From the NCBI RefSeq assembly GCF_018736105.1, contig NZ_CP076135.1, forward strand, positions 496,001 through 560,000: a DNA stretch of 64,000 nt. Direction: 5' to 3'. The number at the start of each line of letters is the position of its first letter. Positions within the stretch are counted from its first letter, which is position 1. Below, piece after piece: positions 1 to 64,000 of the stretch. The notes under the pieces were generated by a model. The model saw only the letters and a list, made by a program, of their open reading frames with translations, searched no databases and was not told the origin of the DNA. The DNA is from Bradyrhizobium sediminis (GTDB lineage Bacteria > Pseudomonadota > Alphaproteobacteria > Rhizobiales > Xanthobacteraceae). Position numbers and translations under genes: made by a program.

Positions 1-159
1 GGCCTTGCCGATCCCGCCGGCCTGGTTGGCGCGCGCTACGATGCCGAGCCCGGTACCGCCTATTTGCTGCGGCCGGACGGCTATGTCGCCGCGCGCTTCC
101 GGCAGCCGACCCGCTCAGCGCTCGACGCCGCGCTGGCGCGCGCAACCGGCACAAATTGA
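1..159 (+). CDS. C-terminus of FAD-dependent aromatic monooxygenase (partial)
   Basis: Frame 1 is open from the window edge to a TGA at 157-159, giving 52 residues. The tail reads RYDAEPGTAYLLRPDGYVAAR, the thioredoxin-like C-terminal domain that closes MhpA/PHBH-type FAD hydroxylases. The flavin-binding part lies outside the window. A DUF2783 gene follows after 10 bp and an MBL-fold hydrolase after that, so the three probably form one operon feeding the homogentisate pathway. The substrate cannot be read from this fragment. Confidence 0.7.
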   Translation, partial: GLADPAGLVGARYDAEPGTAYLLRPDGYVAARFRQPTRSALDAALARATGTN

Positions 160-169
160 GGTTCCGGCC

Positions 170-397
170 ATGGCATTATCTACCTCTTCGAATTTCGCCA
201 AGCCCGACGATGCGTTTCGCGCCGTGGTCGAAGCACATCGCGGGCTGACCGACGATCAGAGCGCCGATCTCGACGCGGCGCTGGTCCTCATTCTGGCCAA
301 TCACATCGGCGATCTCGCCGTGCTGCGCGAAGCGATTTCGCTGGCGCAGCGGCGGATGGCGGATGCGAGCCAGCAACAACAGCAACAACAGCAGTAA
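170..397 (+). CDS. DUF2783 domain protein
   Basis: A 75-residue protein. The ATG at 170 follows GAGG (159-162) at a good distance. The body (AFRAVVEAHRGLTDDQSADLDAALVLILANHIGDLAVLREAI) matches the DUF2783 family, a small helical protein of unknown function that sits next to FAD monooxygenases and MBL hydrolases in Bradyrhizobium. The last eight residues are all glutamine, encoded by alternating CAG/CAA codons just before the stop. It lies between the monooxygenase and the MBL gene with short gaps, so cotranscription is likely. Confidence 0.75.
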   Translation: MALSTSSNFAKPDDAFRAVVEAHRGLTDDQSADLDAALVLILANHIGDLAVLREAISLAQRRMADASQQQQQQQQ

Positions 398-416
398 CGC
401 AAAGGGAATGGAATTG

Positions 417-1370
417 ATGGCCAAGGGTTTCGCATCGACGACCGACATGGCGGAGAAGAAAATCACCTTCTCCGAGATCGGCACCGACCTCTATGCCTTC
501 ACCGCCGAGGGCGATCCCAATTCGGCCGTGATCGTCGGCGACGACGGCTGCCTCGTGTTCGACGCGCAGGCAACCCCGGCGATGGCCAACAAGGTGATCG
601 AGCGGGTGCGCAAGGTCACCGACAAGCCGATCAAATATGTGGTGCTGTCGCATTATCACGCGGTGCGGGTGCTCGGCGCCTCCGCCTACAAGGCGCAAGG
701 CATCGTCGCCTCGCAGGAAACCTACCGGCTGATCGAAGAGCGCGGCCAGCAGGACTGGGATTCCGAATACGGCCGCTTTCCGCGGCTGTTCCAGGATGCC
801 GAGAGTATCCCCGGCCTGACCTGGCCGACACTGACTTTCGAAGGCGAGATGTCGATCTATCTCGGCAAACGCGAGGTGCGGCTGATGCAGCTCGGCGCCG
901 GCCACACCTCCGGCGATATCGTGGCGTGGGTGCCGGACGCCGAAGTGATGTTTTCCGGCGACCTGATCGAATACCATTCCGCCTGCTACTGCGGCGACGC
1001 ACATCTGCGCGAATGGCCGATGACGCTCAACGAAATTCGCGCCTTCAATCCCAAGGCGATCGCGCCGGGACGCGGCGACGCGCTAAAGGGCATTGCCACG
1101 GGGCGCGAGGCGATCGCGATGACGCGCGATTTCGTCACTACGCTCTATGGCGCGGCCGAATCGGCGGTCGCCAGGGGCCGCAGCCTCAAGGAAACCATGG
1201 CGGCGGCCCGCGAGGTGATGGATCCGAAGTTTTCCAGCTTTGCGATCTACGAGCACTGCCTGCCGTTCAACGTCTCGCGCGCGTTCGATGAAGCGTCGGG
1301 GATCGACGATCCCGTGATCTGGACCGACAAACGCGACCAGGAAATGTGGGCCGCCTTGCAAGGAGGATGA
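417..1370 (+). CDS. MBL-fold metallo-hydrolase, degenerate HxHxDH motif
   Basis: 317 residues of metallo-beta-lactamase fold. The usual HxHxDH metal motif is changed to SHYHAVR (His79 and His81), while the later [10 protein letters not shown] and FSGDLIEYH segments of the fold are kept, so one metal site may be altered. I chose the ATG at 417 because AAAGGGA (401-407) is about 9 bp upstream; an ATG at 408 sits directly on that Shine-Dalgarno sequence. The stop overlaps the AGGAGG of hmgA, so expression is probably linked to homogentisate breakdown. The exact substrate is unknown; a hydrolase for an aromatic catabolic intermediate is an inference from context. Confidence 0.8.
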
Positions 1371-1372
1371 CC

Positions 1373-2719
1373 ATGAATATCAACACCTCTCCCGACGTGA
1401 TCGGCCGAAGCTCCGTCAATATCACGCCGGGCTACATGTCCGGCTTCGGCAACAGCTTCGAGACCGAGGCGCTGCCCGGCGCGCTGCCGATCGGGCGCAA
1501 CTCGCCGCAGCGCTGTGCCTATGGGCTCTATGCCGAGCAACTCTCGGGCTCGCCGTTCACCGCGCCGCGCGGCAGCAATGAGCGCTCCTGGCTCTATCGC
1601 ATCAGGCCGTCGGTGAAACATTCCGGCCGCTTCGCCAGGGTCGATGCCGGGCTGTGGCGCACCGCGCCGTGCTTCGAGCAGGAAATATCGGTCGAGCAGT
1701 TGCGCTGGGACCCGGCGCCGATTCCGAAGGAAGACCAGACCTTCCTGCAGGGCGTGCAGACCATGACGACGGCGGGCGACGCCAACACGCAAGCAGGCAT
1801 GGCGGCGCATGTCTACCTCATCACCAAATCGATGGTCGATCAGCATTTCTACAATGCCGACGGCGAGATGATGTTCGTGCCGCAGCAGGGAAGCTTGCGC
1901 TTCGTCACCGAGTTCGGCCGGATCGATGCCGGGCCTGCCGAGATCGTGATAATCCCGCGCGGCGTCAAGTTCCGCGTCGAACTGTCAGGCGGTCCGGCGC
2001 GCGGCTATCTCTGCGAGAATTACGGCGGCGCCTTCACGCTGCCGGAGCGCGGCCCGATCGGCGCCAATTGCCTCGCCAATCCGCGCGACTTCCTGACGCC
2101 GGTCGCAGCTTACGAGGACAAGGACACGCCGACCGAACTGTTCGTGAAATGGGGCGGTTCGCTGTTCAGGACCACGCTGCCGCATTCGCCGATCGACGTC
2201 GTCGCCTGGCACGGTAATTACGCGCCGTACAAATACGATTTGCGCACCTTCTCGCCGGTCGGCGCGGTCGGTTTCGACCATCCCGATCCGTCGATCTTCA
2301 CGGTGCTGACGGCGCCTTCGGAAACCCCGGGCACCGCCAACATCGACTTCGTCATCTTCCCGGAACGCTGGATGGTGGCGGAAAACACCTTCCGTCCGCC
2401 GTGGTATCACATGAACATCATGTCGGAATTCATGGGGCTGATCTACGGCGTCTACGATGCCAAGCCGCAAGGCTTCACGCCCGGCGGCATCAGCCTGCAC
2501 AACATGATGCTGCCGCACGGCCCGGACCGCGAGGCCTTCGACCATGCCAGCAACGGCGAATTGAAGCCGGTCAAGCTGACCGGCACCATGGCCTTCATGT
2601 TCGAAACCCGTTTTCCCCAGCGCATCACCGCGCACGCGGCGAAGTCGTCGACATTGCAGCACGATTACGCGGATTGCTGGAAGGGACTGGAAAAGCGGTT
2701 CGACCCGAACAGGCCTTGA
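1373..2719 (+). CDS. hmgA: homogentisate 1,2-dioxygenase
   Basis: 448 residues, the family's usual length. It opens the ring of homogentisate to 4-maleylacetoacetate with a non-haem iron in the cytoplasm. The start [19 protein letters not shown] is the family signature. The iron ligands are visible as His and Glu in [14 protein letters not shown] and the second His in [15 protein letters not shown]. The ATG at 1373 is 6 bp after a perfect AGGAGG (1361-1366); the ATG at 1367 touches that site and is rejected. fahA follows downstream and hppD lies nearby, giving most of the tyrosine degradation route. No maleylacetoacetate isomerase gene is seen in the window. Confidence 0.97.
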
Positions 2720-2723
2720 CGAT

Positions 2724-2867
2724 CTTACCCTCTCCCCTTGTGGGAGAGGGTGCCCAAGCGAAGCGCGGGCGGGTGAGGGGTCTCTCTCCGCGGAGGCAAA
2801 CCCCTCATCCGGCGCAATCTCCCTCCGGTCGATTTCGCCACCTTCTCCCACAAGGGGAGAGGGCAAG
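2724..2867. repeat. long inverted repeat between hmgA and fahA
   Basis: Two 29-nt arms at 2724-2752 and 2839-2867 are inverted copies matching at 27 of 29 positions (CTCTCCCCTTGTGGGAGA core). They enclose 86 nt. Each arm is also partly self-complementary (CCTCTCCC/GGGAGAGG). Sequence of this style is an intergenic REP/BIME-like repeat in rhizobial genomes. It fills almost the whole hmgA-fahA gap and could stabilise or terminate the hmgA transcript. Confidence 0.8.
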
Positions 2868-2884
2868 AAAGGACGAAGCCGCAA

Positions 2885-4162
2885 GTGACCACCCACCCCA
2901 ACGATCCCTCGCTCCGCTCCTTCATTGCGGTCGATCCCGCCTCCGACTTCCCGATCCAGAACCTGCCTTACGGCGTGTTCTCGACCGCCGCCGCGCCCGC
3001 GCCGCGCGTCGGGGTTGCGATCGGCGATCATGTTCTCGATCTCGCGGTGCTGGAGAGCGAGGGGCTGGTCGATCTCGCGCCGGCCTTCGACGTGTTCGCG
3101 CAAGGCTCGCTCAACGCTTTCATGGCGCTGGGGCCGAAGGTATGGTCGCGCACCCGGGCGCGGATCAGCGAGCTGTTGCGTCACGACAATCCGCAGCTGC
3201 GCGACAACAAGATCCTGCGCGCCCGCGCGCTGGTGCCGATTGCGGACGTCCGGCTGCATCTGCCGATCGCGGTTGCCGGCTACACCGATTTCTATTCGTC
3301 GAAGGAACACGCCACCAATGTTGGCGTCATGTTCCGCGGCAAGGACAATGCGCTGCAGCCGAACTGGCTGCACATGCCGATCGCCTATAACGGCCGCGCC
3401 TCCACCGTCGTGGTCTCCGGCACCAAGGTACGCCGGCCGCGCGGCCAATTGAAACCGCCGAGCGCCGAGGTGCCCTCATTCGGTCCCTGCAAGCGGCTCG
3501 ACTTCGAACTCGAGATGGGGGCTGTGATCGGCCAATCCTCTGTCATGGGCGAGATGCTCACCGAGAAGCAGGCGGAGGCGATGATCTTCGGCTTCGTGAT
3601 GCTGAACGACTGGAGCGCGCGCGATATCCAGCAGTGGGAGTACGTGCCGCTCGGGCCGTTCCAGGCCAAGGCCTTTGCGACCTCGATCAGCCCGTGGATC
3701 GTCACCCGCGAAGCGCTGGAGCCGTTCCTCGTTCAAGGCCCGGTGCAGGATCCGGCGCCGCTGCCGTATCTGCGGCAGACCGAGCCCAACAACTACGACC
3801 TGCAACTCGACGTCGCCCTGCGCGCGGCGCAGATGAACGAGGCCGCCAATATCTGCCGCACCAACTTCAAATACATGTACTGGTCCTCGGTGCAGCAACT
3901 GGTGCACCACGCCTCATCCGGCTGCGCCATGAACGTCGGCGATCTCTTGGGCTCCGGCACCATCTCTGGCCCGGACAAGCACCAGCGCGGCAGCCTGTTG
4001 GAAATCAGCTGGAACGGCACCGAGCCGGTCGAGCTGGCTGGCGGCGTCAAGCGGACGTTTCTCGAAGACGGCGATTCGCTCAGCTTCCACGGCTGGTGCC
4101 AGGGCGACGGCTACCGCGTCGGCTTTGGCGAGGTCGAGGGGACGATTACGCCAGCCGTGTGA
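2885..4162 (+). CDS. fahA: fumarylacetoacetase
   Basis: 425 residues, a normal full-length FAH. It hydrolyses fumarylacetoacetate to fumarate and acetoacetate, the last step of tyrosine degradation. The N-terminal SH3-like domain (about residues 10-110) precedes the catalytic domain. Metal and catalytic groups are seen in YTDFYSSKEHATNVG (Asp), FELEMGAVIG (Glu-x-Glu) and LNDWSARDIQQWEYVPLGPF (Asp). Translation starts at GTG 2885 with AGAAAGGA upstream (2868-2875). The gene follows hmgA, separated by the inverted repeat, and ends before a REP hairpin facing the opposite-strand DUF1272 gene. Confidence 0.96.
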   Translation: MTTHPNDPSLRSFIAVDPASDFPIQNLPYGVFSTAAAPAPRVGVAIGDHVLDLAVLESEGLVDLAPAFDVFAQGSLNAFMALGPKVWSRTRARISELLRHDNPQLRDNKILRARALVPIADVRLHLPIAVAGYTDFYSSKEHATNVGVMFRGKDNALQPNWLHMPIAYNGRASTVVVSGTKVRRPRGQLKPPSAEVPSFGPCKRLDFELEMGAVIGQSSVMGEMLTEKQAEAMIFGFVMLNDWSARDIQQWEYVPLGPFQAKAFATSISPWIVTREALEPFLVQGPVQDPAPLPYLRQTEPNNYDLQLDVALRAAQMNEAANICRTNFKYMYWSSVQQLVHHASSGCAMNVGDLLGSGTISGPDKHQRGSLLEISWNGTEPVELAGGVKRTFLEDGDSLSFHGWCQGDGYRVGFGEVEGTITPAV

Positions 4163-4186
4163 TAGCAATGGACACACATATTCCGC

Positions 4187-4212
4187 GTCGTCCCGGCGTT
4201 CGCCGGGACGAC
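4187..4212. repeat. REP-like hairpin, probable bidirectional terminator
   Basis: A perfect 10-bp stem, GTCGTCCCGG / CCGGGACGAC, with loop CGTTCG, lies between two converging genes (fahA and the DUF1272 gene). The same stem occurs at 15387-15413, also between converging genes, so it is a dispersed REP family. No T-run follows, so a terminator role is inferred from position only. Confidence 0.7.
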
Positions 4213-4225
4213 GAGGGTTGGGAGT

Positions 4226-4537
4226 TCAGCGCATCTCCGGCGCAATATTCCGCAGCTTCGTCGAATGCGCGGCGACCTCGTCGGGGCTGTATTTGAGATG
4301 CACGCGCTTGTCCGACGGCGGATGCTTCTGCACGGATACGCCGGGCCGCCATTCCCTCGCGGGACGGATCGGCCGCGGCACGAAACCGCCGCCGCAGTTC
4401 GGGCAAACATTGTGGAGCCTGGTCTCCACGCAGTCCGCGCAGAACGTGCATTCGTAAGAGCAGATCCGTGCTTCCGTGGAATTGGGCGGCAGGTCCTTGT
4501 CGCAATATTCGCAGTTCGGCCGGAGTTGCAGCGCCAT
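4226..4537 (-). CDS. DUF1272 zinc-ribbon protein
   Basis: 103 residues. Cysteine pairs run through CEYCDKDLPP, ICSYECTFCADC and VCPNCGGGFVPRP, giving two zinc-binding knuckles typical of DUF1272 (rubredoxin/RING-like fold). I start at the ATG at 4537, giving MALQLRPNCEYC, where the family begins; the longer frame adds 13 unrelated residues. Function is unknown. It converges on fahA and has no clear operon partner, standing 96 bp downstream of the Lrp-type regulator gene on the same strand. Confidence 0.85.
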   Translation of the reverse strand: MALQLRPNCEYCDKDLPPNSTEARICSYECTFCADCVETRLHNVCPNCGGGFVPRPIRPAREWRPGVSVQKHPPSDKRVHLKYSPDEVAAHSTKLRNIAPEMR

Positions 4538-4633
4538 GGCGGTCTCGTCAGCTTGAGGCGAGGCGGAGCATCGCAAATCGGAGATTTGATTCGAATGCCG
4601 AATCTCCCTCGATTTCGGCCATCTCCCGCGAAA

Positions 4634-5110
4634 TTACCGCGCCAACTCCTTGAGCGGCAGCCTTGCGCTCTCCTTCAACCGGTCCAGCACGATCGAGGAG
4701 CGCACATGCGCCACGCTCTGGTGCGGCATCAGCACGTTGTTGACGATGTCCGACAGGCTCTTGAGGTCGCGCAGCACCGCCTTCAGCAGATAGTCGGCGT
4801 CGCCGGTCAGTGAATAGGCCTCCTGGATATCGTCGACGCGGTTGACCAGCGCGCGAAACTTCTTCGCGTTGTCGGGCGAATGGGTCGCGAGCGTAATCTG
4901 GATGAAGGCAATGACGTTGAAGCCGAGCGCCTCGGCGGCAAGGTCGGCGTGATAGCCCGCGATCACCTTCTCCTGCTCCAGCCGCATGCGCCGCCGCGAG
5001 CATTGCGAGGCCGACAGGCCGGCCAGATCGGCGAGCTGCTGGTTGGTCAGGCGGCCGTCATCCTGCAGCGCGCCCAATATCTTGAGGTCAAAGCCGTCAA
5101 CCTGAATCAT
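4634..5110 (-). CDS. Lrp/AsnC-family transcriptional regulator
   Basis: 158 residues. An N-terminal winged helix-turn-helix (FDLKILGALQDDGRLTNQQLADLAGLSASQCSRRRMRLE) is followed by the RAM/AsnC ligand-binding domain ending near VRSSIVLDRLKE. The ATG at 5110 is used; the longer frame starts with TTG. It is transcribed away from hppD across a 124-bp gap that holds two matching boxes (5131-5143 and 5171-5183), so it probably regulates hppD and itself, with tyrosine or a related amino acid as a plausible effector. This last point is inference. Confidence 0.92.
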   Translation of the reverse strand: MIQVDGFDLKILGALQDDGRLTNQQLADLAGLSASQCSRRRMRLEQEKVIAGYHADLAAEALGFNVIAFIQITLATHSPDNAKKFRALVNRVDDIQEAYSLTGDADYLLKAVLRDLKSLSDIVNNVLMPHQSVAHVRSSIVLDRLKESARLPLKELAR

Positions 5111-5130
5111 GCGCAAAAGTCCTCAATTGT

Positions 5131-5183
5131 GCACGAACCGTGCGTGGCGAGGCGACATTGCCAATCATTTGCACGCACCTTGC
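5131..5183. promoter_or_regulatory. candidate Lrp/AsnC operator pair upstream of hppD
   Basis: GCACGAACCGTGC (5131-5143) is a perfect inverted repeat (GCACG-N3-CGTGC). GCACGCACCTTGC (5171-5183) is a related copy 40 bp further on, close to four helical turns, so both boxes face the same side of the DNA, as octameric Lrp-type regulators prefer. They lie in the gap between the regulator gene and hppD. Confidence 0.5.
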
Positions 5184-5234
5184 GCCTCCGGCGACCGATT
5201 ATTCAAGCCTCAAATCAGGGGAGATTCGCAAGCC

Positions 5235-6353
5235 ATGGGTCCATTTCCGCACGACGCGCCAACCGCCGTGATATCGGCCGACAATCCCATGGGCACCGAC
5301 GGCTTCGAATTCGTCGAATATGCCCACCCCCGGCCCGAAGAACTGCACGCGCTGTTCCGGCTGATGGGCTATGCGCCGGTCGCCCGCCACAAGACCAGGC
5401 AGATCACGGTCTATCGCCAGGGCGACATCAACTATCTGGTCAACGAGCAGCCGGGCACCCACGGCGCCAACTTCGTTGCCGCGCACGGACCCTGCGCGCC
5501 GTCGATGGCGTTTCGCGTCGTCGACGCGAAACGGGCCTACGAGCGTGCGCTGTCGCTCGGCGCGGCGCCTGCGGACATTCCCGCCGCGCAGAAGGCGCTC
5601 GATGTTCCCGCCATCAAGGGTATCGGCGGCAGCCTGCTGTATTTCGTCGACCGCTACGGCGCCAGGGGCTCGGCCTATGACGCCGAGTTCGAATGGACGG
5701 GCGCCAAGGATCCGCGGCCGGAGGGGGCGGGGCTGTATTACATCGATCACCTCACCCACAACGTCCATCGCGGCCGGATGGATGTCTGGACCGGCTTCTA
5801 CGAAAAACTGTTCAACTTCCGGCAGATCCGCTTCTTCGACATCGAGGGCCGCGCCTCCGGCCTGTTCTCGCGGGCGCTGACCAGCCCCGACGGCAAGATC
5901 CGGATTCCGATCAACGAGGACGCCGGCGACTCCGGACAGATCGAGGAATATCTCAGCGTCTATCGCGGCGAGGGCATCCAGCACGTCGCCTGCGGTTCGA
6001 GGGATATCTACCGGACCGTCGAGAGGCTGCGGGCCGACGGCCTGCCGTTCATGCCGTCGCCGCCCGACACCTATTTCGAGAAGGTCGATGCGCGGCTGCC
6101 CGAGCATGGCGAGGACGTCGCCCGGCTGAAGCGCGACGGCATCCTGATCGACGGCGAAGGCGTAATGGAGGGCGGCCACACCAAGGTGCTGCTGCAGATC
6201 TTTTCCGCCAACGCGATCGGGCCGATCTTCTTCGAGTTCATCCAGCGCAAAGGCGACGACGGTTTCGGCGAAGGCAATTTCAAGGCGCTGTTCGAATCGA
6301 TCGAGGAAGACCAGATCCGCCGCGGCGTTCTGAAGGTGGACGACGCGGCGTAG
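5235..6353 (+). CDS. hppD: 4-hydroxyphenylpyruvate dioxygenase
   Basis: 372 residues, usual length. It converts 4-hydroxyphenylpyruvate to homogentisate, the substrate of HmgA. Two VOC domains are visible, and the iron ligands lie in the C-terminal one: His in DHLTHNVHRG, His in GIQHVACGSRD and Glu in PIFFEFIQRKGDDGFGEGNF. The ATG at 5235 follows AGGGGA (5217-5222). The divergent Lrp-type gene and the operator-like boxes between them suggest amino-acid-dependent control. A REP hairpin follows the stop. Confidence 0.97.
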   Translation: MGPFPHDAPTAVISADNPMGTDGFEFVEYAHPRPEELHALFRLMGYAPVARHKTRQITVYRQGDINYLVNEQPGTHGANFVAAHGPCAPSMAFRVVDAKRAYERALSLGAAPADIPAAQKALDVPAIKGIGGSLLYFVDRYGARGSAYDAEFEWTGAKDPRPEGAGLYYIDHLTHNVHRGRMDVWTGFYEKLFNFRQIRFFDIEGRASGLFSRALTSPDGKIRIPINEDAGDSGQIEEYLSVYRGEGIQHVACGSRDIYRTVERLRADGLPFMPSPPDTYFEKVDARLPEHGEDVARLKRDGILIDGEGVMEGGHTKVLLQIFSANAIGPIFFEFIQRKGDDGFGEGNFKALFESIEEDQIRRGVLKVDDAA

Positions 6354-6396
6354 CTACGGCGCTGAATGACTGCTGGGAGGTCGCCACAATAAAAAC

Positions 6397-6423
6397 TCAT
6401 CGCCCGGTCGAGCCGGGCGATGA
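6397..6423. repeat. REP-like hairpin between converging genes
   Basis: An 11-bp perfect stem TCATCGCCCGG / CCGGGCGATGA with loop TCGAG sits between hppD and the oppositely oriented CoA-transferase gene. It is a relative of the GTCGTCCCGG hairpins. A terminator role is possible from its position. Confidence 0.6.
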
Positions 6424-6455
6424 CAGCGGTGGTTGCGCAATGGCGCCGGAGACAC

Positions 6456-7568
6456 CTATCTCGCCGCCTTCCACTCGCTCGCGAGGCTGGCGATGTCAGC
6501 CGTTTCCGGCTCGCGGATCGCCGATGGCGTGCGCGAAAAGCGCGGCGCGGGCGCGGGCTGGGTGACGCCGTGGCGCTCGACGAAGATCTTGCGCGCGGCC
6601 ATGTGCGGATGTTTCGGGGCTTCCGCCATGGTCAGGATCGGCGCGAAGCAGATGTCGGTGCCTTCCATGATTCTGCACCACTCCTCGCGCGTCTTGCTCT
6701 TGAACACTCTTGTGAGCTTTTGCTTCAGCGCGGGCCAGGCCTTGCGGTCCATCTGGGCGTCGAAGTCGGCGTCGGCGAGGCCGGCATGCTGGCGCAGCAG
6801 CGCGTAGAATTGCGGCTCGATCGAGCCGATCGAGATGAAATTGCCGCAGGCGCATTCGTAGACGCCGTAGAAATGCGCGCCGCCGTCGAGGAAATTGCTT
6901 TCGCGGCCCTCGCTCCAGCGGCCGATCGCGGTCATGTCGAAGAACATCGACATCAGCGACGCGGCGCCGTCGCACATCGCGGCGTCCACCACCTGGCCCT
7001 TGCCGGACTTCGAGGCTTCCAGCAGCGCGGCGAGCACGCCGACCACAAGGTACAGCGCACCGCCGCCGAAGTCGCCGACCAGATTGAGCGGCGGCACCGG
7101 CTTTTCCTTCGGGCCGATCGCTGCCAGCGCGCCGGTGACCGAGATGTAGTTGATGTCATGGCCGGCGGCCTGCGCCAGCGGGCCTTCCTGGCCCCAGCCG
7201 GTCATGCGGCCATAGACCAGGCGCGGATTGCGCGGCTGCACCACGTCGGGCCCCAGTCCCAGCCGCTCCATCACGCCGGGACGAAAGCCTTCGATCAGCG
7301 CATCGGCATTGGCCAGGAGGTCGAGCACCTGCGCCACCGCGGCCTTGTCCTTGAGGTCGAGTTCGACCACCTTTCGTCCGCGGCCCGCGACCGACTTCAT
7401 GTTCTTCTTGGCGCCGACGCGATCGAGCGTGACCACCTCCGCGCCCATGTCCGCCAGCATCATGCAGGCAAAGGGCCCGGGGCCGATGCCGGCGAATTCG
7501 ACGATGCGGAATCCCGCCAGCGGGCCGGAGGTGCGGGTGGAGGATTTGGGGGCTGATTGATCGAGCAC
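6456..7568 (-). CDS. alpha-methylacyl-CoA racemase-like CoA transferase (CaiB/BaiF family)
   Basis: 370 residues. The N-terminus GPLAGFRIVEFAGIGPGPFACMMLADMGAEV and the block TGWGQEGPLAQAAGHDINYISVTGALA are typical of AMACR. The catalytic His lies in GHDINY and the Asp in LVGDFGGGAL. AMACR epimerises 2-methylacyl-CoA esters so that branched acids can enter beta-oxidation. The start is GTG 7568. The luciferase-like oxidoreductase gene is 30 bp upstream on the same strand, so the two are likely cotranscribed. CoA transfer instead of racemisation cannot be excluded by sequence alone. Confidence 0.9.
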   Translation of the reverse strand: MLDQSAPKSSTRTSGPLAGFRIVEFAGIGPGPFACMMLADMGAEVVTLDRVGAKKNMKSVAGRGRKVVELDLKDKAAVAQVLDLLANADALIEGFRPGVMERLGLGPDVVQPRNPRLVYGRMTGWGQEGPLAQAAGHDINYISVTGALAAIGPKEKPVPPLNLVGDFGGGALYLVVGVLAALLEASKSGKGQVVDAAMCDGAASLMSMFFDMTAIGRWSEGRESNFLDGGAHFYGVYECACGNFISIGSIEPQFYALLRQHAGLADADFDAQMDRKAWPALKQKLTRVFKSKTREEWCRIMEGTDICFAPILTMAEAPKHPHMAARKIFVERHGVTQPAPAPRFSRTPSAIREPETADIASLASEWKAAR

Positions 7569-7598
7569 GTTGTTTTTTCCGTTGATGAAGTAAGAGGA

Positions 7599-8915
7599 CT
7601 ATGACGTTGCGGAGGTCTTGCCGCCGTGGCGGGCAGGATCGCTGAGGGTCACCTTGGCGGCATCGGCCCACAGCTTGGCGTTCTGCTTCTGGCGTTCGGT
7701 GGCGACGCCTTCTTCGGCGATCTTGCGGCCGAGCGCGACATAGACCGGAATCTCCTCGTCGCGCATCGGCTGCATCGCCTGTTTGCGCGCCATCGCCTTC
7801 TCGATATAGGGCGCGAGCTCTTCCTGCTTCTGCTTCTCGCGTTCGATTTCGCGTTGCCGGAATTCCGGCATCACGTCCTTTGCGAACAGCTCGAGCGCCT
7901 CGCAGATATGCTTGTGCTGGTTGCGGCCGCCCTGCTGGATGAACACGGTCTGGTCGACGCCTGATTCCTCGAAGTGCCGCAGATGGGTCCGCAACTGGTC
8001 CGGCGTGCCGATGCCGTGATCGGCGCCGGCCGGCGGCAGCGCATGCCGCGCCTTTTCGAAATTGGCCCAGATGTCGGTGCGGCCCGGCTTGTGTTCGCCG
8101 AAGATATAATGATGCGCAAGGCCGTAGCGGAAGAACCGCAAGCCGTCCTCGCCGCGGCGGCGCGATTCCATCTCGTCCGGATGCACCGAGAAGCCGGTCA
8201 CCATCGCGACATTGGGATTGACGGCGTGACCGATCGGCACGCATTCCTCCTTGAAGATGCGGTAATAGTCATCGACCCATTGCCGTGCCTCGCGCGGATC
8301 GACGAAGGCAAAGGTCAGCGCGCCGATGCCGCAGCGCGCCGCCATCTTGATGGTCTCGCGGTTGGAGCAGGCGACCCACAGCGGCGGATGCGGCTTCTGC
8401 AGCGGTTTCGGGACCACGTTGCGGCAGGGCATCTCGAAGAACTCGCCCTTGAAGCCGGGATAGGGGTCCATCGCCATCATGTTGGTGCACTGCTCGACGC
8501 CCTCCTTCCACATCCGGCGCTTCTCGACCGGATCGAAGCCGACATTGAAGCCGCCGAGCTCCATCAGGGAGGCGCTCTCGCCGGTGCCGAATTCGACCCG
8601 GCCGTTGGAGACGAGGTCCAGCGTCGCGATGCGCTCGGCGACCCGCGCCGGGTGGTTGTATTTCGGCGGCATCAGGCAGATGCCGTGGCCGAGGCGAATC
8701 TTCTTGGTGCGCTGCGAGCACGCCGCGAGGAAGATTTCCGGCGCGGAAGAGTGCGAATATTCCTCGAGGAAGTGGTGCTCGACTTCCCAGGCGTAGTCGA
8801 TGCCGAGCCTGTCGGCGAGTTCGACCTGGTCGAGCGCCTCCTGAAACAGCCTGACCTCGTCGCCCTCGTTCCACGGCCGCGGCAATTGGTGCTCGTAGAA
8901 AATGCCGAACTTCAT
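7599..8915 (-). CDS. LLM-class flavin-dependent oxidoreductase
   Basis: 438 residues of bacterial-luciferase-like TIM barrel (MKFGIFYEHQLPRPW start; VEFGTGESASLMELGGFN; HPPLWVACSNRETIKMAA). Such enzymes use FMN or F420; FMN monooxygenation is likelier here. The C-terminal 100 residues are charged and helical, an extension seen in rhizobial members. ATG 8915 is preceded by GGGAGG at good spacing. It precedes the AMACR-like gene by 30 bp, so a shared role in branched or terpenoid acid breakdown is an inference. Confidence 0.88.
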   Translation of the reverse strand: MKFGIFYEHQLPRPWNEGDEVRLFQEALDQVELADRLGIDYAWEVEHHFLEEYSHSSAPEIFLAACSQRTKKIRLGHGICLMPPKYNHPARVAERIATLDLVSNGRVEFGTGESASLMELGGFNVGFDPVEKRRMWKEGVEQCTNMMAMDPYPGFKGEFFEMPCRNVVPKPLQKPHPPLWVACSNRETIKMAARCGIGALTFAFVDPREARQWVDDYYRIFKEECVPIGHAVNPNVAMVTGFSVHPDEMESRRRGEDGLRFFRYGLAHHYIFGEHKPGRTDIWANFEKARHALPPAGADHGIGTPDQLRTHLRHFEESGVDQTVFIQQGGRNQHKHICEALELFAKDVMPEFRQREIEREKQKQEELAPYIEKAMARKQAMQPMRDEEIPVYVALGRKIAEEGVATERQKQNAKLWADAAKVTLSDPARHGGKTSATS

Positions 8916-9125
8916 GGTTCCTCCCGGGAGCCGTGCATTCCGCAAAAGTGGGTACCGGTTTTGCGATCAGAATATGCGCAAGATTATTTCGTTTAATTAG
9001 TTGATTAGCTAAATTGTCTCGCCTTGTGGGCAGCGTGGCAAGTGTCATTTGAGTGGAATATGACCAAATGCAGAGCGGCGCGCATTGCTGCGCGCCGCTT
9101 GCATGAGCCTTGTGTTTAGACGCTA

Positions 9126-9926
9126 TCAGCCGGCGGCAGTCACTGCGCGTTGCGCCATCACCTTGATCAGATTGGCGCGATAGTCCGATGAGCCATGGAT
9201 ATCGCTCATCAGACCATCCGCGGAAATCTTGACGCCGTCGAGCGCGCCCGCCGACCAGTTGGCCTTCAGCGCCGCCTCGATCGCAGGCACCCGCATCACG
9301 CCGCTCTGCGAGGCGCCGGTGGCGGCGACGCGGACGTCGCCGGCCTTGGTCTTGACCACGAACACGCCGGTCAGCGCGAAGCGCGATGCCGGATGCGGGA
9401 ACTTGGAATACCCCGCCTTGGCTGGCACCGGGAACGACACCTGGGTGATGATCTCGCCGTCCGCCAGCGCGGTCGAGAACAGGCCCTTGAAGAACTCGTC
9501 CGCCGGGATCGAGCGCTTGTTGGTCTTCACGGTGGCGCCGAGGGCGAGCACCGCCGCCGGGTAATCCGCTGCCGGGTCGTTGTTGGCGATCGAGCCGCCG
9601 ATGGTGCCGCGATGGCGCACCGCCGGATCGCCGATCTGCGAGGCCAGATGGGCGAGCGCGGCAATGGCCTTCTGCACAGGGCCGCTGGTGGCGACGTCGT
9701 AATGCGTCGTCGCCGCCTTGATGGTCAGCGTGTCCCCGGCAACCTCAATACCGATCAGGTCCTTGAGCTTGCCGAGATCGATCACGTCGGATGGCGAGGC
9801 CAGCCGCTGCTTCATGACCGGGACCAGGGTGTGGCCGCCGGCGAGATATTTCGACTCCTTGCCCTTCGAAAACAGTGCTGCCGCTTCGTCGACAGAAGAG
9901 GGGCGATGATAGGTGGTCTCGTACAT
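9126..9926 (-). CDS. coxM: FAD-binding medium subunit of CO-dehydrogenase-type molybdenum hydroxylase
   Basis: 266 residues. FAD-binding motifs are visible as YLAGGHTLVPVMKQRL near residue 32 and GTIGGSIANNDPAADYPA near residue 105. It passes electrons between the iron-sulfur small subunit and FAD in the (LMS)2 enzyme. ATG 9926 lies after GAGGGAG. It is 14 bp downstream of coxL on the same strand, order S-L-M. The exact substrate is not certain, because the large subunit is of the form II type. Confidence 0.9.
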   Translation of the reverse strand: MYETTYHRPSSVDEAAALFSKGKESKYLAGGHTLVPVMKQRLASPSDVIDLGKLKDLIGIEVAGDTLTIKAATTHYDVATSGPVQKAIAALAHLASQIGDPAVRHRGTIGGSIANNDPAADYPAAVLALGATVKTNKRSIPADEFFKGLFSTALADGEIITQVSFPVPAKAGYSKFPHPASRFALTGVFVVKTKAGDVRVAATGASQSGVMRVPAIEAALKANWSAGALDGVKISADGLMSDIHGSSDYRANLIKVMAQRAVTAAG

Positions 9927-9940
9927 GATGATGCTCCCTC

Positions 9941-12280
<2,340 letters not shown>

Positions 12281-12385
12281 CGCATCTCTCCCTGTCGGAC
12301 CGCATCGCCGGCGCCAAAATGCTGAGGGCGCAGACCGCAGTCGGTTTTTCCGAATTTCGAAGCTCTCGCCGTGCAGGACGCGGGA

Positions 12386-12871
12386 CTATTCCGCCGCCTG
12401 CGCGACCTTCATGCGGCCGGCGGCGTCGAGCACCGATTTGACGATATTGTGGTAGCCGGTGCAGCGGCAGATGTTGCCTTCCAGCTCGTGCCGGACGGTG
12501 GCCTCGTCGAGCTTGCCGCCATAGCGGTTCACGATATCGATCGCCGACATGATCATGCCCGGCGTGCAGTAGCCGCACTGCAGTCCGTGATTGTCGCGGA
12601 AAGCGGCCTGCATCGGATGCAATTCGTCGCCCTTCGCGATGCCCTCGATGGTGGTGACGTTGCTCCCTGCGGCTTGTCCTGCCAGCACGGTGCATGACTT
12701 GACCGCCTTGCCGTCGATGTGGACGACGCAGGAGCCGCACTGGCTGGTGTCACAGCCGACGTGGGTACCGGTCAGGTTCAGTTGCTCGCGCAGGAGATGG
12801 ACAAGAAGAGTCCGGTCCTCGACCTCGGCCGACACGGCCTTGCCGTTCACCGTCAATTTGACTGTAGACAC
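12386..12871 (-). CDS. coxS: 2Fe-2S small subunit of CODH-type molybdenum hydroxylase
   Basis: 161 residues with two [2Fe-2S] clusters: the plant-ferredoxin type ([16 protein letters not shown]) and the alpha-helical type ([12 protein letters not shown] and [11 protein letters not shown]). I start at GTG 12871 ([13 protein letters not shown]), which has GGGAGGGA upstream; the longer frame adds 21 residues with no homology. It is the first gene of the coxS-coxL-coxM operon, with 105 bp between it and coxL. Confidence 0.93.
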
Positions 12872-13323
12872 GCGTAATCCCTCCCGATGATTTTTAGTTG
12901 TTCCAATTAGAAGCACGGGGACGGAACTTTGCAACTAGGATTTTCGTCGCGGAGGTCATTGTGATGTCGTCTTTCAGCCATCGTCCGGGCGAAGGCCGGG
13001 ATCGATACGCCGCACCTTCGCCGTGCCGACGTGACGCGGCGAGGTCTCGCGTGGCGCAGGAAATGACTCCGGGGATAACGCTCAATGAGCTTCAGGCCCT
13101 GACCGGGCCCAGGCTGCAACAGGCCCCCGATTGGCAGGGCTGGCGCCGCCGGCCCCCCCGAGGCCCGTGCCGCAAGCGCATGCCGGGCTACGAAGTCGCG
13201 CCTTGATGAGGAATTCGGTCCAAATTTACGCCCCTTTATTGATTCTGCCCTAGTTTCCGGCACCGGATCGGGGGCCGCGCTCCCGATTCCGCTGGTTTTT
13301 CGGAACGAAGACGGGGGCTTGGG
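12872..13323. other. intergenic region between coxS and the chemoreceptor gene
   Basis: 452 bp between diverging genes. It must carry the promoters of both. A REP-like half (TCGTCCGGGCGAAGGCCGGGATCGA) is visible around 12981-13006. Short frames here show no protein signature. I see no RNA gene. Confidence 0.6.
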
Positions 13324-15369
13324 GTGGGATTGTCTGAACATACCGCATCGACATCGATATCGTCGAAACTCCCGACTTTGCGATTCCGCGCCAAGATCAT
13401 GCTCGGCTTCGCCGTCGTGCTCGCCATCTCGGCCGCCAGCATGGGCATCGCCTATCTCGGCTTCGAGCGCGTCGCCGCCGGCGTGGCGTCCTACCGCAAC
13501 AGCGTTTCAGAAGCCGATCTGGCGCGCAATATCGACCGCGAGCTGACCTCGTATCGCGCGCTGGCGCGATACTTCATGGTGACCGGCAAGGAAGAAGACG
13601 GCAAGGCGGCGCTGGCCGCCGAGGCCAGCCTGAAGGATGCCATCGACCGATCGATGACGGGCACCGCCGATCCGGCGCGGCGCAATCAGATCGCAGAGCT
13701 TGCCAAGGAATTCGGCACCTTCTCCGGGATTTTCGCGGGCATTCTCAAGGCCAAGCAGGAAAGTGCGCTCATTGCGCAAAACCAGCTTATGCGCAGCCAG
13801 ATGTCCCTGCACTACAAGCTCGACGATCTCGCCAGTGCGGCGGCGGAAGCCGAATTGCCGGCGGTCGAATTCGGGGCAAAGCAGGTGCTCGGCCAGTTTC
13901 AGGCCATAAAGGAGCTGGCCAACACCTTCGTCATCAATGGCGACTATGCGACTGCGACCAGCGCATTGGCCCGTCTGAATTTCATCCTGAACGCGCTGCA
14001 CGCGATACCGACGAGCGATGAAAAGATAAAGTCCACCATCAAGGAGGTCGATTCGCTATTCGCCGACTTCCGCAACGCCCTCGGCAAGCTCGTTGAAAAC
14101 ACCAAATTGGTCGAGAAGCTCAGCGGCGAAATGTCCAAATCCGCCGATGCCATCATGCAAGGCGCGAGCGCCTTGAAGGCGGGCCTGGTCTCCGACCAGC
14201 AACGGCTGGAGACCGAAGCCAACGCGAGCATCGGCGAGACCGAACGCCTGATCCTGATGCTGGCGGCCGGCGGCTTCCTGCTCGGCGGAGTGTGGGCGCT
14301 GTTGCTGGGGAGAGGAATTTCCAGGCCGATGATCGCGATGTGCAAGGCGATGCGGGAGCTCGCCGGCGGCAATTTCGACGTCGTGCTGCCCGGCCTCGGG
14401 CGCAAGGACGAGCTTGGCGAGATGGCGGGCGCGGTGGAAGAATTCAAGATGCAGGCCATCGCCAAGGCCGAGCGCGATGCCGCAACCCAGGAGGCGCAGA
14501 ACAAGGCGAGCAGCGCGGCACGCCGCGCCGAACTCATTCGCTTCGCCGACGATTTCGAATCGGCGGTGGGCGCCATCGTCTCCAACGTTTCAGCGTCGGC
14601 GGTCCAGCTCGAGTCCGCGGCCGGCACGCTGACGCGTACCGCGGAAACCACCCAAAGCCTGTCCAGCCAGGCCGCCGGCGCGTCGGAAGAAGCCTCCAGC
14701 AACATGCAATCCGTCGCCGCCGCGACGGAAGAGCTTTCGACCTCCGTCGACGAGATCGGCAGGCGGGTGCGTGAATCCAACCAGATCGCGGAAGCGGCGG
14801 TGCTGCAAGCCCAGCAGACCGACGGGCGGATCGGCAAACTGTCGCGCGCCGCCCAGGAGATCGGCGACGTGGTCAAGCTGATCACGGCGATCGCCGAGCA
14901 GACCAATCTGCTGGCGCTGAACGCCACCATCGAAGCCGCCCGCGCCGGCGAGGCCGGCCGCGGTTTCGCGGTCGTCGCTTCCGAGGTCAAGTCGCTGGCC
15001 AGCCAGACCGCAAAAGCGACCGATGAGATCTCGTCGCACATTTCCGGCATGCAGGGCGCGACGCAGGAATCGGTAGCCGCGATCAAGGAAATCGGCGGCA
15101 CCATCGAGCAGATCTCGAACATCTCCTCGTCGATCGCAGGTGCGGTGCAGCAGCAGAGCACGGCGACCCAGGAGATTGCGCGCAGCGTTCAGAACGTCGC
15201 GCAAGGCACCCACGAAGCGGCTGCGAATATCATGCAGGTCAATCGCGGCGCCACCGAAACCGGGTCCGCCTCAGAGGAGGTGTTGAACTCGGCCAGGACG
15301 CTTTCCAGCGAAAGCGCGCGGTTGCGCGAGGAGCTCGACCGCTTCATGGCGAATATCCGTGCGGCTTGA
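13324..15369 (+). CDS. methyl-accepting chemotaxis protein
   Basis: 681 residues. A first membrane helix (about 26-48) is followed by a periplasmic helical sensor domain of about 255 residues, a second helix (about 307-330), a HAMP domain (about 331-385) and a cytoplasmic signalling domain with the conserved hairpin [20 protein letters not shown]. No C-terminal receptor-modification pentapeptide is seen. GTG 13324 is the likely start; TTG 13330 is possible. The ligand is unknown. It stands alone, and a REP hairpin follows. Confidence 0.93.
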
Positions 15370-15386
15370 GACAGATTCTCTCCGAC

Positions 15387-15413
15387 GTCGTCCCGGACTT
15401 GCGCCGGGACGAC
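15387..15413. repeat. REP-like hairpin, second copy of GTCGTCCCGG stem
   Basis: Stem GTCGTCCCGG / CCGGGACGAC with a 7-nt loop, identical in stem to 4187-4212. It lies between the converging chemoreceptor and DUF3175 genes, so a bidirectional terminator role is plausible. Confidence 0.7.
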
Positions 15414-15438
15414 GATGAGATGTTCGCGGCGCCGAAAA

Positions 15439-15819
15439 TCATTCTCTCCCAAACTGCCGCTTCAACTCCGACTTGGCCCGCTCCAGCCGCCCGCGCTGGA
15501 ATTTCGACAAGGTTTTGCCGGCGCGGTTGATGTAGAAGGTCAGCATCGAGAGCGCCGATCGGTAGGCGCCAGCCTTGCGGCGCGAACTGCGTTCCGCCGA
15601 TTGCTTCAACGAAGCCGCAATCTTCTTCGGATCGGTCAGTTTGAAGACGCCTTGCTCCAGATCGAGAGCGTTGCTTTCGCGGGTCACCCGCTGCGACCAG
15701 CGTTTCTTCGACGCTTTTCCGACAGTCGTTTTTTGTCGCGCAGGGCTTGCCTTTCGTGGGGTGGTCTTCTTCCGCACTGGGCCTGTGCGCGAATGCGTTG
15801 GTTTCCGTGACGCAGCCAT
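15439..15819 (-). CDS. DUF3175 domain protein
   Basis: 126 residues. A lysine/arginine/threonine-rich N-terminal 40 residues (histone-tail-like, pI very high) precedes the DUF3175 core KRWSQRVTRESNALDLEQGVF and YRSALSMLTFYINRAGKTL. The family has no assigned function; the basic tail suggests nucleic-acid binding. The upstream region carries a near-consensus EcfG promoter on this strand, so it may belong to the general stress response, together with the divergent transporter-trehalose genes. Confidence 0.85.
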   Translation of the reverse strand: MAASRKPTHSRTGPVRKKTTPRKASPARQKTTVGKASKKRWSQRVTRESNALDLEQGVFKLTDPKKIAASLKQSAERSSRRKAGAYRSALSMLTFYINRAGKTLSKFQRGRLERAKSELKRQFGRE

Positions 15820-15847
15820 GATTCAGCTCCATGTTATTGCAGCGAAA

Positions 15848-15872
15848 AACATGAGCGCTGACGATCGGTTCC
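15848..15872 (-). promoter_or_regulatory. EcfG-like stress promoter for the DUF3175 gene
   Basis: On the minus strand GGAAC (15868-15872) is followed by 16 nt and TGTT (15848-15851); the alphaproteobacterial EcfG consensus is GGAAC-N16-CGTT. One mismatch in the -10 box. It lies 29 bp upstream of the ATG at 15819. Confidence 0.45.
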
Positions 15873-15886
15873 CTTGCCGCAATGCG

Positions 15887-15911
15887 GGAACCCCCGACCG
15901 GTCCAAACGTT
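15887..15911 (+). promoter_or_regulatory. EcfG-like stress promoter for the MFS-otsB operon
   Basis: GGAAC (15887-15891), 16 nt, CGTT (15908-15911): an exact match to the EcfG sigma-factor consensus. It lies about 90 bp upstream of the transporter start and points into the trehalose genes, which belong to the EcfG regulon in Bradyrhizobium and relatives. Confidence 0.65.
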
Positions 15912-16002
15912 GTCGAACGTGGCAGGATGACGGTAGCCGCAATTCGAGCCGGGAGGCCCTGGAACCCAGCGTTCCCGGGTGGTTTCGCATTGGTCCGATT
16001 CA

Positions 16003-17505
16003 ATGGATTTGCAACTGACACATCGCAACTCGGTCCTGAATCACAGCGGGTCCGCTTCCGCGCCGGTGCCAGCAGGCGATGACGGCATCATCGAAACCGA
16101 CATTCCCTCGCGGCTCGACAGCCTGCGCTGGAGCGGCTTCCACACCCGCGTGGTGCTGGCGCTCGGTATCACCTGGATTCTGGATGGGCTCGAGGTCACG
16201 CTGGCGGGCGCGCTCTCCGGCGCGCTGAAGGAAAGCCCGGCGCTCCGCTTCAGCAATCTCGACGTCGGCTTTGCCAACAGCGCCTATCTCGCCGGCGCCG
16301 TCATTGGCGCGCTCGGGTTCGGCTGGCTGACGGACCGGATCGGGCGCAAGAAGCTGTTCTTCATCACGCTGGCGCTCTATCTGACGGCGACCGCGGCCAC
16401 CGCGCTGTCCTGGAATGTCGGAAGCTACGCGCTGTTCCGCTTTCTCACCGGCGCCGGCATCGGCGGCGAATATACCGCGATCAATTCGACGATCCAGGAA
16501 CTGGTGCCGGCGCGCTATCGCGGCTGGACCGACCTTGCGATCAACGGCAGCTTCTGGATTGGTGCTGCGATGGGCGCAGTCAGCGCCATTGTTCTGCTCG
16601 ATCCCGCGGTGATCGATCCCGATCTCGGCTGGCGGCTGGCGTATCTCGGCGGCGCCGGTCTCGGCCTCGTGGTGTTCGTGATGCGGATGTGGATTCCGGA
16701 AAGCCCGCGCTGGCTGATGATTCACGGCCGCCCCGATCAGGCGCATGCTGTTGTCGCCGATATCGAGCGGTCGGCGACCAGCAACGCGCAAGGTCGGCCG
16801 CAGCAAGCCTGGCCAAAGATCAGGTTGAAGATGCGCGATCATACCCCGCTGCGCGAAGTGGCGCACACGCTGTTCTCGCTTTATCGCGCGCGTTCGCTGG
16901 TCGGACTTGCGCTGATGACGGCGCAGGCATTTTTCTACAATGCGATCTTCTTCACCTTCGCGCTGGTGCTGACCGATTTCTTCGGCATCGCGTCGAACCA
17001 GGTCGGTTGGTACATCCTGCCGTTTGCCGCCGGTAATTTTCTCGGGCCGCTGTTGCTGGGGCGGCTGTTCGACACGCTGGGACGCCGCGCGATGATCGCG
17101 TTCACCTATGGCGTCTCGGGTATTCTGCTGGCGCTGTCGGGCTATCTGTTCTCGATCGGCATGCTGAGCGCCGAGAGCCAGACCATCGCCTGGATGGTGA
17201 TCTTCTTTTTTGCGTCCCCTGCCGCCAGCGCGGCCTACCTAACCGTCAGCGAAACCTTTCCGCTGGAGGTCCGGGCGCTGGCGATCGCGCTGTTCTATGC
17301 GATCGGAACCGGAATCGGCGGCGTCGCCGGCCCCGCCTTGTTCGGGGCGCTGATCGATACCGGATCCCGCGACAGCGTGTTCGCCGGCTACCTGTTGGGA
17401 TCCGGATTGATGATTGCGGCCGCCGCGATCGGGTGGCGTTACGGCATCGCTGCCGAGCGCCGGGCGCTGGAATCGGTTGCGCGGCCGCTGGCTTTCGTGG
17501 AGTAG
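16003..17505 (+). CDS. MFS transporter (sugar-porter-like)
   Basis: About 500 residues with 12 predicted membrane helices. The loop 2-3 signature GWLTDRIGRKKLFF, the helix-4 block RFLTGAGIGGEYTAINSTIQELVP, and a second loop copy LFDTLGRRAMIAF define a metabolite:H+ symporter-type MFS protein. The ATG at 16003 is preferred; a GTG at 15979 in the same frame is possible. otsB begins 6 bp after the stop, so the transporter and trehalose synthesis are in one operon under the EcfG-like promoter. A role in moving a sugar or compatible solute is inference. Confidence 0.88.
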   Translation: MDLQLTHRNSVLNHSGSASAPVPAGDDGIIETDIPSRLDSLRWSGFHTRVVLALGITWILDGLEVTLAGALSGALKESPALRFSNLDVGFANSAYLAGAVIGALGFGWLTDRIGRKKLFFITLALYLTATAATALSWNVGSYALFRFLTGAGIGGEYTAINSTIQELVPARYRGWTDLAINGSFWIGAAMGAVSAIVLLDPAVIDPDLGWRLAYLGGAGLGLVVFVMRMWIPESPRWLMIHGRPDQAHAVVADIERSATSNAQGRPQQAWPKIRLKMRDHTPLREVAHTLFSLYRARSLVGLALMTAQAFFYNAIFFTFALVLTDFFGIASNQVGWYILPFAAGNFLGPLLLGRLFDTLGRRAMIAFTYGVSGILLALSGYLFSIGMLSAESQTIAWMVIFFFASPAASAAYLTVSETFPLEVRALAIALFYAIGTGIGGVAGPALFGALIDTGSRDSVFAGYLLGSGLMIAAAAIGWRYGIAAERRALESVARPLAFVE

Positions 17506-17511
17506 GATGCA

Positions 17512-18363
17512 ATGGATCAGGACTTGGTCGATCAGGATTTGGCCGACTTGCCGATGCAGGAAGATATCTCCCCGGATGACGAGGGCTCGCCGGAAGCCGT
17601 TCCGGTGCCGCGCTCGCTGCTGCCGCATCTCGAGCAATCCGCGATCCTGCTCGACATCGACGGCACGCTGCTCGATCTGGCGCCGACGCCGCGCGAAGTC
17701 TGGGTGCCGCCGGGTCTCGCTGAAACCCTGAACCGGTTGCTGGAGCGCACCTCGGGCGCGCTGGCCTTGGTCAGCGGGCGTTCATTGAACGATATCGATC
17801 TGATCTTTGCGCCCGAGCAATTCCCGGCGGTCGGCGGCCACGGCGCGGAAATGAGGGTTACGGCCGACAGCGAAGCGGTCGCCACCCATGCGCCGCCGAT
17901 GGACAAGGAATTGAAGCGGCGGCTTGCGGCGATCGCCAGGCTCAGCCCGGGAATCCTGCTCGAAGACAAGGGCTATTCGCTGGCACTGCACTACCGTCTC
18001 GCGCCGCAGGCGGAGCAGGCGATCTATGAAGCGGTGTCGCTGATCCGCGCCGATCTTCCCAACGCGCCGATCGAAGTGCTGCCCGGAAAATGCGTCTGCG
18101 AGATCAAGCATTCCGGCTTCACCAAGGCGTCGGGCGTGCGGGAACTGATGACGCATGGCCCGTTCAAGGGGCGCCGCCCGCTGTTCATCGGCGACGACGT
18201 CACCGACGAATCGGTGTTCGCCATCATGCCCGATCTCGATGGCCTCGCATTTTCGGTTGGCAGGCGGGCCAAGGGTGTGGCCGGTCATTTCGACGAGCCT
18301 GGCGATGTCCGGCAATGGCTTGCACGTCTGCTCGACGACGAAAAAGCCGCTTCGCGGCCATGA
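17512..18363 (+). CDS. otsB: trehalose-6-phosphate phosphatase
   Basis: 283 residues. HAD-family motifs are complete: DIDGTLLDL (nucleophile and acid Asp) near residue 46, LVSGRSLNDID, the HYRLAP block, and GDDVTDESVF (metal-binding Asp pair). It removes phosphate from trehalose-6-phosphate in the cytoplasm. The first 40 residues are acidic and disordered-looking. TAGGA lies just before ATG 17512. Its gene is 6 bp from the MFS gene, and otsA follows after 202 bp with its own promoter. Confidence 0.95.
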   Translation: MDQDLVDQDLADLPMQEDISPDDEGSPEAVPVPRSLLPHLEQSAILLDIDGTLLDLAPTPREVWVPPGLAETLNRLLERTSGALALVSGRSLNDIDLIFAPEQFPAVGGHGAEMRVTADSEAVATHAPPMDKELKRRLAAIARLSPGILLEDKGYSLALHYRLAPQAEQAIYEAVSLIRADLPNAPIEVLPGKCVCEIKHSGFTKASGVRELMTHGPFKGRRPLFIGDDVTDESVFAIMPDLDGLAFSVGRRAKGVAGHFDEPGDVRQWLARLLDDEKAASRP

Positions 18364-18509
18364 TTTGAAAGTCCGGAGTTTCTTGCTGCTCGATGCCGCG
18401 GCAGTTTGCCGACATCGCGCTGTTCCGTGCGGAATCTTTCTGCAGCAGGTTGGTCGGTTCCATCGCGGCAGCGCCTGAATTTGGTTTCATTTCGTTGAAA
18501 GGGTGACCA

Positions 18510-18534
18510 GGAACCATATTGATGAATGACCGTT
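18510..18534 (+). promoter_or_regulatory. EcfG-like stress promoter for otsA
   Basis: GGAAC (18510-18514), 16 nt, CGTT (18531-18534): a second exact EcfG consensus match, followed 31 bp later by the GTG of otsA with AGGAGGGG between. It indicates stress-induced trehalose synthesis independent of the upstream operon promoter. Confidence 0.65.
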
Positions 18535-18565
18535 AACTCGCGAGTGACCAACAGGAGGGGACCCT

Positions 18566-20026
18566 GTGAACCTCGTCGTCGTTTCAAATCGCGTCGCGCG
18601 CGGCATGGCCAACGAACCCATGACCGGGGGCCTCGCGGCTGCCTTGCTGCCGGTGGTGGAGAAATCCGGCGCGATCTGGGTCGGTTCCAGCGGTCGCGTC
18701 CGCGATGGCGCGCAGAGGGAACCGTTTGCCGAGATCGAAGCGCTGGGCGCAGGCGCGGTGGCGCTGCTGGATCTGCCGGCCGCGCATTACGGCGGCTACT
18801 ACGAAGGCTTCGCCAATTCGGCATTGTGGCCGGCGCTGCATTCGCGCACCGACCTGATCCGCGCTTGCAGGGAAGATTACCTGTCCTATCGCGAAGTGAA
18901 CGCCTTCATGGCGCGCGCGCTGCTGCGGTTCCGCAAGACGGACACGGCGTTCTGGATCCAGGATTATCATTTCCTGGCGCTGGGCGCGGAACTGCGCGAT
19001 CTCGGCGTCAGCCAGCCGATCGGGTTTTTCCTGCACACTCCCTGGCCCGACCGCGCCACCATCGGCGCCGTGCCGCAGCATCGCGACCTGGTTGCTGCGA
19101 TGCTGGCCTACGACCTGATCGGCTTCCAGACCGAACACGATTGCGAGAATTTCCTGTCCTATGTCCAGTCGGACCTCGGTCTGACCGTGGCGGATGGCGT
19201 CGTCGCCTCGCGCCACGGCATTTCGCGCATTGCGGTATTTCCGATCGGCATCGATCCGGAAAAATTCGCCCAGCAGGCCGCCAAGGCCGCGTCGCATCCC
19301 GACGTGTCGCGGCTGCGGCGAAGCCTGAACGGTGAGAAGCTGGCGATCGGCGTCGACCGGCTGGACTATTCCAAGGGGCTGGTGAACCGCATCAACGCGT
19401 TCGACCGGATGTGGACCTTGCAGCCGTCGCTGGCGCGCACGGCTTCGCTGCTGCAGATCGCAACGCCGTCGCGCGGCGCCATCGAAGCCTATGGCGATCT
19501 GCAGAGCGAACTTGCGAGATTGGTCAGCGACGTCAACGGCCGCCACGGCGAGGTGGACTGGACGCCGATCCGTTATCTCAACAAGGGTTTTGGCCAGACC
19601 GTGCTGGCTGGTCTTTATCGTACTGCCCAGGTCGGCGTCGTGACCCCGCTGCATGACGGGATGAATCTCGTCGCCAAGGAATATGTCGCGGCACAGAACC
19701 CGGCCGATCCCGGCGTGCTGGTGTTGTCGAAATTCGCCGGCGCGGCCAACGAACTCGATGCGGCGTTATTGGTCAATCCGCACGATATCGAGGGCATGGC
19801 GCGAACCATCGCGACCGCGCTGTCGATGCCGCTGACCGAGCGGCGCATGCGCTGGGAAGACATGATGGCGAAGCTGCGCGCGAGCACGATCCAGAGCTGG
19901 TTCGCCGATTTCGTCGATGCGCTGCAGGAAAGCCATGCCGACAAGGAGGCGAGCGCGCCGCTGATGGCGGAGCCGCCGACCCTGTGGCCGCTCCACTCGG
20001 CCAATCTCGGCGCGCGGTATCATTAG
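18566..20026 (+). CDS. otsA: alpha,alpha-trehalose-phosphate synthase (UDP-forming)
   Basis: 486 residues of glycosyltransferase family 20. It joins UDP-glucose and glucose-6-phosphate to trehalose-6-phosphate. Visible motifs: N-terminal LVVVSNRVARG with the following Gly-Gly-Leu loop, WIQDYHFLALG, GVDRLDYSKGLVNRI, and GMNLVAKEYVAAQ near the C-terminus. GTG 18566 has AGGAGGGG (18553-18560). With otsB it makes the full OtsAB route for osmotic and desiccation tolerance. Confidence 0.97.
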   Translation: MNLVVVSNRVARGMANEPMTGGLAAALLPVVEKSGAIWVGSSGRVRDGAQREPFAEIEALGAGAVALLDLPAAHYGGYYEGFANSALWPALHSRTDLIRACREDYLSYREVNAFMARALLRFRKTDTAFWIQDYHFLALGAELRDLGVSQPIGFFLHTPWPDRATIGAVPQHRDLVAAMLAYDLIGFQTEHDCENFLSYVQSDLGLTVADGVVASRHGISRIAVFPIGIDPEKFAQQAAKAASHPDVSRLRRSLNGEKLAIGVDRLDYSKGLVNRINAFDRMWTLQPSLARTASLLQIATPSRGAIEAYGDLQSELARLVSDVNGRHGEVDWTPIRYLNKGFGQTVLAGLYRTAQVGVVTPLHDGMNLVAKEYVAAQNPADPGVLVLSKFAGAANELDAALLVNPHDIEGMARTIATALSMPLTERRMRWEDMMAKLRASTIQSWFADFVDALQESHADKEASAPLMAEPPTLWPLHSANLGARYH

Positions 20027-20048
20027 AGCGTTTTCAAGCGAAAGCCTG

Positions 20049-20140
20049 CCCCGGACTTGATCCGGGGTGGATACCGGTTCGCGTGAAGAAAACGCGTCAA
20101 GACAAAAAGACAGAGCCCCGTTCCGATTCAATCGGAACGG
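20049..20140. terminator. two tandem hairpins after otsA
   Basis: CCCCGGA-CTTGA-TCCGGGG (20049-20067), then CCGTTCCGAT-TCA-ATCGGAACGG (20118-20140) with AGAGCC/GGCTCT extending the second stem. They lie between converging genes. There is no T-run, but the second stem is very stable, so transcription termination in either direction is plausible. Confidence 0.5.
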
Positions 20141-20164
20141 AAGGCTCTAGCGGGTGAGTGCAGG

Positions 20165-20509
20165 TCAGTAGCAGTACGATACGCCATCGAGGACGGCGCA
20201 GCGCGCCTTGTTCGGCGCGCTCGGATTATCCATCGGCACCACGCCGTTGCCCTTGCCGACGAACACGCCCGGCCCGACGATGACCGATGACTTGTTGCCG
20301 ATGATGACGCCCGGATTCGGCGAGGTCAGGCTCGAGCGCGAGCCGTCGGTCCAGATGATGGCGTCGCCGGACAGGATGCCGCGGCGGCCGTCATCGCAGG
20401 CGACATCGACGCCCCGGCGGGTGCAGGCCTGTGCCAGCGCCGGCCCGGCGCAAACGGCCGGTATCGCGGACATCAGAACCGAGAACACCAGCGCCCGATG
20501 GATGGTCAT
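20165..20509 (-). CDS. small secreted protein of unknown function
   Basis: 114 residues. A signal peptide is clear (MTIHRALVFSVLMSAIPAVCAGPALAQA, cleavage after ALA). The mature part has four cysteines (ACTRRGVDVACDDG and RCAVLDGVSYCY), able to form disulfides in the periplasm. I start at ATG 20509, which puts a charged residue before the hydrophobic stretch; a longer in-frame start at 20542 exists. I do not recognise a named family, though similar orphan proteins occur in Bradyrhizobium. Confidence 0.65.
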   Translation of the reverse strand: MTIHRALVFSVLMSAIPAVCAGPALAQACTRRGVDVACDDGRRGILSGDAIIWTDGSRSSLTSPNPGVIIGNKSSVIVGPGVFVGKGNGVVPMDNPSAPNKARCAVLDGVSYCY

Positions 20510-20708
20510 GCCGCGCCCCGCTTGTTGAATCGCCACGATCATTCATCGTCGCCGCTAACCGGTTTTCGGTTCAAGGGTCTTTGAGATGCACCGCCCCGGC
20601 GTTAGCCCTCATAAATTATCAAGATTATTCAATATGTTGCGGAAATGTCGCCGGCCGCGCCCACAGTCCCTTGCAAAAGTCGCCGGGCCCCTTCAAGAGA
20701 AGCCATCC

Positions 20709-20798
20709 GGAGAGATGGCCGAGTGGCTTAAGGCGCACGCTTGGAAAGCGTGTGTGCGGGAAACCGTACCGTGGGTTCGAATCCCACTCTCTCCGCCA
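20709..20798 (+). tRNA. tRNA-Ser (anticodon GGA)
   Basis: A 90-nt class II tRNA. Acceptor arms GGAGAGA / TCTCTCC pair fully. The anticodon stem-loop CACGC-TTGGAAA-GCGTG gives anticodon GGA. A long variable arm (TGCGGGAAACCGTA) marks serine. The T-arm is GTGGG-TTCGAAT-CCCAC. The 3' CCA is encoded. The accessory island begins a few hundred bases downstream, so its 3' end is a plausible integration target. Confidence 0.97.
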
Positions 20799-21283
20799 AA
20801 TTGTCCCAGCCGCGCATTCTCCCGGTGAATTAGCGGCCGATTAGGCCCAGTAACAGCAGCGATTTCTCATCTGAGCTCCGGACTCCGGATAGGGAGAGCC
20901 GGCTTATTCTTCTCCGAAGGGCCCGTTTCTCTCCAAAGCTCTGGACTCCATCAATTCGGTACGGTTCTCGAAATTTGAACGTTTGGAGTTACCTATGAAC
21001 CTGGCCGGAAAAGGGTTTTGCTGCTTCTCTCGAACAGGCAAGAGCGCTGATTTCTGACCCGCCATATCGCGGTTCGAATCCTCCCGCATCAGCCAGCCAT
21101 TTCTGTGTTCGGCCAGGCTTCTCAAGAGACGCGAGAATGGGCCGGAAATCCCGGCTTTTCGCGTATTCGTTTTCGTCTCTGGATTCCCGGTTTGCCGAGT
21201 TGGAGGTGGAAATCGGCGATAGTCTCCGGCCGCGTCCAGGAATATTCCCGTTTTTGGGAGACTTTGAGCGGAGACGGGTTCGA
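20799..21283. other. non-coding border region with a tRNA-3'-end-like remnant
   Basis: No convincing gene lies between the tRNA and the CHAT gene. At 21071-21095 the run GGTTCGAATCCTCCCGCATCAGCCA has a T-loop-like core, an acceptor-like segment and a terminal CCA, as in the 3' end of a tRNA. The matching 5' half is absent, and the T-stem is imperfect (CGCGG against CCTCC). It is best read as a tRNA remnant left by an integration event. Open frames crossing it on both strands look like by-products. Confidence 0.5.
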
Positions 21284-21353
21284 TCACGACTGCTGGCCGA
21301 GCCGGGCAGTCCTTCTCGAACTGATAAGGCTTCTAACAAAAGCTTACGAGTAA
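21284..21353. repeat. module-boundary repeat, family 1, copy 1
   Basis: The core 21320-21351 is ACTGATAAG-N14-CTTACGAGT, a 13-6-13 architecture with imperfect inverted arms. The preceding 36 bp are related to copies 3 and 4: in one frame the copies read WPxxxxVxxLIR at the same spacing. It lies 55 bp before the end of the CHAT gene, at the left edge of the island. Confidence 0.6.
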
Positions 21354-21407
21354 ATGTAACGGGGTTCGTTTCTCTAAAATGGCTCATCGAAGTGATGGAG
21401 ACAGCTA

Positions 21408-24400
21408 TTATTGTCGCGTTGAAAGGGCCGGCCTGCCGCCGAGACTGCCATAGATAACCGGCTTGCCCCGGTCGAACACAAGTCCCTGGGCAAAGGCACT
21501 CAGACCGAAGGCGGAATTGTAGGAAGGTACGGCCCCACCGTTCAGTTCGATCTTGAAGATTGAAAACTCGAGAAGCTCGTCGCCGCTATCGCCCCATCGC
21601 TTCGAGCCCGTCTCTGCTGTTGTGGCGCCGAGGCGCCGCACGCCAATCGGACGCTGCCGCTTCACGGCGAAATATGTCTCGCCCTGCTCACTCGCTACAG
21701 ACTGGACGTTAGACGGAAACGGATCATCATCCTTCCACAGCGCCGATGATGTAAATTGCCGGCCCACCTGGAGGAGAAGTCCCTTGCCGCCAGCCTCGCA
21801 GGCTCCGCGCGTCTGGCCGCCGATCTTGAGCTGACTGTCGCCGCCATCGACACCAAAAGCCTGAAAGTCGGGGATTGTAAGGGTCTTCTTGATTTCGAAA
21901 GTTGAGCTGTCCAACAGATAGAGTACCGTTTGGCGCGGCCCGTCGCAGAGGGTCGGCAGACCGAAGAGAGCTTCGTTTGCACCAAAATTGCCAAATTGCC
22001 GCAAGTTGACGACGAGCACGGGATCGGGACCGAGCTTTGAGAGCAACGTCGATCGGCCCACGATAAACGCGGACTTTCCGACCTTGATCTCTTTGCGCGC
22101 GATCTCATGACCATCCACGTCGAACCGGGTCAGATATGCCACGCGTTCGTCGGTTTGCTGCGAATAAATCGAGCCTGACAACATGACGATGTCATTGCCA
22201 ATCTTTACCGCACCCGCTGGCGAGTTGTCCTCGAGATCCGGCCAAGCCCTTTCCCAGACCTTGGAGCCATCCGGCGCGAGCCGCCGGACAACCGGGTAGG
22301 GGTGGGGTGACGTCTTGTAACCAAGCGCATATATCTGCGATTGATCGATGAAGAGAGGGCCGGCGGCAATGTCGTGAGACGCGGCCGGAAAGCCGGCGCC
22401 ATCGTGCCCCGCATCCCTGATGATGCTGGCCATCGAGCTTCCGTCCCAACCGCCCATCGCCGATAGTATCAGGCGGCCCGCGAGAGGTTTGGCATCGAAG
22501 AGTTCTCCGACCTCGTCGTTGCCAAAGGGTGCATAATCAAACGTAGCGTTCGTTGAATTCACGCCATCGTCGGGCAAGCTAGCTCCATAGCCAAAGACAA
22601 TGAAAGGCGCCCAGAAGCGCGGATGGTGATGAGCCCTGTCGGCTCGGGCGAGATAGCGTTCAACACCTCCCGCCAGAGCCGCCGAGGCGCTCTTGTGGTG
22701 CTGTTCGTTCCAGGTTGTGAAAAATGCCAGCATCAGATCATGTGCGGCGTTGGTTTCCACGGTCCAAAGCGATGCTAGCAAGGTCGGCGATCCGGAAACC
22801 GAGAAGGCGGCCGCAAGATCGGTGATGCCGATATTTGCGGCCGATGTATCCATCCGCGCCGTATTGCAGGCCGAAAGAACGACAAGGCGCGCATCAAGCG
22901 GAAGCCGGGTGATCTCCGGCGCCGTCAGCAATCCATCGTCGAAACTGTCGGACAAGTCCTTGGGCGTGAGAACCAGCGACGCCTCGTTCAAGCCGGGTAT
23001 GTCGTTGCGCAGCAGCCCGTGGGTTGCGAAATGGATGATGTCGTACTTGCCGAGATCCTTGGTGCGGAAGTTCTCCTCAGACGCATCTGTACCCAGCAGT
23101 ACATCGCCTTTTGCGGCATGCATAAGTTGCCCGACGTTGGTGATTTCGTCCGCCGTCTCCGGCAGCGATCCCAGTTCGCTCAAGGCGCCGCGCAGGGAGG
23201 CGTCGGTATTGCCACTGCGCGTCAGACTGGCCTGTTGAGTGACCATGGAAAGGGAGGGATTGCCGATGCCGAGATAAGGCAGCGGCGCGTGCTGGTGCGA
23301 GATCGACGTGCGCGTGCCAAGAAAATGACGTGCCGAGATCGAACTCGCGAGCCTGTATGTCTTGCCAAGCCAGCGGGCCGCGAGCAGATCGTATCCGTCG
23401 CCCCGCCGGGGCGGCGCTTCTTCGAGCAGGGCCGAGAGCGGAATGCCCGACAGTTCCTCAGGTGGCGCTGCATTGACCAGCGAGCCAGGCTGCGCGCAGG
23501 ATTCGAGACCTTTGAAGAGAAGATCCCTGAGGCGAACAGCCGATTGGACCGGATACTGGCTATCAAGCGTCTCATCAGCCGCACGCTCCTGCGTCAGCGC
23601 CAATCGCACCAGCTTGGCGTCAAGGATCGCCACTTGCGGTTCGACATCGGACACTGAAAACAGCGTTGTCGTCCTCGAGATGCAAAGACGACCCATACCC
23701 TTGAGCGTGGGAAAGAAAGTGAGAAAGACCTCGTTGGGTTCGAGCACCGTTTGAATTTGTGCAGCCATCGGATACCCGATCGCCTTGGCGTAATCCGCAT
23801 CTTTCGTGAGTGCGTCTTCCAGCCGAACAATGGTCTCGGTAAGGCCTGCGTAAGTCGTAATGAGATATCCAGCTTCCTTCTTGCTGCCAGCCATGAGGTT
23901 CTTGATCTGATCAAGCTCCCACTGCCGCTTTTGTTGCTGCAAGATATAATAGGAGCGTACGGTGTCGCGCGCGCGTTCGGTCTTTTGGGCGCCGATCAGG
24001 ACCGCAAAATCGCTGGTCTGATGCCGAAGCGTACGGGAAAGCATTTCGCTGCCCCTAAGCGCCAGGTCGGCGGCATCAGGCGGCGGGAAGTCCACAAGGG
24101 ACGTCAGAGCCGTCTGAATAACAAGGGCGTCGATCAAGGTCGGCAGCTGAAACCCTTCAAAGCGGCGCGTCAGAAATCCTTCAAAGACCTCAATCCGCTC
24201 CCGCGCCGCCGTTTGAATCAATGCAGCGGCTTCCGCTCGTGAAGTTGGAAGAGCTATCAATCCGAGTGCGAAATGACGGTAAGATTCAATATTCTCGGCG
24301 ACGTATCCCGATAGCTGCCAGGCGGCAGGGATCGCCGCGAAGTGCAACTTCCAGGGCGCCATGCGCGATGGATCTTTGGAACTCGAAATGAGTAACTCAG

Positions 24401-25436
24401 AGAGTCCAAAGTAAAACTCTTGCAGCGTCTCGAAATGATCACGTGCGATAATTGCGTCGCGCTGCGCTTGCAAGGGATGACGCGCATGGAGGGCAGCAGC
24501 TTCATCAGTGGCACCTTCGAAGAGAAGCGAGAGCGATGCAAGGCTATTGCTTGTCGAGGTCCGGTAGAGCTTTATGCCTTCATTTATGTCCAGACGATCG
24601 TTGAGCCGGATCGCCTCCTCGAGAAATCCGGCGACCTGCCTGGACCGGGTTGTCATCGCGACCAGCTGAGTCATGATGTGTACGTAACCCGCAAACACCG
24701 GACCTTCGTGATTGAGATTGGCTGACATGTAGGGATCGATCAGGCGTGCGAGCGCTTGGGCGCTAACAATGTCCTGTTGTGAAATCAGCGACTCCAGAAA
24801 TTCGGCTAGCGCCTTGCAGATGCTGTATTTGTCCTTGGGGTCGATGAGTAAGAGACCCATGATCGCAGTGGAGTAGGCTTTCTCAGCCAACTGATGTTCG
24901 TTCAAGAGCAGGAAGTGGTTCACGGCCGTAAGATTGGCCATCACCGCCGGATACGGAGACGCCGCGGGATTGAATGGTACTTTGTTGTTCGGAAAGAGGC
25001 TCTTGCGAGATTGCGGATCGTTGTTTCCGAAGAACTGCGCGCGAAGCAGGTAGGCATAGAGTTCCGGGAAGAGCGGTTTGAGCTTCTCGTCCGTTTTGAC
25101 GATCTCATAGGCCGCAACCTCGGATTCGATCGCGCACTCGACTTCGAAGGCCGTCGAACATATCTCGGTCAGGTCGCGCAGCAGAAGCGCTTTGGCATTC
25201 TGATCGGCCGTCTCCTTGACAAGCCCGGCGATCTCGCGCCCGGCTTCGCGGACCTGGCCGCGATGAAATTTCTGGTACGCAGCCTGTTTTCGGCTTTCCA
25301 AATCCGGCGCGGGCTGTGAAAATGCACGTGAAACGAGAATGAGCTGCAGGGTTGAGCAAAGCAGCATCGCTGTCAGCACAGACAAGAGGGACGGGGGGCC
25401 CGATCGTATGAAACGCGCCGTCTTGTCTGCCTTCAT
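21408..25436 (-). CDS. exported CHAT-domain (caspase-like) protein with TPR region and C-terminal extension
   Basis: About 1342 residues. A charged N-terminus and hydrophobic stretch ending SRAFSQ look like a signal peptide, so the protein is probably periplasmic. Residues about 60-550 are helical with TPR-like character. The CHAT protease domain (about 560-935) has the catalytic His in IIHFATHGLLR (about His806) and Cys in VVLSACNTAR (about Cys857). The last 400 residues are beta-rich, with recurring YLTRFDVDGHEI-like strands that suggest a propeller. I start at ATG 25436; the coding start then overlaps the divergent protease gene by 29 bp. ATG 25367 is an alternative that avoids the overlap but weakens the signal peptide. 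CHAT proteases act in bacterial defence and cell death. Confidence 0.85.
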   Translation of the reverse strand: MKADKTARFIRSGPPSLLSVLTAMLLCSTLQLILVSRAFSQPAPDLESRKQAAYQKFHRGQVREAGREIAGLVKETADQNAKALLLRDLTEICSTAFEVECAIESEVAAYEIVKTDEKLKPLFPELYAYLLRAQFFGNNDPQSRKSLFPNNKVPFNPAASPYPAVMANLTAVNHFLLLNEHQLAEKAYSTAIMGLLLIDPKDKYSICKALAEFLESLISQQDIVSAQALARLIDPYMSANLNHEGPVFAGYVHIMTQLVAMTTRSRQVAGFLEEAIRLNDRLDINEGIKLYRTSTSNSLASLSLLFEGATDEAAALHARHPLQAQRDAIIARDHFETLQEFYFGLSELLISSSKDPSRMAPWKLHFAAIPAAWQLSGYVAENIESYRHFALGLIALPTSRAEAAALIQTAARERIEVFEGFLTRRFEGFQLPTLIDALVIQTALTSLVDFPPPDAADLALRGSEMLSRTLRHQTSDFAVLIGAQKTERARDTVRSYYILQQQKRQWELDQIKNLMAGSKKEAGYLITTYAGLTETIVRLEDALTKDADYAKAIGYPMAAQIQTVLEPNEVFLTFFPTLKGMGRLCISRTTTLFSVSDVEPQVAILDAKLVRLALTQERAADETLDSQYPVQSAVRLRDLLFKGLESCAQPGSLVNAAPPEELSGIPLSALLEEAPPRRGDGYDLLAARWLGKTYRLASSISARHFLGTRTSISHQHAPLPYLGIGNPSLSMVTQQASLTRSGNTDASLRGALSELGSLPETADEITNVGQLMHAAKGDVLLGTDASEENFRTKDLGKYDIIHFATHGLLRNDIPGLNEASLVLTPKDLSDSFDDGLLTAPEITRLPLDARLVVLSACNTARMDTSAANIGITDLAAAFSVSGSPTLLASLWTVETNAAHDLMLAFFTTWNEQHHKSASAALAGGVERYLARADRAHHHPRFWAPFIVFGYGASLPDDGVNSTNATFDYAPFGNDEVGELFDAKPLAGRLILSAMGGWDGSSMASIIRDAGHDGAGFPAASHDIAAGPLFIDQSQIYALGYKTSPHPYPVVRRLAPDGSKVWERAWPDLEDNSPAGAVKIGNDIVMLSGSIYSQQTDERVAYLTRFDVDGHEIARKEIKVGKSAFIVGRSTLLSKLGPDPVLVVNLRQFGNFGANEALFGLPTLCDGPRQTVLYLLDSSTFEIKKTLTIPDFQAFGVDGGDSQLKIGGQTRGACEAGGKGLLLQVGRQFTSSALWKDDDPFPSNVQSVASEQGETYFAVKRQRPIGVRRLGATTAETGSKRWGDSGDELLEFSIFKIELNGGAVPSYNSAFGLSAFAQGLVFDRGKPVIYGSLGGRPALSTRQ

Positions 25437-26583
25437 TGCCGTCGCCCTCATGGATACAGCCTTGGCCCAGGCAGACCTGGTCGGCAAGGCCCTCCCGGCC
25501 TCGCCTGAGAACGCTAACATACTCTCCCTCGAGAGCACCCCCGAACTTTATGACATGGGCGGCCTCGGCAACGCGCTCGTCACTAAATACGCGGGCGTCA
25601 AGCTCGCCGATGCGCCTTACGTCAGCCGCGGCCGGCACGATTCCGAGATCTACCGGCTGCTTTCGCCCTCGGTCGTCATCGTGGTTACCGACACCAGCAT
25701 CGGTTCAGGCTCCTATATCGGGCTCGGCGACGCGGTCCTGACCAACTGGCACGTCGTGAAGGGCTTTCAGAAGGTCGGCCTCCTGTTCAAGCCGCCAACC
25801 GAGGGAAGTAAACCGTCCGAAGCTGACTTTGAGATCGCGCAAGTCGTGAAAATCGATCCGGGCCACGACCTGGCCCTCCTTCGCGTTGCTTCCGCGCCGC
25901 GCGATACAAAGCCCATCGTCCTTGGCTCCGAAGCCGACATTCAGGTCGGTGCCGACGTGCACGCTATCGGGCATCCGACCGGGGAGGCCTGGACCTACAC
26001 CAAGGGGTTCATCAGCCAATACCGTAAAGATTACGAATGGCGCGACGAAGAAGGCTCGCACAAAGCAAGCGTCATCCAGACCCAGACACCCATCAATCCC
26101 GGCAATTCCGGCGGTCCGCTGCTCTCGGATGATGGCAAGCTCATCGGCGTGAACGCCTTCAAGGCCAAAGGCGAGGCGCTCAACTTCGCGATCTCCATCG
26201 CCGATGTCCAGGCCTTCCTTGCCAAGGCCGGCCAGCCAATCCCCGCGAAGGCACCGGCGACCTGCAAGTCGGTAAAACTGTATGAGGGAAGGGACCGGCA
26301 GAATACAGCTGTACTCGTGCAGTTCGATACGAACTGCGATGGCAAAGCAGACTATTCCTTTGTCACGCCGGACGACCTCACCAAGCCTATTTCTACGCAT
26401 CTCGACATCAATTTCGACGGTAAAACGGATATCTCTGTCGAGGATCGCAATCGCGACCAGAAGTGGGACATCTCCTTTCACGACGTTGATTTTGACCGAA
26501 AGATTGATCTCGTTGGCTATCATCCTGATGGCAAGCTGACGCCTTCGCGCCTGGATAAGTATATCCCCGGTACCCGTTACTGA
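25408..26583 (+). CDS. exported trypsin-like (HtrA-type) serine protease with EF-hand-like repeats
   Basis: 391 residues. A signal peptide (MKRAVLSAFIAVALMDTALAQA) leads into a trypsin-like domain with the triad His115 (LTNWHVVKG), Asp154 (GHDLALLRV) and Ser234 (NPGNSGGPL). No PDZ domain follows. Instead the last 90 residues hold four acidic loops, DTNCDGKADY, DINFDGKTDI, DRNRDQKWDI and DVDFDRKIDL, spaced like calcium-binding EF-hand/dockerin loops. It diverges from the CHAT gene, and both products appear exported, so protease and caspase-like partner probably work together in the periplasm. That partnership is inferred from position. Confidence 0.88.
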   Translation: MKRAVLSAFIAVALMDTALAQADLVGKALPASPENANILSLESTPELYDMGGLGNALVTKYAGVKLADAPYVSRGRHDSEIYRLLSPSVVIVVTDTSIGSGSYIGLGDAVLTNWHVVKGFQKVGLLFKPPTEGSKPSEADFEIAQVVKIDPGHDLALLRVASAPRDTKPIVLGSEADIQVGADVHAIGHPTGEAWTYTKGFISQYRKDYEWRDEEGSHKASVIQTQTPINPGNSGGPLLSDDGKLIGVNAFKAKGEALNFAISIADVQAFLAKAGQPIPAKAPATCKSVKLYEGRDRQNTAVLVQFDTNCDGKADYSFVTPDDLTKPISTHLDINFDGKTDISVEDRNRDQKWDISFHDVDFDRKIDLVGYHPDGKLTPSRLDKYIPGTRY

Positions 26584-26811
26584 CGGCTTCTATCTATGGA
26601 TGCGATAGATGGACCGTTGCGCCTATTCCCACAACGACCTAATGCATGACAAGCTCGTCGTCACTGCTTCGCCGCACTGTGCATAAACGTCTGTGCCACA
26701 ACTAAAGAGAGTTCGGCGCCCGCGCTCACGGGTAAAGTCTCCAACAAGAGCTACGAGTGGATAATCGTATAGCCTCTATACAGCTTCAGTTTTTGCGTTG
26801 GTCTGTTCGAA
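26584..26811. other. gap between protease and ImmA genes with degenerate boundary repeat (copy 2)
   Basis: 228 bp at the converging ends of two modules. At 26728-26758 the run aligns with copy 1 at 24 of 31 positions with one 1-bp gap, including AACAAGAGC-TACGAGT against AACAAAAGCTTACGAGT. The left arm is more decayed (ACGGGTAAA). I see no gene here. Confidence 0.5.
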
Positions 26812-27738
26812 TTAGCTTTCGCCGGGAAGGACCACCATTGTTGTCTTCGGACGCTCGTCTAGGATGAGAACAAGAATTTGGTGGCGGGTCTTAAATGCTT
26901 CGCCGGTGCAGATCCGGGTGTCGCCGTTGCGATCGACCAGACTGAAGTCGCGCTTTGCCACCATCCGCTGTTTCGCGCCGCGCGGTACCAGCGATGCCAG
27001 CGCATGGCCCGATATGATGGCGGTGCCAAAACCGGCAGCGTCGTACATGCGGTGAAAGGTTCTTGAGACGATGACCCGCCGGATATAGGCCCGAAAGCCG
27101 GCATGATCGTAGGTGAGCTCCGGTTCGAGCACCACGAGGCAGCAGGCGCTTGGGTTACTGGTGACGTAGCGGCGGAACGTTGCGTAGTTAGAGCCGCCGA
27201 ACTGCTTGGCAAGGGCCATGCCGGCCTTGATGCCAAACGCGTGGTCATTCGCGTGTTGTGCGAACAACTCGCCCTGAAACAGGGCTTCCGACGCAAACAC
27301 GTTGGCCTCGCGCTCGAAGAGATCGGTGATCTCGGGATCGAGCGTTTTCTCACAATCGTGGATGAGGGAATACACTTTGCTTTGATGGGGCATCGTTCCA
27401 TGCCCAGCCTCGTGCAGCTTAACGAACGGGATACGCGGGGTAGGGGTGTCCTTGTCGATGATCACCAGCCGATCGTTGGCTTCGAACAAGCCGAGCACCT
27501 TACTCAACGCCGATTTGATCGTGGCGACGCTCGCCTTGGCTGATTTTATGAAGCGCTCGAGAAAAGTAGCATTCAGGATTTCATCATCGACGACCGTAAG
27601 CTTGGCCGCTTCCATGATGGTCTTAACCGGCGTCGGAAATACGCCATGAGCTGCAGCGTCGCGCAGCAGGCGGTCGGCATGACGCTGCACATTGAGCAGC
27701 TGTTCCGGCGTTAAGAATGCATCATCAGGTCGGGTCAC
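26812..27738 (-). CDS. ImmA/IrrE-family metallopeptidase
   Basis: 308 residues. The zinc-protease motif is HEAGH (FVKLHEAGHGTMPH), with the third ligand in FEREANVFASE. ImmA-type proteins cut or antagonise Xre repressors. The GTG start (27738) overlaps the TGA of the upstream Xre gene by four bases, so the two are translationally coupled, the usual repressor/anti-repressor arrangement. Downstream residues 190-308 show no motif I can name. The pair diverges from the ubiquitin-like operon and probably controls it. Confidence 0.9.
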   Translation of the reverse strand: MTRPDDAFLTPEQLLNVQRHADRLLRDAAAHGVFPTPVKTIMEAAKLTVVDDEILNATFLERFIKSAKASVATIKSALSKVLGLFEANDRLVIIDKDTPTPRIPFVKLHEAGHGTMPHQSKVYSLIHDCEKTLDPEITDLFEREANVFASEALFQGELFAQHANDHAFGIKAGMALAKQFGGSNYATFRRYVTSNPSACCLVVLEPELTYDHAGFRAYIRRVIVSRTFHRMYDAAGFGTAIISGHALASLVPRGAKQRMVAKRDFSLVDRNGDTRICTGEAFKTRHQILVLILDERPKTTMVVLPGES

Positions 27739-28106
27739 GTGCGGTGTTGTTTCCTTATGAACGCCAGGTATTCGATCAATGCTTTTTCTTCGTCCGGCGT
27801 CAGATTCTCCACCGCGAAGGTCGCAACGCGTGCTTGCCGCGATCCGGTTGATGCCGCGGGAAAGTAACCGGCTCGCTCCATGAGGTCTTCGTAAGACGTA
27901 CTGTAAATGCGCGCCAAAACGTGAAGCACGTTCGGCGAGGGTTTGGTGATCTTATCATTCTCAAGTTGACTTAAATAGGCATTTGAAACCTCCTTGCCAG
28001 ACGCTTCCTCGACTTGACGCAGGGTGAGGTGCGCGGCATCCCGCAGGCGAGCGAGATGTTTGCCAAAGGTCAGTTTCGCCGCGGGCGGCTCTTTGGCTTC
28101 CGGCAT
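27735..28106 (-). CDS. Xre-family transcriptional regulator
   Basis: 123 residues with a canonical helix-turn-helix (HLTLRQVEEASGKEVSNAYLSQLENDKI) at about residues 20-60 and a C-terminal part ending EEKALIEYLAFIRKQ. ATG 28106 is preceded by AGGAGGAAAG. It is the first gene of the Xre-ImmA unit. Its promoter overlaps the palindrome CTTGATACGTCAAG in the divergent region, which suggests autoregulation and repression of the ubiquitin-like operon until ImmA relieves it. Confidence 0.92.
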   Translation of the reverse strand: MPEAKEPPAAKLTFGKHLARLRDAAHLTLRQVEEASGKEVSNAYLSQLENDKITKPSPNVLHVLARIYSTSYEDLMERAGYFPAASTGSRQARVATFAVENLTPDEEKALIEYLAFIRKQHRT

Positions 28107-28139
28107 GGCTTTCCTCCTATGTGATTGATTCTGAATGAG

Positions 28140-28214
28140 AATATACCCGATTAGCTTGATACGTCAAGCGCCGCGTGGCAGGTGCTTGACGAATTTAGCA
28201 AAGCCGCATATATA
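28140..28214. promoter_or_regulatory. back-to-back promoters and palindrome controlling Xre-ImmA and the ubiquitin-like operon
   Basis: Rightward: TTGACG (28186-28191), 17 bp, TATATA (28209-28214), then 52 bp to the multiubiquitin ATG. Leftward: TTGACG (complement of 28162-28167), 16 bp, TATATT (complement of 28140-28145), then the Xre start. The palindrome CTTGA-TACG-TCAAG (28155-28168) covers the leftward -35, and the half-site GCTTGACG recurs on the rightward -35, so one Xre protein could block both. Confidence 0.6.
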
Positions 28215-28266
28215 AAGCGGATCGGCTCGCGGGCCCTTAATCTCTTCGAATAGAAGGCTAAACCGA

Positions 28267-28716
28267 ATGTCTGAAGACCACCACGACCACGAAGTTCGCA
28301 TCCACATCGATCGCGAGCCCTACAAATCGCCCAATCCCACCACCGGCGAGGCGCTCTATAAGCTGGCCGAGATGGGTCCGCATAAGGAGCTGTTCCGCGA
28401 AGCCGAAGGCGACCACGAAGACCAGTTGATTCCCCGCGATGGCACCGAGGTGCACCTTCACAAGGACGAGCACTTCTACTCCCAGAAAACGGTGACGATC
28501 TTCGTCAACGGCACGCAGGATGCATGGCCGCATCGCAAGATTTCTTACGATCAGGTGGTGAAGCTGGCGTTCCCGCATGGACCGTTCGGCGGCGACATCC
28601 GCTACAGCGTGTCGTGGACCAAGCCCGACGGGCAAGAGGGGTCGCTGCGGCCCGGCCACAAGGTGGTTGTTGTTGAGGAGATGATCTTCGATGTCCGTAA
28701 CACCGATAAATCTTAA
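28267..28716 (+). CDS. multiubiquitin-like protein (two beta-grasp domains)
   Basis: 149 residues. Two ubiquitin-like repeats can be seen: about 8-72 (EVRIHIDREPYKSPNPTTG, ending VHLHKDEHFYS) and about 75-142 (KTVTIFVNGTQDAWPHRKIS, ending VVVVEEMIFDV). Tandem repeats of this type define the prokaryotic multiubiquitin family found with E1/E2 genes. The C-terminus is DVRNTDKS, not a free di-glycine, so processing or a different linkage chemistry is needed. The downstream E2-E1 gene overlaps its end by 26 bp, indicating coupling. Confidence 0.85.
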   Translation: MSEDHHDHEVRIHIDREPYKSPNPTTGEALYKLAEMGPHKELFREAEGDHEDQLIPRDGTEVHLHKDEHFYSQKTVTIFVNGTQDAWPHRKISYDQVVKLAFPHGPFGGDIRYSVSWTKPDGQEGSLRPGHKVVVVEEMIFDVRNTDKS

Positions 28717-29899
28717 TCAGAGCCCGGACTTGGCGAAACTTGAGGCGGAAGGGTTCCGCCTCAAGCTCGTGCAGGGCACGGCCTACCATCTGCTGATCCA
28801 AGGCGTTCCGGCCGTTACGTCCAAGCGGGAGGTGGTGCTCGGCACGCTCTATTGCCCGCTTGAGATCGACCCCCGCGGCAAGGCCGTCAATCCTGTCGCA
28901 AACCATCAGTGCTGGTGGATTGGGGAGCCGCCGTGCGATCCGACCGGCCGCGTCATGGCCGAGATGATCTCGAATCCGTCGCCGGAAGATAAGGGCGACG
29001 GCATCAAAACGACCGTCGGCTTTTCGAGGAAGCGCGCCGACAAGACCAACTATGCCGACTATCACGAGAAGATCTGGGCTTATATCAGGTTGATTTGGCA
29101 CGAAGCCCAAGTTCTCGAAAAAAGCTGCGATCCGCGTAGCGACAAGCCGGTACCGGCCGTTGTCGAAGCGCAGCAACGCGTCTTCCGTTACCCTGATATG
29201 GCAACCACGCGCGCTGGTATCGGTGCGGCGACGGCGAAGCTGTTGGCAAATCGCGTCGCGATCATCGGGCTCGGCGGCTCCGGCTCCTACATCCTCGATT
29301 TGCTGGCGAAAACGCCGATCGATGAGCTACACCTGTTCGATGGAGACGATTTCCAGCTTCATAACGCGTTCCGGGCGCCGGGCGCCCCGCGGGCCGACGA
29401 GATCGAAAATCCCCCCAAGAAGGTTGATTGGTTCTTCGGCATCTATGACCGCATGCGGACCGGGATTTTCCGTCACCCTTACCACGTACGGGCCGAGCAG
29501 TTGCCGGAGCTCGCCGGCTTCGACTTCGTCTTCGTCGCCATTGACGATGCCGAGGCGCGCAAGGTCATTTTGCAGGGCCTCGTGGCGATGAAGGTGCCGT
29601 TCATCGATGTCGGCATCGACGTGGCGGTCGACGAGAAAGGCTTCCTACGCGGCATTTGCCGTTTCACCGTTGCAGCGCCCGAGCAACATCAGCATCTTGA
29701 GGAGGTGGTATCTTTCGGGGCGGCGCAGGAAAATGACATCTACCGGAACATCCAGGTTGCCGACTTAAACATGGCGAACGCGGCCTTGGCGGTGACGAAG
29801 TGGAAGAAGCTGAGGGGCTTCTATGCGGACGATTGTCGCGAACACCATTCGCTATACACCATCAGCACCCACGGACTAACCAAAGAGGATCGGACGTGA
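28691..29899 (+). CDS. E2-E1 fusion of a prokaryotic ubiquitin-like conjugation system
   Basis: 402 residues. The N-terminal 150 residues fit the prokaryotic E2 family E fold, with a candidate catalytic Cys in NHQCWWIGEPPCDPTGR. The C-terminal ThiF/E1 domain starts at about 185 with the nucleotide loop VAIIGLGGSGSYILDLLAK and continues through ELHLFDGDDFQLHNAFR. It would adenylate the ubiquitin-like protein and pass it to its own E2 part. GAGGAG (28674-28679) lies before ATG 28691. The final TGA overlaps the next start (GTGA). Operons of this class (multiubiquitin, E2-E1, small third gene) have been predicted as conjugation systems and relatives are antiphage. Confidence 0.88.
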   Translation: MSVTPINLNQSPDLAKLEAEGFRLKLVQGTAYHLLIQGVPAVTSKREVVLGTLYCPLEIDPRGKAVNPVANHQCWWIGEPPCDPTGRVMAEMISNPSPEDKGDGIKTTVGFSRKRADKTNYADYHEKIWAYIRLIWHEAQVLEKSCDPRSDKPVPAVVEAQQRVFRYPDMATTRAGIGAATAKLLANRVAIIGLGGSGSYILDLLAKTPIDELHLFDGDDFQLHNAFRAPGAPRADEIENPPKKVDWFFGIYDRMRTGIFRHPYHVRAEQLPELAGFDFVFVAIDDAEARKVILQGLVAMKVPFIDVGIDVAVDEKGFLRGICRFTVAAPEQHQHLEEVVSFGAAQENDIYRNIQVADLNMANAALAVTKWKKLRGFYADDCREHHSLYTISTHGLTKEDRT

Positions 29900-30321
29900 C
29901 GTTCAACGTGCTGCAGCCCCGTTACGTCGACTTCATTCCCAAGGAACTTGAAGACGGCGTCCTGTACATCTCCCAGCGATTCCTAACCGCAAGTCATCGC
30001 TGCGCGTGTGGTTGCGGCACCAAAATTGTCACGCCGTTCCGCAACGCCGAATACAGCCTGGTGGTGAACGGCGATCGGGTGTCTCTCTCGCCGTCCATCG
30101 GCAACTGGAATCATCCCTGTCAGTCGCACTACTGGGTTAAAGACAACGCGGTGATGTGGGCAGGCGCCATGAGCAAGGAGCAAATCCTTGCCGGCCGCGC
30201 GCAAGATAACGCATTCCGCGAAGCGTATTTCGACGCGGTTGCGTGGCCGTGGTATCGCCGATTTGGCAGCATGATAAGAGCCTGGCTTAACGCGATCTTA
30301 AAATCGCTTGGCCTTCGGTGA
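29896..30321 (+). CDS. DUF6527-like zinc-binding protein of the ubiquitin-like operon
   Basis: 141 residues. Cysteines and histidines are arranged as HRCACGCGTK and WNHPCQSHYW, a probable zinc site. The C-terminus holds WPWYRRFGSMIRAWLNAILKSL, an amphipathic helix. GTG 29896 overlaps the E2-E1 stop by four bases, so it belongs to that operon. Members of this family (DUF6527) accompany multiubiquitin operons and are proposed to have a substrate or deconjugation role, but no JAB-type peptidase motif is present here. Confidence 0.75.
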   Translation: MTFNVLQPRYVDFIPKELEDGVLYISQRFLTASHRCACGCGTKIVTPFRNAEYSLVVNGDRVSLSPSIGNWNHPCQSHYWVKDNAVMWAGAMSKEQILAGRAQDNAFREAYFDAVAWPWYRRFGSMIRAWLNAILKSLGLR

Positions 30322-30527
30322 AAAACTTGCTCGACGGGGTTGGTTCGCTAATTGATAAAGTTTGGTCACAAATGGAGTCAGTCGACCGACTGATAAGGTT
30401 TCGAGCAAAAGCCGATCAGTTTGGGCCGAGGACCAACCCATCCCACGCTGCCGCATTTCGTGCACTTGAAATGCGCGCAGATATCGTACCAGTCCCAATC
30501 TGGCAGCCGGTCCAACGGCACCGCTGA
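30318..30527 (+). CDS. short coupled frame, probably a truncated fourth gene
   Basis: A GTG at 30318 overlaps the previous TGA (GTGA), giving a frame of 69 codons. Its first 30 residues (MKNLLDGVGSLIDKVWSQM and so on) are plausible protein, and the part SLIDKVWSQM resembles SLEKLWPQM at the end of the gene ending at 39150. From about residue 33 it runs across boundary repeat 3 and becomes the antisense of the minus-strand gene at 30378-30719, with no protein character. I read it as a gene whose 3' part was lost in recombination. Confidence 0.35.
   Translation: MKNLLDGVGSLIDKVWSQMESVDRLIRFRAKADQFGPRTNPSHAAAFRALEMRADIVPVPIWQPVQRHR
30352..30420. repeat. module-boundary repeat, family 1, copy 3
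   Basis: The core 30389-30420 is ACTGATAAG-N14-CCGATCAGT. The leader at 30352-30373 matches copy 4 closely (AAAGTTTGGTCACAAATGGA against AAAGCTTTGGCCGCAAATGGA). It separates the ubiquitin-like module from the nuclease/TIR module and lies inside the 3' end of the minus-strand gene at 30378-30719. Confidence 0.65.
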
Positions 30528-30719
30528 CGAATGCCAGCAGCGTGGTCGCGGGTCGCGGTCGGGTGGACCAACGCAATAAACCAGGATGGTCTTAAAGCCG
30601 CGCGCCTTGGCCTCGGCCGGTCGTCCGTTCGACCAGTGGCGCAAGCGGGAATTGGGTTTGCGGCGCCCAGGGCATGCCGTATGAAGGGTCCGGAAAATCC
30701 GCATGGCAAATGGCGCCAT
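30378..30719 (-). CDS. small zinc-ribbon protein with a replaced C-terminus
   Basis: 113 residues from ATG 30719. The middle has CWHSSAVPLDRLPDWDWYD and HFKCTKCGSVGWVGPRP, recalling orphan rhizobial proteins of this pattern that usually continue with a short Trp-Ser-Glu-rich tail. Here the last residues (LIGFCSKPYQSVD) are encoded by boundary repeat 3, so the original C-terminus has been exchanged. The start is uncertain; ATG 30704 is also possible. The role is unknown; one C-x2-C pair could hold half a zinc site. Confidence 0.55.
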   Translation of the reverse strand: MAPFAMRIFRTLHTACPGRRKPNSRLRHWSNGRPAEAKARGFKTILVYCVGPPDRDPRPRCWHSSAVPLDRLPDWDWYDICAHFKCTKCGSVGWVGPRPKLIGFCSKPYQSVD

Positions 30720-30794
30720 GGATTGGGATTGGAATAGGACCACGCTAATGTCTCTCTCGGGGTTGATAACCTGGTGGGCGAATCGGGGCGGGGC

Positions 30795-31274
30795 ATGAAG
30801 TGTTTCACGCTGATCTTTGCAGCTATTTTCTTCTCGACGCTGCGCGTCCAGGCGGAGCTCATCAGCGTCGATGCCATCACCGTTGTGGATGGCGACACCA
30901 TCGAGGTCGGGGGACATCGCTATCGGTTGGTTGGGTATGACACCCCGGAAATAAAGACGCGCCGCCGTAAGGTGACCCCAGACGAGAGGGCACTGGCCAT
31001 CGTCGCAAAGAAGCGCTTCACCGAACTGCTGCACAACGGTCCGCTCGATTTGGCGGAGGTGGTTTGCTCGTGCCCGACAAAGACCATCGGGACCAAGAAG
31101 TGCAACTATGGCAGGAAGTGTGGCCGGCTGACGCTCAACGGCAAGAACATAGGTGAGATGCTAATCGCCGAAGAACTCGCCGAGCCGTTTGTCTGCGGAG
31201 AAACGAGTTGTCCCGAAATGCCTGATTGGCCAAAGATCATCGAAAGGCAATTTTCCGCGCAGAGGCCACAATGA
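30795..31274 (+). CDS. exported thermonuclease-like (SNase) protein
   Basis: 159 residues. A signal peptide (MKCFTLIFAAIFFSTLRVQA) precedes an OB-fold staphylococcal-nuclease domain: ISVDAITVVDGDTIEVGGHRYRLVGYDTPEI carries the metal-binding Asp residues and an Arg of the active site (YRLVGYDTPE). A cysteine-rich insertion (VCSCPTKTIGTKKCNYGRKCGR) is unusual and suggests disulfides. It is likely to cut nucleic acid in the periplasm. It converges with the small minus-strand gene after 17 bp, so it is not in the TIR operon. Confidence 0.85.
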   Translation: MKCFTLIFAAIFFSTLRVQAELISVDAITVVDGDTIEVGGHRYRLVGYDTPEIKTRRRKVTPDERALAIVAKKRFTELLHNGPLDLAEVVCSCPTKTIGTKKCNYGRKCGRLTLNGKNIGEMLIAEELAEPFVCGETSCPEMPDWPKIIERQFSAQRPQ

Positions 31275-31291
31275 CCGCGCGCCGAAACGTG

Positions 31292-31618
31292 TCAGCCGGA
31301 CGGTTGCTCATACCGTTTGACCCACGCTTGGTGATTTTGTTCAGCGAGGGCTTTGACCGAGTCAGCTTCTTCTTGCGACTTAAAACACCGCTGGTCGTTG
31401 ATCTGAACGCTTTCGATGTTCAGGGCTTTGGCGGCCTCCGCGACGATTGACGGCCACGCGCCGTCCCAATACTGTCCGATCTTGAGCCGGTTTTTCCGGC
31501 GTGTCGGAATCTTGAACGTGAACGGCGCGAGGTAGTTTGCGGTCGATTGAGCTATGCGCTGCCGCGCTTCGTCATCGGCGGGATCGTCACCAAATAAGAC
31601 ACGCTTGGAATAGCCCAT
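31292..31618 (-). CDS. hypothetical protein, last gene of the TIR operon
   Basis: 108 residues starting at ATG 31618, 47 bp after the CAP12-like gene on the same strand. It is soluble, mixed alpha/beta by eye, with a basic middle (FKIPTRRKNRLKIGQYWDG) and a helical end (SQEEADSVKALAEQNHQAW). I cannot place it in a family. Position makes it a possible fourth member of the TIR operon, for example an immunity or accessory subunit, but that is only inference. Confidence 0.6.
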   Translation of the reverse strand: MGYSKRVLFGDDPADDEARQRIAQSTANYLAPFTFKIPTRRKNRLKIGQYWDGAWPSIVAEAAKALNIESVQINDQRCFKSQEEADSVKALAEQNHQAWVKRYEQPSG

Positions 31619-31665
31619 AGTGCTGTCGCCTGTTTGATGATTCCGGCAGCAGCCGGCCAAACGCT

Positions 31666-32613
31666 TCAACCGCGCATAACCTTGTTCCAGTCAATCTCGT
31701 AGCCGGCTGCCTCCAGCTCCCTCGACAACGTCTGCCGCCAGCCACCGCCCCTGTCGAAAGACTCGTCGATGACGCCACGCCAGTCAGAAGGAATTTCGGG
31801 GTCGCCGACCTTCAACGTGCAAACGCGCGGGCGTCCCAGCTTGCCTATGAAGTAACCCAGCTCCAGGAGCACGTTTTGCCTCACGCGCGGTGCCGGCGTT
31901 CCGCCCTTCACGCAGCCTTCGTCATCGGGGGTCAGCAGGATGACCGCGAAGCCTACATCACTGTGGGCTTCCACCTTCTCGATGACGGTTCGGCCCTGGT
32001 TGGCCTTTTCATGCAGGATGACGGCCTCAAATCCGATCTTCTCCAAGAACCTCGCAACAGCTTCGCGCACGCCTTCGTCATGGCCATGGACAATGAACAC
32101 CTTGCGCGCAGCAGTCACCATGGATGGAGACGGTGCGCCCAGCCCTGAACCCTGGCTGTCATCGTCAAGGTCCCCCAGGTCGGTCTCCAGCGCCCTAATG
32201 GCTCCCTGCAATATCTTGATCGAACGCTGCTTGCCTTCGGCAAGGTACTGGCGGGCTTCGTGCGCGTCTCTCGCGTCATAATCGATCGGCCCACCACGGC
32301 CAAAAGCCGGCTCCATGCGCATCGTGACCGGACCATTGTCCAGGCTGGCCGCATCTTCAAAGTTCTTGTACCGCGGCGTGTTGTGGCCAAAGGCGACTGC
32401 CAGCGCGTCCCGTATGCCCGCTTCGATGGTCATCACCTCAGGGATGTTGAAGCGCTTCTGCACTTGCTCCGGCTTGAACGCTTCCACATCAGCGAGGCAT
32501 TGCTTCAGTCGCTCGATGCGGCGGCGGACCTGCGCCGCGTTCAGAACGGGAGCCTGGGGCGGCGGGGTGGTCGGCCGGCGAGGGGGCAAAGATGTGCTCC
32601 GCTTTGGTTGCAA
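31666..32613 (-). CDS. CAP12/Pycsar-type TIR-like nucleotide-binding protein
   Basis: About 315 residues. The first 30 are proline/arginine-rich. A helical region (about 35-150) precedes a TIR-like domain: RKVFIVHGHDEGVREAVARFL, VILHEKANQGRTVIEKVE, FAVILLTPDDEG and QNVLLELGYFIGKLGR, whose Glu matches the catalytic position of NAD-cleaving TIR domains of the CAP12/Pycsar family. No ATG is available near the N-terminus; TTG 32613 lies 4 bp after the stop of the upstream TIR gene and gives tight coupling, while TTG 32685 would overlap it. It probably hydrolyses NAD+ or makes a cyclic nucleotide signal. Confidence 0.8.
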   Translation of the reverse strand: MQPKRSTSLPPRRPTTPPPQAPVLNAAQVRRRIERLKQCLADVEAFKPEQVQKRFNIPEVMTIEAGIRDALAVAFGHNTPRYKNFEDAASLDNGPVTMRMEPAFGRGGPIDYDARDAHEARQYLAEGKQRSIKILQGAIRALETDLGDLDDDSQGSGLGAPSPSMVTAARKVFIVHGHDEGVREAVARFLEKIGFEAVILHEKANQGRTVIEKVEAHSDVGFAVILLTPDDEGCVKGGTPAPRVRQNVLLELGYFIGKLGRPRVCTLKVGDPEIPSDWRGVIDESFDRGGGWRQTLSRELEAAGYEIDWNKVMRG

Positions 32614-32617
32614 TTGC

Positions 32618-33661
32618 CTAGCGGCCTGCCCGCAACGCCGCGGTGTCAATCCACGCGCCGATGTTCTTGTGGCCTTCCTCGGCAACGTAGTCGTAAATGG
32701 CCGTGACGTCGGAAAGTGGCACGACGAAGCCCACCTTCGGCGGGTTCGCCTGCATGTGTTTCGGCAGTGGCACGGCGAAGGTGTACTTGCTGTACTTCTC
32801 CCAGCGCCATTGCCATGTCAGCTGGCCAGCCTCCACCACCTGTTGCAACACGCGCTCATAGAGGAAGTACACACCCGCCTGTTTCGGGCACCCCACAGCC
32901 ATGTAGTCGAGCGGATTATCTCCATGTTCATCCGGGGCTTGGCGCTGATGGTGCCGAAGGCTGTTGAGGTGGACCGCCAGCAGGCCCTTCTTGTCGATGA
33001 CGGAGCGGGCGATTTCGTACCTGACCCACGGCCGAGCCCAAGTCTCGGTGCCTACCAGCACGCAGACCACGGAGGCGTGGGCCATGCCGCCGCGAATCAG
33101 GTTCTTGAGGCCTTCCGGGTTCTTGCGCTGGACGGACTCCCACAGGCTGCGGTCGAAGAACTGGCGCTTGTCCTCGCGGCCGGGGCAATCGATCTTCCAA
33201 GATTGGCGCACGTTGTTGACGCGCATGATGTCGGCATAGTGGAAGGAGAAAAAGCCCTTCCGCTTGATGGTGGCCGGCGCGTACGTCGGCGCTGGCCTTG
33301 CAGGCGCCACAGGCGGCGCAACAAGGTCGGCGAGCCGAGGCAGGGGCCGACGAGGCGCTACTGGCGGGGCGACTAGGTCAGGGTTGAGAAAGGGCGCGAA
33401 CGGGTTCTGCGCGGTCGAAGGCGTCGGCAGCCCAAAGGCGCCGAGCAGACTTGATCCCGCGTCGATGGAAGGCGCCGAGGGCGCGAGGGCGCTTAGCAGG
33501 CCAGCCACGCCATTGGACGGTGGCGGCGTTGGCGCAAAGAACGGGGAGGAGAGGCCAGAACCGAATGGTGAGGCGAGACCAGAACCGAACGTCGGGCTTG
33601 TTGGCTGGGCGACGCGCTGCAGCAGCCTGATCAGCGCATCCTTGTCATATGAGCTTGTCAT
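32618..33661 (-). CDS. Thoeris-like TIR (MTH538-type) protein with disordered N-terminus
   Basis: 347 residues. Residues 1-130 are low-complexity Pro/Ala/Gly/Ser, with a repeated LVAPPVAPxRP unit. The TIR domain follows: KGFFSFHYADIMRVNNVRQSWK, DRSLWESVQRKN, GMAHASVVCVLVGTETWARPWVRYEIARSVIDKKGLLAVHL, the pattern of ThsB/MTH538 TIR proteins that make cyclic ADP-ribose-type signals. ATG 33661 overlaps the end of the membrane-protein gene by 17 bp. It would be the signalling or sensor component; a conventional ThsA effector with SIR2 or SLOG is not present. Confidence 0.85.
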   Translation of the reverse strand: MTSSYDKDALIRLLQRVAQPTSPTFGSGLASPFGSGLSSPFFAPTPPPSNGVAGLLSALAPSAPSIDAGSSLLGAFGLPTPSTAQNPFAPFLNPDLVAPPVAPRRPLPRLADLVAPPVAPARPAPTYAPATIKRKGFFSFHYADIMRVNNVRQSWKIDCPGREDKRQFFDRSLWESVQRKNPEGLKNLIRGGMAHASVVCVLVGTETWARPWVRYEIARSVIDKKGLLAVHLNSLRHHQRQAPDEHGDNPLDYMAVGCPKQAGVYFLYERVLQQVVEAGQLTWQWRWEKYSKYTFAVPLPKHMQANPPKVGFVVPLSDVTAIYDYVAEEGHKNIGAWIDTAALRAGR

Positions 33662-34085
33662 AGACCTGCCTTGCAATGGCTACCGCCAAGACCGTCACAA
33701 CGGCCAGCGGCAGATAGAATCCCGCCACCGACCAGCTGAAGAAGGCAGGCCAATATGGCGAAACCGGGTTGTCCTTGTTGCCCATGTTGAAGGTGGGCGA
33801 CGTGTCCCAGCCTTCTGCGGCGACCGCGTCGAATCGCTTCCGGAATCGGCGCTCGACTTGAAGATAGCGCGCATCCAAGAAGGCAAAGGACAGGATCGGC
33901 ACCAGCGTCAGCAAGGCGACGATGGGGCGCTGCAAGGTGATGGCGAAGCCGGCGATCGCGACCGAAATGGTAACGCAGTAGTTCTTCAAGGTCGCGCACT
34001 GCGCCGCCATGCGCGTCACCACCCCCTGAAGCATCTCCAGCTGCTTCAACCTCAGATCAGCGATTTTTTCCGGCGACAACGGCAT
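33645..34085 (-). CDS. small membrane protein leading the TIR operon
   Basis: 146 residues with about four membrane helices in two pairs (KNYCVTISVAIAGFAITL, IVALLTLVPILSFAFLDARYL, AFFSWSVAGFYL, PLAVVTVLAVAIARQ). The motif FLDARYLQVERRFRKRFDAV resembles a family of TIR-partner membrane proteins whose usual form is LDAYxLRxERxFRxLYxxV. It is the first gene and overlaps the TIR gene. A pore or membrane-disrupting effector, or an anchor for the TIR protein, is likely from position. Confidence 0.75.
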   Translation of the reverse strand: MPLSPEKIADLRLKQLEMLQGVVTRMAAQCATLKNYCVTISVAIAGFAITLQRPIVALLTLVPILSFAFLDARYLQVERRFRKRFDAVAAEGWDTSPTFNMGNKDNPVSPYWPAFFSWSVAGFYLPLAVVTVLAVAIARQVYDKLI

Positions 34086-34271
34086 AGGGGCAGGTTAGAA
34101 CGGATAAGGAACATCGACAAGGCGATTCCCCGAGCTATCCATCGGATTCTCAATGGGCCGGGAGCTATTGCTCGACCGGGCCCTTAAAAAGCTTGCCCGG
34201 AAGGTATGCAAGCGCAGGGACCAAACGGGGCGTACCTGTATATCAGCGATTCCCGGGGCGGAGAGGTGCCA

Positions 34272-35474
34272 ATGATTAGATTTTCAATGGGTGGCAAGAA
34301 CCTTGATCCCCGCAATCTCAAGGATGCTGTCATGGCGTCAGTGCTGGAGGGCGTTCGCAATCAAATCCGCGAAAAGGTCGGCAACATTCGCGATCCAGAC
34401 ACGGGCGAATTCCCAACCATCGTCATTCGCGGCAACAGCCTCGACGATCTAAAGATTCAGGTCGAGGGCTCGCCAGCCCTTGTTGCTTTGGTCAACGAAC
34501 GGCTGGGCCTCGAGGCAGCGGGTGAACCCAGCGCAGCGCCAGAAAGCCAGCCGCACGTCTTTATCAGTTATACATCCGAAGACATCGACATCGCGCGGCG
34601 GGTCGCCGAGGCGCTTCGGGGCGCCGGCATCGAGGTGTGGTGGGACAAGTGGTGCATCTCGTCCGGCGATAGCCTACGGCAAAAGATCGACGAGGGAATT
34701 GGCGGCTGCACGCACTTTCTTGTCTTGCTCACGCCGCGCTCTATCAACAAGCCTTGGGTCAACCAGGAAATGGACGCGGGTCTCATCCGCAAACTGAACG
34801 ACCAGTGCCGCTTTCTTCCGGTTCGTCACGAACTGCCGGCGTCCGAATTGCCGCCGTTGCTTTCGGGCATTGCGTCAGCGTCGATTGTGACCGATGCCGA
34901 TGTTGCTCAGTTGATCCATGATATCTACGCGCTGACGCGCAAACCGCCGCGAGGGCCTGCACCCGCGGCCGTGCAAAACAGCCGGGCATCGCAGACCGGT
35001 TATTCCGCCGCGGCCAACGCCATCGCGCGCTACTTCGTGGAAAAATCGGAGGACGGCTTATTCGGCGACCCGATTTGCGAGGTCGATGAGCTGGCCAAGG
35101 AAGTCGGCCTCAGCGTCGAAGACACCGAAGATGCCATCCAGGAGCTTTCTGGTTTTCTCCGGCTGTCGACCGGCCACGTTTTGGTGGAAGGGACGCTGTT
35201 TGCCGAGTTCGATCGCTACTGGAAACCGTGGAGTACGGCCGATGATGCACTTCGGTTGGCGGCCGACATCATGAGCGACCCTAAGTTTCCCGATCCCTGC
35301 GAAGAAATCGCAAAGCTGTATCAATGGGAGCCTCGACGTCTGAACTCGACCGCTTATTATTTGCTGGAGAGGTCTCTCATCGTGGACTATCAGGGCATCG
35401 GTACCGCGCCGTGGGCCGTTTTTAGAATTGTCGGCAACCAGAATATGCGTCGATTTGTGAAGAGCCGCTCGTAG
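34272..35474 (+). CDS. TIR-domain protein with N-terminal and winged-helix C-terminal parts
   Basis: 400 residues. The N-terminal 85 residues are of unknown fold. The TIR domain (about 92-215) begins PHVFISYTSEDIDIARRVAEALRGAGIEVWWDKWCISSGDSLRQKIDEGI, with the conserved WWDKW and the Glu before GI characteristic of NAD-cleaving TIRs. The C-terminal 150 residues look like tandem winged helices (LAKEVGLSVEDTEDAIQELSG and so on). ATG 34272 has GCGGAGAGG (34258-34266); ATG 34206 is a weaker alternative. It diverges from the TIR operon and seems a stand-alone defence gene. Confidence 0.82.
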   Translation: MIRFSMGGKNLDPRNLKDAVMASVLEGVRNQIREKVGNIRDPDTGEFPTIVIRGNSLDDLKIQVEGSPALVALVNERLGLEAAGEPSAAPESQPHVFISYTSEDIDIARRVAEALRGAGIEVWWDKWCISSGDSLRQKIDEGIGGCTHFLVLLTPRSINKPWVNQEMDAGLIRKLNDQCRFLPVRHELPASELPPLLSGIASASIVTDADVAQLIHDIYALTRKPPRGPAPAAVQNSRASQTGYSAAANAIARYFVEKSEDGLFGDPICEVDELAKEVGLSVEDTEDAIQELSGFLRLSTGHVLVEGTLFAEFDRYWKPWSTADDALRLAADIMSDPKFPDPCEEIAKLYQWEPRRLNSTAYYLLERSLIVDYQGIGTAPWAVFRIVGNQNMRRFVKSRS

Positions 35475-35895
35475 CTTGCTCACTTAAACTCTGCGTCGCG
35501 GTACCGGCGTCACAGGATCCCATCCTCACACGAGCGGAGGCGCGGTTAGTGATCGGACTCCAAATGACTGATGACGGCACGCCTCAACGTCCTCCGTTCC
35601 GATCTCCGCTGGATTCAGGTTACAAAATTGATGCCGCAGCGGATAGCGTAGAGTTTGTGAAGCGGACCTTCAGCTATTGACCGACCCTGAAACGATCCAA
35701 GGCCGTGGCCGAGCCGTCCTACAGCTTCGACCCAAGCTCACCCTTTTAGTTCGCGCCGAGTTTCTGCAACCAGCGACTTCGGCCTATGTTGCATTCGACG
35801 GGGCGAACCATACTGAGTTCCAATTTGGTGATGGCTTTCAAAGCACCGAGGCAATTGCCGCTTCTCTACACAAACTGCGCAGCTAATACGTTGGT
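35475..35895. other. intergenic region with one doubtful small frame
   Basis: 421 bp between converging genes. A 69-codon frame (35677-35886, TTG start) has no signature and no good ribosome site; it could be a decayed gene end. No hairpin or RNA was recognised. Confidence 0.4.
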
Positions 35896-36909
35896 TTAGT
35901 TCTGGCAGGCGCGACGAATCTCGCTTCCTACACGCTGCTGCAAATCATCGGGATATTGGCCCGCTTTCTCAAAGGCGATCATGTCGGCGCGGGTGAGCTT
36001 GGCCGCAAAATTCGTCGCAAGGCACTCGCATTGACTTGCCGCGCGCGCGGGCAATTTTCCGTCGAAGCCGGCGGTCTTGAGGGCCTCCGCTTTGCAGGCC
36101 TTTTCGAAGCCGGGGCGGACCACTTCGGTTTTGAAACGCTCCAGTTCGGCCTCTGAAAGCGTCGAGATGTCAAACGTCTTCGTCAGGGAATACGCCGCTT
36201 TCTGCCAGTCAAAATTGGCGTCCCACACATAATATGCCCCCATCACCGCGAGGATGAGAAAGCCAAGCTGGCCAACGAAGGGGACGCAGGAAAACAAGAT
36301 CACGCCGACGAGAGCCCCAAACCAGGACCATCCGAAAATATGCATCACCGCGATGACGTTTAGCGGCAGCGACAAGAGCGCGAAGGCGCTGATCGTTAGG
36401 CCGAATGTTGAGCTGAGCAGGCCGGTGATCACACCGAGAAACGTCTCGACAATACCTCGCCTTTTCCTCGGCGCAGGCTGCGGCGCCATTGGCCGTGAGC
36501 CAGTTTGCGCCGGCGAGCCTGCGTTGCGCGGCGGCGCGGGCTCGGGTGATGGCGTGGGTTGCGGCGTGACACGGATCGGCGTCGGCGTGCCAGCGCGGGG
36601 CGGCTGCGGTGCCGGCGCAGGACGCGGAGCTGGCGCAGGCGCGTCCGGTGAAACAGTGCGCGGTGGTGCTGGCTTTGGGCTGGGGGGCGGGCCCTCCGGG
36701 ACCTCAGGATAGAGAGGCTTGAAAGGGGCCGCGGGAGGTTCTGCGGGCGTCGGCGTGCGGGGCTTTACAGCAGGCGCAGCCTTTTTCGGGGGCGGCTCGT
36801 CGCAAACATGCTGTTGGTCCCCTTCGAAAGGTACCCATTGGCCGTGCGGCATCTGCCGCAGGTTAATCCTGCGCCCGCAATACTTGCATGCTTTGTTGTA
36901 GCTGGACAT
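35896..36909 (-). CDS. zinc-ribbon, proline-rich membrane protein
   Basis: 337 residues. An N-terminal CKYCGRRINLRQMPHGQWVPFEGDQQHVC zinc-ribbon-like segment (first 37 residues) is followed by 110 residues rich in Pro, Ala and Arg, then three hydrophobic helices (about 165-235). The last 90 residues form a helical cytoplasmic or periplasmic tail with CECLATNFAAKLTRADM. AGGGGGGC precedes ATG 36909. It diverges from the helicase gene. I do not recognise the family; the layout zinc ribbon-linker-membrane suggests a sensor or anchor. Confidence 0.65.
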   Translation of the reverse strand: MSSYNKACKYCGRRINLRQMPHGQWVPFEGDQQHVCDEPPPKKAAPAVKPRTPTPAEPPAAPFKPLYPEVPEGPPPSPKPAPPRTVSPDAPAPAPRPAPAPQPPRAGTPTPIRVTPQPTPSPEPAPPRNAGSPAQTGSRPMAPQPAPRKRRGIVETFLGVITGLLSSTFGLTISAFALLSLPLNVIAVMHIFGWSWFGALVGVILFSCVPFVGQLGFLILAVMGAYYVWDANFDWQKAAYSLTKTFDISTLSEAELERFKTEVVRPGFEKACKAEALKTAGFDGKLPARAASQCECLATNFAAKLTRADMIAFEKAGQYPDDLQQRVGSEIRRACQN

Positions 36910-37003
36910 CGCCCCCCTGCTCAGTCGGGAGTACCACCGATGGTAGCGACGCTTCAAGCAGTTGTGATAGTATGTGGGACCGGCCTGCAGGGGGAGTTTT
37001 TCG

Positions 37004-38701
37004 GTGTCGCGCCAATATTTGAGTTGGTCGATTGCGCAACTTGAAGAGGAGTTTGAACGCGCCCAGGACAGCGGCGACAGAGCAGCAGTTGAAAAAGTCG
37101 TCAGCGAACTCGGCTTCCGCACCACTCCGAAGGCCCGATCGCTTCTTCAGGCAGCAGAGAGATTTCTAGGCACTGCGGAGCGGCCGCGCAGTGAGCAACG
37201 GGGCGCGGCAAAACCGCCGCCTACCGCAAAGACGGGGCCGACGCAAAAGCCGCCACCCAACGCGAAGGGTAAGCCGTCGCGAAAGCCGACAGCAGAGCAG
37301 CAGCAAGCCATCGATCAGTTTCAGCGCGGCGGCTCCGTGAAGATCAACGCCTATGCCGGCACCGGCAAGACCTCAACGCTCGAATTCCTGGCGCAGAGCA
37401 CATCCAGGCGCGGTCAATACATCGCGTTTAACCGCGACATTGTCCGCGATGCCAAAGAGAAATTTCCCAATACGGTGAACTGTTCGACCAGCCACGGACT
37501 CGCTTTCAAGGCGACGCCGTGGGCCTATCGAAACAACTCCGATAAGATGACCAAGAGGATAAACGCAAATCAGCTTGCCGAGATGCTGAACTTGAGGCGG
37601 TGGGACATCGATAGGCGGCACGTACTGCAACCACGGTCGCAGGGATATCTTATCCTCGATACCCTGCGCCGCTATATGCAGAGCGCCGACGCCGAACTGG
37701 CGGCGCATCACGTTCCCCGTCATGGATCGCTGCTTGCCGCTCCCGACGCCACTATGCGGGCTGTGACAGAGTTCGCCCTGCACGGTGCTAAGCACGTCTG
37801 GGGTCGTATGAGGAGCGAGGCCGACACCATGCCGCTCGGTCACGATGGCTACCTGAAACTATGGGCTCTCACCAATCCCGCGATTGCCGCCGACTTCATT
37901 CTCCTTGACGAGGCGCAGGATACAAATCCGGTTGTGCTCGATGTTCTGCGGAAGCAGCCAGCCCAAATGATCTATGTGGGGGACAAGTACCAGCAAATCT
38001 ATGAGTGGCGCGGCGCGGTAAATGCGATGGAAAAAATCGAGACCCAGGGCGAGACCTACCTCACCACCTCGTTTCGCTTTGGTCCTGCCATAGCGGAATG
38101 GGCCTCGAAGCTCTTGGTCTTTCTCGGCGAAAAGCGTCCGCTCAGGGGAAATGTAGCGGTCAAGAGCCGGGTTGGAAGCGTTGAGCCGCGAACCATACTG
38201 GCGCGCACCAACGCCTCCACCATTGCCGCAATCATCGAATGCCTGGATGAAGGCAAGAAGCCTCATCTTGTCGGCGGTACCGATGAGTTGATGGAAATGC
38301 TGCGCGGCGTGCAGGACCTGAAGGAGGGCAAACAGAGCACGGTCCCGGACTTCTTCGGCTTCGACAAGTGGGAGCAAGTCGTCGAATTTGCCAAAAGCGG
38401 TGAGGGGGATCACCTGCTGTCATTTGTGAACCTGGTCGAGGGTCGTGGAGAGCGTCAATTGATATGGGCTCTCAATCGCACCGTCGACGAAGAGCGAAGT
38501 GACCTGACTATTTCGACCGCTCACAAAGCAAAGGGTCGCGAATGGAGCACGGTCCGGCTTACGGATGATTTTCTGCGCAGCCAACCGGGAAAGCCAACCA
38601 GTGGCCCCGATCCGGCCGAGGTGCGACTTTTCTACGTCGCCCTGACTCGCGCAAAGGAAGCCGTCGAGGTTCCGCAGAACGTTCTGTCGCTGATCCGATG
38701 A
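37004..38701 (+). CDS. UvrD/PcrA-like superfamily 1 helicase
   Basis: 565 residues, shorter than UvrD. Walker A is INAYAGTGKTSTLEF, Walker B is FILLDEAQDTNPV, and later motifs appear as QIYEWRGAVNAM, TSFRFGPAIAEW and FYVALTRAKEAVEV. The first 95 residues are a helical then Pro/Lys-rich extension. GTG 37004 follows GCAGGGGGAG. An ATGA overlap couples it to the ParB-like gene. Helicases of this compact form accompany nucleases in antiphage systems, but none is adjacent here. Confidence 0.85.
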   Translation: MSRQYLSWSIAQLEEEFERAQDSGDRAAVEKVVSELGFRTTPKARSLLQAAERFLGTAERPRSEQRGAAKPPPTAKTGPTQKPPPNAKGKPSRKPTAEQQQAIDQFQRGGSVKINAYAGTGKTSTLEFLAQSTSRRGQYIAFNRDIVRDAKEKFPNTVNCSTSHGLAFKATPWAYRNNSDKMTKRINANQLAEMLNLRRWDIDRRHVLQPRSQGYLILDTLRRYMQSADAELAAHHVPRHGSLLAAPDATMRAVTEFALHGAKHVWGRMRSEADTMPLGHDGYLKLWALTNPAIAADFILLDEAQDTNPVVLDVLRKQPAQMIYVGDKYQQIYEWRGAVNAMEKIETQGETYLTTSFRFGPAIAEWASKLLVFLGEKRPLRGNVAVKSRVGSVEPRTILARTNASTIAAIIECLDEGKKPHLVGGTDELMEMLRGVQDLKEGKQSTVPDFFGFDKWEQVVEFAKSGEGDHLLSFVNLVEGRGERQLIWALNRTVDEERSDLTISTAHKAKGREWSTVRLTDDFLRSQPGKPTSGPDPAEVRLFYVALTRAKEAVEVPQNVLSLIR

Positions 38702-39150
38702 TTGCGCCCTCGCTTCAGCCGCGCATTGGCCCCAAAGAAGATGAAGAATTACAAAGGCAGATTGTCGATAACAAGGGAATTTTTGAACCGCTGCTTGTTG
38801 AGCCTCTTTCCGATCAAGATGGATGCTTTCGCATTATCGACGGTGAGCACCGATGGGCCAATTACAAGGTACTTGTAGAAGGCAAAAGTGAATTCCGTCA
38901 AATACCCATCGAAGTAACGGATCGATTGCTTGGCGACGAAGATCGTTTGCGTGTCTGGATTTATATTCGCCGTCAGCGCAAGGAATGGGATGCGCAAGAA
39001 AAGGAAATGGTTGCATATCGACTGATAGAGCTTGTCGGCCGAGCGAGCGCTGCAAACATGCTTGGCATTTCATTTCGTAAGTTAGATATCCGCCTTGATT
39101 GCAGACGAAGTCAGTCAAGCCTTGAAAAGCTTTGGCCGCAAATGGATTAA
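38698..39150 (+). CDS. ParB/Srx-like domain protein, possibly truncated
   Basis: 150 residues. The N-terminal part has the ParB-like pattern LQPRIGPKEDEELQRQI, PLLVEPLSDQDGCFRIIDGEHRWANYKVL, with the GEHRW box. A central helix region (WDAQEKEMVAYRLIELVGRASAANMLGISFRKLDI) resembles the helix-turn-helix that follows in ParB. It overlaps the helicase stop by four bases. The final codons (SLEKLWPQMD) fall in the leader of boundary repeat 4 and match the truncated frame at boundary 3, so its true C-terminus may be missing. Confidence 0.75.
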   Translation: MIAPSLQPRIGPKEDEELQRQIVDNKGIFEPLLVEPLSDQDGCFRIIDGEHRWANYKVLVEGKSEFRQIPIEVTDRLLGDEDRLRVWIYIRRQRKEWDAQEKEMVAYRLIELVGRASAANMLGISFRKLDIRLDCRRSQSSLEKLWPQMD

Positions 39151-39190
39151 GTTGTTCAACTGATAAGGAAATTACACGAAGCTTATCAGT
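39124..39190. repeat. module-boundary repeat, family 1, copy 4 (best conserved)
   Basis: The core 39159-39190 has perfect 9-bp arms ACTGATAAG and CTTATCAGT separated by 14 bp (GAAATTACACGAAG). The leader GAAAAGCTTTGGCCGCAAATGGA matches copy 3. Family-2 motif A follows 11 bp later, so two recombination-like sites lie side by side. Confidence 0.75.
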
Positions 39191-39201
39191 CAGCCGCTAT
39201 G

Positions 39202-39225
39202 TTCCATAACGTTCGATTGGCGAAT
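39202..39225. repeat. family-2 dif-like motif, copy A
   Basis: TTCCATAAC-GTTCG-ATTGGCGAAT. One of five copies with the same 9-5-10 spacing. On the other strand it reads ATTCGCCAAT-CGAAC-GTTATGGAA, similar in layout to Xer core sites. Confidence 0.65.
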
Positions 39226-39272
39226 GTCGGCCGTCGATGGAGCGAACGACGATGCGAGCCGCGCTTGCAAGG

Positions 39273-40391
39273 TTAGGGCTGTGTAGAGAGCAATGCCACG
39301 AGGTCTTTGCGCTTGCTAGCGAACTTGGCGAGAGGTTCGCCTTGTTCGGATTGGGGCAACCAGTCCATGAAGCGTTGCACGTTGTGCCGTGTGGCGCCTT
39401 CGTCCTTGCAATTAGCAAGTAGCACGATCTGGATGGCCTGCACCGGATCCAGCACGTAGACCCCGAAGGGCGCCGCGACGACGGTCGCGTCGGGAAATCC
39501 CAGCATGCGCTGTGCTTGCGTTCCAGTCACCCCCTTGTGGCACGCGATTAGATGAACTGGACCACCGTCCAACCGCGCGACCCTGGCGGCGGCGGTGTCG
39601 TCTCGCAGGTGGGGTTGGCCAACCATTTCGCGTGCGGTCGCAACAGACATAGAATCCGGCACCGCGCCGACCCTGAAGAGGATCCTCTTCTTCTCGATCG
39701 TGACGATGCAGAAGTTACCGTCCTTGATGGGGTTCGTTGAACCCAACGCAGCGCCCGCAGCGGCCACCATCGCGGCGCTTCGCTGAGGGTAAGGCATCCT
39801 ATTCCAGTCAAGCGCTGGTCCCAGATATCCCTTGCCGCGGTTGGCGTCGGCCACGCCCTGCTGTACGAGTTTTACCGTTGCGCTCACGATCCGCGAGCGA
39901 ATGGCCTCCTCCAGCGAAGGCACGTCCGTAGCCGACGAGCCGAACCTATTCTCCCGTTCGAGGCGTTTTTGGAAATTGACGTCGGCGGGCTTTTTCGGGG
40001 CGCTGGGGGCTCGCCGTTCAAAGATGTCGATGAGAAAGACCTTGGCCGGAGCGCGCGCGTAGGCCGTCAAGAACTCGGCGTGACAGATTCCGATCGAGGC
40101 GTTCTCGCCGGTTCCCGTCCAACCCGCGTTTCCGTTGAAGAGAACGACGAAAATGTCGCATTCGCGGGCTTGTCGCATGCACTCGTCCCAAGCATCGAGC
40201 TCTGCGCTTTCGGCGGCATCTTCGTTAATCCACACCTCAAACGGCCGGCTGCCCAGCACGGTGGTGCCTTCAATCTCCTTCTTTATCTTGGTACGTAGAT
40301 CGCTCAGCCTTACTTGCGACTTGGAGGAGAGCGGGAACATGTCGTTGCACCGGCTCGATATCATTATCTTGATCTTGGAGGATTTACCCAT
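39273..40391 (-). CDS. DUF4062-like TIR-superfamily protein
   Basis: 372 residues. The start KIKIMISSRCNDMFPLS and PFEVWINEDAAESAELDAWDECMRQARECDIFVVLFNGNAGWT fit the DUF4062 fold, a TIR relative that usually begins VFVSST; the Glu in SIGICHAEFLTA is at the TIR catalytic position. Residues 170-372 are an alpha/beta region of unknown type. The next upstream gene on the strand is the DUF4365/HNH nuclease-like gene (173 bp away), so the two may form a sensor-effector pair. Its first codons were read from ATG 40391. Confidence 0.72.
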   Translation of the reverse strand: MGKSSKIKIMISSRCNDMFPLSSKSQVRLSDLRTKIKKEIEGTTVLGSRPFEVWINEDAAESAELDAWDECMRQARECDIFVVLFNGNAGWTGTGENASIGICHAEFLTAYARAPAKVFLIDIFERRAPSAPKKPADVNFQKRLERENRFGSSATDVPSLEEAIRSRIVSATVKLVQQGVADANRGKGYLGPALDWNRMPYPQRSAAMVAAAGAALGSTNPIKDGNFCIVTIEKKRILFRVGAVPDSMSVATAREMVGQPHLRDDTAAARVARLDGGPVHLIACHKGVTGTQAQRMLGFPDATVVAAPFGVYVLDPVQAIQIVLLANCKDEGATRHNVQRFMDWLPQSEQGEPLAKFASKRKDLVALLSTQP

Positions 40392-40563
40392 TTATCGCGG
40401 TTTCCGTGTTCCTTTCACAAGGTCGCGATCGTGCTCGGGGTGGTTGTGGTTGTCAATGCGTTCGCGAAGCCGGATCTTGAAGCCAGATCGTGTTGCCATG
40501 TTGGCAGGCGGCCACAATCTGCCGGAAGCGGCAATGGGCACGCTTGCGCGAGGTATGTGTGCT

Positions 40564-41646
40564 CTATTCTAACTGCGATCCAATACCTTCGGGCCCTGGT
40601 ATCAAATCCATGCGCAGATATTCGATACAACGTACTTTATAAGCTTCCACGTCCTCTTGCATCATAGACAAGCCTTGATCTTGCAATTCTCTAATGACTC
40701 TCCAAAATAAGATCGGTTCTGGCGGGTCGGATTTTTCGAACGCGGCCTTTTCGCCACGGACCATTGCTTCAAGAATGTTCCGTGCACCGATGTTTTCTTC
40801 CCTGGATGGAAAAATTCCTAACCGGAACCTTCTCGGCTCTATTGGGCGAAGACCAATGTTTGAATTTCTGTTGTCAAGAGTGACGCCGTTCTTATGAAAC
40901 ACCTCAAAGCCGACAGGTATAGGCCCATTATGGAGCACCCAAATTTCGTGCTCCATTCTTATTTGATTGCCAAATTCGTCCACTCTGTAGGCATGCACCC
41001 CGCTAATTTTGGAGGAGTCTGACCGATCTTCGTATTGACCAATTATCACCTCACCGAACTCTTTGCTGGCGAAGAGCCGCTCGGCCTCCTTTACACTTTT
41101 GGCAAACGCAATCATCTGAGTGTGAATCTGTGCAACGCGTTCCTTGGTTAGTTCTTCGACGAACGAGAGGGACAGATATTTCTTGTACGATGGCATCGCC
41201 CCGTAATCTTGGAGGGCCTCAAAGACATCCAGCGCCGAGCGGTAATAAAATCGACCAGCGGACGCCGCGTATAAAGCAAAAAACGAAGAGTGCGAATTTG
41301 TCAGATAGCGTATATTGCTTGCTTTTACATTGATCCGGTACCCTCCACTGGGTGCTGGGCGTTGGTCGGTCGCCTTGAGTTGCACAAAGCAGCGGATGTT
41401 TGTTGGACTTTTGCCGTTGTCAATCAGTGCCTCAATAGAAAGGTCGACTCCATAGTCGGGAGCAGGCTCATCTCGAACGAGAAACAGCGGCTCCCGAAAA
41501 AGAGATCGAAATCTCTCTCTCGACAGCGATTCAAGCTTATGTGCCGAGTGTCTTTGTGGGAGCTGGGGTTGAGCTCGCATTGCGACCACAAAATCTTTAC
41601 TCGAAAGGCGGCCTTCGAGTATGGGGTGGGTGCCAGCCAAGGCCAT
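40564..41646 (-). CDS. DUF4365 nuclease-like protein with HNH-like segment
   Basis: 360 residues. The DUF4365 domain (about 40-190) has the PD-(D/E)xK-like pattern APDYGVDLSIEALI and RCFVQLKAT. Around residues 245-265 VGFEVFHKNGVTLDNRNSNIGLRP resembles the H-N-N core of HNH nucleases (HKNGxxLDNRxxNL). Two nuclease-like units in one chain are unusual. It lies between family-2 motifs A and B with the DUF4062 gene, and so travels with it. A DNA-cutting defence role is likely but unproven. Confidence 0.75.
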   Translation of the reverse strand: MALAGTHPILEGRLSSKDFVVAMRAQPQLPQRHSAHKLESLSRERFRSLFREPLFLVRDEPAPDYGVDLSIEALIDNGKSPTNIRCFVQLKATDQRPAPSGGYRINVKASNIRYLTNSHSSFFALYAASAGRFYYRSALDVFEALQDYGAMPSYKKYLSLSFVEELTKERVAQIHTQMIAFAKSVKEAERLFASKEFGEVIIGQYEDRSDSSKISGVHAYRVDEFGNQIRMEHEIWVLHNGPIPVGFEVFHKNGVTLDNRNSNIGLRPIEPRRFRLGIFPSREENIGARNILEAMVRGEKAAFEKSDPPEPILFWRVIRELQDQGLSMMQEDVEAYKVRCIEYLRMDLIPGPEGIGSQLE

Positions 41647-41776
41647 TACTGACTAGATACGAACAAATTACACGAATCGATTCCACGCAACAGAAATCAG
41701 GGCTTAATTAGGACTCGCCTCGGATTAAATGCCGAGTTCGGAGCCGTTCGCTTTTGGTGATAACCCGACGCCGAAA

Positions 41777-41800
41777 TTCCATAACAATGGATCGGCGAAT
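41777..41800. repeat. family-2 dif-like motif, copy B
   Basis: TTCCATAAC-AATGG-ATCGGCGAAT, same spacing as copy A. Upstream at 41666-41677 the 12-mer AAATTACACGAA is shared with the core of family-1 copy 4. Confidence 0.65.
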
Positions 41801-41817
41801 CCGGCCCTGATATTCGG

Positions 41818-42243
41818 CTACTGCCGAACCCGCAGCTTGGAGCGCTGTCTTTCCCACTCCGCCGGCAGAGGCTTGAGCAGATCATCGAGCTGAAGCGTGC
41901 TGGGTTGGCGTCCGCTCAGGATCGCCTCGGTGATATCGGGCGCGATCAAGGTCAGCCGCAGGATCCGGCTCAGATAGGAATCGTTGACCTTTTCCGCCTT
42001 GGCCAGTTCTGCGGAGGATGCGTACTCGCCGCTTTCGAGCATTTGCCGCCAGCGATGCGCGCGAACGACGGCCTTAACCAGGGCGCTGTCGAGGCGCGGC
42101 GCGGGGGACCACGGCGCCGTTCCCGCAGGTGACAGGATCTGCTTGCGGCCACCGCGCTGGATAAAGTTTACGGCGATGCTCACCGTCGCCGTGAGACCGT
42201 CCTTGCTGATTTTGGCCTTACTTGCCTGGGCGTGGGTTGTCAT
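41818..42243 (-). CDS. recombinase-cassette protein with HTH-like region
   Basis: 141 residues. A segment EYASSAELAKAEKVNDSYLSRILRLTLIAPDITEAILSG looks like a ParB/KorB-type helix-turn-helix, as found beside alphaproteobacterial serine recombinases. ATGA overlap with the recombinase stop (42240-42243) makes it the last gene of the cassette. It may help the recombinase bind or control direction. Confidence 0.75.
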   Translation of the reverse strand: MTTHAQASKAKISKDGLTATVSIAVNFIQRGGRKQILSPAGTAPWSPAPRLDSALVKAVVRAHRWRQMLESGEYASSAELAKAEKVNDSYLSRILRLTLIAPDITEAILSGRQPSTLQLDDLLKPLPAEWERQRSKLRVRQ

Positions 42244-43601
42244 GCGGCATCCTGCCGGTTGATGGAATTGCCAGTCAACTCGCCAAGTAGCGAAGTCACT
42301 CCAGCGATCCGGAGATTGAGATCAACGCGATCAGCGCGGACATCAACTCGCTCGACGAGCAGTTCGATGATGCGGGATTGCTCGGTTGGGAAGAGTTCGT
42401 TCCAAAGCGGATCGAATTCCAGCAACGAACTGCGGACGTCAGACTCGGTCAAGCCCTTGATGGATTTGCGGGCAATGCGCCAAGTTTGGACGATGACCTC
42501 GGGGGAGAGAAGCAGACCACGGACCTGGTCGATCACGATCCTCTCGATCTCGGCAGCTGGAACACGGGCAACGGGACAGCCGTCTGACCCCTGCTTCAGG
42601 ACCGTCTGGCTGAGATAGTAGCGATACAGCCTGCCGTTCTTCCGTGTGTGTGTCGGCGACATGACGATCCCGGTCGGGCCAAAGATGAGTCCCTTCAACA
42701 AGGAAGGTGTTTGTGCCCGCGTGGCAGCCGCCCGTTTGCGGGGGCTTTCCTGGAGCCGGGCCTGGATTTTGTCCCAGAGCTTCCGATCGATGATGCCGAC
42801 GTGCTCGCCTGGGTAAGAGACGCCCTTGTGCACGGCCACGCCGATATAAACGGGATTGTTGAGCATCTTGTAGAGTATGCCCTTGTCGATCGGCTTGCCG
42901 TATTTGTTGCGGATGTCTTCCGCGATCAACTGCCGCGCCAGCGTGGTGGCGGAACCGATCTTGAGGAAGCGCTGAAAGATCGAGCGGACGAGCCTGGCAT
43001 CAGCCTCATTGACAACCAGCTTGCGATCCCTGACCTCGTAGCCGAGCGGTGCCCAGCCGCCCATCCACATACCCCGCTTGCGTGACGCCGCGAACTTATC
43101 GCGGATGCGCTCGCCAATCACCTCACGTTCGAACTGGGCAAAGGACAGCAGGATGTTCAGCGTCAATCGGCCCATGGACGTCGTGGTGTTGAAGGACTGT
43201 GTTACCGAAACAAACGTGACTTTGTGTTGATCGAAAAGTTCGACCAACCGGGAAAAGTCCATCAGCGACCGGGACAGACGGTCGATCTTGTAGACCACGA
43301 CGACGTCCACCTTGCCGACCTCTATATCGGCGCGCAGCCGCTTCAGTGCGGGACGCTCCAGGGTGCCACCCGAGAAGCCACCATCGTCGTATCGATCGGG
43401 TGCAAGAAGCCAACCTTCGGCGCGCTGGCTGGTGACGTAGGCCTCGCAGGCTTCCCGCTGGGCGTCGAGGGAGTTGAACTCCATCTCAAGCCCTTCCTCG
43501 GTCGACTTGCGGGTATAGACGGCGCAGCGAAGTTTTCGCACTGACGGCTGGTGCGACGGAGAGTGAGCACCGGCACCCTTTGCTCGCTGCGTGTGCATCA
43601 T
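42240..43601 (-). CDS. large serine recombinase
   Basis: 453 residues. The resolvase domain starts RCAVYTRKSTEEGLEMEFNSLDAQREACEAYV, with the nucleophile Ser in YTRKSTEEG. The pattern VYKIDRLSRSLMDFSRLVELFDQHKVTFVSVTQ and the recombinase domain GMWMGGWAPLGYEVRDRKLVV follow, then a helical C-terminus without an obvious zinc ribbon. I start at ATG 43601, which overlaps the DUF2924 stop by four bases. It could have moved the cassette or a larger element; no matching att pair for a serine enzyme was identified. Confidence 0.93.
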   Translation of the reverse strand: MMHTQRAKGAGAHSPSHQPSVRKLRCAVYTRKSTEEGLEMEFNSLDAQREACEAYVTSQRAEGWLLAPDRYDDGGFSGGTLERPALKRLRADIEVGKVDVVVVYKIDRLSRSLMDFSRLVELFDQHKVTFVSVTQSFNTTTSMGRLTLNILLSFAQFEREVIGERIRDKFAASRKRGMWMGGWAPLGYEVRDRKLVVNEADARLVRSIFQRFLKIGSATTLARQLIAEDIRNKYGKPIDKGILYKMLNNPVYIGVAVHKGVSYPGEHVGIIDRKLWDKIQARLQESPRKRAAATRAQTPSLLKGLIFGPTGIVMSPTHTRKNGRLYRYYLSQTVLKQGSDGCPVARVPAAEIERIVIDQVRGLLLSPEVIVQTWRIARKSIKGLTESDVRSSLLEFDPLWNELFPTEQSRIIELLVERVDVRADRVDLNLRIAGVTSLLGELTGNSINRQDAA

Positions 43602-44044
43602 GGCGCACCCCGCGAGTTCTTCAGTCCGAAGAATACCCAGCCGTTCCAACGTACACCCGTGATCTCACGGGCGATGGCGGAGAGCGATTTGTATGGCCGC
43701 CCCTGATATTCAAAATCGTCGCTGCGCACGGTGACGCGGTGCTCGACCCCCTGCCATTCCCGAATCAACCGGGTTCCAGCTATCGGCAGGCGCGGACCGT
43801 GGGGCTTGGGCTTGGCGCCTGGCTTGCCGTCATACTGCTTGCCCAGAACCCGCAGCCGTTCGACGGTCTCCTTTTTTAAGCCACCGTGGGCCAATTCCTG
43901 AATACGGTAAGCCAGCCGGCTCTCCAGGAAGCGCCTATTGTAGGGCGGCGGCTCCGTGTCGAACAATGCGCGCCATTTGGCCTTCAGGGCGGGTGCCGGC
44001 GCGCCCTTTAGGGCGGCCAATTGGGCCAAAACACTATCCGTCAT
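43598..44044 (-). CDS. DUF2924 protein
   Basis: 148 residues. The family pattern is clear: LFDTEPPPYNRRFLESRLAYRIQELAHGGL and PIAGTRLIREWQGVEHRVTVRSDDFEYQGRPYKSLSAIAREITG. DUF2924 proteins almost always precede this class of serine recombinase in Rhizobiales and phages. The second half resembles a small DNA-binding module. It is joined to its neighbours by ATGA overlaps at both ends. Confidence 0.9.
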   Translation of the reverse strand: MTDSVLAQLAALKGAPAPALKAKWRALFDTEPPPYNRRFLESRLAYRIQELAHGGLKKETVERLRVLGKQYDGKPGAKPKPHGPRLPIAGTRLIREWQGVEHRVTVRSDDFEYQGRPYKSLSAIAREITGVRWNGWVFFGLKNSRGAP

Positions 44045-44250
44045 GGAGAATTCTCCGCAGAGCAGGGTGGCCCATCACCGCTCTGGTCGACCGTGAAGTG
44101 AAGCGAACTTTCTCCGAATTCGGCCGGTTTTCGACTGGACTTACAGGCTTCCAGACGCATAAAGCCGGCGGCCAGAATCTCGGCGATTTCGCTCAGCCGA
44201 TCAGCGGCTTCCTCCTGATAACTTGGCTCTGTGCCCGGGTGCTCGCTCAT
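44041..44250 (-). CDS. small cassette protein of unknown function
   Basis: 69 residues, acidic N-terminal helix (YQEEAADRLSEIAEILAAGFMRL) with a polar tail. Four-base overlaps with the HTH gene upstream and the DUF2924 gene downstream support that it is translated. It belongs to the recombinase cassette. No family recognised. Confidence 0.7.
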   Translation of the reverse strand: MSEHPGTEPSYQEEAADRLSEIAEILAAGFMRLEACKSSRKPAEFGESSLHFTVDQSGDGPPCSAENSP

Positions 44251-44447
44251 ATTGAGCCTGAGTGACCGTCACATGCGGCAAGCCAAGCGTCGATTTCATG
44301 CTGGAAGTAATAGATCAATCGTGGCCCGCACCGATGAAAGGGTGGGCCGATGCCGGACATGCGCCACTTGGCCAATGTCGAGCGGCTGACGCGGAGGTAT
44401 TTGGCGGCTTCGAGTGCCCGCAGCCGGGGACGTTGCTCGGAAGACAT
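44247..44447 (-). CDS. AlpA/excisionase-like HTH protein
   Basis: 66 residues. The MerR-like HTH ALEAAKYLRVSRSTLAKWRMSGIGPPFHRCGPRLIYY followed by HEIDAWLAA is the pattern of AlpA and phage excisionase proteins. AAGGAGAA precedes ATG 44447. It is the first gene of the five-gene recombinase cassette and probably sets the direction of recombination or controls transcription. Confidence 0.88.
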   Translation of the reverse strand: MSSEQRPRLRALEAAKYLRVSRSTLAKWRMSGIGPPFHRCGPRLIYYFQHEIDAWLAACDGHSGSI

Positions 44448-44504
44448 ACTTGTTCTCCTTGGCAATCAAGATTCGCCGGTGCCAAGGAGAATGACTGGGG
44501 CCAA

Positions 44505-45128
44505 CTAGAGCGTCAGGTTATACAACGGCGTGCATTTTGTAGACCAGCCCCAACGGCTGGGATGCTCAAGCCCAACGCTTTCGAGAAATTCGGGCTGGAA
44601 CAAGAAGTATCGCAACGGGTTGCTCGCGTGCTCAACGCGACAATAGCTCGCCTTCATCGCATCCGGCCCTCCAAAGGCGGGAGTGCCTCTCAGGAACATG
44701 GAAGCGCATTCGTACGCCCGAAGCCAATCGTGCCCGTACCACCTGAGCAGCTTGTTATAGTCTTTTATGTAAGGGCAACGGTTCGAATTTGTCTCAAGAA
44801 TCGCAAGGCTTTCGGGGCAATCTTTCTGCTTATCACGTGTGGATCTGACCGTATCCCAGCGCATGTAATCAATCATATCCTGGCGATAGCGCTCTATTGG
44901 TCCAGACGAACGACCACGCTTCTTGGGGCGGTTTGAATTGAGGTGTTCGCAATAGCCACGAGCAGCCAAACCGGTTAGCCATTCTGGAACGTCAGCCTTG
45001 TACGTAGCGCAAAAATGCAGTGCGGCCGCCGGCGCCAACTCACTCCCGGATGCGGCGACCCTCCGCAATACCTTGAGCTCGCGTTGATTGAGATAATCGA
45101 TTGGTCGGAATGGCCGAAGTCTGTCCAT
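44505..45128 (-). CDS. hypothetical protein
   Basis: 207 residues from ATG 45128. Composition is ordinary for a soluble protein: a helical start (YLNQRELKVLRRVAASGSEL), a basic KKRGRSSGPIERYRQDMIDYM and an aromatic C-terminus. The N-terminal 60 residues could be a winged helix. No family recognised. It lies upstream of the recombinase cassette on the same strand, separated by 57 bp. Confidence 0.55.
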   Translation of the reverse strand: MDRLRPFRPIDYLNQRELKVLRRVAASGSELAPAAALHFCATYKADVPEWLTGLAARGYCEHLNSNRPKKRGRSSGPIERYRQDMIDYMRWDTVRSTRDKQKDCPESLAILETNSNRCPYIKDYNKLLRWYGHDWLRAYECASMFLRGTPAFGGPDAMKASYCRVEHASNPLRYFLFQPEFLESVGLEHPSRWGWSTKCTPLYNLTL

Positions 45129-45282
45129 GGCACGCAGCTCGTAGCTCTGATTCGTTCATCCAAGGTAATCGTGTCAGACTCAGCATAAAATAGCGCTATT
45201 CAACCAAAAGGAACGATCTTCACAATTTCGGATTGCCGTCCTTTGTCGTTTGATCTTGCCAACGACGAATCGGATCGAAGCA

Positions 45283-45459
45283 ATGCTGACCGGTCCCTCA
45301 GATACACTTGCTACTCACAAGTCGACCAGTCCGTGCGAAGGCTTGTTCGGTGCGGAAGAGTTCGTCATCAACCGCTTCAGTCGCAACACAGATCGATGCG
45401 ATTTCGGCATGGTTTTTGAAGTCAGTGAGAAAGCAGTCAGCCTAGGACAAGTCGATTGA
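45283..45459 (+). CDS. possible small protein before the replication-type gene
   Basis: A 58-codon frame whose TGA overlaps the ATG of the following gene (TGATG), suggesting coupling. GGATCGAAG lies upstream. There is no recognisable domain, and base use is not strongly coding, so it could also be a chance frame or leader. Confidence 0.35.
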   Translation: MLTGPSDTLATHKSTSPCEGLFGAEEFVINRFSRNTDRCDFGMVFEVSEKAVSLGQVD

Positions 45460-46202
45460 TGGCGGAGCAATACATCATCCGCGAGCGGCACAAGTCAGGC
45501 TTTTCGGTCCTGTCCAACAAGATTTGGGACGACAACAATCTGAGCGTCGAGGCCAAAGGCACGCTTGGCTACTTGCTGTCGCGCCCCCCCAATTGGCGCG
45601 TTCACCTGACGCAGGTAGCACGAAAACTAAGGGTTGGGAGGGACCGGCTATACCGCATCATCAACGAATGCATCAAGGCTGGCTACATTGTGCGTCGGCA
45701 GGTACGCGAGCACGGCGCATTTAAACCCGTAACCTACTACGTTCGGGATGTTGCATCTTCACCGAGCGCTGGTTTGCCGGACGCGGCCCGTCCGGACGCG
45801 GCTCACCCGGATACGGCAAATCAGGGAGCACTAGTAAGGAATGAGAATTCAACAAAGACTGATTCAAAACAAGTAACAGCATCAAACAAAGGGGCGGCGG
45901 AAGATCACAAGCCCTCGCCGCGTGCCGTGAGAACGGCAGGGCTCGGCAAGGAAGAGATCCCTCGTACCGAGCGGCCAGAGGTAACCCAAACGAGACTGGC
46001 GCATCGACTAGGACGTGGTGACGTGGCCTTCGGTTGGACCATGTTGGGCATGATTGGCGAGGCGCAGTTGAACTATTGGACCGGGCGAGAACGCAACGGG
46101 GACCTTAGTGACAGCGAAATAGCTCGTATGCGTAGGTCGCTTACAGATGCGATGCAGGCGGTAGAGCTCTCGCGCGCGGCGGGTACGAGGACTTCGGCAT
46201 GA
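45459..46202 (+). CDS. phage-type replication/HTH protein
   Basis: 247 residues. The N-terminal domain FSVLSNKIWDDNNLSVEAKGTLGYLLSRPPNWRVHLTQVARKLRVGRDRLYRIINECIKAGYIVR is the winged-helix fold of phage replisome organisers ("helix-turn-helix domain" replication proteins). A Ser/Pro/Ala-rich linker and a helical end follow. It stands before the methyltransferase and small terminase genes, which together look like a prophage remnant. Confidence 0.8.
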   Translation: MAEQYIIRERHKSGFSVLSNKIWDDNNLSVEAKGTLGYLLSRPPNWRVHLTQVARKLRVGRDRLYRIINECIKAGYIVRRQVREHGAFKPVTYYVRDVASSPSAGLPDAARPDAAHPDTANQGALVRNENSTKTDSKQVTASNKGAAEDHKPSPRAVRTAGLGKEEIPRTERPEVTQTRLAHRLGRGDVAFGWTMLGMIGEAQLNYWTGRERNGDLSDSEIARMRRSLTDAMQAVELSRAAGTRTSA

Positions 46203-46243
46203 CAGGCGTTGTGTACTGCCGGACGTCATCACCGTCGCCCCAA

Positions 46244-46292
46244 GGGGGGTGGTCAAATCTTGACCACTCTGCCCTGGCGGACCGGTGGCCCC
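46244..46292. repeat. left copy of repeat flanking the methyltransferase-terminase unit
   Basis: GGGGGGTGGTCAAATCTTGACC and the run ending GCGGACCGGTGGCCCC. It contains the palindrome GGTCAA-ATC-TTGACC (46251-46265). A related copy is at 48162-48213. Confidence 0.6.
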
Positions 46293-46383
46293 GCAACGCG
46301 CATCTTTTCGGGAGTTTCCGAATTATTTTTTTTCTCAGTGGGCTGGTGAAAGTATCGTGAAATTACGGAGAGAGGGGGTGGGC

Positions 46384-47688
46384 ATGGCTGTTGATGGAAA
46401 CGATAGTCACTTGACCGGGACAGTGGAATGCAAAGCGACAGACGACGATTTGCAACGGCTGCAAATCGAATACTGGCCCATCGATAGGCTGATCCCCTAC
46501 GCGCGGAATGCTCGAACGCACAGCGAGACTCAGGTTGCGGAAATCGCCGGCAGCATCAGATCGTTCGGATTCTCAAATCCAATCCAAGTCAGTTCAGCGG
46601 GAGACATAGTTGCCGGGCACGGTCGGCTTGCTGCCGCACGAAAGCTGGGGCTCTCAGAGGTGCCGGTGGTCGTATTGCCGCTGTCGGATTTGAACCGCCG
46701 GCAATTGGTTCTCGCCGACAACAGGATCGCCATGAACGCCGGCTGGGATAATCAAATGCTCAGCCTTGAGCTTGCTGATCTGTCGGCCATGGGAGCCAAT
46801 CTTTCGGCGCTCGGCTTTACTACAAAAGAATTGGCGTTTGCCTTCTCATCGGTGCAAGGCGGTCTTACCGACGAGGACCAGATACCTGAAGTCGCCGAGG
46901 TCGCGATTTCGCGGCCGGGCGACATTTGGCAACTCGGGCCACATCGGATTGCATGCGGTGACAGCAGGGATGAAAAGCTGGTGGAGGCGCTCTTTGCTGG
47001 CACTGTTCCGCAGCTCATGGTTACGGACCCTCCTTACGGCGTGCAATACGATCCAGAATGGCGTCACCGTCGTGGCGTCAGCAATTCGGCCCGAAAGAAC
47101 AAAATCAAAAACGACGAGATCGCTGACTGGACGCCGACCTGGGATATCTTCCAAGGCGAGATCGCTTATGTCTGGCATGGAGCGCTTCGGTCGACCATTG
47201 TTGCCGAGAGCCTCGCCAAGAGCGGGTTTACTATTCGGGCCCAGATCATTTGGGCCAAGGAGAGGCTGGTGATGAGTCAGGGCGACTATCACTGGCAACA
47301 CGAGCCCTGCTGGTACGCAGTACGAAAGAAGGGCAACTGGACAGGAGACCGAAAGCAAACCACGCTCTGGACAATCGGCAGCGGCGGACAGGACGCCAAA
47401 ACCGAGCACGCGACCCAGAAGCCCGTGGAGTGCATGCGCAGGCCCATGCTGAACAATTCCATTCCCGGGCAGGCGATCTACGAACCCTTCCTTGGTAGCG
47501 GTACCACCCTAATTGCTGCGCAGTCCTGCGGGCGCGCCTGCCTTGGCATCGAGATTGATCCTCTCTTCGTTGACCTCGCCATTCGGCGTTGGCAAGCCTT
47601 CACCGGTGAGGAAGCAGTCCGCGCAAGCGATGGCCTGAGCTTCGATGCCCTTTGCCCAGAAGCCCAATCGAGCGAGGAAGCGTCGTGA
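46384..47688 (+). CDS. ParB-domain DNA methyltransferase (N6/N4 type)
   Basis: 434 residues. The N-terminal ParB-like domain (LIPYARNARTHSETQVAEIAGSIRSFGFSNPIQVSSAGDIVAGHGRLAAARKL) is followed by the methyltransferase with motif IV TDPPYG (residues about 216-221) and, near the C-terminus, motif I FLGSGTTLIAA, the beta-class order. AGGGGGTGGGC precedes ATG 46384. It is a common phage-borne orphan methyltransferase that may protect phage DNA. TGATG overlap couples it to the terminase gene. Confidence 0.93.
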   Translation: MAVDGNDSHLTGTVECKATDDDLQRLQIEYWPIDRLIPYARNARTHSETQVAEIAGSIRSFGFSNPIQVSSAGDIVAGHGRLAAARKLGLSEVPVVVLPLSDLNRRQLVLADNRIAMNAGWDNQMLSLELADLSAMGANLSALGFTTKELAFAFSSVQGGLTDEDQIPEVAEVAISRPGDIWQLGPHRIACGDSRDEKLVEALFAGTVPQLMVTDPPYGVQYDPEWRHRRGVSNSARKNKIKNDEIADWTPTWDIFQGEIAYVWHGALRSTIVAESLAKSGFTIRAQIIWAKERLVMSQGDYHWQHEPCWYAVRKKGNWTGDRKQTTLWTIGSGGQDAKTEHATQKPVECMRRPMLNNSIPGQAIYEPFLGSGTTLIAAQSCGRACLGIEIDPLFVDLAIRRWQAFTGEEAVRASDGLSFDALCPEAQSSEEAS

Positions 47689-48170
47689 TGCGCGGCCGTC
47701 GCCCCACACCAACAAGGATCAAGGTATTGACTGGCAATCCCGGCAAGCGCCCGCTGAATCCGCACGAGCCGCGGCCTGAGCCCGCGCTTCCTGAATGTCC
47801 GGCTGAGCTGAGTCCGCTCGCAAGGCGGGAATGGGAACGTCTCAGCGCCGAACTCGTAAAGCTCGACCTGGTAACGCATCTCGATCGCGGCGCCTTGGCT
47901 GCCTATTGCGGAGCGTACGCGCTTTGGGCGGAAGCGATGGAACAGGTTCAGAAATTCGGGACCATGGTGAAATCGCCGACAGGCTATCCGATTCAGTCCC
48001 CATACCTGGCGATTGCGAATAGGCAGGCTGAGATCATGCTGCGCGTAGCAACCGAGTTTGGCTTCACCCCAGCCAGCCGTAGCCGCATATCAGCTCCACC
48101 GGTCAACGAGCTTCCACTCCTTCAATTGAGAATGGATGAATACGAAGAGGAGCCAGGGGGCGGGGGGTAG
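47688..48170 (+). CDS. phage terminase small subunit, P27 family
   Basis: 160 residues. The start RGRRPTPTRIKVLTGNPGKRPLNPHEP and the block LARREWERLSAELVKLDLVTHLDRGALAAYCGAYALWAEA are the P27-family signature. ATG 47688 shares a base with the methyltransferase stop. The large subunit that should follow is absent, so this is a prophage remnant, or the packaging gene of an element that uses another phage. Confidence 0.92.
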   Translation: MRGRRPTPTRIKVLTGNPGKRPLNPHEPRPEPALPECPAELSPLARREWERLSAELVKLDLVTHLDRGALAAYCGAYALWAEAMEQVQKFGTMVKSPTGYPIQSPYLAIANRQAEIMLRVATEFGFTPASRSRISAPPVNELPLLQLRMDEYEEEPGGGG

Positions 48171-48213
48171 GTCAAATCTCTACCAAGCAGAGCAGCGCGG
48201 ACCGGTGGCTCCC
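48162..48213. repeat. right copy of repeat flanking the methyltransferase-terminase unit
   Basis: GGGGGGTAGGTCAAATCTCTACC and the run ending GCGGACCGGTGGCTCCC. It aligns with 46244-46292, and begins inside the final codons of the terminase gene. Confidence 0.6.
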
Positions 48214-48479
48214 TCATTCAGGGATTTTTTTCTGCTGCACGCACTTTTTCATCTGGTTAGTTGACAGCTGTTCGACGTCGCTCAACTGCTTGAAAGCAAA
48301 AACAATAGGAGTTTCAGTATCTTGAAATGAGAGGGTGTTGCTTTGCTCGGGTTTGAAAGGGTCGTTGCTGGCATTTTTCACCTATTATTTTTCCGAGCGG
48401 TGATTGCCGAGTCGTAGCTTGGAAAAATTGTCGCGAAATTAGGTAGGGGGAGGGTCGGGCGACCGCACGAGCACAGAGA
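48171..48479. other. non-coding region after the small terminase gene
   Basis: 309 bp. It holds the right repeat copy and an AT-richer stretch (GAAAGCAAAAACAATAGG, TATTATTTTTCC). A second echo of the left side is seen: TTGTCGCGAAATTAGGTAGGGGGAGG near 48429 resembles TATCGTGAAATTACGGAGAGAGGGGG near 46353. This suggests duplication of the block in which the large terminase gene is normally found. Confidence 0.45.
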
Positions 48480-49376
48480 TCACAATCTGCACGAAAACCT
48501 ATTCATCGCGCTCATGAACTGGATGCGCGGATCAATCTCCCGCAGATAAACCTCCGTTCGCAAGAACTCGATCTCTGCTGTCTGATTGGCCTCATCCACA
48601 TCAACGTACCAGGAGCGCGGCCTTCCGTCGGAGCCATCGCTCCATCGATAGCCGCGCTTCTTCAGCGTGTCCTTCAGTTCGAATGGAGCCTGTTCGGCCC
48701 AAATACGAACGGTCTTGCGGCGGGCCCGTTCAAGCAGGATTGCAAAGGCGGATCGGTTCAGCTTGGGAACATCGGATGCCAGGATTTCCATCAAAGCCCT
48801 GCAATCGTCGACGGCGCGATGCGCTTGGTGGAACAAGCCTACGCCTGCTAACAGATATCCAAGCCGCGATCCGTCAAAGCCGTGTTTGCGCCATTCCACC
48901 TCGGTCGCCGAGCATGCCCAAGGTTTGCGTTCGAACACTGGCCAGTAGCGCTCCGCAAACTTTCGGTCGAAGTTGGCATTGTGGGCGATGGTTAGAGCCG
49001 CATTCGAGACAAAGGAAGCGACGGCATCCGGGTCAATGCGATGTCCCGCCACCATTTCGTCGGTGATGTGCGTGAGCTCGACCACTTCTTCCGGTATCGG
49101 GATCGATGGCTCGTTGAATGACGAAAACACGCCCGTGACAGCTGCCATTCTATCGTCCGGCAGATAGGTGAATTTGACCATCGCAAGCTCTATAACTTCG
49201 TCTTGCGAGGTATTCAGGCCGGTGGTTTCGACATCGAGCAAAATGCCCGTCCTAGTCTCCTGTCCTTCGCGGGGTGCAAACTCGTCTCTCGGGACCAGCT
49301 TGCGGAGAACGCGATAGTCGGGCGACCGAGCTAGCGTCTCAGCCATTTCTGCCAGATTGATGTTTTCCAACGACAT
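48480..49376 (-). CDS. DnaQ-like 3'-5' exonuclease
   Basis: 298 residues. The DEDDh motifs are intact: ILLDVETTGLN (Asp, Glu), IAHNANFDRKFAE (Asp) and HRAVDDCRALM (His, Asp). The C-terminal 80 residues (LKKRGYRWSDGSDGRPRSWYVDV) form a DUF3799-like or DpnD-like extension found in phage- and island-encoded exonucleases. ATG 49376. It diverges from the restriction gene across 99 bp and may process DNA in the same defence locus. Confidence 0.88.
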   Translation of the reverse strand: MSLENINLAEMAETLARSPDYRVLRKLVPRDEFAPREGQETRTGILLDVETTGLNTSQDEVIELAMVKFTYLPDDRMAAVTGVFSSFNEPSIPIPEEVVELTHITDEMVAGHRIDPDAVASFVSNAALTIAHNANFDRKFAERYWPVFERKPWACSATEVEWRKHGFDGSRLGYLLAGVGLFHQAHRAVDDCRALMEILASDVPKLNRSAFAILLERARRKTVRIWAEQAPFELKDTLKKRGYRWSDGSDGRPRSWYVDVDEANQTAEIEFLRTEVYLREIDPRIQFMSAMNRFSCRL

Positions 49377-49475
49377 GGTATCGACCGTTGATTGCGGGGT
49401 GCGGCGCCGAGGGTCTTGGCGCAGGCGTCAATGTCGCCTTTAAAGTAGCCCGCGTGCTAGCGCCAGGTGGAAGCA

Positions 49476-50690
49476 ATGCGCATTATTCCCAGCGAGCTGT
49501 TGTCTTCATCAGACCTCATCATCGACGCCGTATATGAGGGCGGTAGGAGCGGGAACGCCGCCGACGATCCTATTTCAAAGGTTTTGCAAGGGGTTGGGAA
49601 CCAGGGCGGCTTTCGAGCCGCCGGCCGCGGTGAGGATAGAACGCTCGTCGTTCTGTATACCAGCGGTGAAGATCAGGATTGGCCTGATACGCTGGACTTG
49701 AATACGGGTCAGTTCGTTTACTTCGGCGACAACAAGAAGCCAGGACATGAACTCCATGATACCCAGCGTGGCGGCAACAGGATCCTGAGGCGGACTTTTG
49801 AGCTCCTGCACACATCGCCCCCGATGCGCGAGAAAATCCCACCTTTCCTTATCTTCAAGAAGTATCCGACGCCTCGCAGCAGCCGATCGGTGCAATTCAA
49901 AGGGCTGGCGGTGCCTGGGTTTACAGGTCTCCCATCGACGGCTGATCTCGTTGCCGTCTGGAGAACCGCGGAAGGGCAGCGCTTTCAGAATTACCGCGCC
50001 GTCTTCACTGTATTGAACGCGTCAGTCGTCGCGCGTTCGTGGCTGCAGGAGCTGAGCAACGGGAATAATGCCAGCTTGGCCTCGGCGCCGCCCGCTTGGC
50101 AGAGTTGGGTGAAAACAGGACGCGCGCAAGCCCTGGCGTCAGAGAGTACGACATCGATCAGGAGTGTCGATCAGCAGCGGCCCGATAGCGCCACGAAGGC
50201 AGATATATTGCGAGTCGTATTCGAATATTTCGAGCAGGCGCCAATTGCATTCGAGGCGTTCGCTGCTCGCATCTTTCAAATGCACGATCCGCGTGTAATC
50301 GTCGACACCATCACGCGGGGCAGCGTTGACGGCGGCCGTGACGCGGTCGGGCGATACTTGCTCGGCCTGGCAGACGATCCGGTCTATGCCGAATTTTCGC
50401 TAGAAGCCAAGTGTTACCAACCTGGGTTAGATGAAGCGACTATCAATACCGTGGGTGTTCGGGAAGTTTCACGCTTGATCTCTCGCATACGCCACCGGCA
50501 GTTCGGGGTGCTCGTAACCACATCGGTAATTGCGCGCCAAGCCTATGAAGAGGTGCGCGAGGATCGCCATCCGATCGTATTTCTCAGCGGCAAAGATATC
50601 GCCGATATTTTGGTTGCGAATGGATTCAGCACGGCGGCCGCAGTTCGCACACTACTAGAGACAGAGTTTTCACTGGCGCCTTCGTCATAG
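49476..50690 (+). CDS. AspBHI-like modification-dependent restriction endonuclease
   Basis: 404 residues. The N-terminal domain (LIIDAVYEGGRSGNAADDPISKVLQ, VVLYTSGEDQDWPDTLDLNTGQFVYFGDN) fits the AspBHI-type SRA-like recogniser of modified cytosine. The C-terminal Mrr-type nuclease has FEAFAARIFQMHD, SVDGGRDAVGRYLLG and FSLEAKCYQ, giving the D-(E)xK catalytic set. AGGTGGA precedes ATG 49476; GTG 49467 is less likely. It should cut DNA bearing 5-methylcytosine, as type IV systems do against modified phage. Confidence 0.88.
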   Translation: MRIIPSELLSSSDLIIDAVYEGGRSGNAADDPISKVLQGVGNQGGFRAAGRGEDRTLVVLYTSGEDQDWPDTLDLNTGQFVYFGDNKKPGHELHDTQRGGNRILRRTFELLHTSPPMREKIPPFLIFKKYPTPRSSRSVQFKGLAVPGFTGLPSTADLVAVWRTAEGQRFQNYRAVFTVLNASVVARSWLQELSNGNNASLASAPPAWQSWVKTGRAQALASESTTSIRSVDQQRPDSATKADILRVVFEYFEQAPIAFEAFAARIFQMHDPRVIVDTITRGSVDGGRDAVGRYLLGLADDPVYAEFSLEAKCYQPGLDEATINTVGVREVSRLISRIRHRQFGVLVTTSVIARQAYEEVREDRHPIVFLSGKDIADILVANGFSTAAAVRTLLETEFSLAPSS

Positions 50691-50757
50691 GTCGGGGTGC
50701 TCAGGCGCCGGGGTTCATGCAGTTGGCCCGTCTCAGTGTCGGCCAATGGCCGACCCA

Positions 50758-50781
50758 TTCCATAACACCAATTTGCCGAAT
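50758..50781. repeat. family-2 dif-like motif, copy C
   Basis: TTCCATAAC-ACCAA-TTTGCCGAAT. Upstream is the palindrome GTCGGCCAATGGCCGAC (50739-50755), which occupies the place of the TTGGCGCAAAGCGGACGTTC repeat found before copy E. Confidence 0.6.
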
Positions 50782-50869
50782 CTTGCTGCCATGGTCGCTG
50801 CCTGCGACGTGAGTTCATCAGGAGGAACGCTCCCCCAAGCCCGTTACGCCCGCCGGACAGACCGCATCG

Positions 50870-51895
50870 CTAGGACGCGATCGCTTTCACAAATCCGGGG
50901 AGCGCATACTTCAATGCGATGCCGGCATTGTGGGAGGAAGGAAACTCCTGCCTATAGATGGATGATGCTTCGTCGGGAAAGTGGCAAACGCGATTTGGTA
51001 TCGCCGTAACGTAGATGAAGGCTGGATCATCTTTCTCCCACATTGAACGAATGACCCCGTGGGTCGTTTCAACGGAGCTTATGTTGGTGGCGCCTGCCGC
51101 CTTTGCGAGCCCGATTGCCTTCGTGTCGATGCCGCAATACGCAGCTCCGGCGCCTCCGCCCGAAAGAGAGGGGATATTTACCGAACTGATACCGACACCA
51201 TCGGGTGCTATGAGCAATTGAAGGAAGCCGGCGGGACGGTTCGGTGGAGGAATCATCTCGCCCGTAATGGCGTCCAGCATCTTTTGGTCGGACGCCACGT
51301 TTGTGAAAAACGATACGGGCGTCTTGCTTGGAATGAGCTTCTCCATCTTGTTCGGCCATCCCCAATTGCCGCCTTGAGCTCCGTCCACATCTTTTGCAGC
51401 GTCATGAATGAAAATCGTTCCACCGATTGTTGCGCATCCATTGTTTGAGGCAGCTCCCGGATAGCCAGCCGTACCAAACGCAATCACCCCATCCGGCACC
51501 TGACCATACTTCGTTATTGCCGCCATAGCGGCTACCTTGGCCGCACTCTCCCCTTTGACACTGGCGAGATCGTCGATACACCAAATCTCCACCGTTGCCA
51601 CGGCGGCGTTCCCGGACGTGGCATTGCGTACGTCGATTAGGCAGCGCGGCTCTGTGCTATTCTGCGGAGGTGGCGGGTAAGCCGGATCCTTGGAGGCGGC
51701 GACCTTGTAGGGATAACTCAGGTACGGATTTTGTTTCATTTGATTTGTCATTGCGGCCATGAGGCCATCCGCCTCGTGGTAACGATTGGCGACCACGACA
51801 ATACGCAGCTTCTTGCTTGTTTGGGCACGCAAAAGGCTGGGGGCGCTGATCAGTGCTGCGCCGGCGTTCGCCAGAAAGACTCTTCGGTTGTACAT
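50870..51895 (-). CDS. exported nucleoside-phosphorylase-like protein
   Basis: 341 residues. The N-terminus NRRVFLANAGAALISAPSLLRAQ is a twin-arginine-like signal peptide. The mature part has QVPDGVIAFGTAGYPG, CATIGGTIFIHDA and a late NISSVETTHGVIRSMWE, arranged as in PNP/UDP-phosphorylase-fold proteins (the last segment resembles the ME-x-E substrate loop, here VETTHG). Export of such a fold is unusual. ATG 51895 is chosen; the longer frame adds 20 residues before the signal. It lies between family-2 motifs C and D. Confidence 0.6.
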   Translation of the reverse strand: MYNRRVFLANAGAALISAPSLLRAQTSKKLRIVVVANRYHEADGLMAAMTNQMKQNPYLSYPYKVAASKDPAYPPPPQNSTEPRCLIDVRNATSGNAAVATVEIWCIDDLASVKGESAAKVAAMAAITKYGQVPDGVIAFGTAGYPGAASNNGCATIGGTIFIHDAAKDVDGAQGGNWGWPNKMEKLIPSKTPVSFFTNVASDQKMLDAITGEMIPPPNRPAGFLQLLIAPDGVGISSVNIPSLSGGGAGAAYCGIDTKAIGLAKAAGATNISSVETTHGVIRSMWEKDDPAFIYVTAIPNRVCHFPDEASSIYRQEFPSSHNAGIALKYALPGFVKAIAS

Positions 51896-52265
51896 GACTT
51901 TGGTTCCGAGAATTGACGGCGCGACACATAAATTCAGCGAATGATCCCGTCGCACGACTTGTACGCGGCAGTATTATTTTTTTGTGCGGACGGCGGCCTA
52001 TGAACTGGTTTTGGCGCGATCTAATGCATGCATTTGTCGCCTCCGAAAAAATTCGCAAGATATTACCAGAAGTAGTATTCTGACAGCCGAATAACCTGGA
52101 CGCAAGCGCGATGAGGCGCAACCAGCTGAAATTGGTGATAGCCCTAGGACCGCAACCTTCTCGCGTCCCCTGGCCGACGAAAGGTACGAACAGACGCTAG
52201 CCGCAGATTTAGGCTCCCGCCAGGTTTTGTTGATGTCACATCCGTGTCGGCCACTGACCGACTTC

Positions 52266-52289
52266 TTCCATAACATCTGATCCGCGAAT
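52266..52289. repeat. family-2 dif-like motif, copy D
   Basis: TTCCATAAC-ATCTG-ATCCGCGAAT, the same spacing as the other four copies, 8 bp from the left 20-bp direct repeat. Confidence 0.65.
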
Positions 52290-52297
52290 GACTGGTC

Positions 52298-52317
52298 TTG
52301 GCGCAAAGCGGACGTTC
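52298..52317. repeat. left 20-bp direct repeat bounding the catabolic cluster
   Basis: TTGGCGCAAAGCGGACGTTC, identical to 58286-58305 in the same orientation. The aromatic cluster lies exactly between the two copies. Confidence 0.75.
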
Positions 52318-52440
52318 GGATCCGTGCACTGCGCTCGAAGAAGGAGCGTGGATGAGAAGATCAAATCTACCGTATTCACGGTTTTCCTAGCAGCCGTGCC
52401 GAAAGCCGCGGCGACGGGCGGAACGTGAGTGTGCCTGTTA

Positions 52441-53649
52441 TCATTTCACGAGACTGCATTTGCTGCGGTCGAGCGGGCGGAACGCTTGGTCGGGCGGAAT
52501 CGTCGCGACGAGTTTCACGAAATCCCACGGTCCCTTGGATTCATCCGGCGTCTTGACCTGAACCAGATAGAGATCGTGCACCATGCGCTGATCCTCGCGG
52601 ATCCGGCCATTTTGGGTGTAAGCGTCCGAGACCGGCGTGGCCTTCATCTTCGCCATGACAGTCGCGCCGTCGTCCGACCCGGTGTCCTTCACCGCCTGCA
52701 AATAGTGACGCACGGCTGAATAGACGCCGGCTTGGATTTGCGAGGGCATCGCGTTGCGGCGCGCATAGAAGGCATCGGAGAAGCGGCGCGCAGCGGGGGA
52801 GACGTCCTCGAAGAAGCTGGTGAGAATCAGATCGCCGCGCGTCGCCTTCAGCCCAACAGCATGGATGTCGACATTCTGGAAGGACATCGGCACGATCTTC
52901 ATGCCTTGGGCAACAAGCCCGAATTCCTCCGCCTGCTTGATGGCGGTGGCGTTGTCGCCGGCGACATTGATCGCCAAAATCTTTGCGCCTGACGACTGCG
53001 CCTGCAGCAGGAAAGAACTGTAGTCCGGCGTCCCCAACTGTGCCTTGACGCTGCCGGCGACGGTGCCGCCCAGCTCCACGATCCGCGCCCGCGCGGTCGC
53101 CTCGATCGAATGTCCGAAGGCGTAGTCGCCGGTGATGAAGAACCAGGGCTCCTTGCCGGACTGCATGATGCCCGACACCACGGCGGTCGCGGTGGAGTAG
53201 GCGTCGTGCGTCCATTGTACGCTGGTCGGCGCGCAGGCCTCGTCGGTGAGCTGGTTGGCGCCGGCGCCGGAGATCAGAAAGATCCTGCCATTGGCGCGTA
53301 CGAGCTCTTGCACCGCGAGTGATGCGCCCGAGCTGCCGCCATCCGCTATCGCCTGGACGCCGTCATTGAACCATTTGCGGGCGAGCGATGCTGCAATGTC
53401 CGGCTTGTTCTGATGGTCGGCCTGCAAAATCTCGATCGGCTTGCCGCCGATCTTGCCGCCGAACTCTTCGGTCGCCATTCGCGCCGCTTCGGCCGAGCCC
53501 GCTCCCATGGCGGTTGCGAAGATGCCGTTCATGTCGGTGAGCACGCCGATACGGATGGCGTCACCCTTGATCTCGGCGTGCGCGGCCGGAGCCGTGAGAA
53601 TGAGAGTGATTAGCAATGTGGCGCCGAATTTGGTGCGGTAGCTGGCCAT
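52441..53649 (-). CDS. ABC transporter substrate-binding protein (branched-chain type)
   Basis: 402 residues. A signal peptide (MASYRTKFGATLLITLILTAPAAHAE) is followed by a type I periplasmic binding fold: IRIGVLTDMNGIFATAMGAGSAEAARMA and NARARIVELGG-like segments of LivK proteins. In such clusters the ligand is often an aromatic acid rather than an amino acid. No permease or ATPase genes are in the window, so the partner genes must be elsewhere. It is the last gene of the catabolic operon (57 bp after the FAA hydrolase gene). Confidence 0.92.
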   Translation of the reverse strand: MASYRTKFGATLLITLILTAPAAHAEIKGDAIRIGVLTDMNGIFATAMGAGSAEAARMATEEFGGKIGGKPIEILQADHQNKPDIAASLARKWFNDGVQAIADGGSSGASLAVQELVRANGRIFLISGAGANQLTDEACAPTSVQWTHDAYSTATAVVSGIMQSGKEPWFFITGDYAFGHSIEATARARIVELGGTVAGSVKAQLGTPDYSSFLLQAQSSGAKILAINVAGDNATAIKQAEEFGLVAQGMKIVPMSFQNVDIHAVGLKATRGDLILTSFFEDVSPAARRFSDAFYARRNAMPSQIQAGVYSAVRHYLQAVKDTGSDDGATVMAKMKATPVSDAYTQNGRIREDQRMVHDLYLVQVKTPDESKGPWDFVKLVATIPPDQAFRPLDRSKCSLVK

Positions 53650-53706
53650 GTCGTTTCCTCGGAGCGTTATGTTGTTTCTGTGCTGTTTTGGAGTGGGGCC
53701 CGCGCC

Positions 53707-54564
53707 CTACGCGGGTTCCGCGATCACCGTGTTGCGGAGCGTGCCGATGCCGGAAATTTCCACTTCAACCGTGTCGCCGGGACGCATCCACAGCGGCGGC
53801 GTGCGCTTCAGGCCGACGCCTCCCGGCGTGCCAGTGACGATGACGTCGCCGGGCGCGAGCGGGCAGATGGTCGAGATGTAGGCGATCAGCTCGGGCACCG
53901 GCGTGATCATGAGATCAGTGGTCGTGTTCTGTACGATCGCGCCGTTGAGCCGCGTCTGTAGCGTGAGCTCTGAAGGATCGGGGATTTCGTCCGTCGTCAC
54001 CAGCCAGGGACCAAAACTGCCGCTTTCGGCAAACGTCTTGCCCGCAAGGAACTGGCTGGTGTGGCGCTGCCAGTCCCGGACGCTGCCCTCGTTGTAGCAG
54101 GCGTAACCTGCGACATGCTCGAGCGCGCGGCTTGCTGGAATGTGGCGGCCAGTCTTGCCGATGACGGCGGCGAGTTCGCCCTCATAGTCGAAATCGTCGC
54201 TGACTCTCGGTTTTAGTAGCGGCCGCAGATGTCCGACCTGGCTGCATGCAAAGCGCGCGAACAGTGCCGGCTTTTCGGTGACGGTGCGGCCGGTCTCTGC
54301 GACATGATCACGATAGTTGAGGCCGACACAGATGATCTTGCCGGGATCGGGAATAACGGGCGCGAAGATGATCTCGTCCAGGGCGTGATCGGGACGCGCC
54401 GACGCCACCAGTCTGGCCGCGTCAGCCAGCCGATTTGCTTCGAGCAGCTGGCGCAGCGTCGTGCAGCCTTCGGCAGCGAGCCGCGCACCGAGGTCGACGA
54501 CGCCGTTGTCCTTCACGGCTCCGTAGCCAGGCCGGCCTTGTACGACGAATGAGAGCAGTTTCAT
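53707..54564 (-). CDS. FAA-hydrolase family protein (ring-fission product hydrolase)
   Basis: 285 residues. The catalytic part has ICVGLNYRDHVAETGR, FDYEGELAAVIGKTGRHI (Glu-x-Glu metal ligands) and the later GTPGGVGLKRTPPLWMRPGDTVEVEI block. Members hydrolyse fumarylpyruvate, acylpyruvates or 2-hydroxy-dienoates formed after ring opening. ATG 54564; the hydroxylase gene ends 26 bp upstream, so it shares that operon. It likely acts after the extradiol dioxygenase at 57147. Confidence 0.9.
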   Translation of the reverse strand: MKLLSFVVQGRPGYGAVKDNGVVDLGARLAAEGCTTLRQLLEANRLADAARLVASARPDHALDEIIFAPVIPDPGKIICVGLNYRDHVAETGRTVTEKPALFARFACSQVGHLRPLLKPRVSDDFDYEGELAAVIGKTGRHIPASRALEHVAGYACYNEGSVRDWQRHTSQFLAGKTFAESGSFGPWLVTTDEIPDPSELTLQTRLNGAIVQNTTTDLMITPVPELIAYISTICPLAPGDVIVTGTPGGVGLKRTPPLWMRPGDTVEVEISGIGTLRNTVIAEPA

Positions 54565-54590
54565 CAAAGGTCCTTGGGTGTTGGAGTTGA

Positions 54591-56105
54591 TCAGGCAGCG
54601 GTCGGCACATGAGCAAGAGGGCAGATAGCTGCGATCAACAGGTCGAACTCCTCTTCGCTTCTGGCCGCGCCGCGCACGTAGCGGTCGGGGCGGATCAGCG
54701 CGGCTTTGATGTCGTGCTCGCGAAGCCAGCGCCCGAGATCGGCGGCCTCGTTGCCGGTCAGCACTTCTATTCCTGCTTGGGCGAGCGCCGTGCGGGCGGG
54801 TTGCGAAAGTGTCGCGGCCTTATCGACGAGCAGGACATTGGCATAACCGGTTCGATCGTCGCTTCGGCGGCCATCGGCGAGCGTAAATTGCGGCGCGAGA
54901 TGGCCAGCCAATGGGAGGTCGTCGATCGCAAGCCCGGGGCCGAGCAGGGGCTTGCGAACGTCCAGCTTGACCGGTGCGTCCTTGCGCGCCTCACCGGCGG
55001 CGAGGCCCGCTTCGATCGCCTTGGTGTTGATCACGCCGCCCAAGCGGATCGCAAGCTCGATGAATTCGCGAACATGGGGCGAGCGCTCGCTTTGATAAGT
55101 GTCGAGCAGGTTCGCATCTGCGCGCCCGGCAATGATGTCGCCGAGCTTCCAGGCGAGATTGGCAACGTCGCGAATACCCGCGCACATGCCCTGTCCCAGG
55201 AACGGCGGGGTCTGATGCGCGGAGTCTCCGGCAAGCAGCAGCCGCCCATTTCGCCATTGTTTCGCGATGGCCGAATGAAAGGTGTAGACGGCTGCGCGCT
55301 CGATCTCGGCCTCGTCGGGCCTAATCCACTGCGACAGCAGCTCCCAGATCTTCGCCGGCTGCGTGACAGCTTGGGTGTCCTCGTCCGGATGCACGGTGAT
55401 CTCCCAGCGCCTGCGATTGCCCGTGCCGCGGATATAGGTCGCCGGCCGGCGCGGGTCGCAATACTGAATGCTGTAGTCGCCGAGATCGGGACGCTCGTGC
55501 ATGAGCAGAGCGTCGATCACGAGCCAGCGCTCGTGAAAGCCAAGATCGTTCATGCCGGAGCCGATGAAGCGGCGCACCAGCGAGCGGGCGCCGTCGCAAC
55601 CGACGACGTAGCCGGCGCGGACTTCTGCGAGCTGCCCGTTTGACAAGTCCTCGTAGCGTATGCGAACGCCGTGCTCGTCCTCCTCCAGCGCGAACACCTC
55701 GCACCGGTTGCGCAGCTCGACCTGCGGCCAGCGCTGCAAGCCGTTGATGAGAATGTCTTCGAGGTCGGGCTGGTGGAATCGGTAGCTGAGATGCCAGCCC
55801 ATGGAGGTAAGATTTTGCGACCGCGGCCAGTCCAGAATCAGGCGGCCGTTGGCATCGAGGAACCGCATCCCCGGGCTCAGGATGACAAGCGGCAGGATTT
55901 CTTCGGCCAGTCCGATCGTCTGGAAAACGCGCATGCATTCATCGTCGAAATGCACTGCGCGCGGCAAGTGATAGGCCCGCGCCTCGCGCTCCAAGACCAG
56001 GGTCCGCACGCCGCACAGGCCGAGCAGGTTGGCAAGCGTCGCCCCGACGGGACCGCGCCCGACGATCACCACGTCGAATTCCGAAGAAGCGCATTTATGT
56101 TGCAT
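54591..56105 (-). CDS. FAD-dependent aromatic hydroxylase (MhpA-like)
   Basis: 504 residues. FAD-binding motifs are FDVVIVGRGPVGATLANLLG near the N-terminus, VVGCDGARSLVRRF (DG motif) and LLLAGDSAHQTPPFLGQGMCAGIRD (GD motif). The C-terminal 100 residues form the thioredoxin-like domain of the family. It adds a hydroxyl group to an aromatic acid using NAD(P)H. ATG 56105 has GGGAAGAG upstream. It is followed by the FAA hydrolase and the binding protein. 3-hydroxyphenylpropionate is one possible substrate; others cannot be excluded. Confidence 0.92.
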   Translation of the reverse strand: MQHKCASSEFDVVIVGRGPVGATLANLLGLCGVRTLVLEREARAYHLPRAVHFDDECMRVFQTIGLAEEILPLVILSPGMRFLDANGRLILDWPRSQNLTSMGWHLSYRFHQPDLEDILINGLQRWPQVELRNRCEVFALEEDEHGVRIRYEDLSNGQLAEVRAGYVVGCDGARSLVRRFIGSGMNDLGFHERWLVIDALLMHERPDLGDYSIQYCDPRRPATYIRGTGNRRRWEITVHPDEDTQAVTQPAKIWELLSQWIRPDEAEIERAAVYTFHSAIAKQWRNGRLLLAGDSAHQTPPFLGQGMCAGIRDVANLAWKLGDIIAGRADANLLDTYQSERSPHVREFIELAIRLGGVINTKAIEAGLAAGEARKDAPVKLDVRKPLLGPGLAIDDLPLAGHLAPQFTLADGRRSDDRTGYANVLLVDKAATLSQPARTALAQAGIEVLTGNEAADLGRWLREHDIKAALIRPDRYVRGAARSEEEFDLLIAAICPLAHVPTAA

Positions 56106-56196
56106 GGGGTATCTCTTCCCCAGGCATGCCCCGCCTTCAACGGCGCCGCGCCAAGTGTCCGCCAAGCGGACGGACAGGCAAAGGCCCTTGGTGCGA

Positions 56197-56988
56197 CTAG
56201 GTTTCGACCGGGATGGCGGCCGCGGCTTCGCGCAACGGCGCGACGAATTCGGCGATCGCTTCATCAAGCGAGAGCGCCGAACGGATCCAGATGATCGAAA
56301 TGCAGCCGAACACCACGTCATCGCGGACGATCGGGACCGCGATCGAGGCCGTCTTGGGATTGTATTCGCCTTCGTTCCGGATCGCGTAGCCCCGTTGCGC
56401 GGTCTCCGCGATCATGCGCGACAGGCGGTCGGCTTCGAGAAAGGGGCGGTCATCGGCCTCATCGATGCGGCGCAGATGGTTGACGATCACGTCGCGCTCG
56501 CGCGTCGCGCAGGCCGTGAGATAGGCGCGTCCGGCAGAGGTCCTGAGCACGGGTAACCGCCTGCCGATCATGCCGCGGTCGATCGAGAGTGGACTTCGCG
56601 AATGAGTCGTCTCCTGGATCACCATCGCAGCGTTCTCGTAAGTGGAGAGATCGACCGGCCAGACCAGGATCTTGCTCAGCTCGGCCAAATAGGGCGCCGC
56701 CGCCTGGCAGATCACCACGCCGGGATCGTAGCCGTCCCCCAGGCTGGAGGCCCGTCGTGTCACCCGGAAGCGATCATCGCTTGCGCTGCGCGCGACATAG
56801 CCGAGTTCCTCCAGCGTCTCGAGCAGGCGATAGACGGTGGGACGGGGGAGATCGAGCTGCCGGGCGACGTCACCGGCGCGGATGCCGCCGGAGCGATTGA
56901 TCTCATGCAGAACATCGAGGCCGCGCTTGAAGGCGCGGACGCCCTCTGGCTGCCGTGGTCGTCCGGACCGCGTCCGCTCCTTGGACAC
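56197..56988 (-). CDS. IclR-family regulator (MhpR-like)
   Basis: 263 residues. Winged helix RAFKRGLDVLHEINRSGGIRAGDVARQLDLPRPTVYRLLETLEELGYV, then the IclR effector domain ending AIAEFVAPLREAAAAI. Start GTG 56988 with AGGAA. It diverges from the extradiol dioxygenase gene across 158 bp and precedes the hydroxylase operon on its own strand, so it probably controls both arms in response to an aromatic compound. Confidence 0.93.
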   Translation of the reverse strand: MSKERTRSGRPRQPEGVRAFKRGLDVLHEINRSGGIRAGDVARQLDLPRPTVYRLLETLEELGYVARSASDDRFRVTRRASSLGDGYDPGVVICQAAAPYLAELSKILVWPVDLSTYENAAMVIQETTHSRSPLSIDRGMIGRRLPVLRTSAGRAYLTACATRERDVIVNHLRRIDEADDRPFLEADRLSRMIAETAQRGYAIRNEGEYNPKTASIAVPIVRDDVVFGCISIIWIRSALSLDEAIAEFVAPLREAAAAIPVET

Positions 56989-57146
56989 TTTAAGATTCCT
57001 CCCTTGTCCGGCGTCAAGGCGCCGGTATCGTCGTTGAAAACGCGAAGCAACTGCAGAAGTTTAGCGTAGGTCCGCGCGGCGTTGATACCAAATTCGAACC
57101 GCCTGACGGCGCAACGCAGCCGGAGCGGTTCCCTGGAGGAAGTGGC

Positions 57147-58130
57147 ATGGAAATCACCGCGCTGGGCTATATCGGGATCAAGTCCTCGCAACTGGACCAA
57201 TGGAGCCAGATGGCGACGAGCCTGCTGGGGATGCAGCAGGTCGATCGCGGCGGCAGCATGCGCGCCTTTCGCATGGACGACCGCAAGCAGCGGCTGATCG
57301 TCGACGGCAGCAGCGACGCGGGCCTGAGCGTGATGGGCTGGGAGGTTCCAACCCGCGCCGAGCTCGATCGTCTAGCCGGCCGGATCGACAGTGCCGGCGT
57401 CAAGGTCACGCGCGGATCGCGTGCGCTGGCCGACGAGCGCCATGTGGCCGAGCTGATCTCGTTCAGCGATCCCGCGGGCAATCCACTCGAAGCGTTCTGC
57501 AAGCCAGAGCTTTCGCCAGATCCCTTCAAGCCCGGGCGTCCGATCTCCGGCTTCCGCACCGGCGCACTCGGCATGGGCCATGCCGTCCTCAACGTGGAGG
57601 ACGTCGAGCCGCTGCTGCCTTTCTATCGCGATCTCCTCGGCTTCCACGTGTCGGACTTCGGGCTGAAGCCATACGGGCTATATTTCTTTCACGTCAACGG
57701 CCGCCACCACAGCTTTGCCATGGTTGGCTCAGGTCGGCGCGCGCTGCATCATTTCATGGTCGAGGTCGGCAGTCTCGACGATGTCGGCCAGGGCTATGAC
57801 GTCGCCCAGCTGGACGAGGGCAGGATCGCCTATTCCCTTGGGCGCCATACCAACGATCACATGACCTCGTTCTACGTCAACACACCCTCAGGCTTTTTCA
57901 TCGAATATGGCTGGGGCGGACGCGTCATCGATCCCGCGACCTGGCAGCCGCATGAGACCTTTGACGGACCTTCATTGTGGGGGCACGAGCGCCTGCACAT
58001 GCCCGAGGAGCAGCGCAAACGCATGCGCGATATGCGGCTATCCGCGGCGGCACGCGGCGTTCGCGTGCCCGATCCGAGCGTGCCGCCTTTGAACTGCCCA
58101 TGGCTCGAGGGGGTGATTGCGCGGGAATGA
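57147..58130 (+). CDS. extradiol ring-cleavage dioxygenase (VOC, BphC type)
   Basis: 327 residues with two VOC halves. The iron ligands lie in the second: His in ALGMGHAVLNVEDVE, His in LHHFMVEVGSLDDVG and Glu in GFFIEYGWGGRVID. It would cleave a catechol next to one hydroxyl. GGAGGAAG precedes ATG 57147. Together with the MhpA-like hydroxylase and FAA hydrolase it makes a meta-cleavage route. The C-terminal 45 residues extend beyond the usual domain. Confidence 0.93.
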   Translation: MEITALGYIGIKSSQLDQWSQMATSLLGMQQVDRGGSMRAFRMDDRKQRLIVDGSSDAGLSVMGWEVPTRAELDRLAGRIDSAGVKVTRGSRALADERHVAELISFSDPAGNPLEAFCKPELSPDPFKPGRPISGFRTGALGMGHAVLNVEDVEPLLPFYRDLLGFHVSDFGLKPYGLYFFHVNGRHHSFAMVGSGRRALHHFMVEVGSLDDVGQGYDVAQLDEGRIAYSLGRHTNDHMTSFYVNTPSGFFIEYGWGGRVIDPATWQPHETFDGPSLWGHERLHMPEEQRKRMRDMRLSAAARGVRVPDPSVPPLNCPWLEGVIARE

Positions 58131-58135
58131 GCGGA

Positions 58136-58285
58136 CTACCTGACAGCCCGACGCACAGCGCTGGCGACAACGATGGTCGCCAAGCCGGTTACGCCCACGA
58201 TCACGCCCAACGCCCAGTTTGCCGAGCCCGGCCATCCCGAAATCAGGAGCAGCGCCAAAAGCGGAATTCGACGGAAGGACCGCTG
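58136..58285 (-). pseudogene. C-terminal fragment of an HdeD-like membrane protein
   Basis: Reading the minus strand to the stop at 58136-58138 gives RIPLLALLLISGWPGSANW followed by a second helix (ALGVIVGVTGLATIVVASAV), the typical end of HdeD/DUF308 acid-resistance proteins. The frame has no start of its own, and is cut at its 5' end exactly where the right 20-bp direct repeat begins. The gene was interrupted or recombined at that point. Confidence 0.7.
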
Positions 58286-58305
58286 TTGGCGCAAAGCGGA
58301 CGTTC
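58286..58305. repeat. right 20-bp direct repeat bounding the catabolic cluster
   Basis: TTGGCGCAAAGCGGACGTTC, identical to 52298-52317, 2 bp before family-2 motif E. It abuts the HdeD-like remnant. Confidence 0.75.
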
Positions 58306-58307
58306 AA

Positions 58308-58331
58308 TTCCATAACGCCTAATTTGCGAAT
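58308..58331. repeat. family-2 dif-like motif, copy E
   Basis: TTCCATAAC-GCCTA-ATTTGCGAAT, fifth copy with 9-5-10 spacing. Confidence 0.65.
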
Positions 58332-58340
58332 CCTGGAACC

Positions 58341-58538
58341 TCAGCCGAAGAGGTCGACAACGGTCCTGCCGACAGCGATGGCCGTCACCAGGCTCACGGC
58401 GAAAAGCGTCAGAATCGTCAGCAGCATCAGCACGAATCCGGGCCATTTGCCGAAAGCCGCCGCGACCTGCGGCGCCTGCGCCAGGATCTCGGCGAGGCCG
58501 TGCAGCGTACCTCTGTTACCCGATAGTGCTTTCTTCAT
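58341..58538 (-). CDS. small single-helix membrane protein
   Basis: 65 residues from ATG 58538 with GAGAGG upstream. One strong membrane helix (FVLMLLTILTLFAVSLVTAIAV) follows a polar N-terminus. No family recognised. Its start lies close to the divergent methyltransferase gene, so the two share a short promoter region. Confidence 0.5.
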   Translation of the reverse strand: MKKALSGNRGTLHGLAEILAQAPQVAAAFGKWPGFVLMLLTILTLFAVSLVTAIAVGRTVVDLFG

Positions 58539-58626
58539 GCCGGACCTCTCTTCCCAGGAGGTCATGATCAAGAGCACTGATTTGCCCGACGTGTCGAGTC
58601 AAAATTTCGGAATTTCAGAAGTTTAT

Positions 58627-59445
58627 ATGAGGCGCAACCCGCAACGCACTCGCCTTGACTCTAATCGACCTTTAGTTGAATTTTTCCCGATGGGGCCGAT
58701 CAGTAGATTTGCGGATGAGTTTCGCCGAACCGAGTTTTTTACGGCTTGCATCGACGTTGCTCGCCGAGCTCTTCCTGCACCTTTATTGGTATGGCTGCGC
58801 TCGCAGATGGTTCGCAATCTCTCTGGCGGGCCACGCGAAGTGTTCACCGAGATCTATCGGCGCAACATCTGGGGTTATCAAGAGACGGCCTCTGGTGGCG
58901 GGTCCACTCTCCACTACACGGAAAAATTGCGGGAAGCCCTTCCTAGACTTGTCGCAGATCTCAACATCCGCACGCTCCTTGATTTGCCGTGCGGTGACTT
59001 TCATTGGATGTCCGAGGTGAAGCTTCCAGTCACTCATTACATCGGAAGCGACATCGTGACGCGATTGGTCGAAAACGCGCGAATCCGCTACGGCCGTCCG
59101 GAACGCGAGTTCCGCACCCTTGATCTCTGCAAAGACGTGCTCCCACAAGCCGACCTGCTGCTTTGCCGCGACTGCCTTATGCATCTTTCCGAAGAGATGA
59201 TTTTCCTGGCTCTCGCCAACATTATCCGCTCGGACATCAAGTATCTCCTGATCACCACCTACCCCGACGGAAAGAATCGCTCCATTCGCATCGGGGACTG
59301 GTTTCCCATCAATCTTTGTGCCGCGCCCTACAACTTCCCGGCGCCTCTACGAACGATCGACGACTGGGTGCCGCCGTTCGACCAGCGTCAACTGGGGCTT
59401 TGGGAAATCGAAAGCTTGCGCCGCATCTGTCCCGTTTCAGGCTGA
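58627..59445 (+). CDS. class I SAM-dependent methyltransferase
   Basis: About 272 residues. The SAM-binding motif is LLDLPCGDFHWMSEV (motif I), followed by YIGSDIVTRLVENARIRYG and LLCRDCLMHLSEEMIFLAL. Rhizobial relatives share FTACIDVARRALPAPLLVWLRSQ and REVFTEIYRRNIWGYQE. The start is uncertain: ATG 58627 is used, but ATG 58690 or 58564 is possible. The substrate is unknown; location near a membrane glycosyltransferase-like gene hints at surface polysaccharide, which is only a guess. Confidence 0.75.
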   Translation: MRRNPQRTRLDSNRPLVEFFPMGPISRFADEFRRTEFFTACIDVARRALPAPLLVWLRSQMVRNLSGGPREVFTEIYRRNIWGYQETASGGGSTLHYTEKLREALPRLVADLNIRTLLDLPCGDFHWMSEVKLPVTHYIGSDIVTRLVENARIRYGRPEREFRTLDLCKDVLPQADLLLCRDCLMHLSEEMIFLALANIIRSDIKYLLITTYPDGKNRSIRIGDWFPINLCAAPYNFPAPLRTIDDWVPPFDQRQLGLWEIESLRRICPVSG

Positions 59446-59560
59446 AGAGTGACCCAGGGTAGGGGCTATTGCCAACCGTAATCCGGAGCTTCAGCTATAC
59501 TGTCGGAGTTCTTTCCTTCGGCGCTCTGTAGGCGGTCGGTTCCCTAACTTCGACTAGGTC

Positions 59561-60709
59561 TCATTTTGACTGCACCCGTGCGAAGGCCGATTGGCCCGGC
59601 AAAGGCGCGGCCTCGCTGGAATCGTTCAATAAAGAAAATAACAGTGTCCAGATGGACAGCATTGCCAGCGGCATCAGATAGTACGGTGTGAAAATCGGAT
59701 GAGTCAGAAAGAACGCCAGATTTATTGCGATATTCGCGACAACGATGAATGCGGCAGTCTTCCGCGCAGCAGAACTGAAGGCCCAGATCGACCATGCTGC
59801 GGTTAGTATGATCAGGGGGCCTTGCATATCGACCAAGTACTCGCGTGCGACGCTAAGGCTAAAGTCGGGCGGCCGGGCGTCGAACGAACTGTAGGTAGTC
59901 GCCAGGACGCTGCCAGCATTGATCGCATTCGCGACCAGCGTAGGCACCAGTCCTAATAGGTAGGCCGTACCGAACGAAAAGAGCTGCAGGATATCGCTCT
60001 GCTTCCTCGACCGCACAGCCATCGCCAACAAAACAAGGAAGTAACCGGCGGATAGAAAAAGATTTGCCAGCCTGAATGAAACCGCTAGCCCCAATATTAA
60101 TCCGATTAAGACAGTCACTGTGATCTGGCGCGACGGCCTGGGGACGTTCGCCAAGATGCTCGTCAGATATCCGACCATCACGCAAACAATCATCGTTGGA
60201 GCAATGGACGAGCTGGCTTTGGACGGGTTGACCATGAAGTAGAGCGCGGCCACGCCGACAATACCGGAAATTGCTGTCCAGCGACGTGAGGGCGCCGACC
60301 AGATCGCGAAAAGCGCACCGATGAAAATGATGAAATTTGCGACCCCGTACAGTGGCACCCTTTGGAAGCCAGCCGGGAAAATCGAAAGAGCCAGACCGGT
60401 GCCGGGTGGGTACTGGAGAACCTGTTTTTCGCCTATCTGAGTGTGGCAGGGCATGTGGGCCGGATCGTTCCAGGCTTGATAGCCAATCTCCCGCGCCAAG
60501 GTCGCAAAGTATTGGTCGTCATCACGGGTTATATTGGTGTCGAAGCCGCCCAACCCGAAGCGTTGGAATAGATGCGCCTGCCGCAGGTAACAGATATCAT
60601 CATACACGCCAGTTCGCTCGGTCCAGTTGCGCATGGTCCAGAAATTGGACGCTAGGACGCCTAGACAGAGAAAACTGAAAAACACCTTTAGAAATAAAGG
60701 TTTGAACAT
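59561..60709 (-). CDS. polytopic membrane protein of glycosyltransferase-39/ArnT type
   Basis: 382 residues, 9-10 membrane helices. An N-terminal loop with TGVYDDICYLRQAHLF and TRDDDQYFATLARE has the acidic pair typical of GT-C glycosyltransferases that use lipid-linked sugar donors. No complete catalytic annotation can be given by eye. ATG 60709 places a Lys before the first helix. It stands apart from its neighbours. Confidence 0.65.
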   Translation of the reverse strand: MFKPLFLKVFFSFLCLGVLASNFWTMRNWTERTGVYDDICYLRQAHLFQRFGLGGFDTNITRDDDQYFATLAREIGYQAWNDPAHMPCHTQIGEKQVLQYPPGTGLALSIFPAGFQRVPLYGVANFIIFIGALFAIWSAPSRRWTAISGIVGVAALYFMVNPSKASSSIAPTMIVCVMVGYLTSILANVPRPSRQITVTVLIGLILGLAVSFRLANLFLSAGYFLVLLAMAVRSRKQSDILQLFSFGTAYLLGLVPTLVANAINAGSVLATTYSSFDARPPDFSLSVAREYLVDMQGPLIILTAAWSIWAFSSAARKTAAFIVVANIAINLAFFLTHPIFTPYYLMPLAMLSIWTLLFSLLNDSSEAAPLPGQSAFARVQSK

Positions 60710-60924
60710 TGTGCGATAGTAGGCTCCAGCTTCCAAGCCAGCAGGTATTATCTAATGTCCGCCCTGAGTCAAAAGAGGTGAACAGGGAGTACCACTGAGA
60801 CGGGCAAGCCTGTAGCCGCGCTCCCACGGATAACCGGCCTGATCGCCACCCCTCAAAGATCGCTGGCGCCTACCTTGGATTGAGCGCAAAATTCCAATGT
60901 TGAAGAATCGCTGGGTGTCGACCG

Positions 60925-62559
60925 ATGGCAAAGTCCCTGGTCGTGCGTCGCGCAGATCTGTCGAAATTCGCAGGCGAGCTCGCCCAGCGAGCCGCCCAAT
61001 ACGTGCGGATGTCGACCATTCACCAGCGGTACTCGATTGAAAACCAGGCGGCCGCGATTGCGGCTTATGCCGCACGCTACAACCTCAACATCGTGCGGAC
61101 CTACAGAGATGAAGGGCTCAGCGGTTTGAAGATCGACAAGCGCGAAGGCCTCAAGCAACTGATCACGGATGTATGCTCGGGCCGTGCCGACTTCGGCCGG
61201 GTGTTGGTATACGATGTCAGCCGGTGGGGCCGCTTCCAGGACGTCGACGAGAGTGCTCATTACGAATTTTTATGTCGGAAGGCCGGAATTAGGATCGATT
61301 ATTGCGCGGAGCAATTCGACAACGATGGAAGCTTGCTGTCGAGCATCGTCAAAAACCTTAAACGCGTGATGGCTGCGGAATTCAGCCGCGAGCTTTCCGC
61401 CAAGGTTCATGCCGGACAACTGCGTCTCGCTGCTTTGGGTTTCCGACAGGGCGGGCCCTTGGGATTTGGCCTCCGCCGAGAATTGATCGACGAAAATCGA
61501 CTTTCAAAAGGGTTTCTCAAGCGCGGCCAACAGAAGAACCTGAAGACCGATCACGTCGTCTTGCGTCTCGGCCAGCTAAGCGAGATCGAAGTGATCCAAC
61601 GAATATTCGAGGAGTACGTCGAGGAGCGAAAGTCCGAAGAGGAGATCGTGCGGCGGCTCAATCGTGAGGGTGTTCCCAATCATCGTGGTCGACCTTGGAC
61701 GAGGGCAATGGTGGACTACATTCTTCGCAATGAGAATTACATCGGCAACACAGTGTACAATCGCGAGTCAAATCCGCTGCGCGGAGGAAAAATAAAAAAT
61801 CCCCCTAGCCTGTGGGTCAGAACCAGAGGTTCGATCGCGCCAGCGGTAGACCGCAATGTTTTCCTCGACGCTCAAAGACGCTTGACGCTTCGATGGCTAC
61901 ACCTCACGGACGATGAATTACTGTTACGATTGAAGTCGCTGCTCGAAAAAGAGGGGCGGCTCAGCGAAACGATAATCAACAGCACATTGGGTGTTCCCGC
62001 TATCAACGTTTATAATGAACGGTTCGGCAGTCTCCGAAACGCTTACCGACGCATAGGCTATGAACTTAAATGGGATTTCGACTGGATTGACCGGAGAACC
62101 GAATTCAACGCGCTTCTCAGGGATACTGCCGCCGATCTCGCCGCCCGGCTTAAGAAGGCCGGCTCGGTTGCCTGTTTCGAGCAAGGGATAGACGTACTAA
62201 CCGTCAACAATCGGTTTGCGATATCACTTCGTCTCGCGCGCTCTTGGCGGGGTTCGGATAGAAAGCCAATCTGGACGATCAATCGTCGCACCGTATTGCC
62301 TGAGGGCCATATCGTCGCGATCAGGCTTGGCGAGGGAAACGATAGCTTACTTGACTACTTCCTGTTGCCGACCAGGGCCATGACTGGGTCGAAAATTCGC
62401 TTCATGGAAGCGGGGCTATACCGATTCGACGGCTGTCGCTTCCGAACTTCCGCTCAACTCACAAAGGCAATCATCCATCAAATTGCTGGTGGTGCGCGGA
62501 CAGGCGCGCTGCGGCCGGCCGCAAAAGGCTCTTGCCAGCATTATAAACGGCGTGCCTAA
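60925..62559 (+). CDS. large serine recombinase with extended C-terminus
   Basis: 544 residues. The resolvase domain has AAQYVRMSTIHQRYSIENQAAAIAAYAARYNL, with Ser in VRMST, and VYDVSRWGRFQDVDESAHYEFLCRKAG. The recombinase domain continues with VKNLKRVMAAEFSRELSAKVHAGQLRLA and GVPNHRGRPWTRAMVDYILRNENYIG. Residues 350-544 add a region with a repeated helix pattern and no zinc ribbon. It may be a site-specific integrase or a DNA-inverting enzyme; target sites are not visible. Confidence 0.9.
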   Translation: MAKSLVVRRADLSKFAGELAQRAAQYVRMSTIHQRYSIENQAAAIAAYAARYNLNIVRTYRDEGLSGLKIDKREGLKQLITDVCSGRADFGRVLVYDVSRWGRFQDVDESAHYEFLCRKAGIRIDYCAEQFDNDGSLLSSIVKNLKRVMAAEFSRELSAKVHAGQLRLAALGFRQGGPLGFGLRRELIDENRLSKGFLKRGQQKNLKTDHVVLRLGQLSEIEVIQRIFEEYVEERKSEEEIVRRLNREGVPNHRGRPWTRAMVDYILRNENYIGNTVYNRESNPLRGGKIKNPPSLWVRTRGSIAPAVDRNVFLDAQRRLTLRWLHLTDDELLLRLKSLLEKEGRLSETIINSTLGVPAINVYNERFGSLRNAYRRIGYELKWDFDWIDRRTEFNALLRDTAADLAARLKKAGSVACFEQGIDVLTVNNRFAISLRLARSWRGSDRKPIWTINRRTVLPEGHIVAIRLGEGNDSLLDYFLLPTRAMTGSKIRFMEAGLYRFDGCRFRTSAQLTKAIIHQIAGGARTGALRPAAKGSCQHYKRRA

Positions 62560-62615
62560 ATACCTGCCTACAAGCGCTGGATTAGCGGCAACCGGCCTTG
62601 TCACGCGCGAAGGGC

Positions 62616-63080
62616 ATGAAGGGTAGAAGCCGTTTATTGGGGGACGAAGTAGTGGTCGATCTAAGGCTGCCTGCACTTGCGCTGATTTTCATTTCAGTTG
62701 CCCTCATGGCCGGATGCGTGAGCAAGCAAGACCTTGACTCTTGGCAAGGCATCCCGGTCGCGGAATTGGACAAACATCCATTCTTTCTGACGGTCCCGGT
62801 TGTGCGAACAATTGCCAGCGACGGAACCGAAATACGAAATTACGTCAACGGCCAGAACGTCGCGTCGTGTTCAGGCGGGGGCCAGATTTTCAAATCCACC
62901 GTCGATATGGCAAGCTACAGCGGCTTCTCAAGCTGCATGCAGAAATTTCAAGCCTGCAACAATATTTTCTATATCAAGGACGGCCGCGTTCAACAGTACA
63001 TCACCAGCGGGACCGGCGGCTCCATCTGCATGACCGATGAAAGCATGAGACCGGGATTCAGAGGGTCGAAGAACTTTTGA
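62616..63080 (+). CDS. lipoprotein of unknown function
   Basis: 154 residues. A lipobox LMAGC (lipidated Cys about residue 34) follows a hydrophobic stretch, so it is anchored in the cell envelope. The mature part has five more cysteines (CSGGGQIF, SSCMQKFQACNNIFYIKDG, SICMTDES) and may form disulfides. The start is not firm; ATG 62616 is used, and a GTG at 62653 would give a shorter signal. No family recognised. Confidence 0.7.
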   Translation: MKGRSRLLGDEVVVDLRLPALALIFISVALMAGCVSKQDLDSWQGIPVAELDKHPFFLTVPVVRTIASDGTEIRNYVNGQNVASCSGGGQIFKSTVDMASYSGFSSCMQKFQACNNIFYIKDGRVQQYITSGTGGSICMTDESMRPGFRGSKNF

Positions 63081-63108
63081 CCTCGCAACCGCTTGCGAGC
63101 CGGTTTCC

Positions 63109-63771
63109 TCACGCCGCGACCTTGTCTTCCTTGTCCACGCCGCGGGCGACGATCTTCAGCGCGTCATGTGGCAACGGCCGCTGCAGCGCCTTGGCTTCGT
63201 CCCAGGGTGCGCGCATCCAAACGTCGCGCTCTTCGTCGGTTGTCAGGATCACCGGCATGGCCTTCGGGTGAATCGGCTCGACGATCGCGTTCGGCGCCGT
63301 CGTCAGGAAGCCATAGACGTCGTGAGGGCCGGGGACCGGTTTGGACTTGGTGCCGCGGTCGCCGCGGAACAGGGTCCAGATCCCTGCAAAGGCGAACAGG
63401 GGGCGATCGCCGTTCAGCGCGAACCAGACCACATCCTTCTTACCGGTCCCTGGGTTGGGCTCAGGTGCGTATTCCGAAAAGCTATTGGCCGGCACCAGGC
63501 AGCGGTTCTCCGGCTTCAACCAGCCCCGCCAGTGGGGAGAGGAGGTGTTGCGAATATTGGTGACCGGCGGGCCGCCGAACTTCGGGGGCGCCGGCATCCC
63601 CCAGCGCATCATGGTCAGTTCGTGTTCAGAGCCAGCGTTCCGCACCACGGGCGCCGGATAGTCGGGAAATACGCCAGTCATTGGCGGCAGGTTGCCCACG
63701 TATTGGTTGACCACGCGGAAAAGCCGACGGATCGCCTCCTGGTTCGTAGTGATCGAATACAGATTGCACAT
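63109..63771 (-). CDS. SRAP/YedK (HMCES-like) protein
   Basis: 220 residues beginning [18 protein letters not shown], where Cys2 becomes the N-terminal nucleophile after Met removal. [33 protein letters not shown] carries the conserved Asn, Arg and Glu, and [13 protein letters not shown] the His. SRAP proteins bind abasic sites in single-stranded DNA and form a protective crosslink. This is a full-length core DNA-repair gene, with the start fixed at ATG 63771 by the need for Cys2. Confidence 0.96.
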
Positions 63772-64000
63772 TGACCGACCTGTAGGGCTTTCCGGATGCT
63801 CCGGGCGTCTAATCCTAGGGGCATTGCCGGGGCTCGCAAGGGCCGCTGTAATGCTTCGCCATGGGCACCAAGTCGCGAGAGGGGCAGCCAAATCTGCGGC
63901 GCGAAAACGACTGCCAAACATGCCCGCCAGCGCGCCACGGAGGCCGTCCGTGAGGCAGACCGCGCAGAGGCTTACCGCGCATGGTCGGTGCGGATTTGAC
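63772..64000. other. 3' end of the window, no supported gene
   Basis: 229 bp upstream of the SRAP gene. A frame on the plus strand from 63796 and a short one from 63860 lack domain signature and ribosome sites. A gene beginning outside the window cannot be excluded. Confidence 0.4.

Follow-up and report, generated by a model that had tools for sequence, protein, structure and literature searches.

Palindromic 13-6-13 sites at gene-module boundaries in Bradyrhizobium: probable attachment sites of an integron-like platform with a short tyrosine recombinase

Integron cassettes are mostly single genes, and attC sites carry the motif GTTRRRY and act as a folded single strand. The integron recombinase gene (IntI) lies beside a primary site (attI) and an array of cargo separated by further sites (attC); arrays that have no integrase are termed CALINs (excerpts of PMC9668308). 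In the dif modules of Acinetobacter, ‘pdif’ sites have a pair of arms with a variable spacer of 6 bp; XerC and XerD act on them, and identical spacers favour recombination (excerpts of PMC13141974). The simple tyrosine recombinases (Xer, RitA-C, TnpA and integron-like enzymes) consist of a core-binding and a catalytic domain, according to the sections of PMC8138268 drawn on here. Genomic islands of Bradyrhizobium, such as that of the photosynthesis cluster, have a tRNA gene and a partial copy of it at the edge (PMC7656271, in part).

A 64,000-nucleotide stretch of Bradyrhizobium sediminis DNA (‘the window’) contains several copies of one palindromic repeat, lying between modules of genes (Table 1). 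Quite probably, these repeats function as the attachment sites in an integron-like platform for gene modules, with a short recombinase. As in the integrons outlined in PMC9668308, the recombinase gene stands by a primary site, cargo is arrayed between sites, and some arrays have no recombinase. The argument is drawn from comparison of sequences: the sites and their statistics, switches at module boundaries, linkage to the enzyme, the polarity of that linkage, and partial co-variation of sites with lineage. Less firmly, we lean towards regarding the platform as a class of gene capture outside integrons and dif modules, characterized by a recombinase without a core-binding domain, an operon partner of ~345 amino acids, lineage-specific 13-6-13 palindromes, multi-gene modules that include defence genes, and 6-bp cores that would act as compatibility groups; the window would then be an orphan array. 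The platform is apparently undescribed: in the open-licence PMC literature we found no account of it or of its sites.

Table 1. Sites, modules and genes of the window (positions are those of the 64,000-nucleotide stretch)
Feature	Coordinates	Strand	Description and basis
Base	21040..21319	+	Degenerate 3' half of tRNA-Gln(TTG) and downstream flank; site 1 joined to base
Site 1	21320..21351	+	Type B, core CTAACA, right arm degraded; site pattern
Module 1	21352..26727		CHAT-domain gene 21408-25538 (-), trypsin-like gene 25339-26583 (+); Pfam
Site 2	26728..26758	+	Degenerate; falls within the stretch that must contain the end of module 1
Module 2	26812..30321		M78 peptidase (capP-like) and HTH genes (-); Multi_ubiq, DUF6791-ThiF and DUF6527 genes (+); Pfam, PADLOC
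Site 3A	30351..30382	+	Type A, core GGTCAC, right arm AAATGGAGTCAGT
Site 3B	30389..30420	+	Type B, core CGAGCA; site pattern
Module 3	30421..39120		TIR genes 31666-32685 (-), 32618-33676 (-) and 34206-35474 (+); UvrD-like helicase 36974-38701 (+); start of ParB_N gene 38698-39150 (+); Pfam, PADLOC
Site 4A	39121..39152	+	Type A, core GGCCGC
Site 4B	39159..39190	+	Type B, core TTACAC, perfect 9-bp arms; site pattern
D1 motif (TTCCATAAC...GCGAATG)	39202..39226	+	Directly 3' of site 4B
DUF4062 gene and HNH/DUF4365 gene	39273..41646	-	Pfam
D1 motif, 141-aa gene, large serine recombinase	41777..43649	-	Pfam; tblastn

The sites are 32-bp palindromes with 13-bp arms and a variable 6-bp core. The first-pass annotation of this DNA had reported four copies, and sites 1, 2, 3B and 4B lie exactly where it placed them. 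In site 4B the perfect arms flank 14 bp, a spacing that sites 1 and 3B keep, with imperfect right arms. Site 2 stands by position but is weak on sequence alone, and is missed by the site pattern at ≤3 mismatches. The leader that the annotation described before sites 3B and 4B is indeed shared, but proves to be a second, half-changed site (3A and 4A) that starts 38 bp before its partner; elsewhere, this A-to-B distance is kept in 40 of 54 A-type sites. The 79 bp around the 3A/3B pair are 91% identical to a locus in another genome (G091). Across the whole 5.45-Mb genome, the site pattern matches three different places (sites 1, 3B and 4B); these all fall within 18 kb of one another, and the reversed pattern has no match. 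Taken singly, the 9-base arm matches the window 8 times at ≤1 mismatch, no significant excess over the 5.06 expected. The D1 motif also directly follows a number of B sites elsewhere; its strict pattern gives two chance-like matches in this genome and misses the window's own copies. We considered and dropped a C-type site that would close each element at its distal side: C-type sites number 5 against 54 of A-type, and several of the C-type sites are A-like when read on the other strand.

The base is matched in 50 of 265 genomes of the genus (this one included), and an intact tRNA-Gln is kept there in 10 of the 30 loci scanned. The tRNA edge resembles that of the Bradyrhizobium islands; the passages of PMC7656271 concerned mention no repeated 13-6-13 site. 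The frames called for the CHAT and trypsin-like genes overlap, so one start is uncertain; module 3 has several overlapping frames, and its ParB_N gene overlaps site 4A at its end. The window also encodes two large serine recombinases (42240-43649 and 60925-62559) that were absent from the first-pass annotation. That no tyrosine recombinase is encoded in the window holds true: the five Phage_integrase matches of the genome (E≤1e-6) all lie outside it.

Sites occur in 81 of the 265 genus genomes, and the reversed-pattern control finds none. Among the matches listed, site-bearing genomes have from 1 to 7 B sites (≤1 mismatch), 1.6 to 50 kb separate neighbouring sites, and the cargo is multi-gene. 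Sites were de-duplicated by flank ahead of counting; for one genome (G287) the counts mean ‘at least’, and another (G288) has no positions among the matches listed. The cores recur: 56 of 125 strong sites carry one of six alleles, in unrelated flanks. Same-core pairs number 257 against 7.8 when shuffled, and the flanks are unrelated in all 247 pairs that share one of the six commonest cores, a recurrence consistent with an overlap-identity rule. A search of viral contigs with the site pattern returned no matches. The picture of stacked defence modules applies to the window itself; elsewhere, the families that recur near sites mostly serve metabolism or transport, or are of unknown function, and do not chiefly belong to defence. 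A search for one gene family common to all site neighbourhoods brought up mostly cargo.

Homology between species breaks at the sites. Alignment ends fall inside a site, often at the core, in 27 of 399 cases, against a mean of 1.45 and a maximum of 6 for shifted site positions (~19-fold); loci contained in others were removed for this test (164 to 120), and no alignment end close to a contig edge was counted. One 12.1-kb module is bounded by sites in three species, and its end cores differ between species at both ends. Module 1 has four near-full-length relatives (G214, 94%; G082, 78%; G017, 74%; G266, 69%). In the closest of these, G214, the CHAT module also starts at site 1: homology runs from 21319, and the left flank switches exactly there. 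Module 1 homology stops at either 26583 or 26555. In G132, module 1 is missing and the base continues directly into window sequence from 26809 onward, next to module 2. In one clear pair, the B site of one species is replaced in another by an A site, a new B site and a new right flank, the cores differing at 2 of 6 bases. Modules bounded otherwise, the counter-case foreseen by the first-pass annotation, are seen in part: module 3 relatives occur in genomes without detectable sites (G138 and G064), and the site 1 end of the CHAT module has no recognisable site in two of its four near-full-length relatives (G082 and G017).

Relatives encode, near a 13-6-13 palindromic site, a tyrosine recombinase of ~194 amino acids that comprises the catalytic domain only. 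Pfam identifies PF00589 alone (residues 12-181 of 194) and finds no core-binding domain before it; full-length close-clade matches lie in open frames of 193-290 aa, and the catalytic R, K, HxxR, H and Y are present in all 47 aligned relatives. PF00589 and the full catalytic set are common to this enzyme and the simple tyrosine recombinases, which differ, as PMC8138268 describes them in the sections used, in having both domains. FimB/FimE-type invertase models score 16-20 bits (cut-off ~221). No family is assigned to the operon partner, and structure models of both proteins were unusable (mean pLDDT 49.5 for the partner and 46.8 for the recombinase). Homologue searches scored ~8,000 candidates each, and a further scan covered 397 genomes drawn evenly from a larger group.

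Enzyme and sites tend to occur together. Sites are present in 23 of 26 genomes with a close-clade recombinase and in 58 of 239 others (p=1.4e-10, kinship ignored), the 26 having been chosen as a clade after the hit list was viewed; of the 8 further genomes with hits, 2 have sites. The gene occurs without a site in G079 and G235, and in G285 no site reaches the pattern threshold. Sites lie on the 5' side of the recombinase gene in all 20 close-clade genomes with sites within 100 kb, among the matches listed, and the gene reads away from the array; three arrays have a site downstream of it as well. The pattern recognises a full site upstream in 9 of 24 readable close-clade loci (2 of the 26 were unreadable). 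In other lineages some relatives have different upstream palindromes of the same geometry, some with distal copies. Among three whole regions of distant-clade Bradyrhizobium, a site just upstream is found only in G209; in G187 and in G225 there is a single distal copy, which matches weakly. The class seems to extend widely, given its relatives on plasmids, in phages and in further families of the order. A Phage_integrase scan of arrays in four genomes (G000, G009, G015 and G022) found none. A later profile search of further arrays gave five matches, those in G015 and G292 being pieces of other integrases; next to its site, G015 retains 32 residues of the short recombinase as a remnant. The earlier proposal that the repeats are 13-6-13 tyrosine-recombinase crossover sites used to stack cargo thus gains support from the alignment ends, the switch at site 1, the recurring cores and this linkage.

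The short recombinase was searched for in the genome of the window and not found, which makes the window array an orphan. Among site-bearing genomes, this one included, 58 of 81 have no close-clade recombinase and 56 no match at E≤1e-30, so that many arrays would be orphans. The 58 of 81 also speak for an alternative in which the sites are true recombination sites worked by another enzyme—host XerC/XerD, or an unlinked integrase acting in trans—with the short recombinase a frequent passenger. XerC- and XerD-like proteins are present in compared genomes (G000, G006 and G022), and movement of modules by host Xer enzymes is known from dif modules (PMC13141974, in part). Against it stand the one-sidedness of the sites in 20 of 20 genomes among the matches listed and arms that vary with recombinase lineage in some cases, and the arms are unlike the 11-6-11 Xer arms printed in the parts of PMC13141974 compared; we regard this explanation as unlikely. 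More improbable still is that the palindromes are terminators or REP-like intergenic elements, and coincide with module edges because breakpoints fall in intergenic DNA. Site clusters do favour gaps between convergent genes (50 of 148, with only 13 between divergent genes; p=8e-6 for the excess relative to other gaps), and no more than 23 of 148 fall within a called gene, but homology ends within the 32 bp themselves, cores recur, the sites are polar and linked to an enzyme, and their number per genome, given above, is unlike that of REP families. Least probable, by a little, is ownership by large serine recombinases such as 42240-43649: three other loci (L051, L062 and L149) share the D1 motif, the 141-aa gene and a related serine recombinase with the window and have a B site adjoining the set (tblastn), but a Resolvase-domain scan of the examined arrays in nine genomes found one gene only, and the six common cores have no shared central dinucleotide, which sites of large serine recombinases have in common.

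We return to the preferred reading, an integron-like platform with its own short recombinase. The layout is integron-like; in the tests made, neither the enzyme nor the sites qualify as those of integrons or dif modules. The array lies to one side of the recombinase gene, as in integrons. The IntI model TIGR02249 gives 12.3-17.9 bits for four recombinases (cut-off 265), and GTTRRRY occurs within 4 bp of only 3 of 125 strong sites. Unlike integrons, the enzyme has no core-binding domain, the sites are 13-6-13 palindromes, exchange maps to the site centre and cargo is multi-gene. As in dif modules, the inverted arms enclose a 6-bp spacer that varies in sequence; on visual comparison, the arms themselves do not correspond to those tabulated for pdif sites in PMC13141974. 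Dif modules have 11-6-11 arms of other sequence and use host XerC/XerD, whereas here arms are 13-6-13, a dedicated recombinase is linked, and modules are large and chromosomal.

We envisage modules, separated by site copies, extending from the 5' side of the recombinase gene. The recombinase would most likely bind the inverted 13-bp arms and exchange strands across the 6-bp core, so that modules may be excised, or inserted, between sites with matching cores. We would predict that this enzyme catalyses the exchange, that modules pass through circular intermediates, that cores have to match, and that stacks grow by an A/B step. In that step, a module inserted at a B site could turn it into a half-changed A site, with a new B site following after 38 bp at which the stack could be extended. 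The window would be such a stack of defence modules beside a tRNA-Gln remnant, in a genome that no longer has the recombinase.

How defence systems come to be clustered in islands, and how they travel together, is to our knowledge an open question. DNA engineers would also take an interest, if it is confirmed, in a recombinase of fewer than 200 residues that works on short symmetric sites whose cores can be exchanged. Whole operons lie between the sites, in contrast to integron cassettes, and the site pattern would tell which unknown genes share a mobile unit with a known defence gene. If the platform is real, the mechanism becomes concrete for one bacterial group, with an enzyme, a site and module edges that can be measured.

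The four repeat copies proposed by the first-pass annotation are all present, and with up to three mismatches allowed the site pattern occurs at three places in the whole 5.45-Mb genome, namely copies 1, 3 and 4; the reversed pattern, a control, occurs at none. Copy 2 is where it was placed, but is degenerate. The leader common to copies 3 and 4 is real, too, but is itself a further site whose right arm is altered. The palindrome has the consensus ACTGATAAGSWWW-N6-WWWSCTTATCAGT. Sites with two full arms are termed 'B', and those with a full left arm and the right arm AAAYGGAGTCAGT are termed 'A'; at the thresholds chosen, there are 144 B sites, 54 A sites, 5 C-type and 1 P-type. An A site is followed at 38 bp by another site of the same orientation in 40 of the 54 cases, and at 36–47 bp in seven; the other seven have none.

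Repeats, modules and neighboring features (window positions)
Feature	Position	Strand	Remark
tRNA-derived base	21040–21319		left of copy 1
Copy 1	21320–21351
Module 1	21352–26727		CHAT and trypsin-like genes
Copy 2	26728–26758
Module 2	26812–30321		M78, HTH, Multi_ubiq, DUF6791-ThiF, DUF6527
Second site	30351–30382		changed right arm
Copy 3	30389–30420
Module 3	30421–39120		TIR, UvrD-like helicase
Second site	39121–39152		changed right arm
Copy 4	39159–39190		B site
D1 repeat	39202	+	directly after copy 4
D1 repeat	41777	+
141-aa gene and large serine recombinase	41818–43649		adjoin D1
D1 repeat	50758	+
D1 repeat	52266	+
GGCGCAAAGCGGAC motif	52300–52313
GGCGCAAAGCGGAC motif	58288–58301
D1 repeat	58308	+
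Second large serine recombinase	60925–62559		near right end

The palindrome is present in 20 of 36 genomes of the genus versus none of 24 from other families of the order. With at most one mismatch, 81 of 265 genus genomes are positive, and a control pattern matches none of these 265. Exact matches occur in 81 stretches of a named sequence collection, 76 of which are titled Bradyrhizobium, Afipia, Xanthobacteraceae, or are MAGs named Hyphomicrobiales or Alphaproteobacteria; the remaining five are titled Falsochrobactrum, Clostridia, Ruminococcaceae, Acidobacteriaceae and Isobaculum. Both a B site and a relative of the window's serine recombinase occur on the Acidobacteriaceae MAG contig L108 (5.6 kb), which by its title lies outside the Alphaproteobacteria and is possibly mis-binned. 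Six recurring 6-bp cores (GGTCGC, CTAACA, TTACAC, CGAGCA, CTCTCA and CATACG, on either strand) account for 56 of 125 strong sites. In all, 257 pairs of sites have the same core, versus 7.8 on average and never more than 19 when the columns were shuffled 1000 times. The six commonest cores provide 247 pairs, none of which exceeds 60% likeness in both 40-bp flanks. This recurrence is compatible with a rule by which recombining sites would share their overlap; in dif modules they do so with some tolerance, according to passages of one account (PMC13141974). By gene context, 50 of 148 site clusters are convergent, 54 co-directional, 13 divergent and 23 inside a called gene; sites between convergent genes are commoner than expected from other gaps.

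Homology tends to break at these sites. Among 399 alignment ends from 120 non-redundant contigs, 27 fall inside a site, representing 15 distinct junctions; 0.47% of random positions do so, and shifted-site controls gave a mean of 1.45 and a maximum of 6. A 12.1-kb module lies between two sites in three species, Bradyrhizobium sp. WSM3983, sp. 132 and B. betae, inverted in the last relative to the others, and at both ends its flanking cores differ in each species. The left flanks of sp. LTSP849 and B. rifense are 96.7% alike up to the core, where the likeness ends. B. rifense has a single B site there (GGCCGC), and LTSP849 an A site (GGTCCC, differing at two of six bases), followed by a new B site and a different right flank. 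In this one clear case, the stack would have grown by a step that turns a B site into an A site followed by a new B site and a new right flank.

In G214, a compared genome, module 1 of the window is 94% identical, with homology starting at 21319, one base ahead of copy 1, and an A unit replaces the tRNA-derived base on its left. In G266, a 69% relative of module 1 adjoins a B site, with a recombinase gene 2 kb from that site, and G154 holds a partial relative. In G132, the base (window 21071–21300) and module 2 (from 26809) are only 52 bp apart, with a degraded site between them; module 1 is thus absent, and its right edge must lie within 26583–26809, the interval that contains copy 2. Cases that count in part against the sites as boundaries also occur: relatives of module 1 in G082 and G017 have no recognizable site at that end, and parts of module 3 are found in G138 and G064, two genomes in which no B site reaches the threshold, so that such cargo must be mobile in other ways as well. 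PADLOC identifies the M78 gene as capP and matches the TIR genes of module 3 to TIR-effector models; the helicase has weak GajB-like matches, the ThiF gene weak E1-E2 matches only, and the CHAT gene none. The base itself derives from the 3' half of tRNA-Gln(TTG) and its downstream flank, of which it is a degenerate copy. It is matched in 50 of 265 genomes, and an intact tRNA-Gln is kept at 10 of 30 base loci scanned; a B site (core CTCTCA) comes shortly after the base in G070 and G162.

A profile built from 20 tyrosine recombinases of five genomes revealed a short tyrosine recombinase near sites in the arrays of other genomes. It has ~194 residues, PF00589 as its sole Pfam match and no NCBIfam match at cut-off; the catalytic R, K, HxxR, H and Y are kept in 47 of 47 relatives. 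At E<=1e-30 it occurs in 34 of 265 genus genomes. B sites accompany its close clade in 23 of 26 genomes and are present in 58 of the other 239; without correction for kinship, this gives an odds ratio of 24 and p=1.4e-10, and the genomes of the two groups have 3.19 and 0.46 sites on average. Sites lie 5' of the gene in all 20 close-clade genomes for which a site is listed on the same contig no more than 100 kb away; G288 falls outside this count, having no site positions among the matches listed. Three close-clade genomes (G079, G235 and G285) have no site match, and two (G006 and G089) none near the gene. By pattern, a full site lies within ~190 bp upstream at 9 of 24 readable close-clade loci; the others seem degraded or one-armed. 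The only sites seen downstream, one each 5.4–6.5 kb from the gene in three genomes (G266:C1:3790015, G141:C2:1992898 and G065:C8:4567), have the core GACAAC or its complement, and are perhaps a fixed end of the platform.

A ~345-aa protein is encoded after the recombinase gene at 28 loci of Bradyrhizobium, two of which are in one genome and three of which are partial matches; it is also present on a Paracoccus plasmid, there with a DUF3768 gene in between. It is missing from the short flank examined at 21 of 50 recombinase loci, all distant relatives, nine of which have DUF3768 instead. The protein (L166:4612–5649 and relatives, P0121–P0240) has many invariant Cys and His, no Pfam family and, at E<=1e-10, at least 4,361 relatives; its structure model was unusable.

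Recombinase relatives occur in 17 of 397 genomes of the order, drawn evenly from a larger group, in 154 plasmid records (145 from Piscirickettsia) and in 61 phage records, phiCbK among them; in a homologue search, 7,989 of 7,998 scored proteins reached E<=1e-20. The Piscirickettsia relative is ~52% identical, with several copies on many records. Some distant relatives have palindromes of their own with the same geometry. In G209, ACTGATGATAGAA arms are located 121 bp upstream of the gene; in G187 and G225, weaker copies are found 5' of the gene at distances of 10 and 16 kb, and none close to it. AAACGTCAYAAA arms, in another family, lie 118–149 bp upstream in G446, G487, G567 and G628, the last alone having a perfect distal copy, 7.6 kb out. 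Shuffled-arm controls averaged 0.00–0.30 per region; the AAACGTCAYAAA search also gave four weak matches (6–7 mismatches), two of them, unexpectedly, in G209. Other relatives (e.g. L277–L284) have no clear palindrome by eye or script.

In other places the D1 repeat, TTCCATAAC...GCGAAT, often comes immediately after a B site (overall, in 21 of 225 loci); four of the five window copies lack a clear B site. D1 may represent the inner terminus of one class of modules. The 141-aa gene and large serine recombinase also adjoin D1, together with a B site, at L051, L062 and L149, and we read the pair as an element type that uses, or is bounded by, B sites. The GGCGCAAAGCGGAC motif is related to a hairpin that follows several B sites in other loci, and the second serine recombinase has a relative in the array of G291.

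We found no description of these sites or of the platform in open-licence PMC papers. What sets the platform apart from dif modules is its arms, the size of its modules and the enzyme linked to it. It operates in the manner of an integron, but tests for the integrase and the attC motif were negative. A single model, in which a dedicated tyrosine recombinase exchanges modules at palindromic sites, fits the geometry of the sites, the recurrence of cores, the switches at the site, the linkage of the enzyme, the polarity and the partial co-variation of arms and enzyme; catalysis by the recombinase, and circles, would presumably be involved. Since its genome has no recombinase match at E<=1e-30, the window is an orphan array, resembling in this the attC clusters without integrase described in part of one integron paper (PMC9668308).
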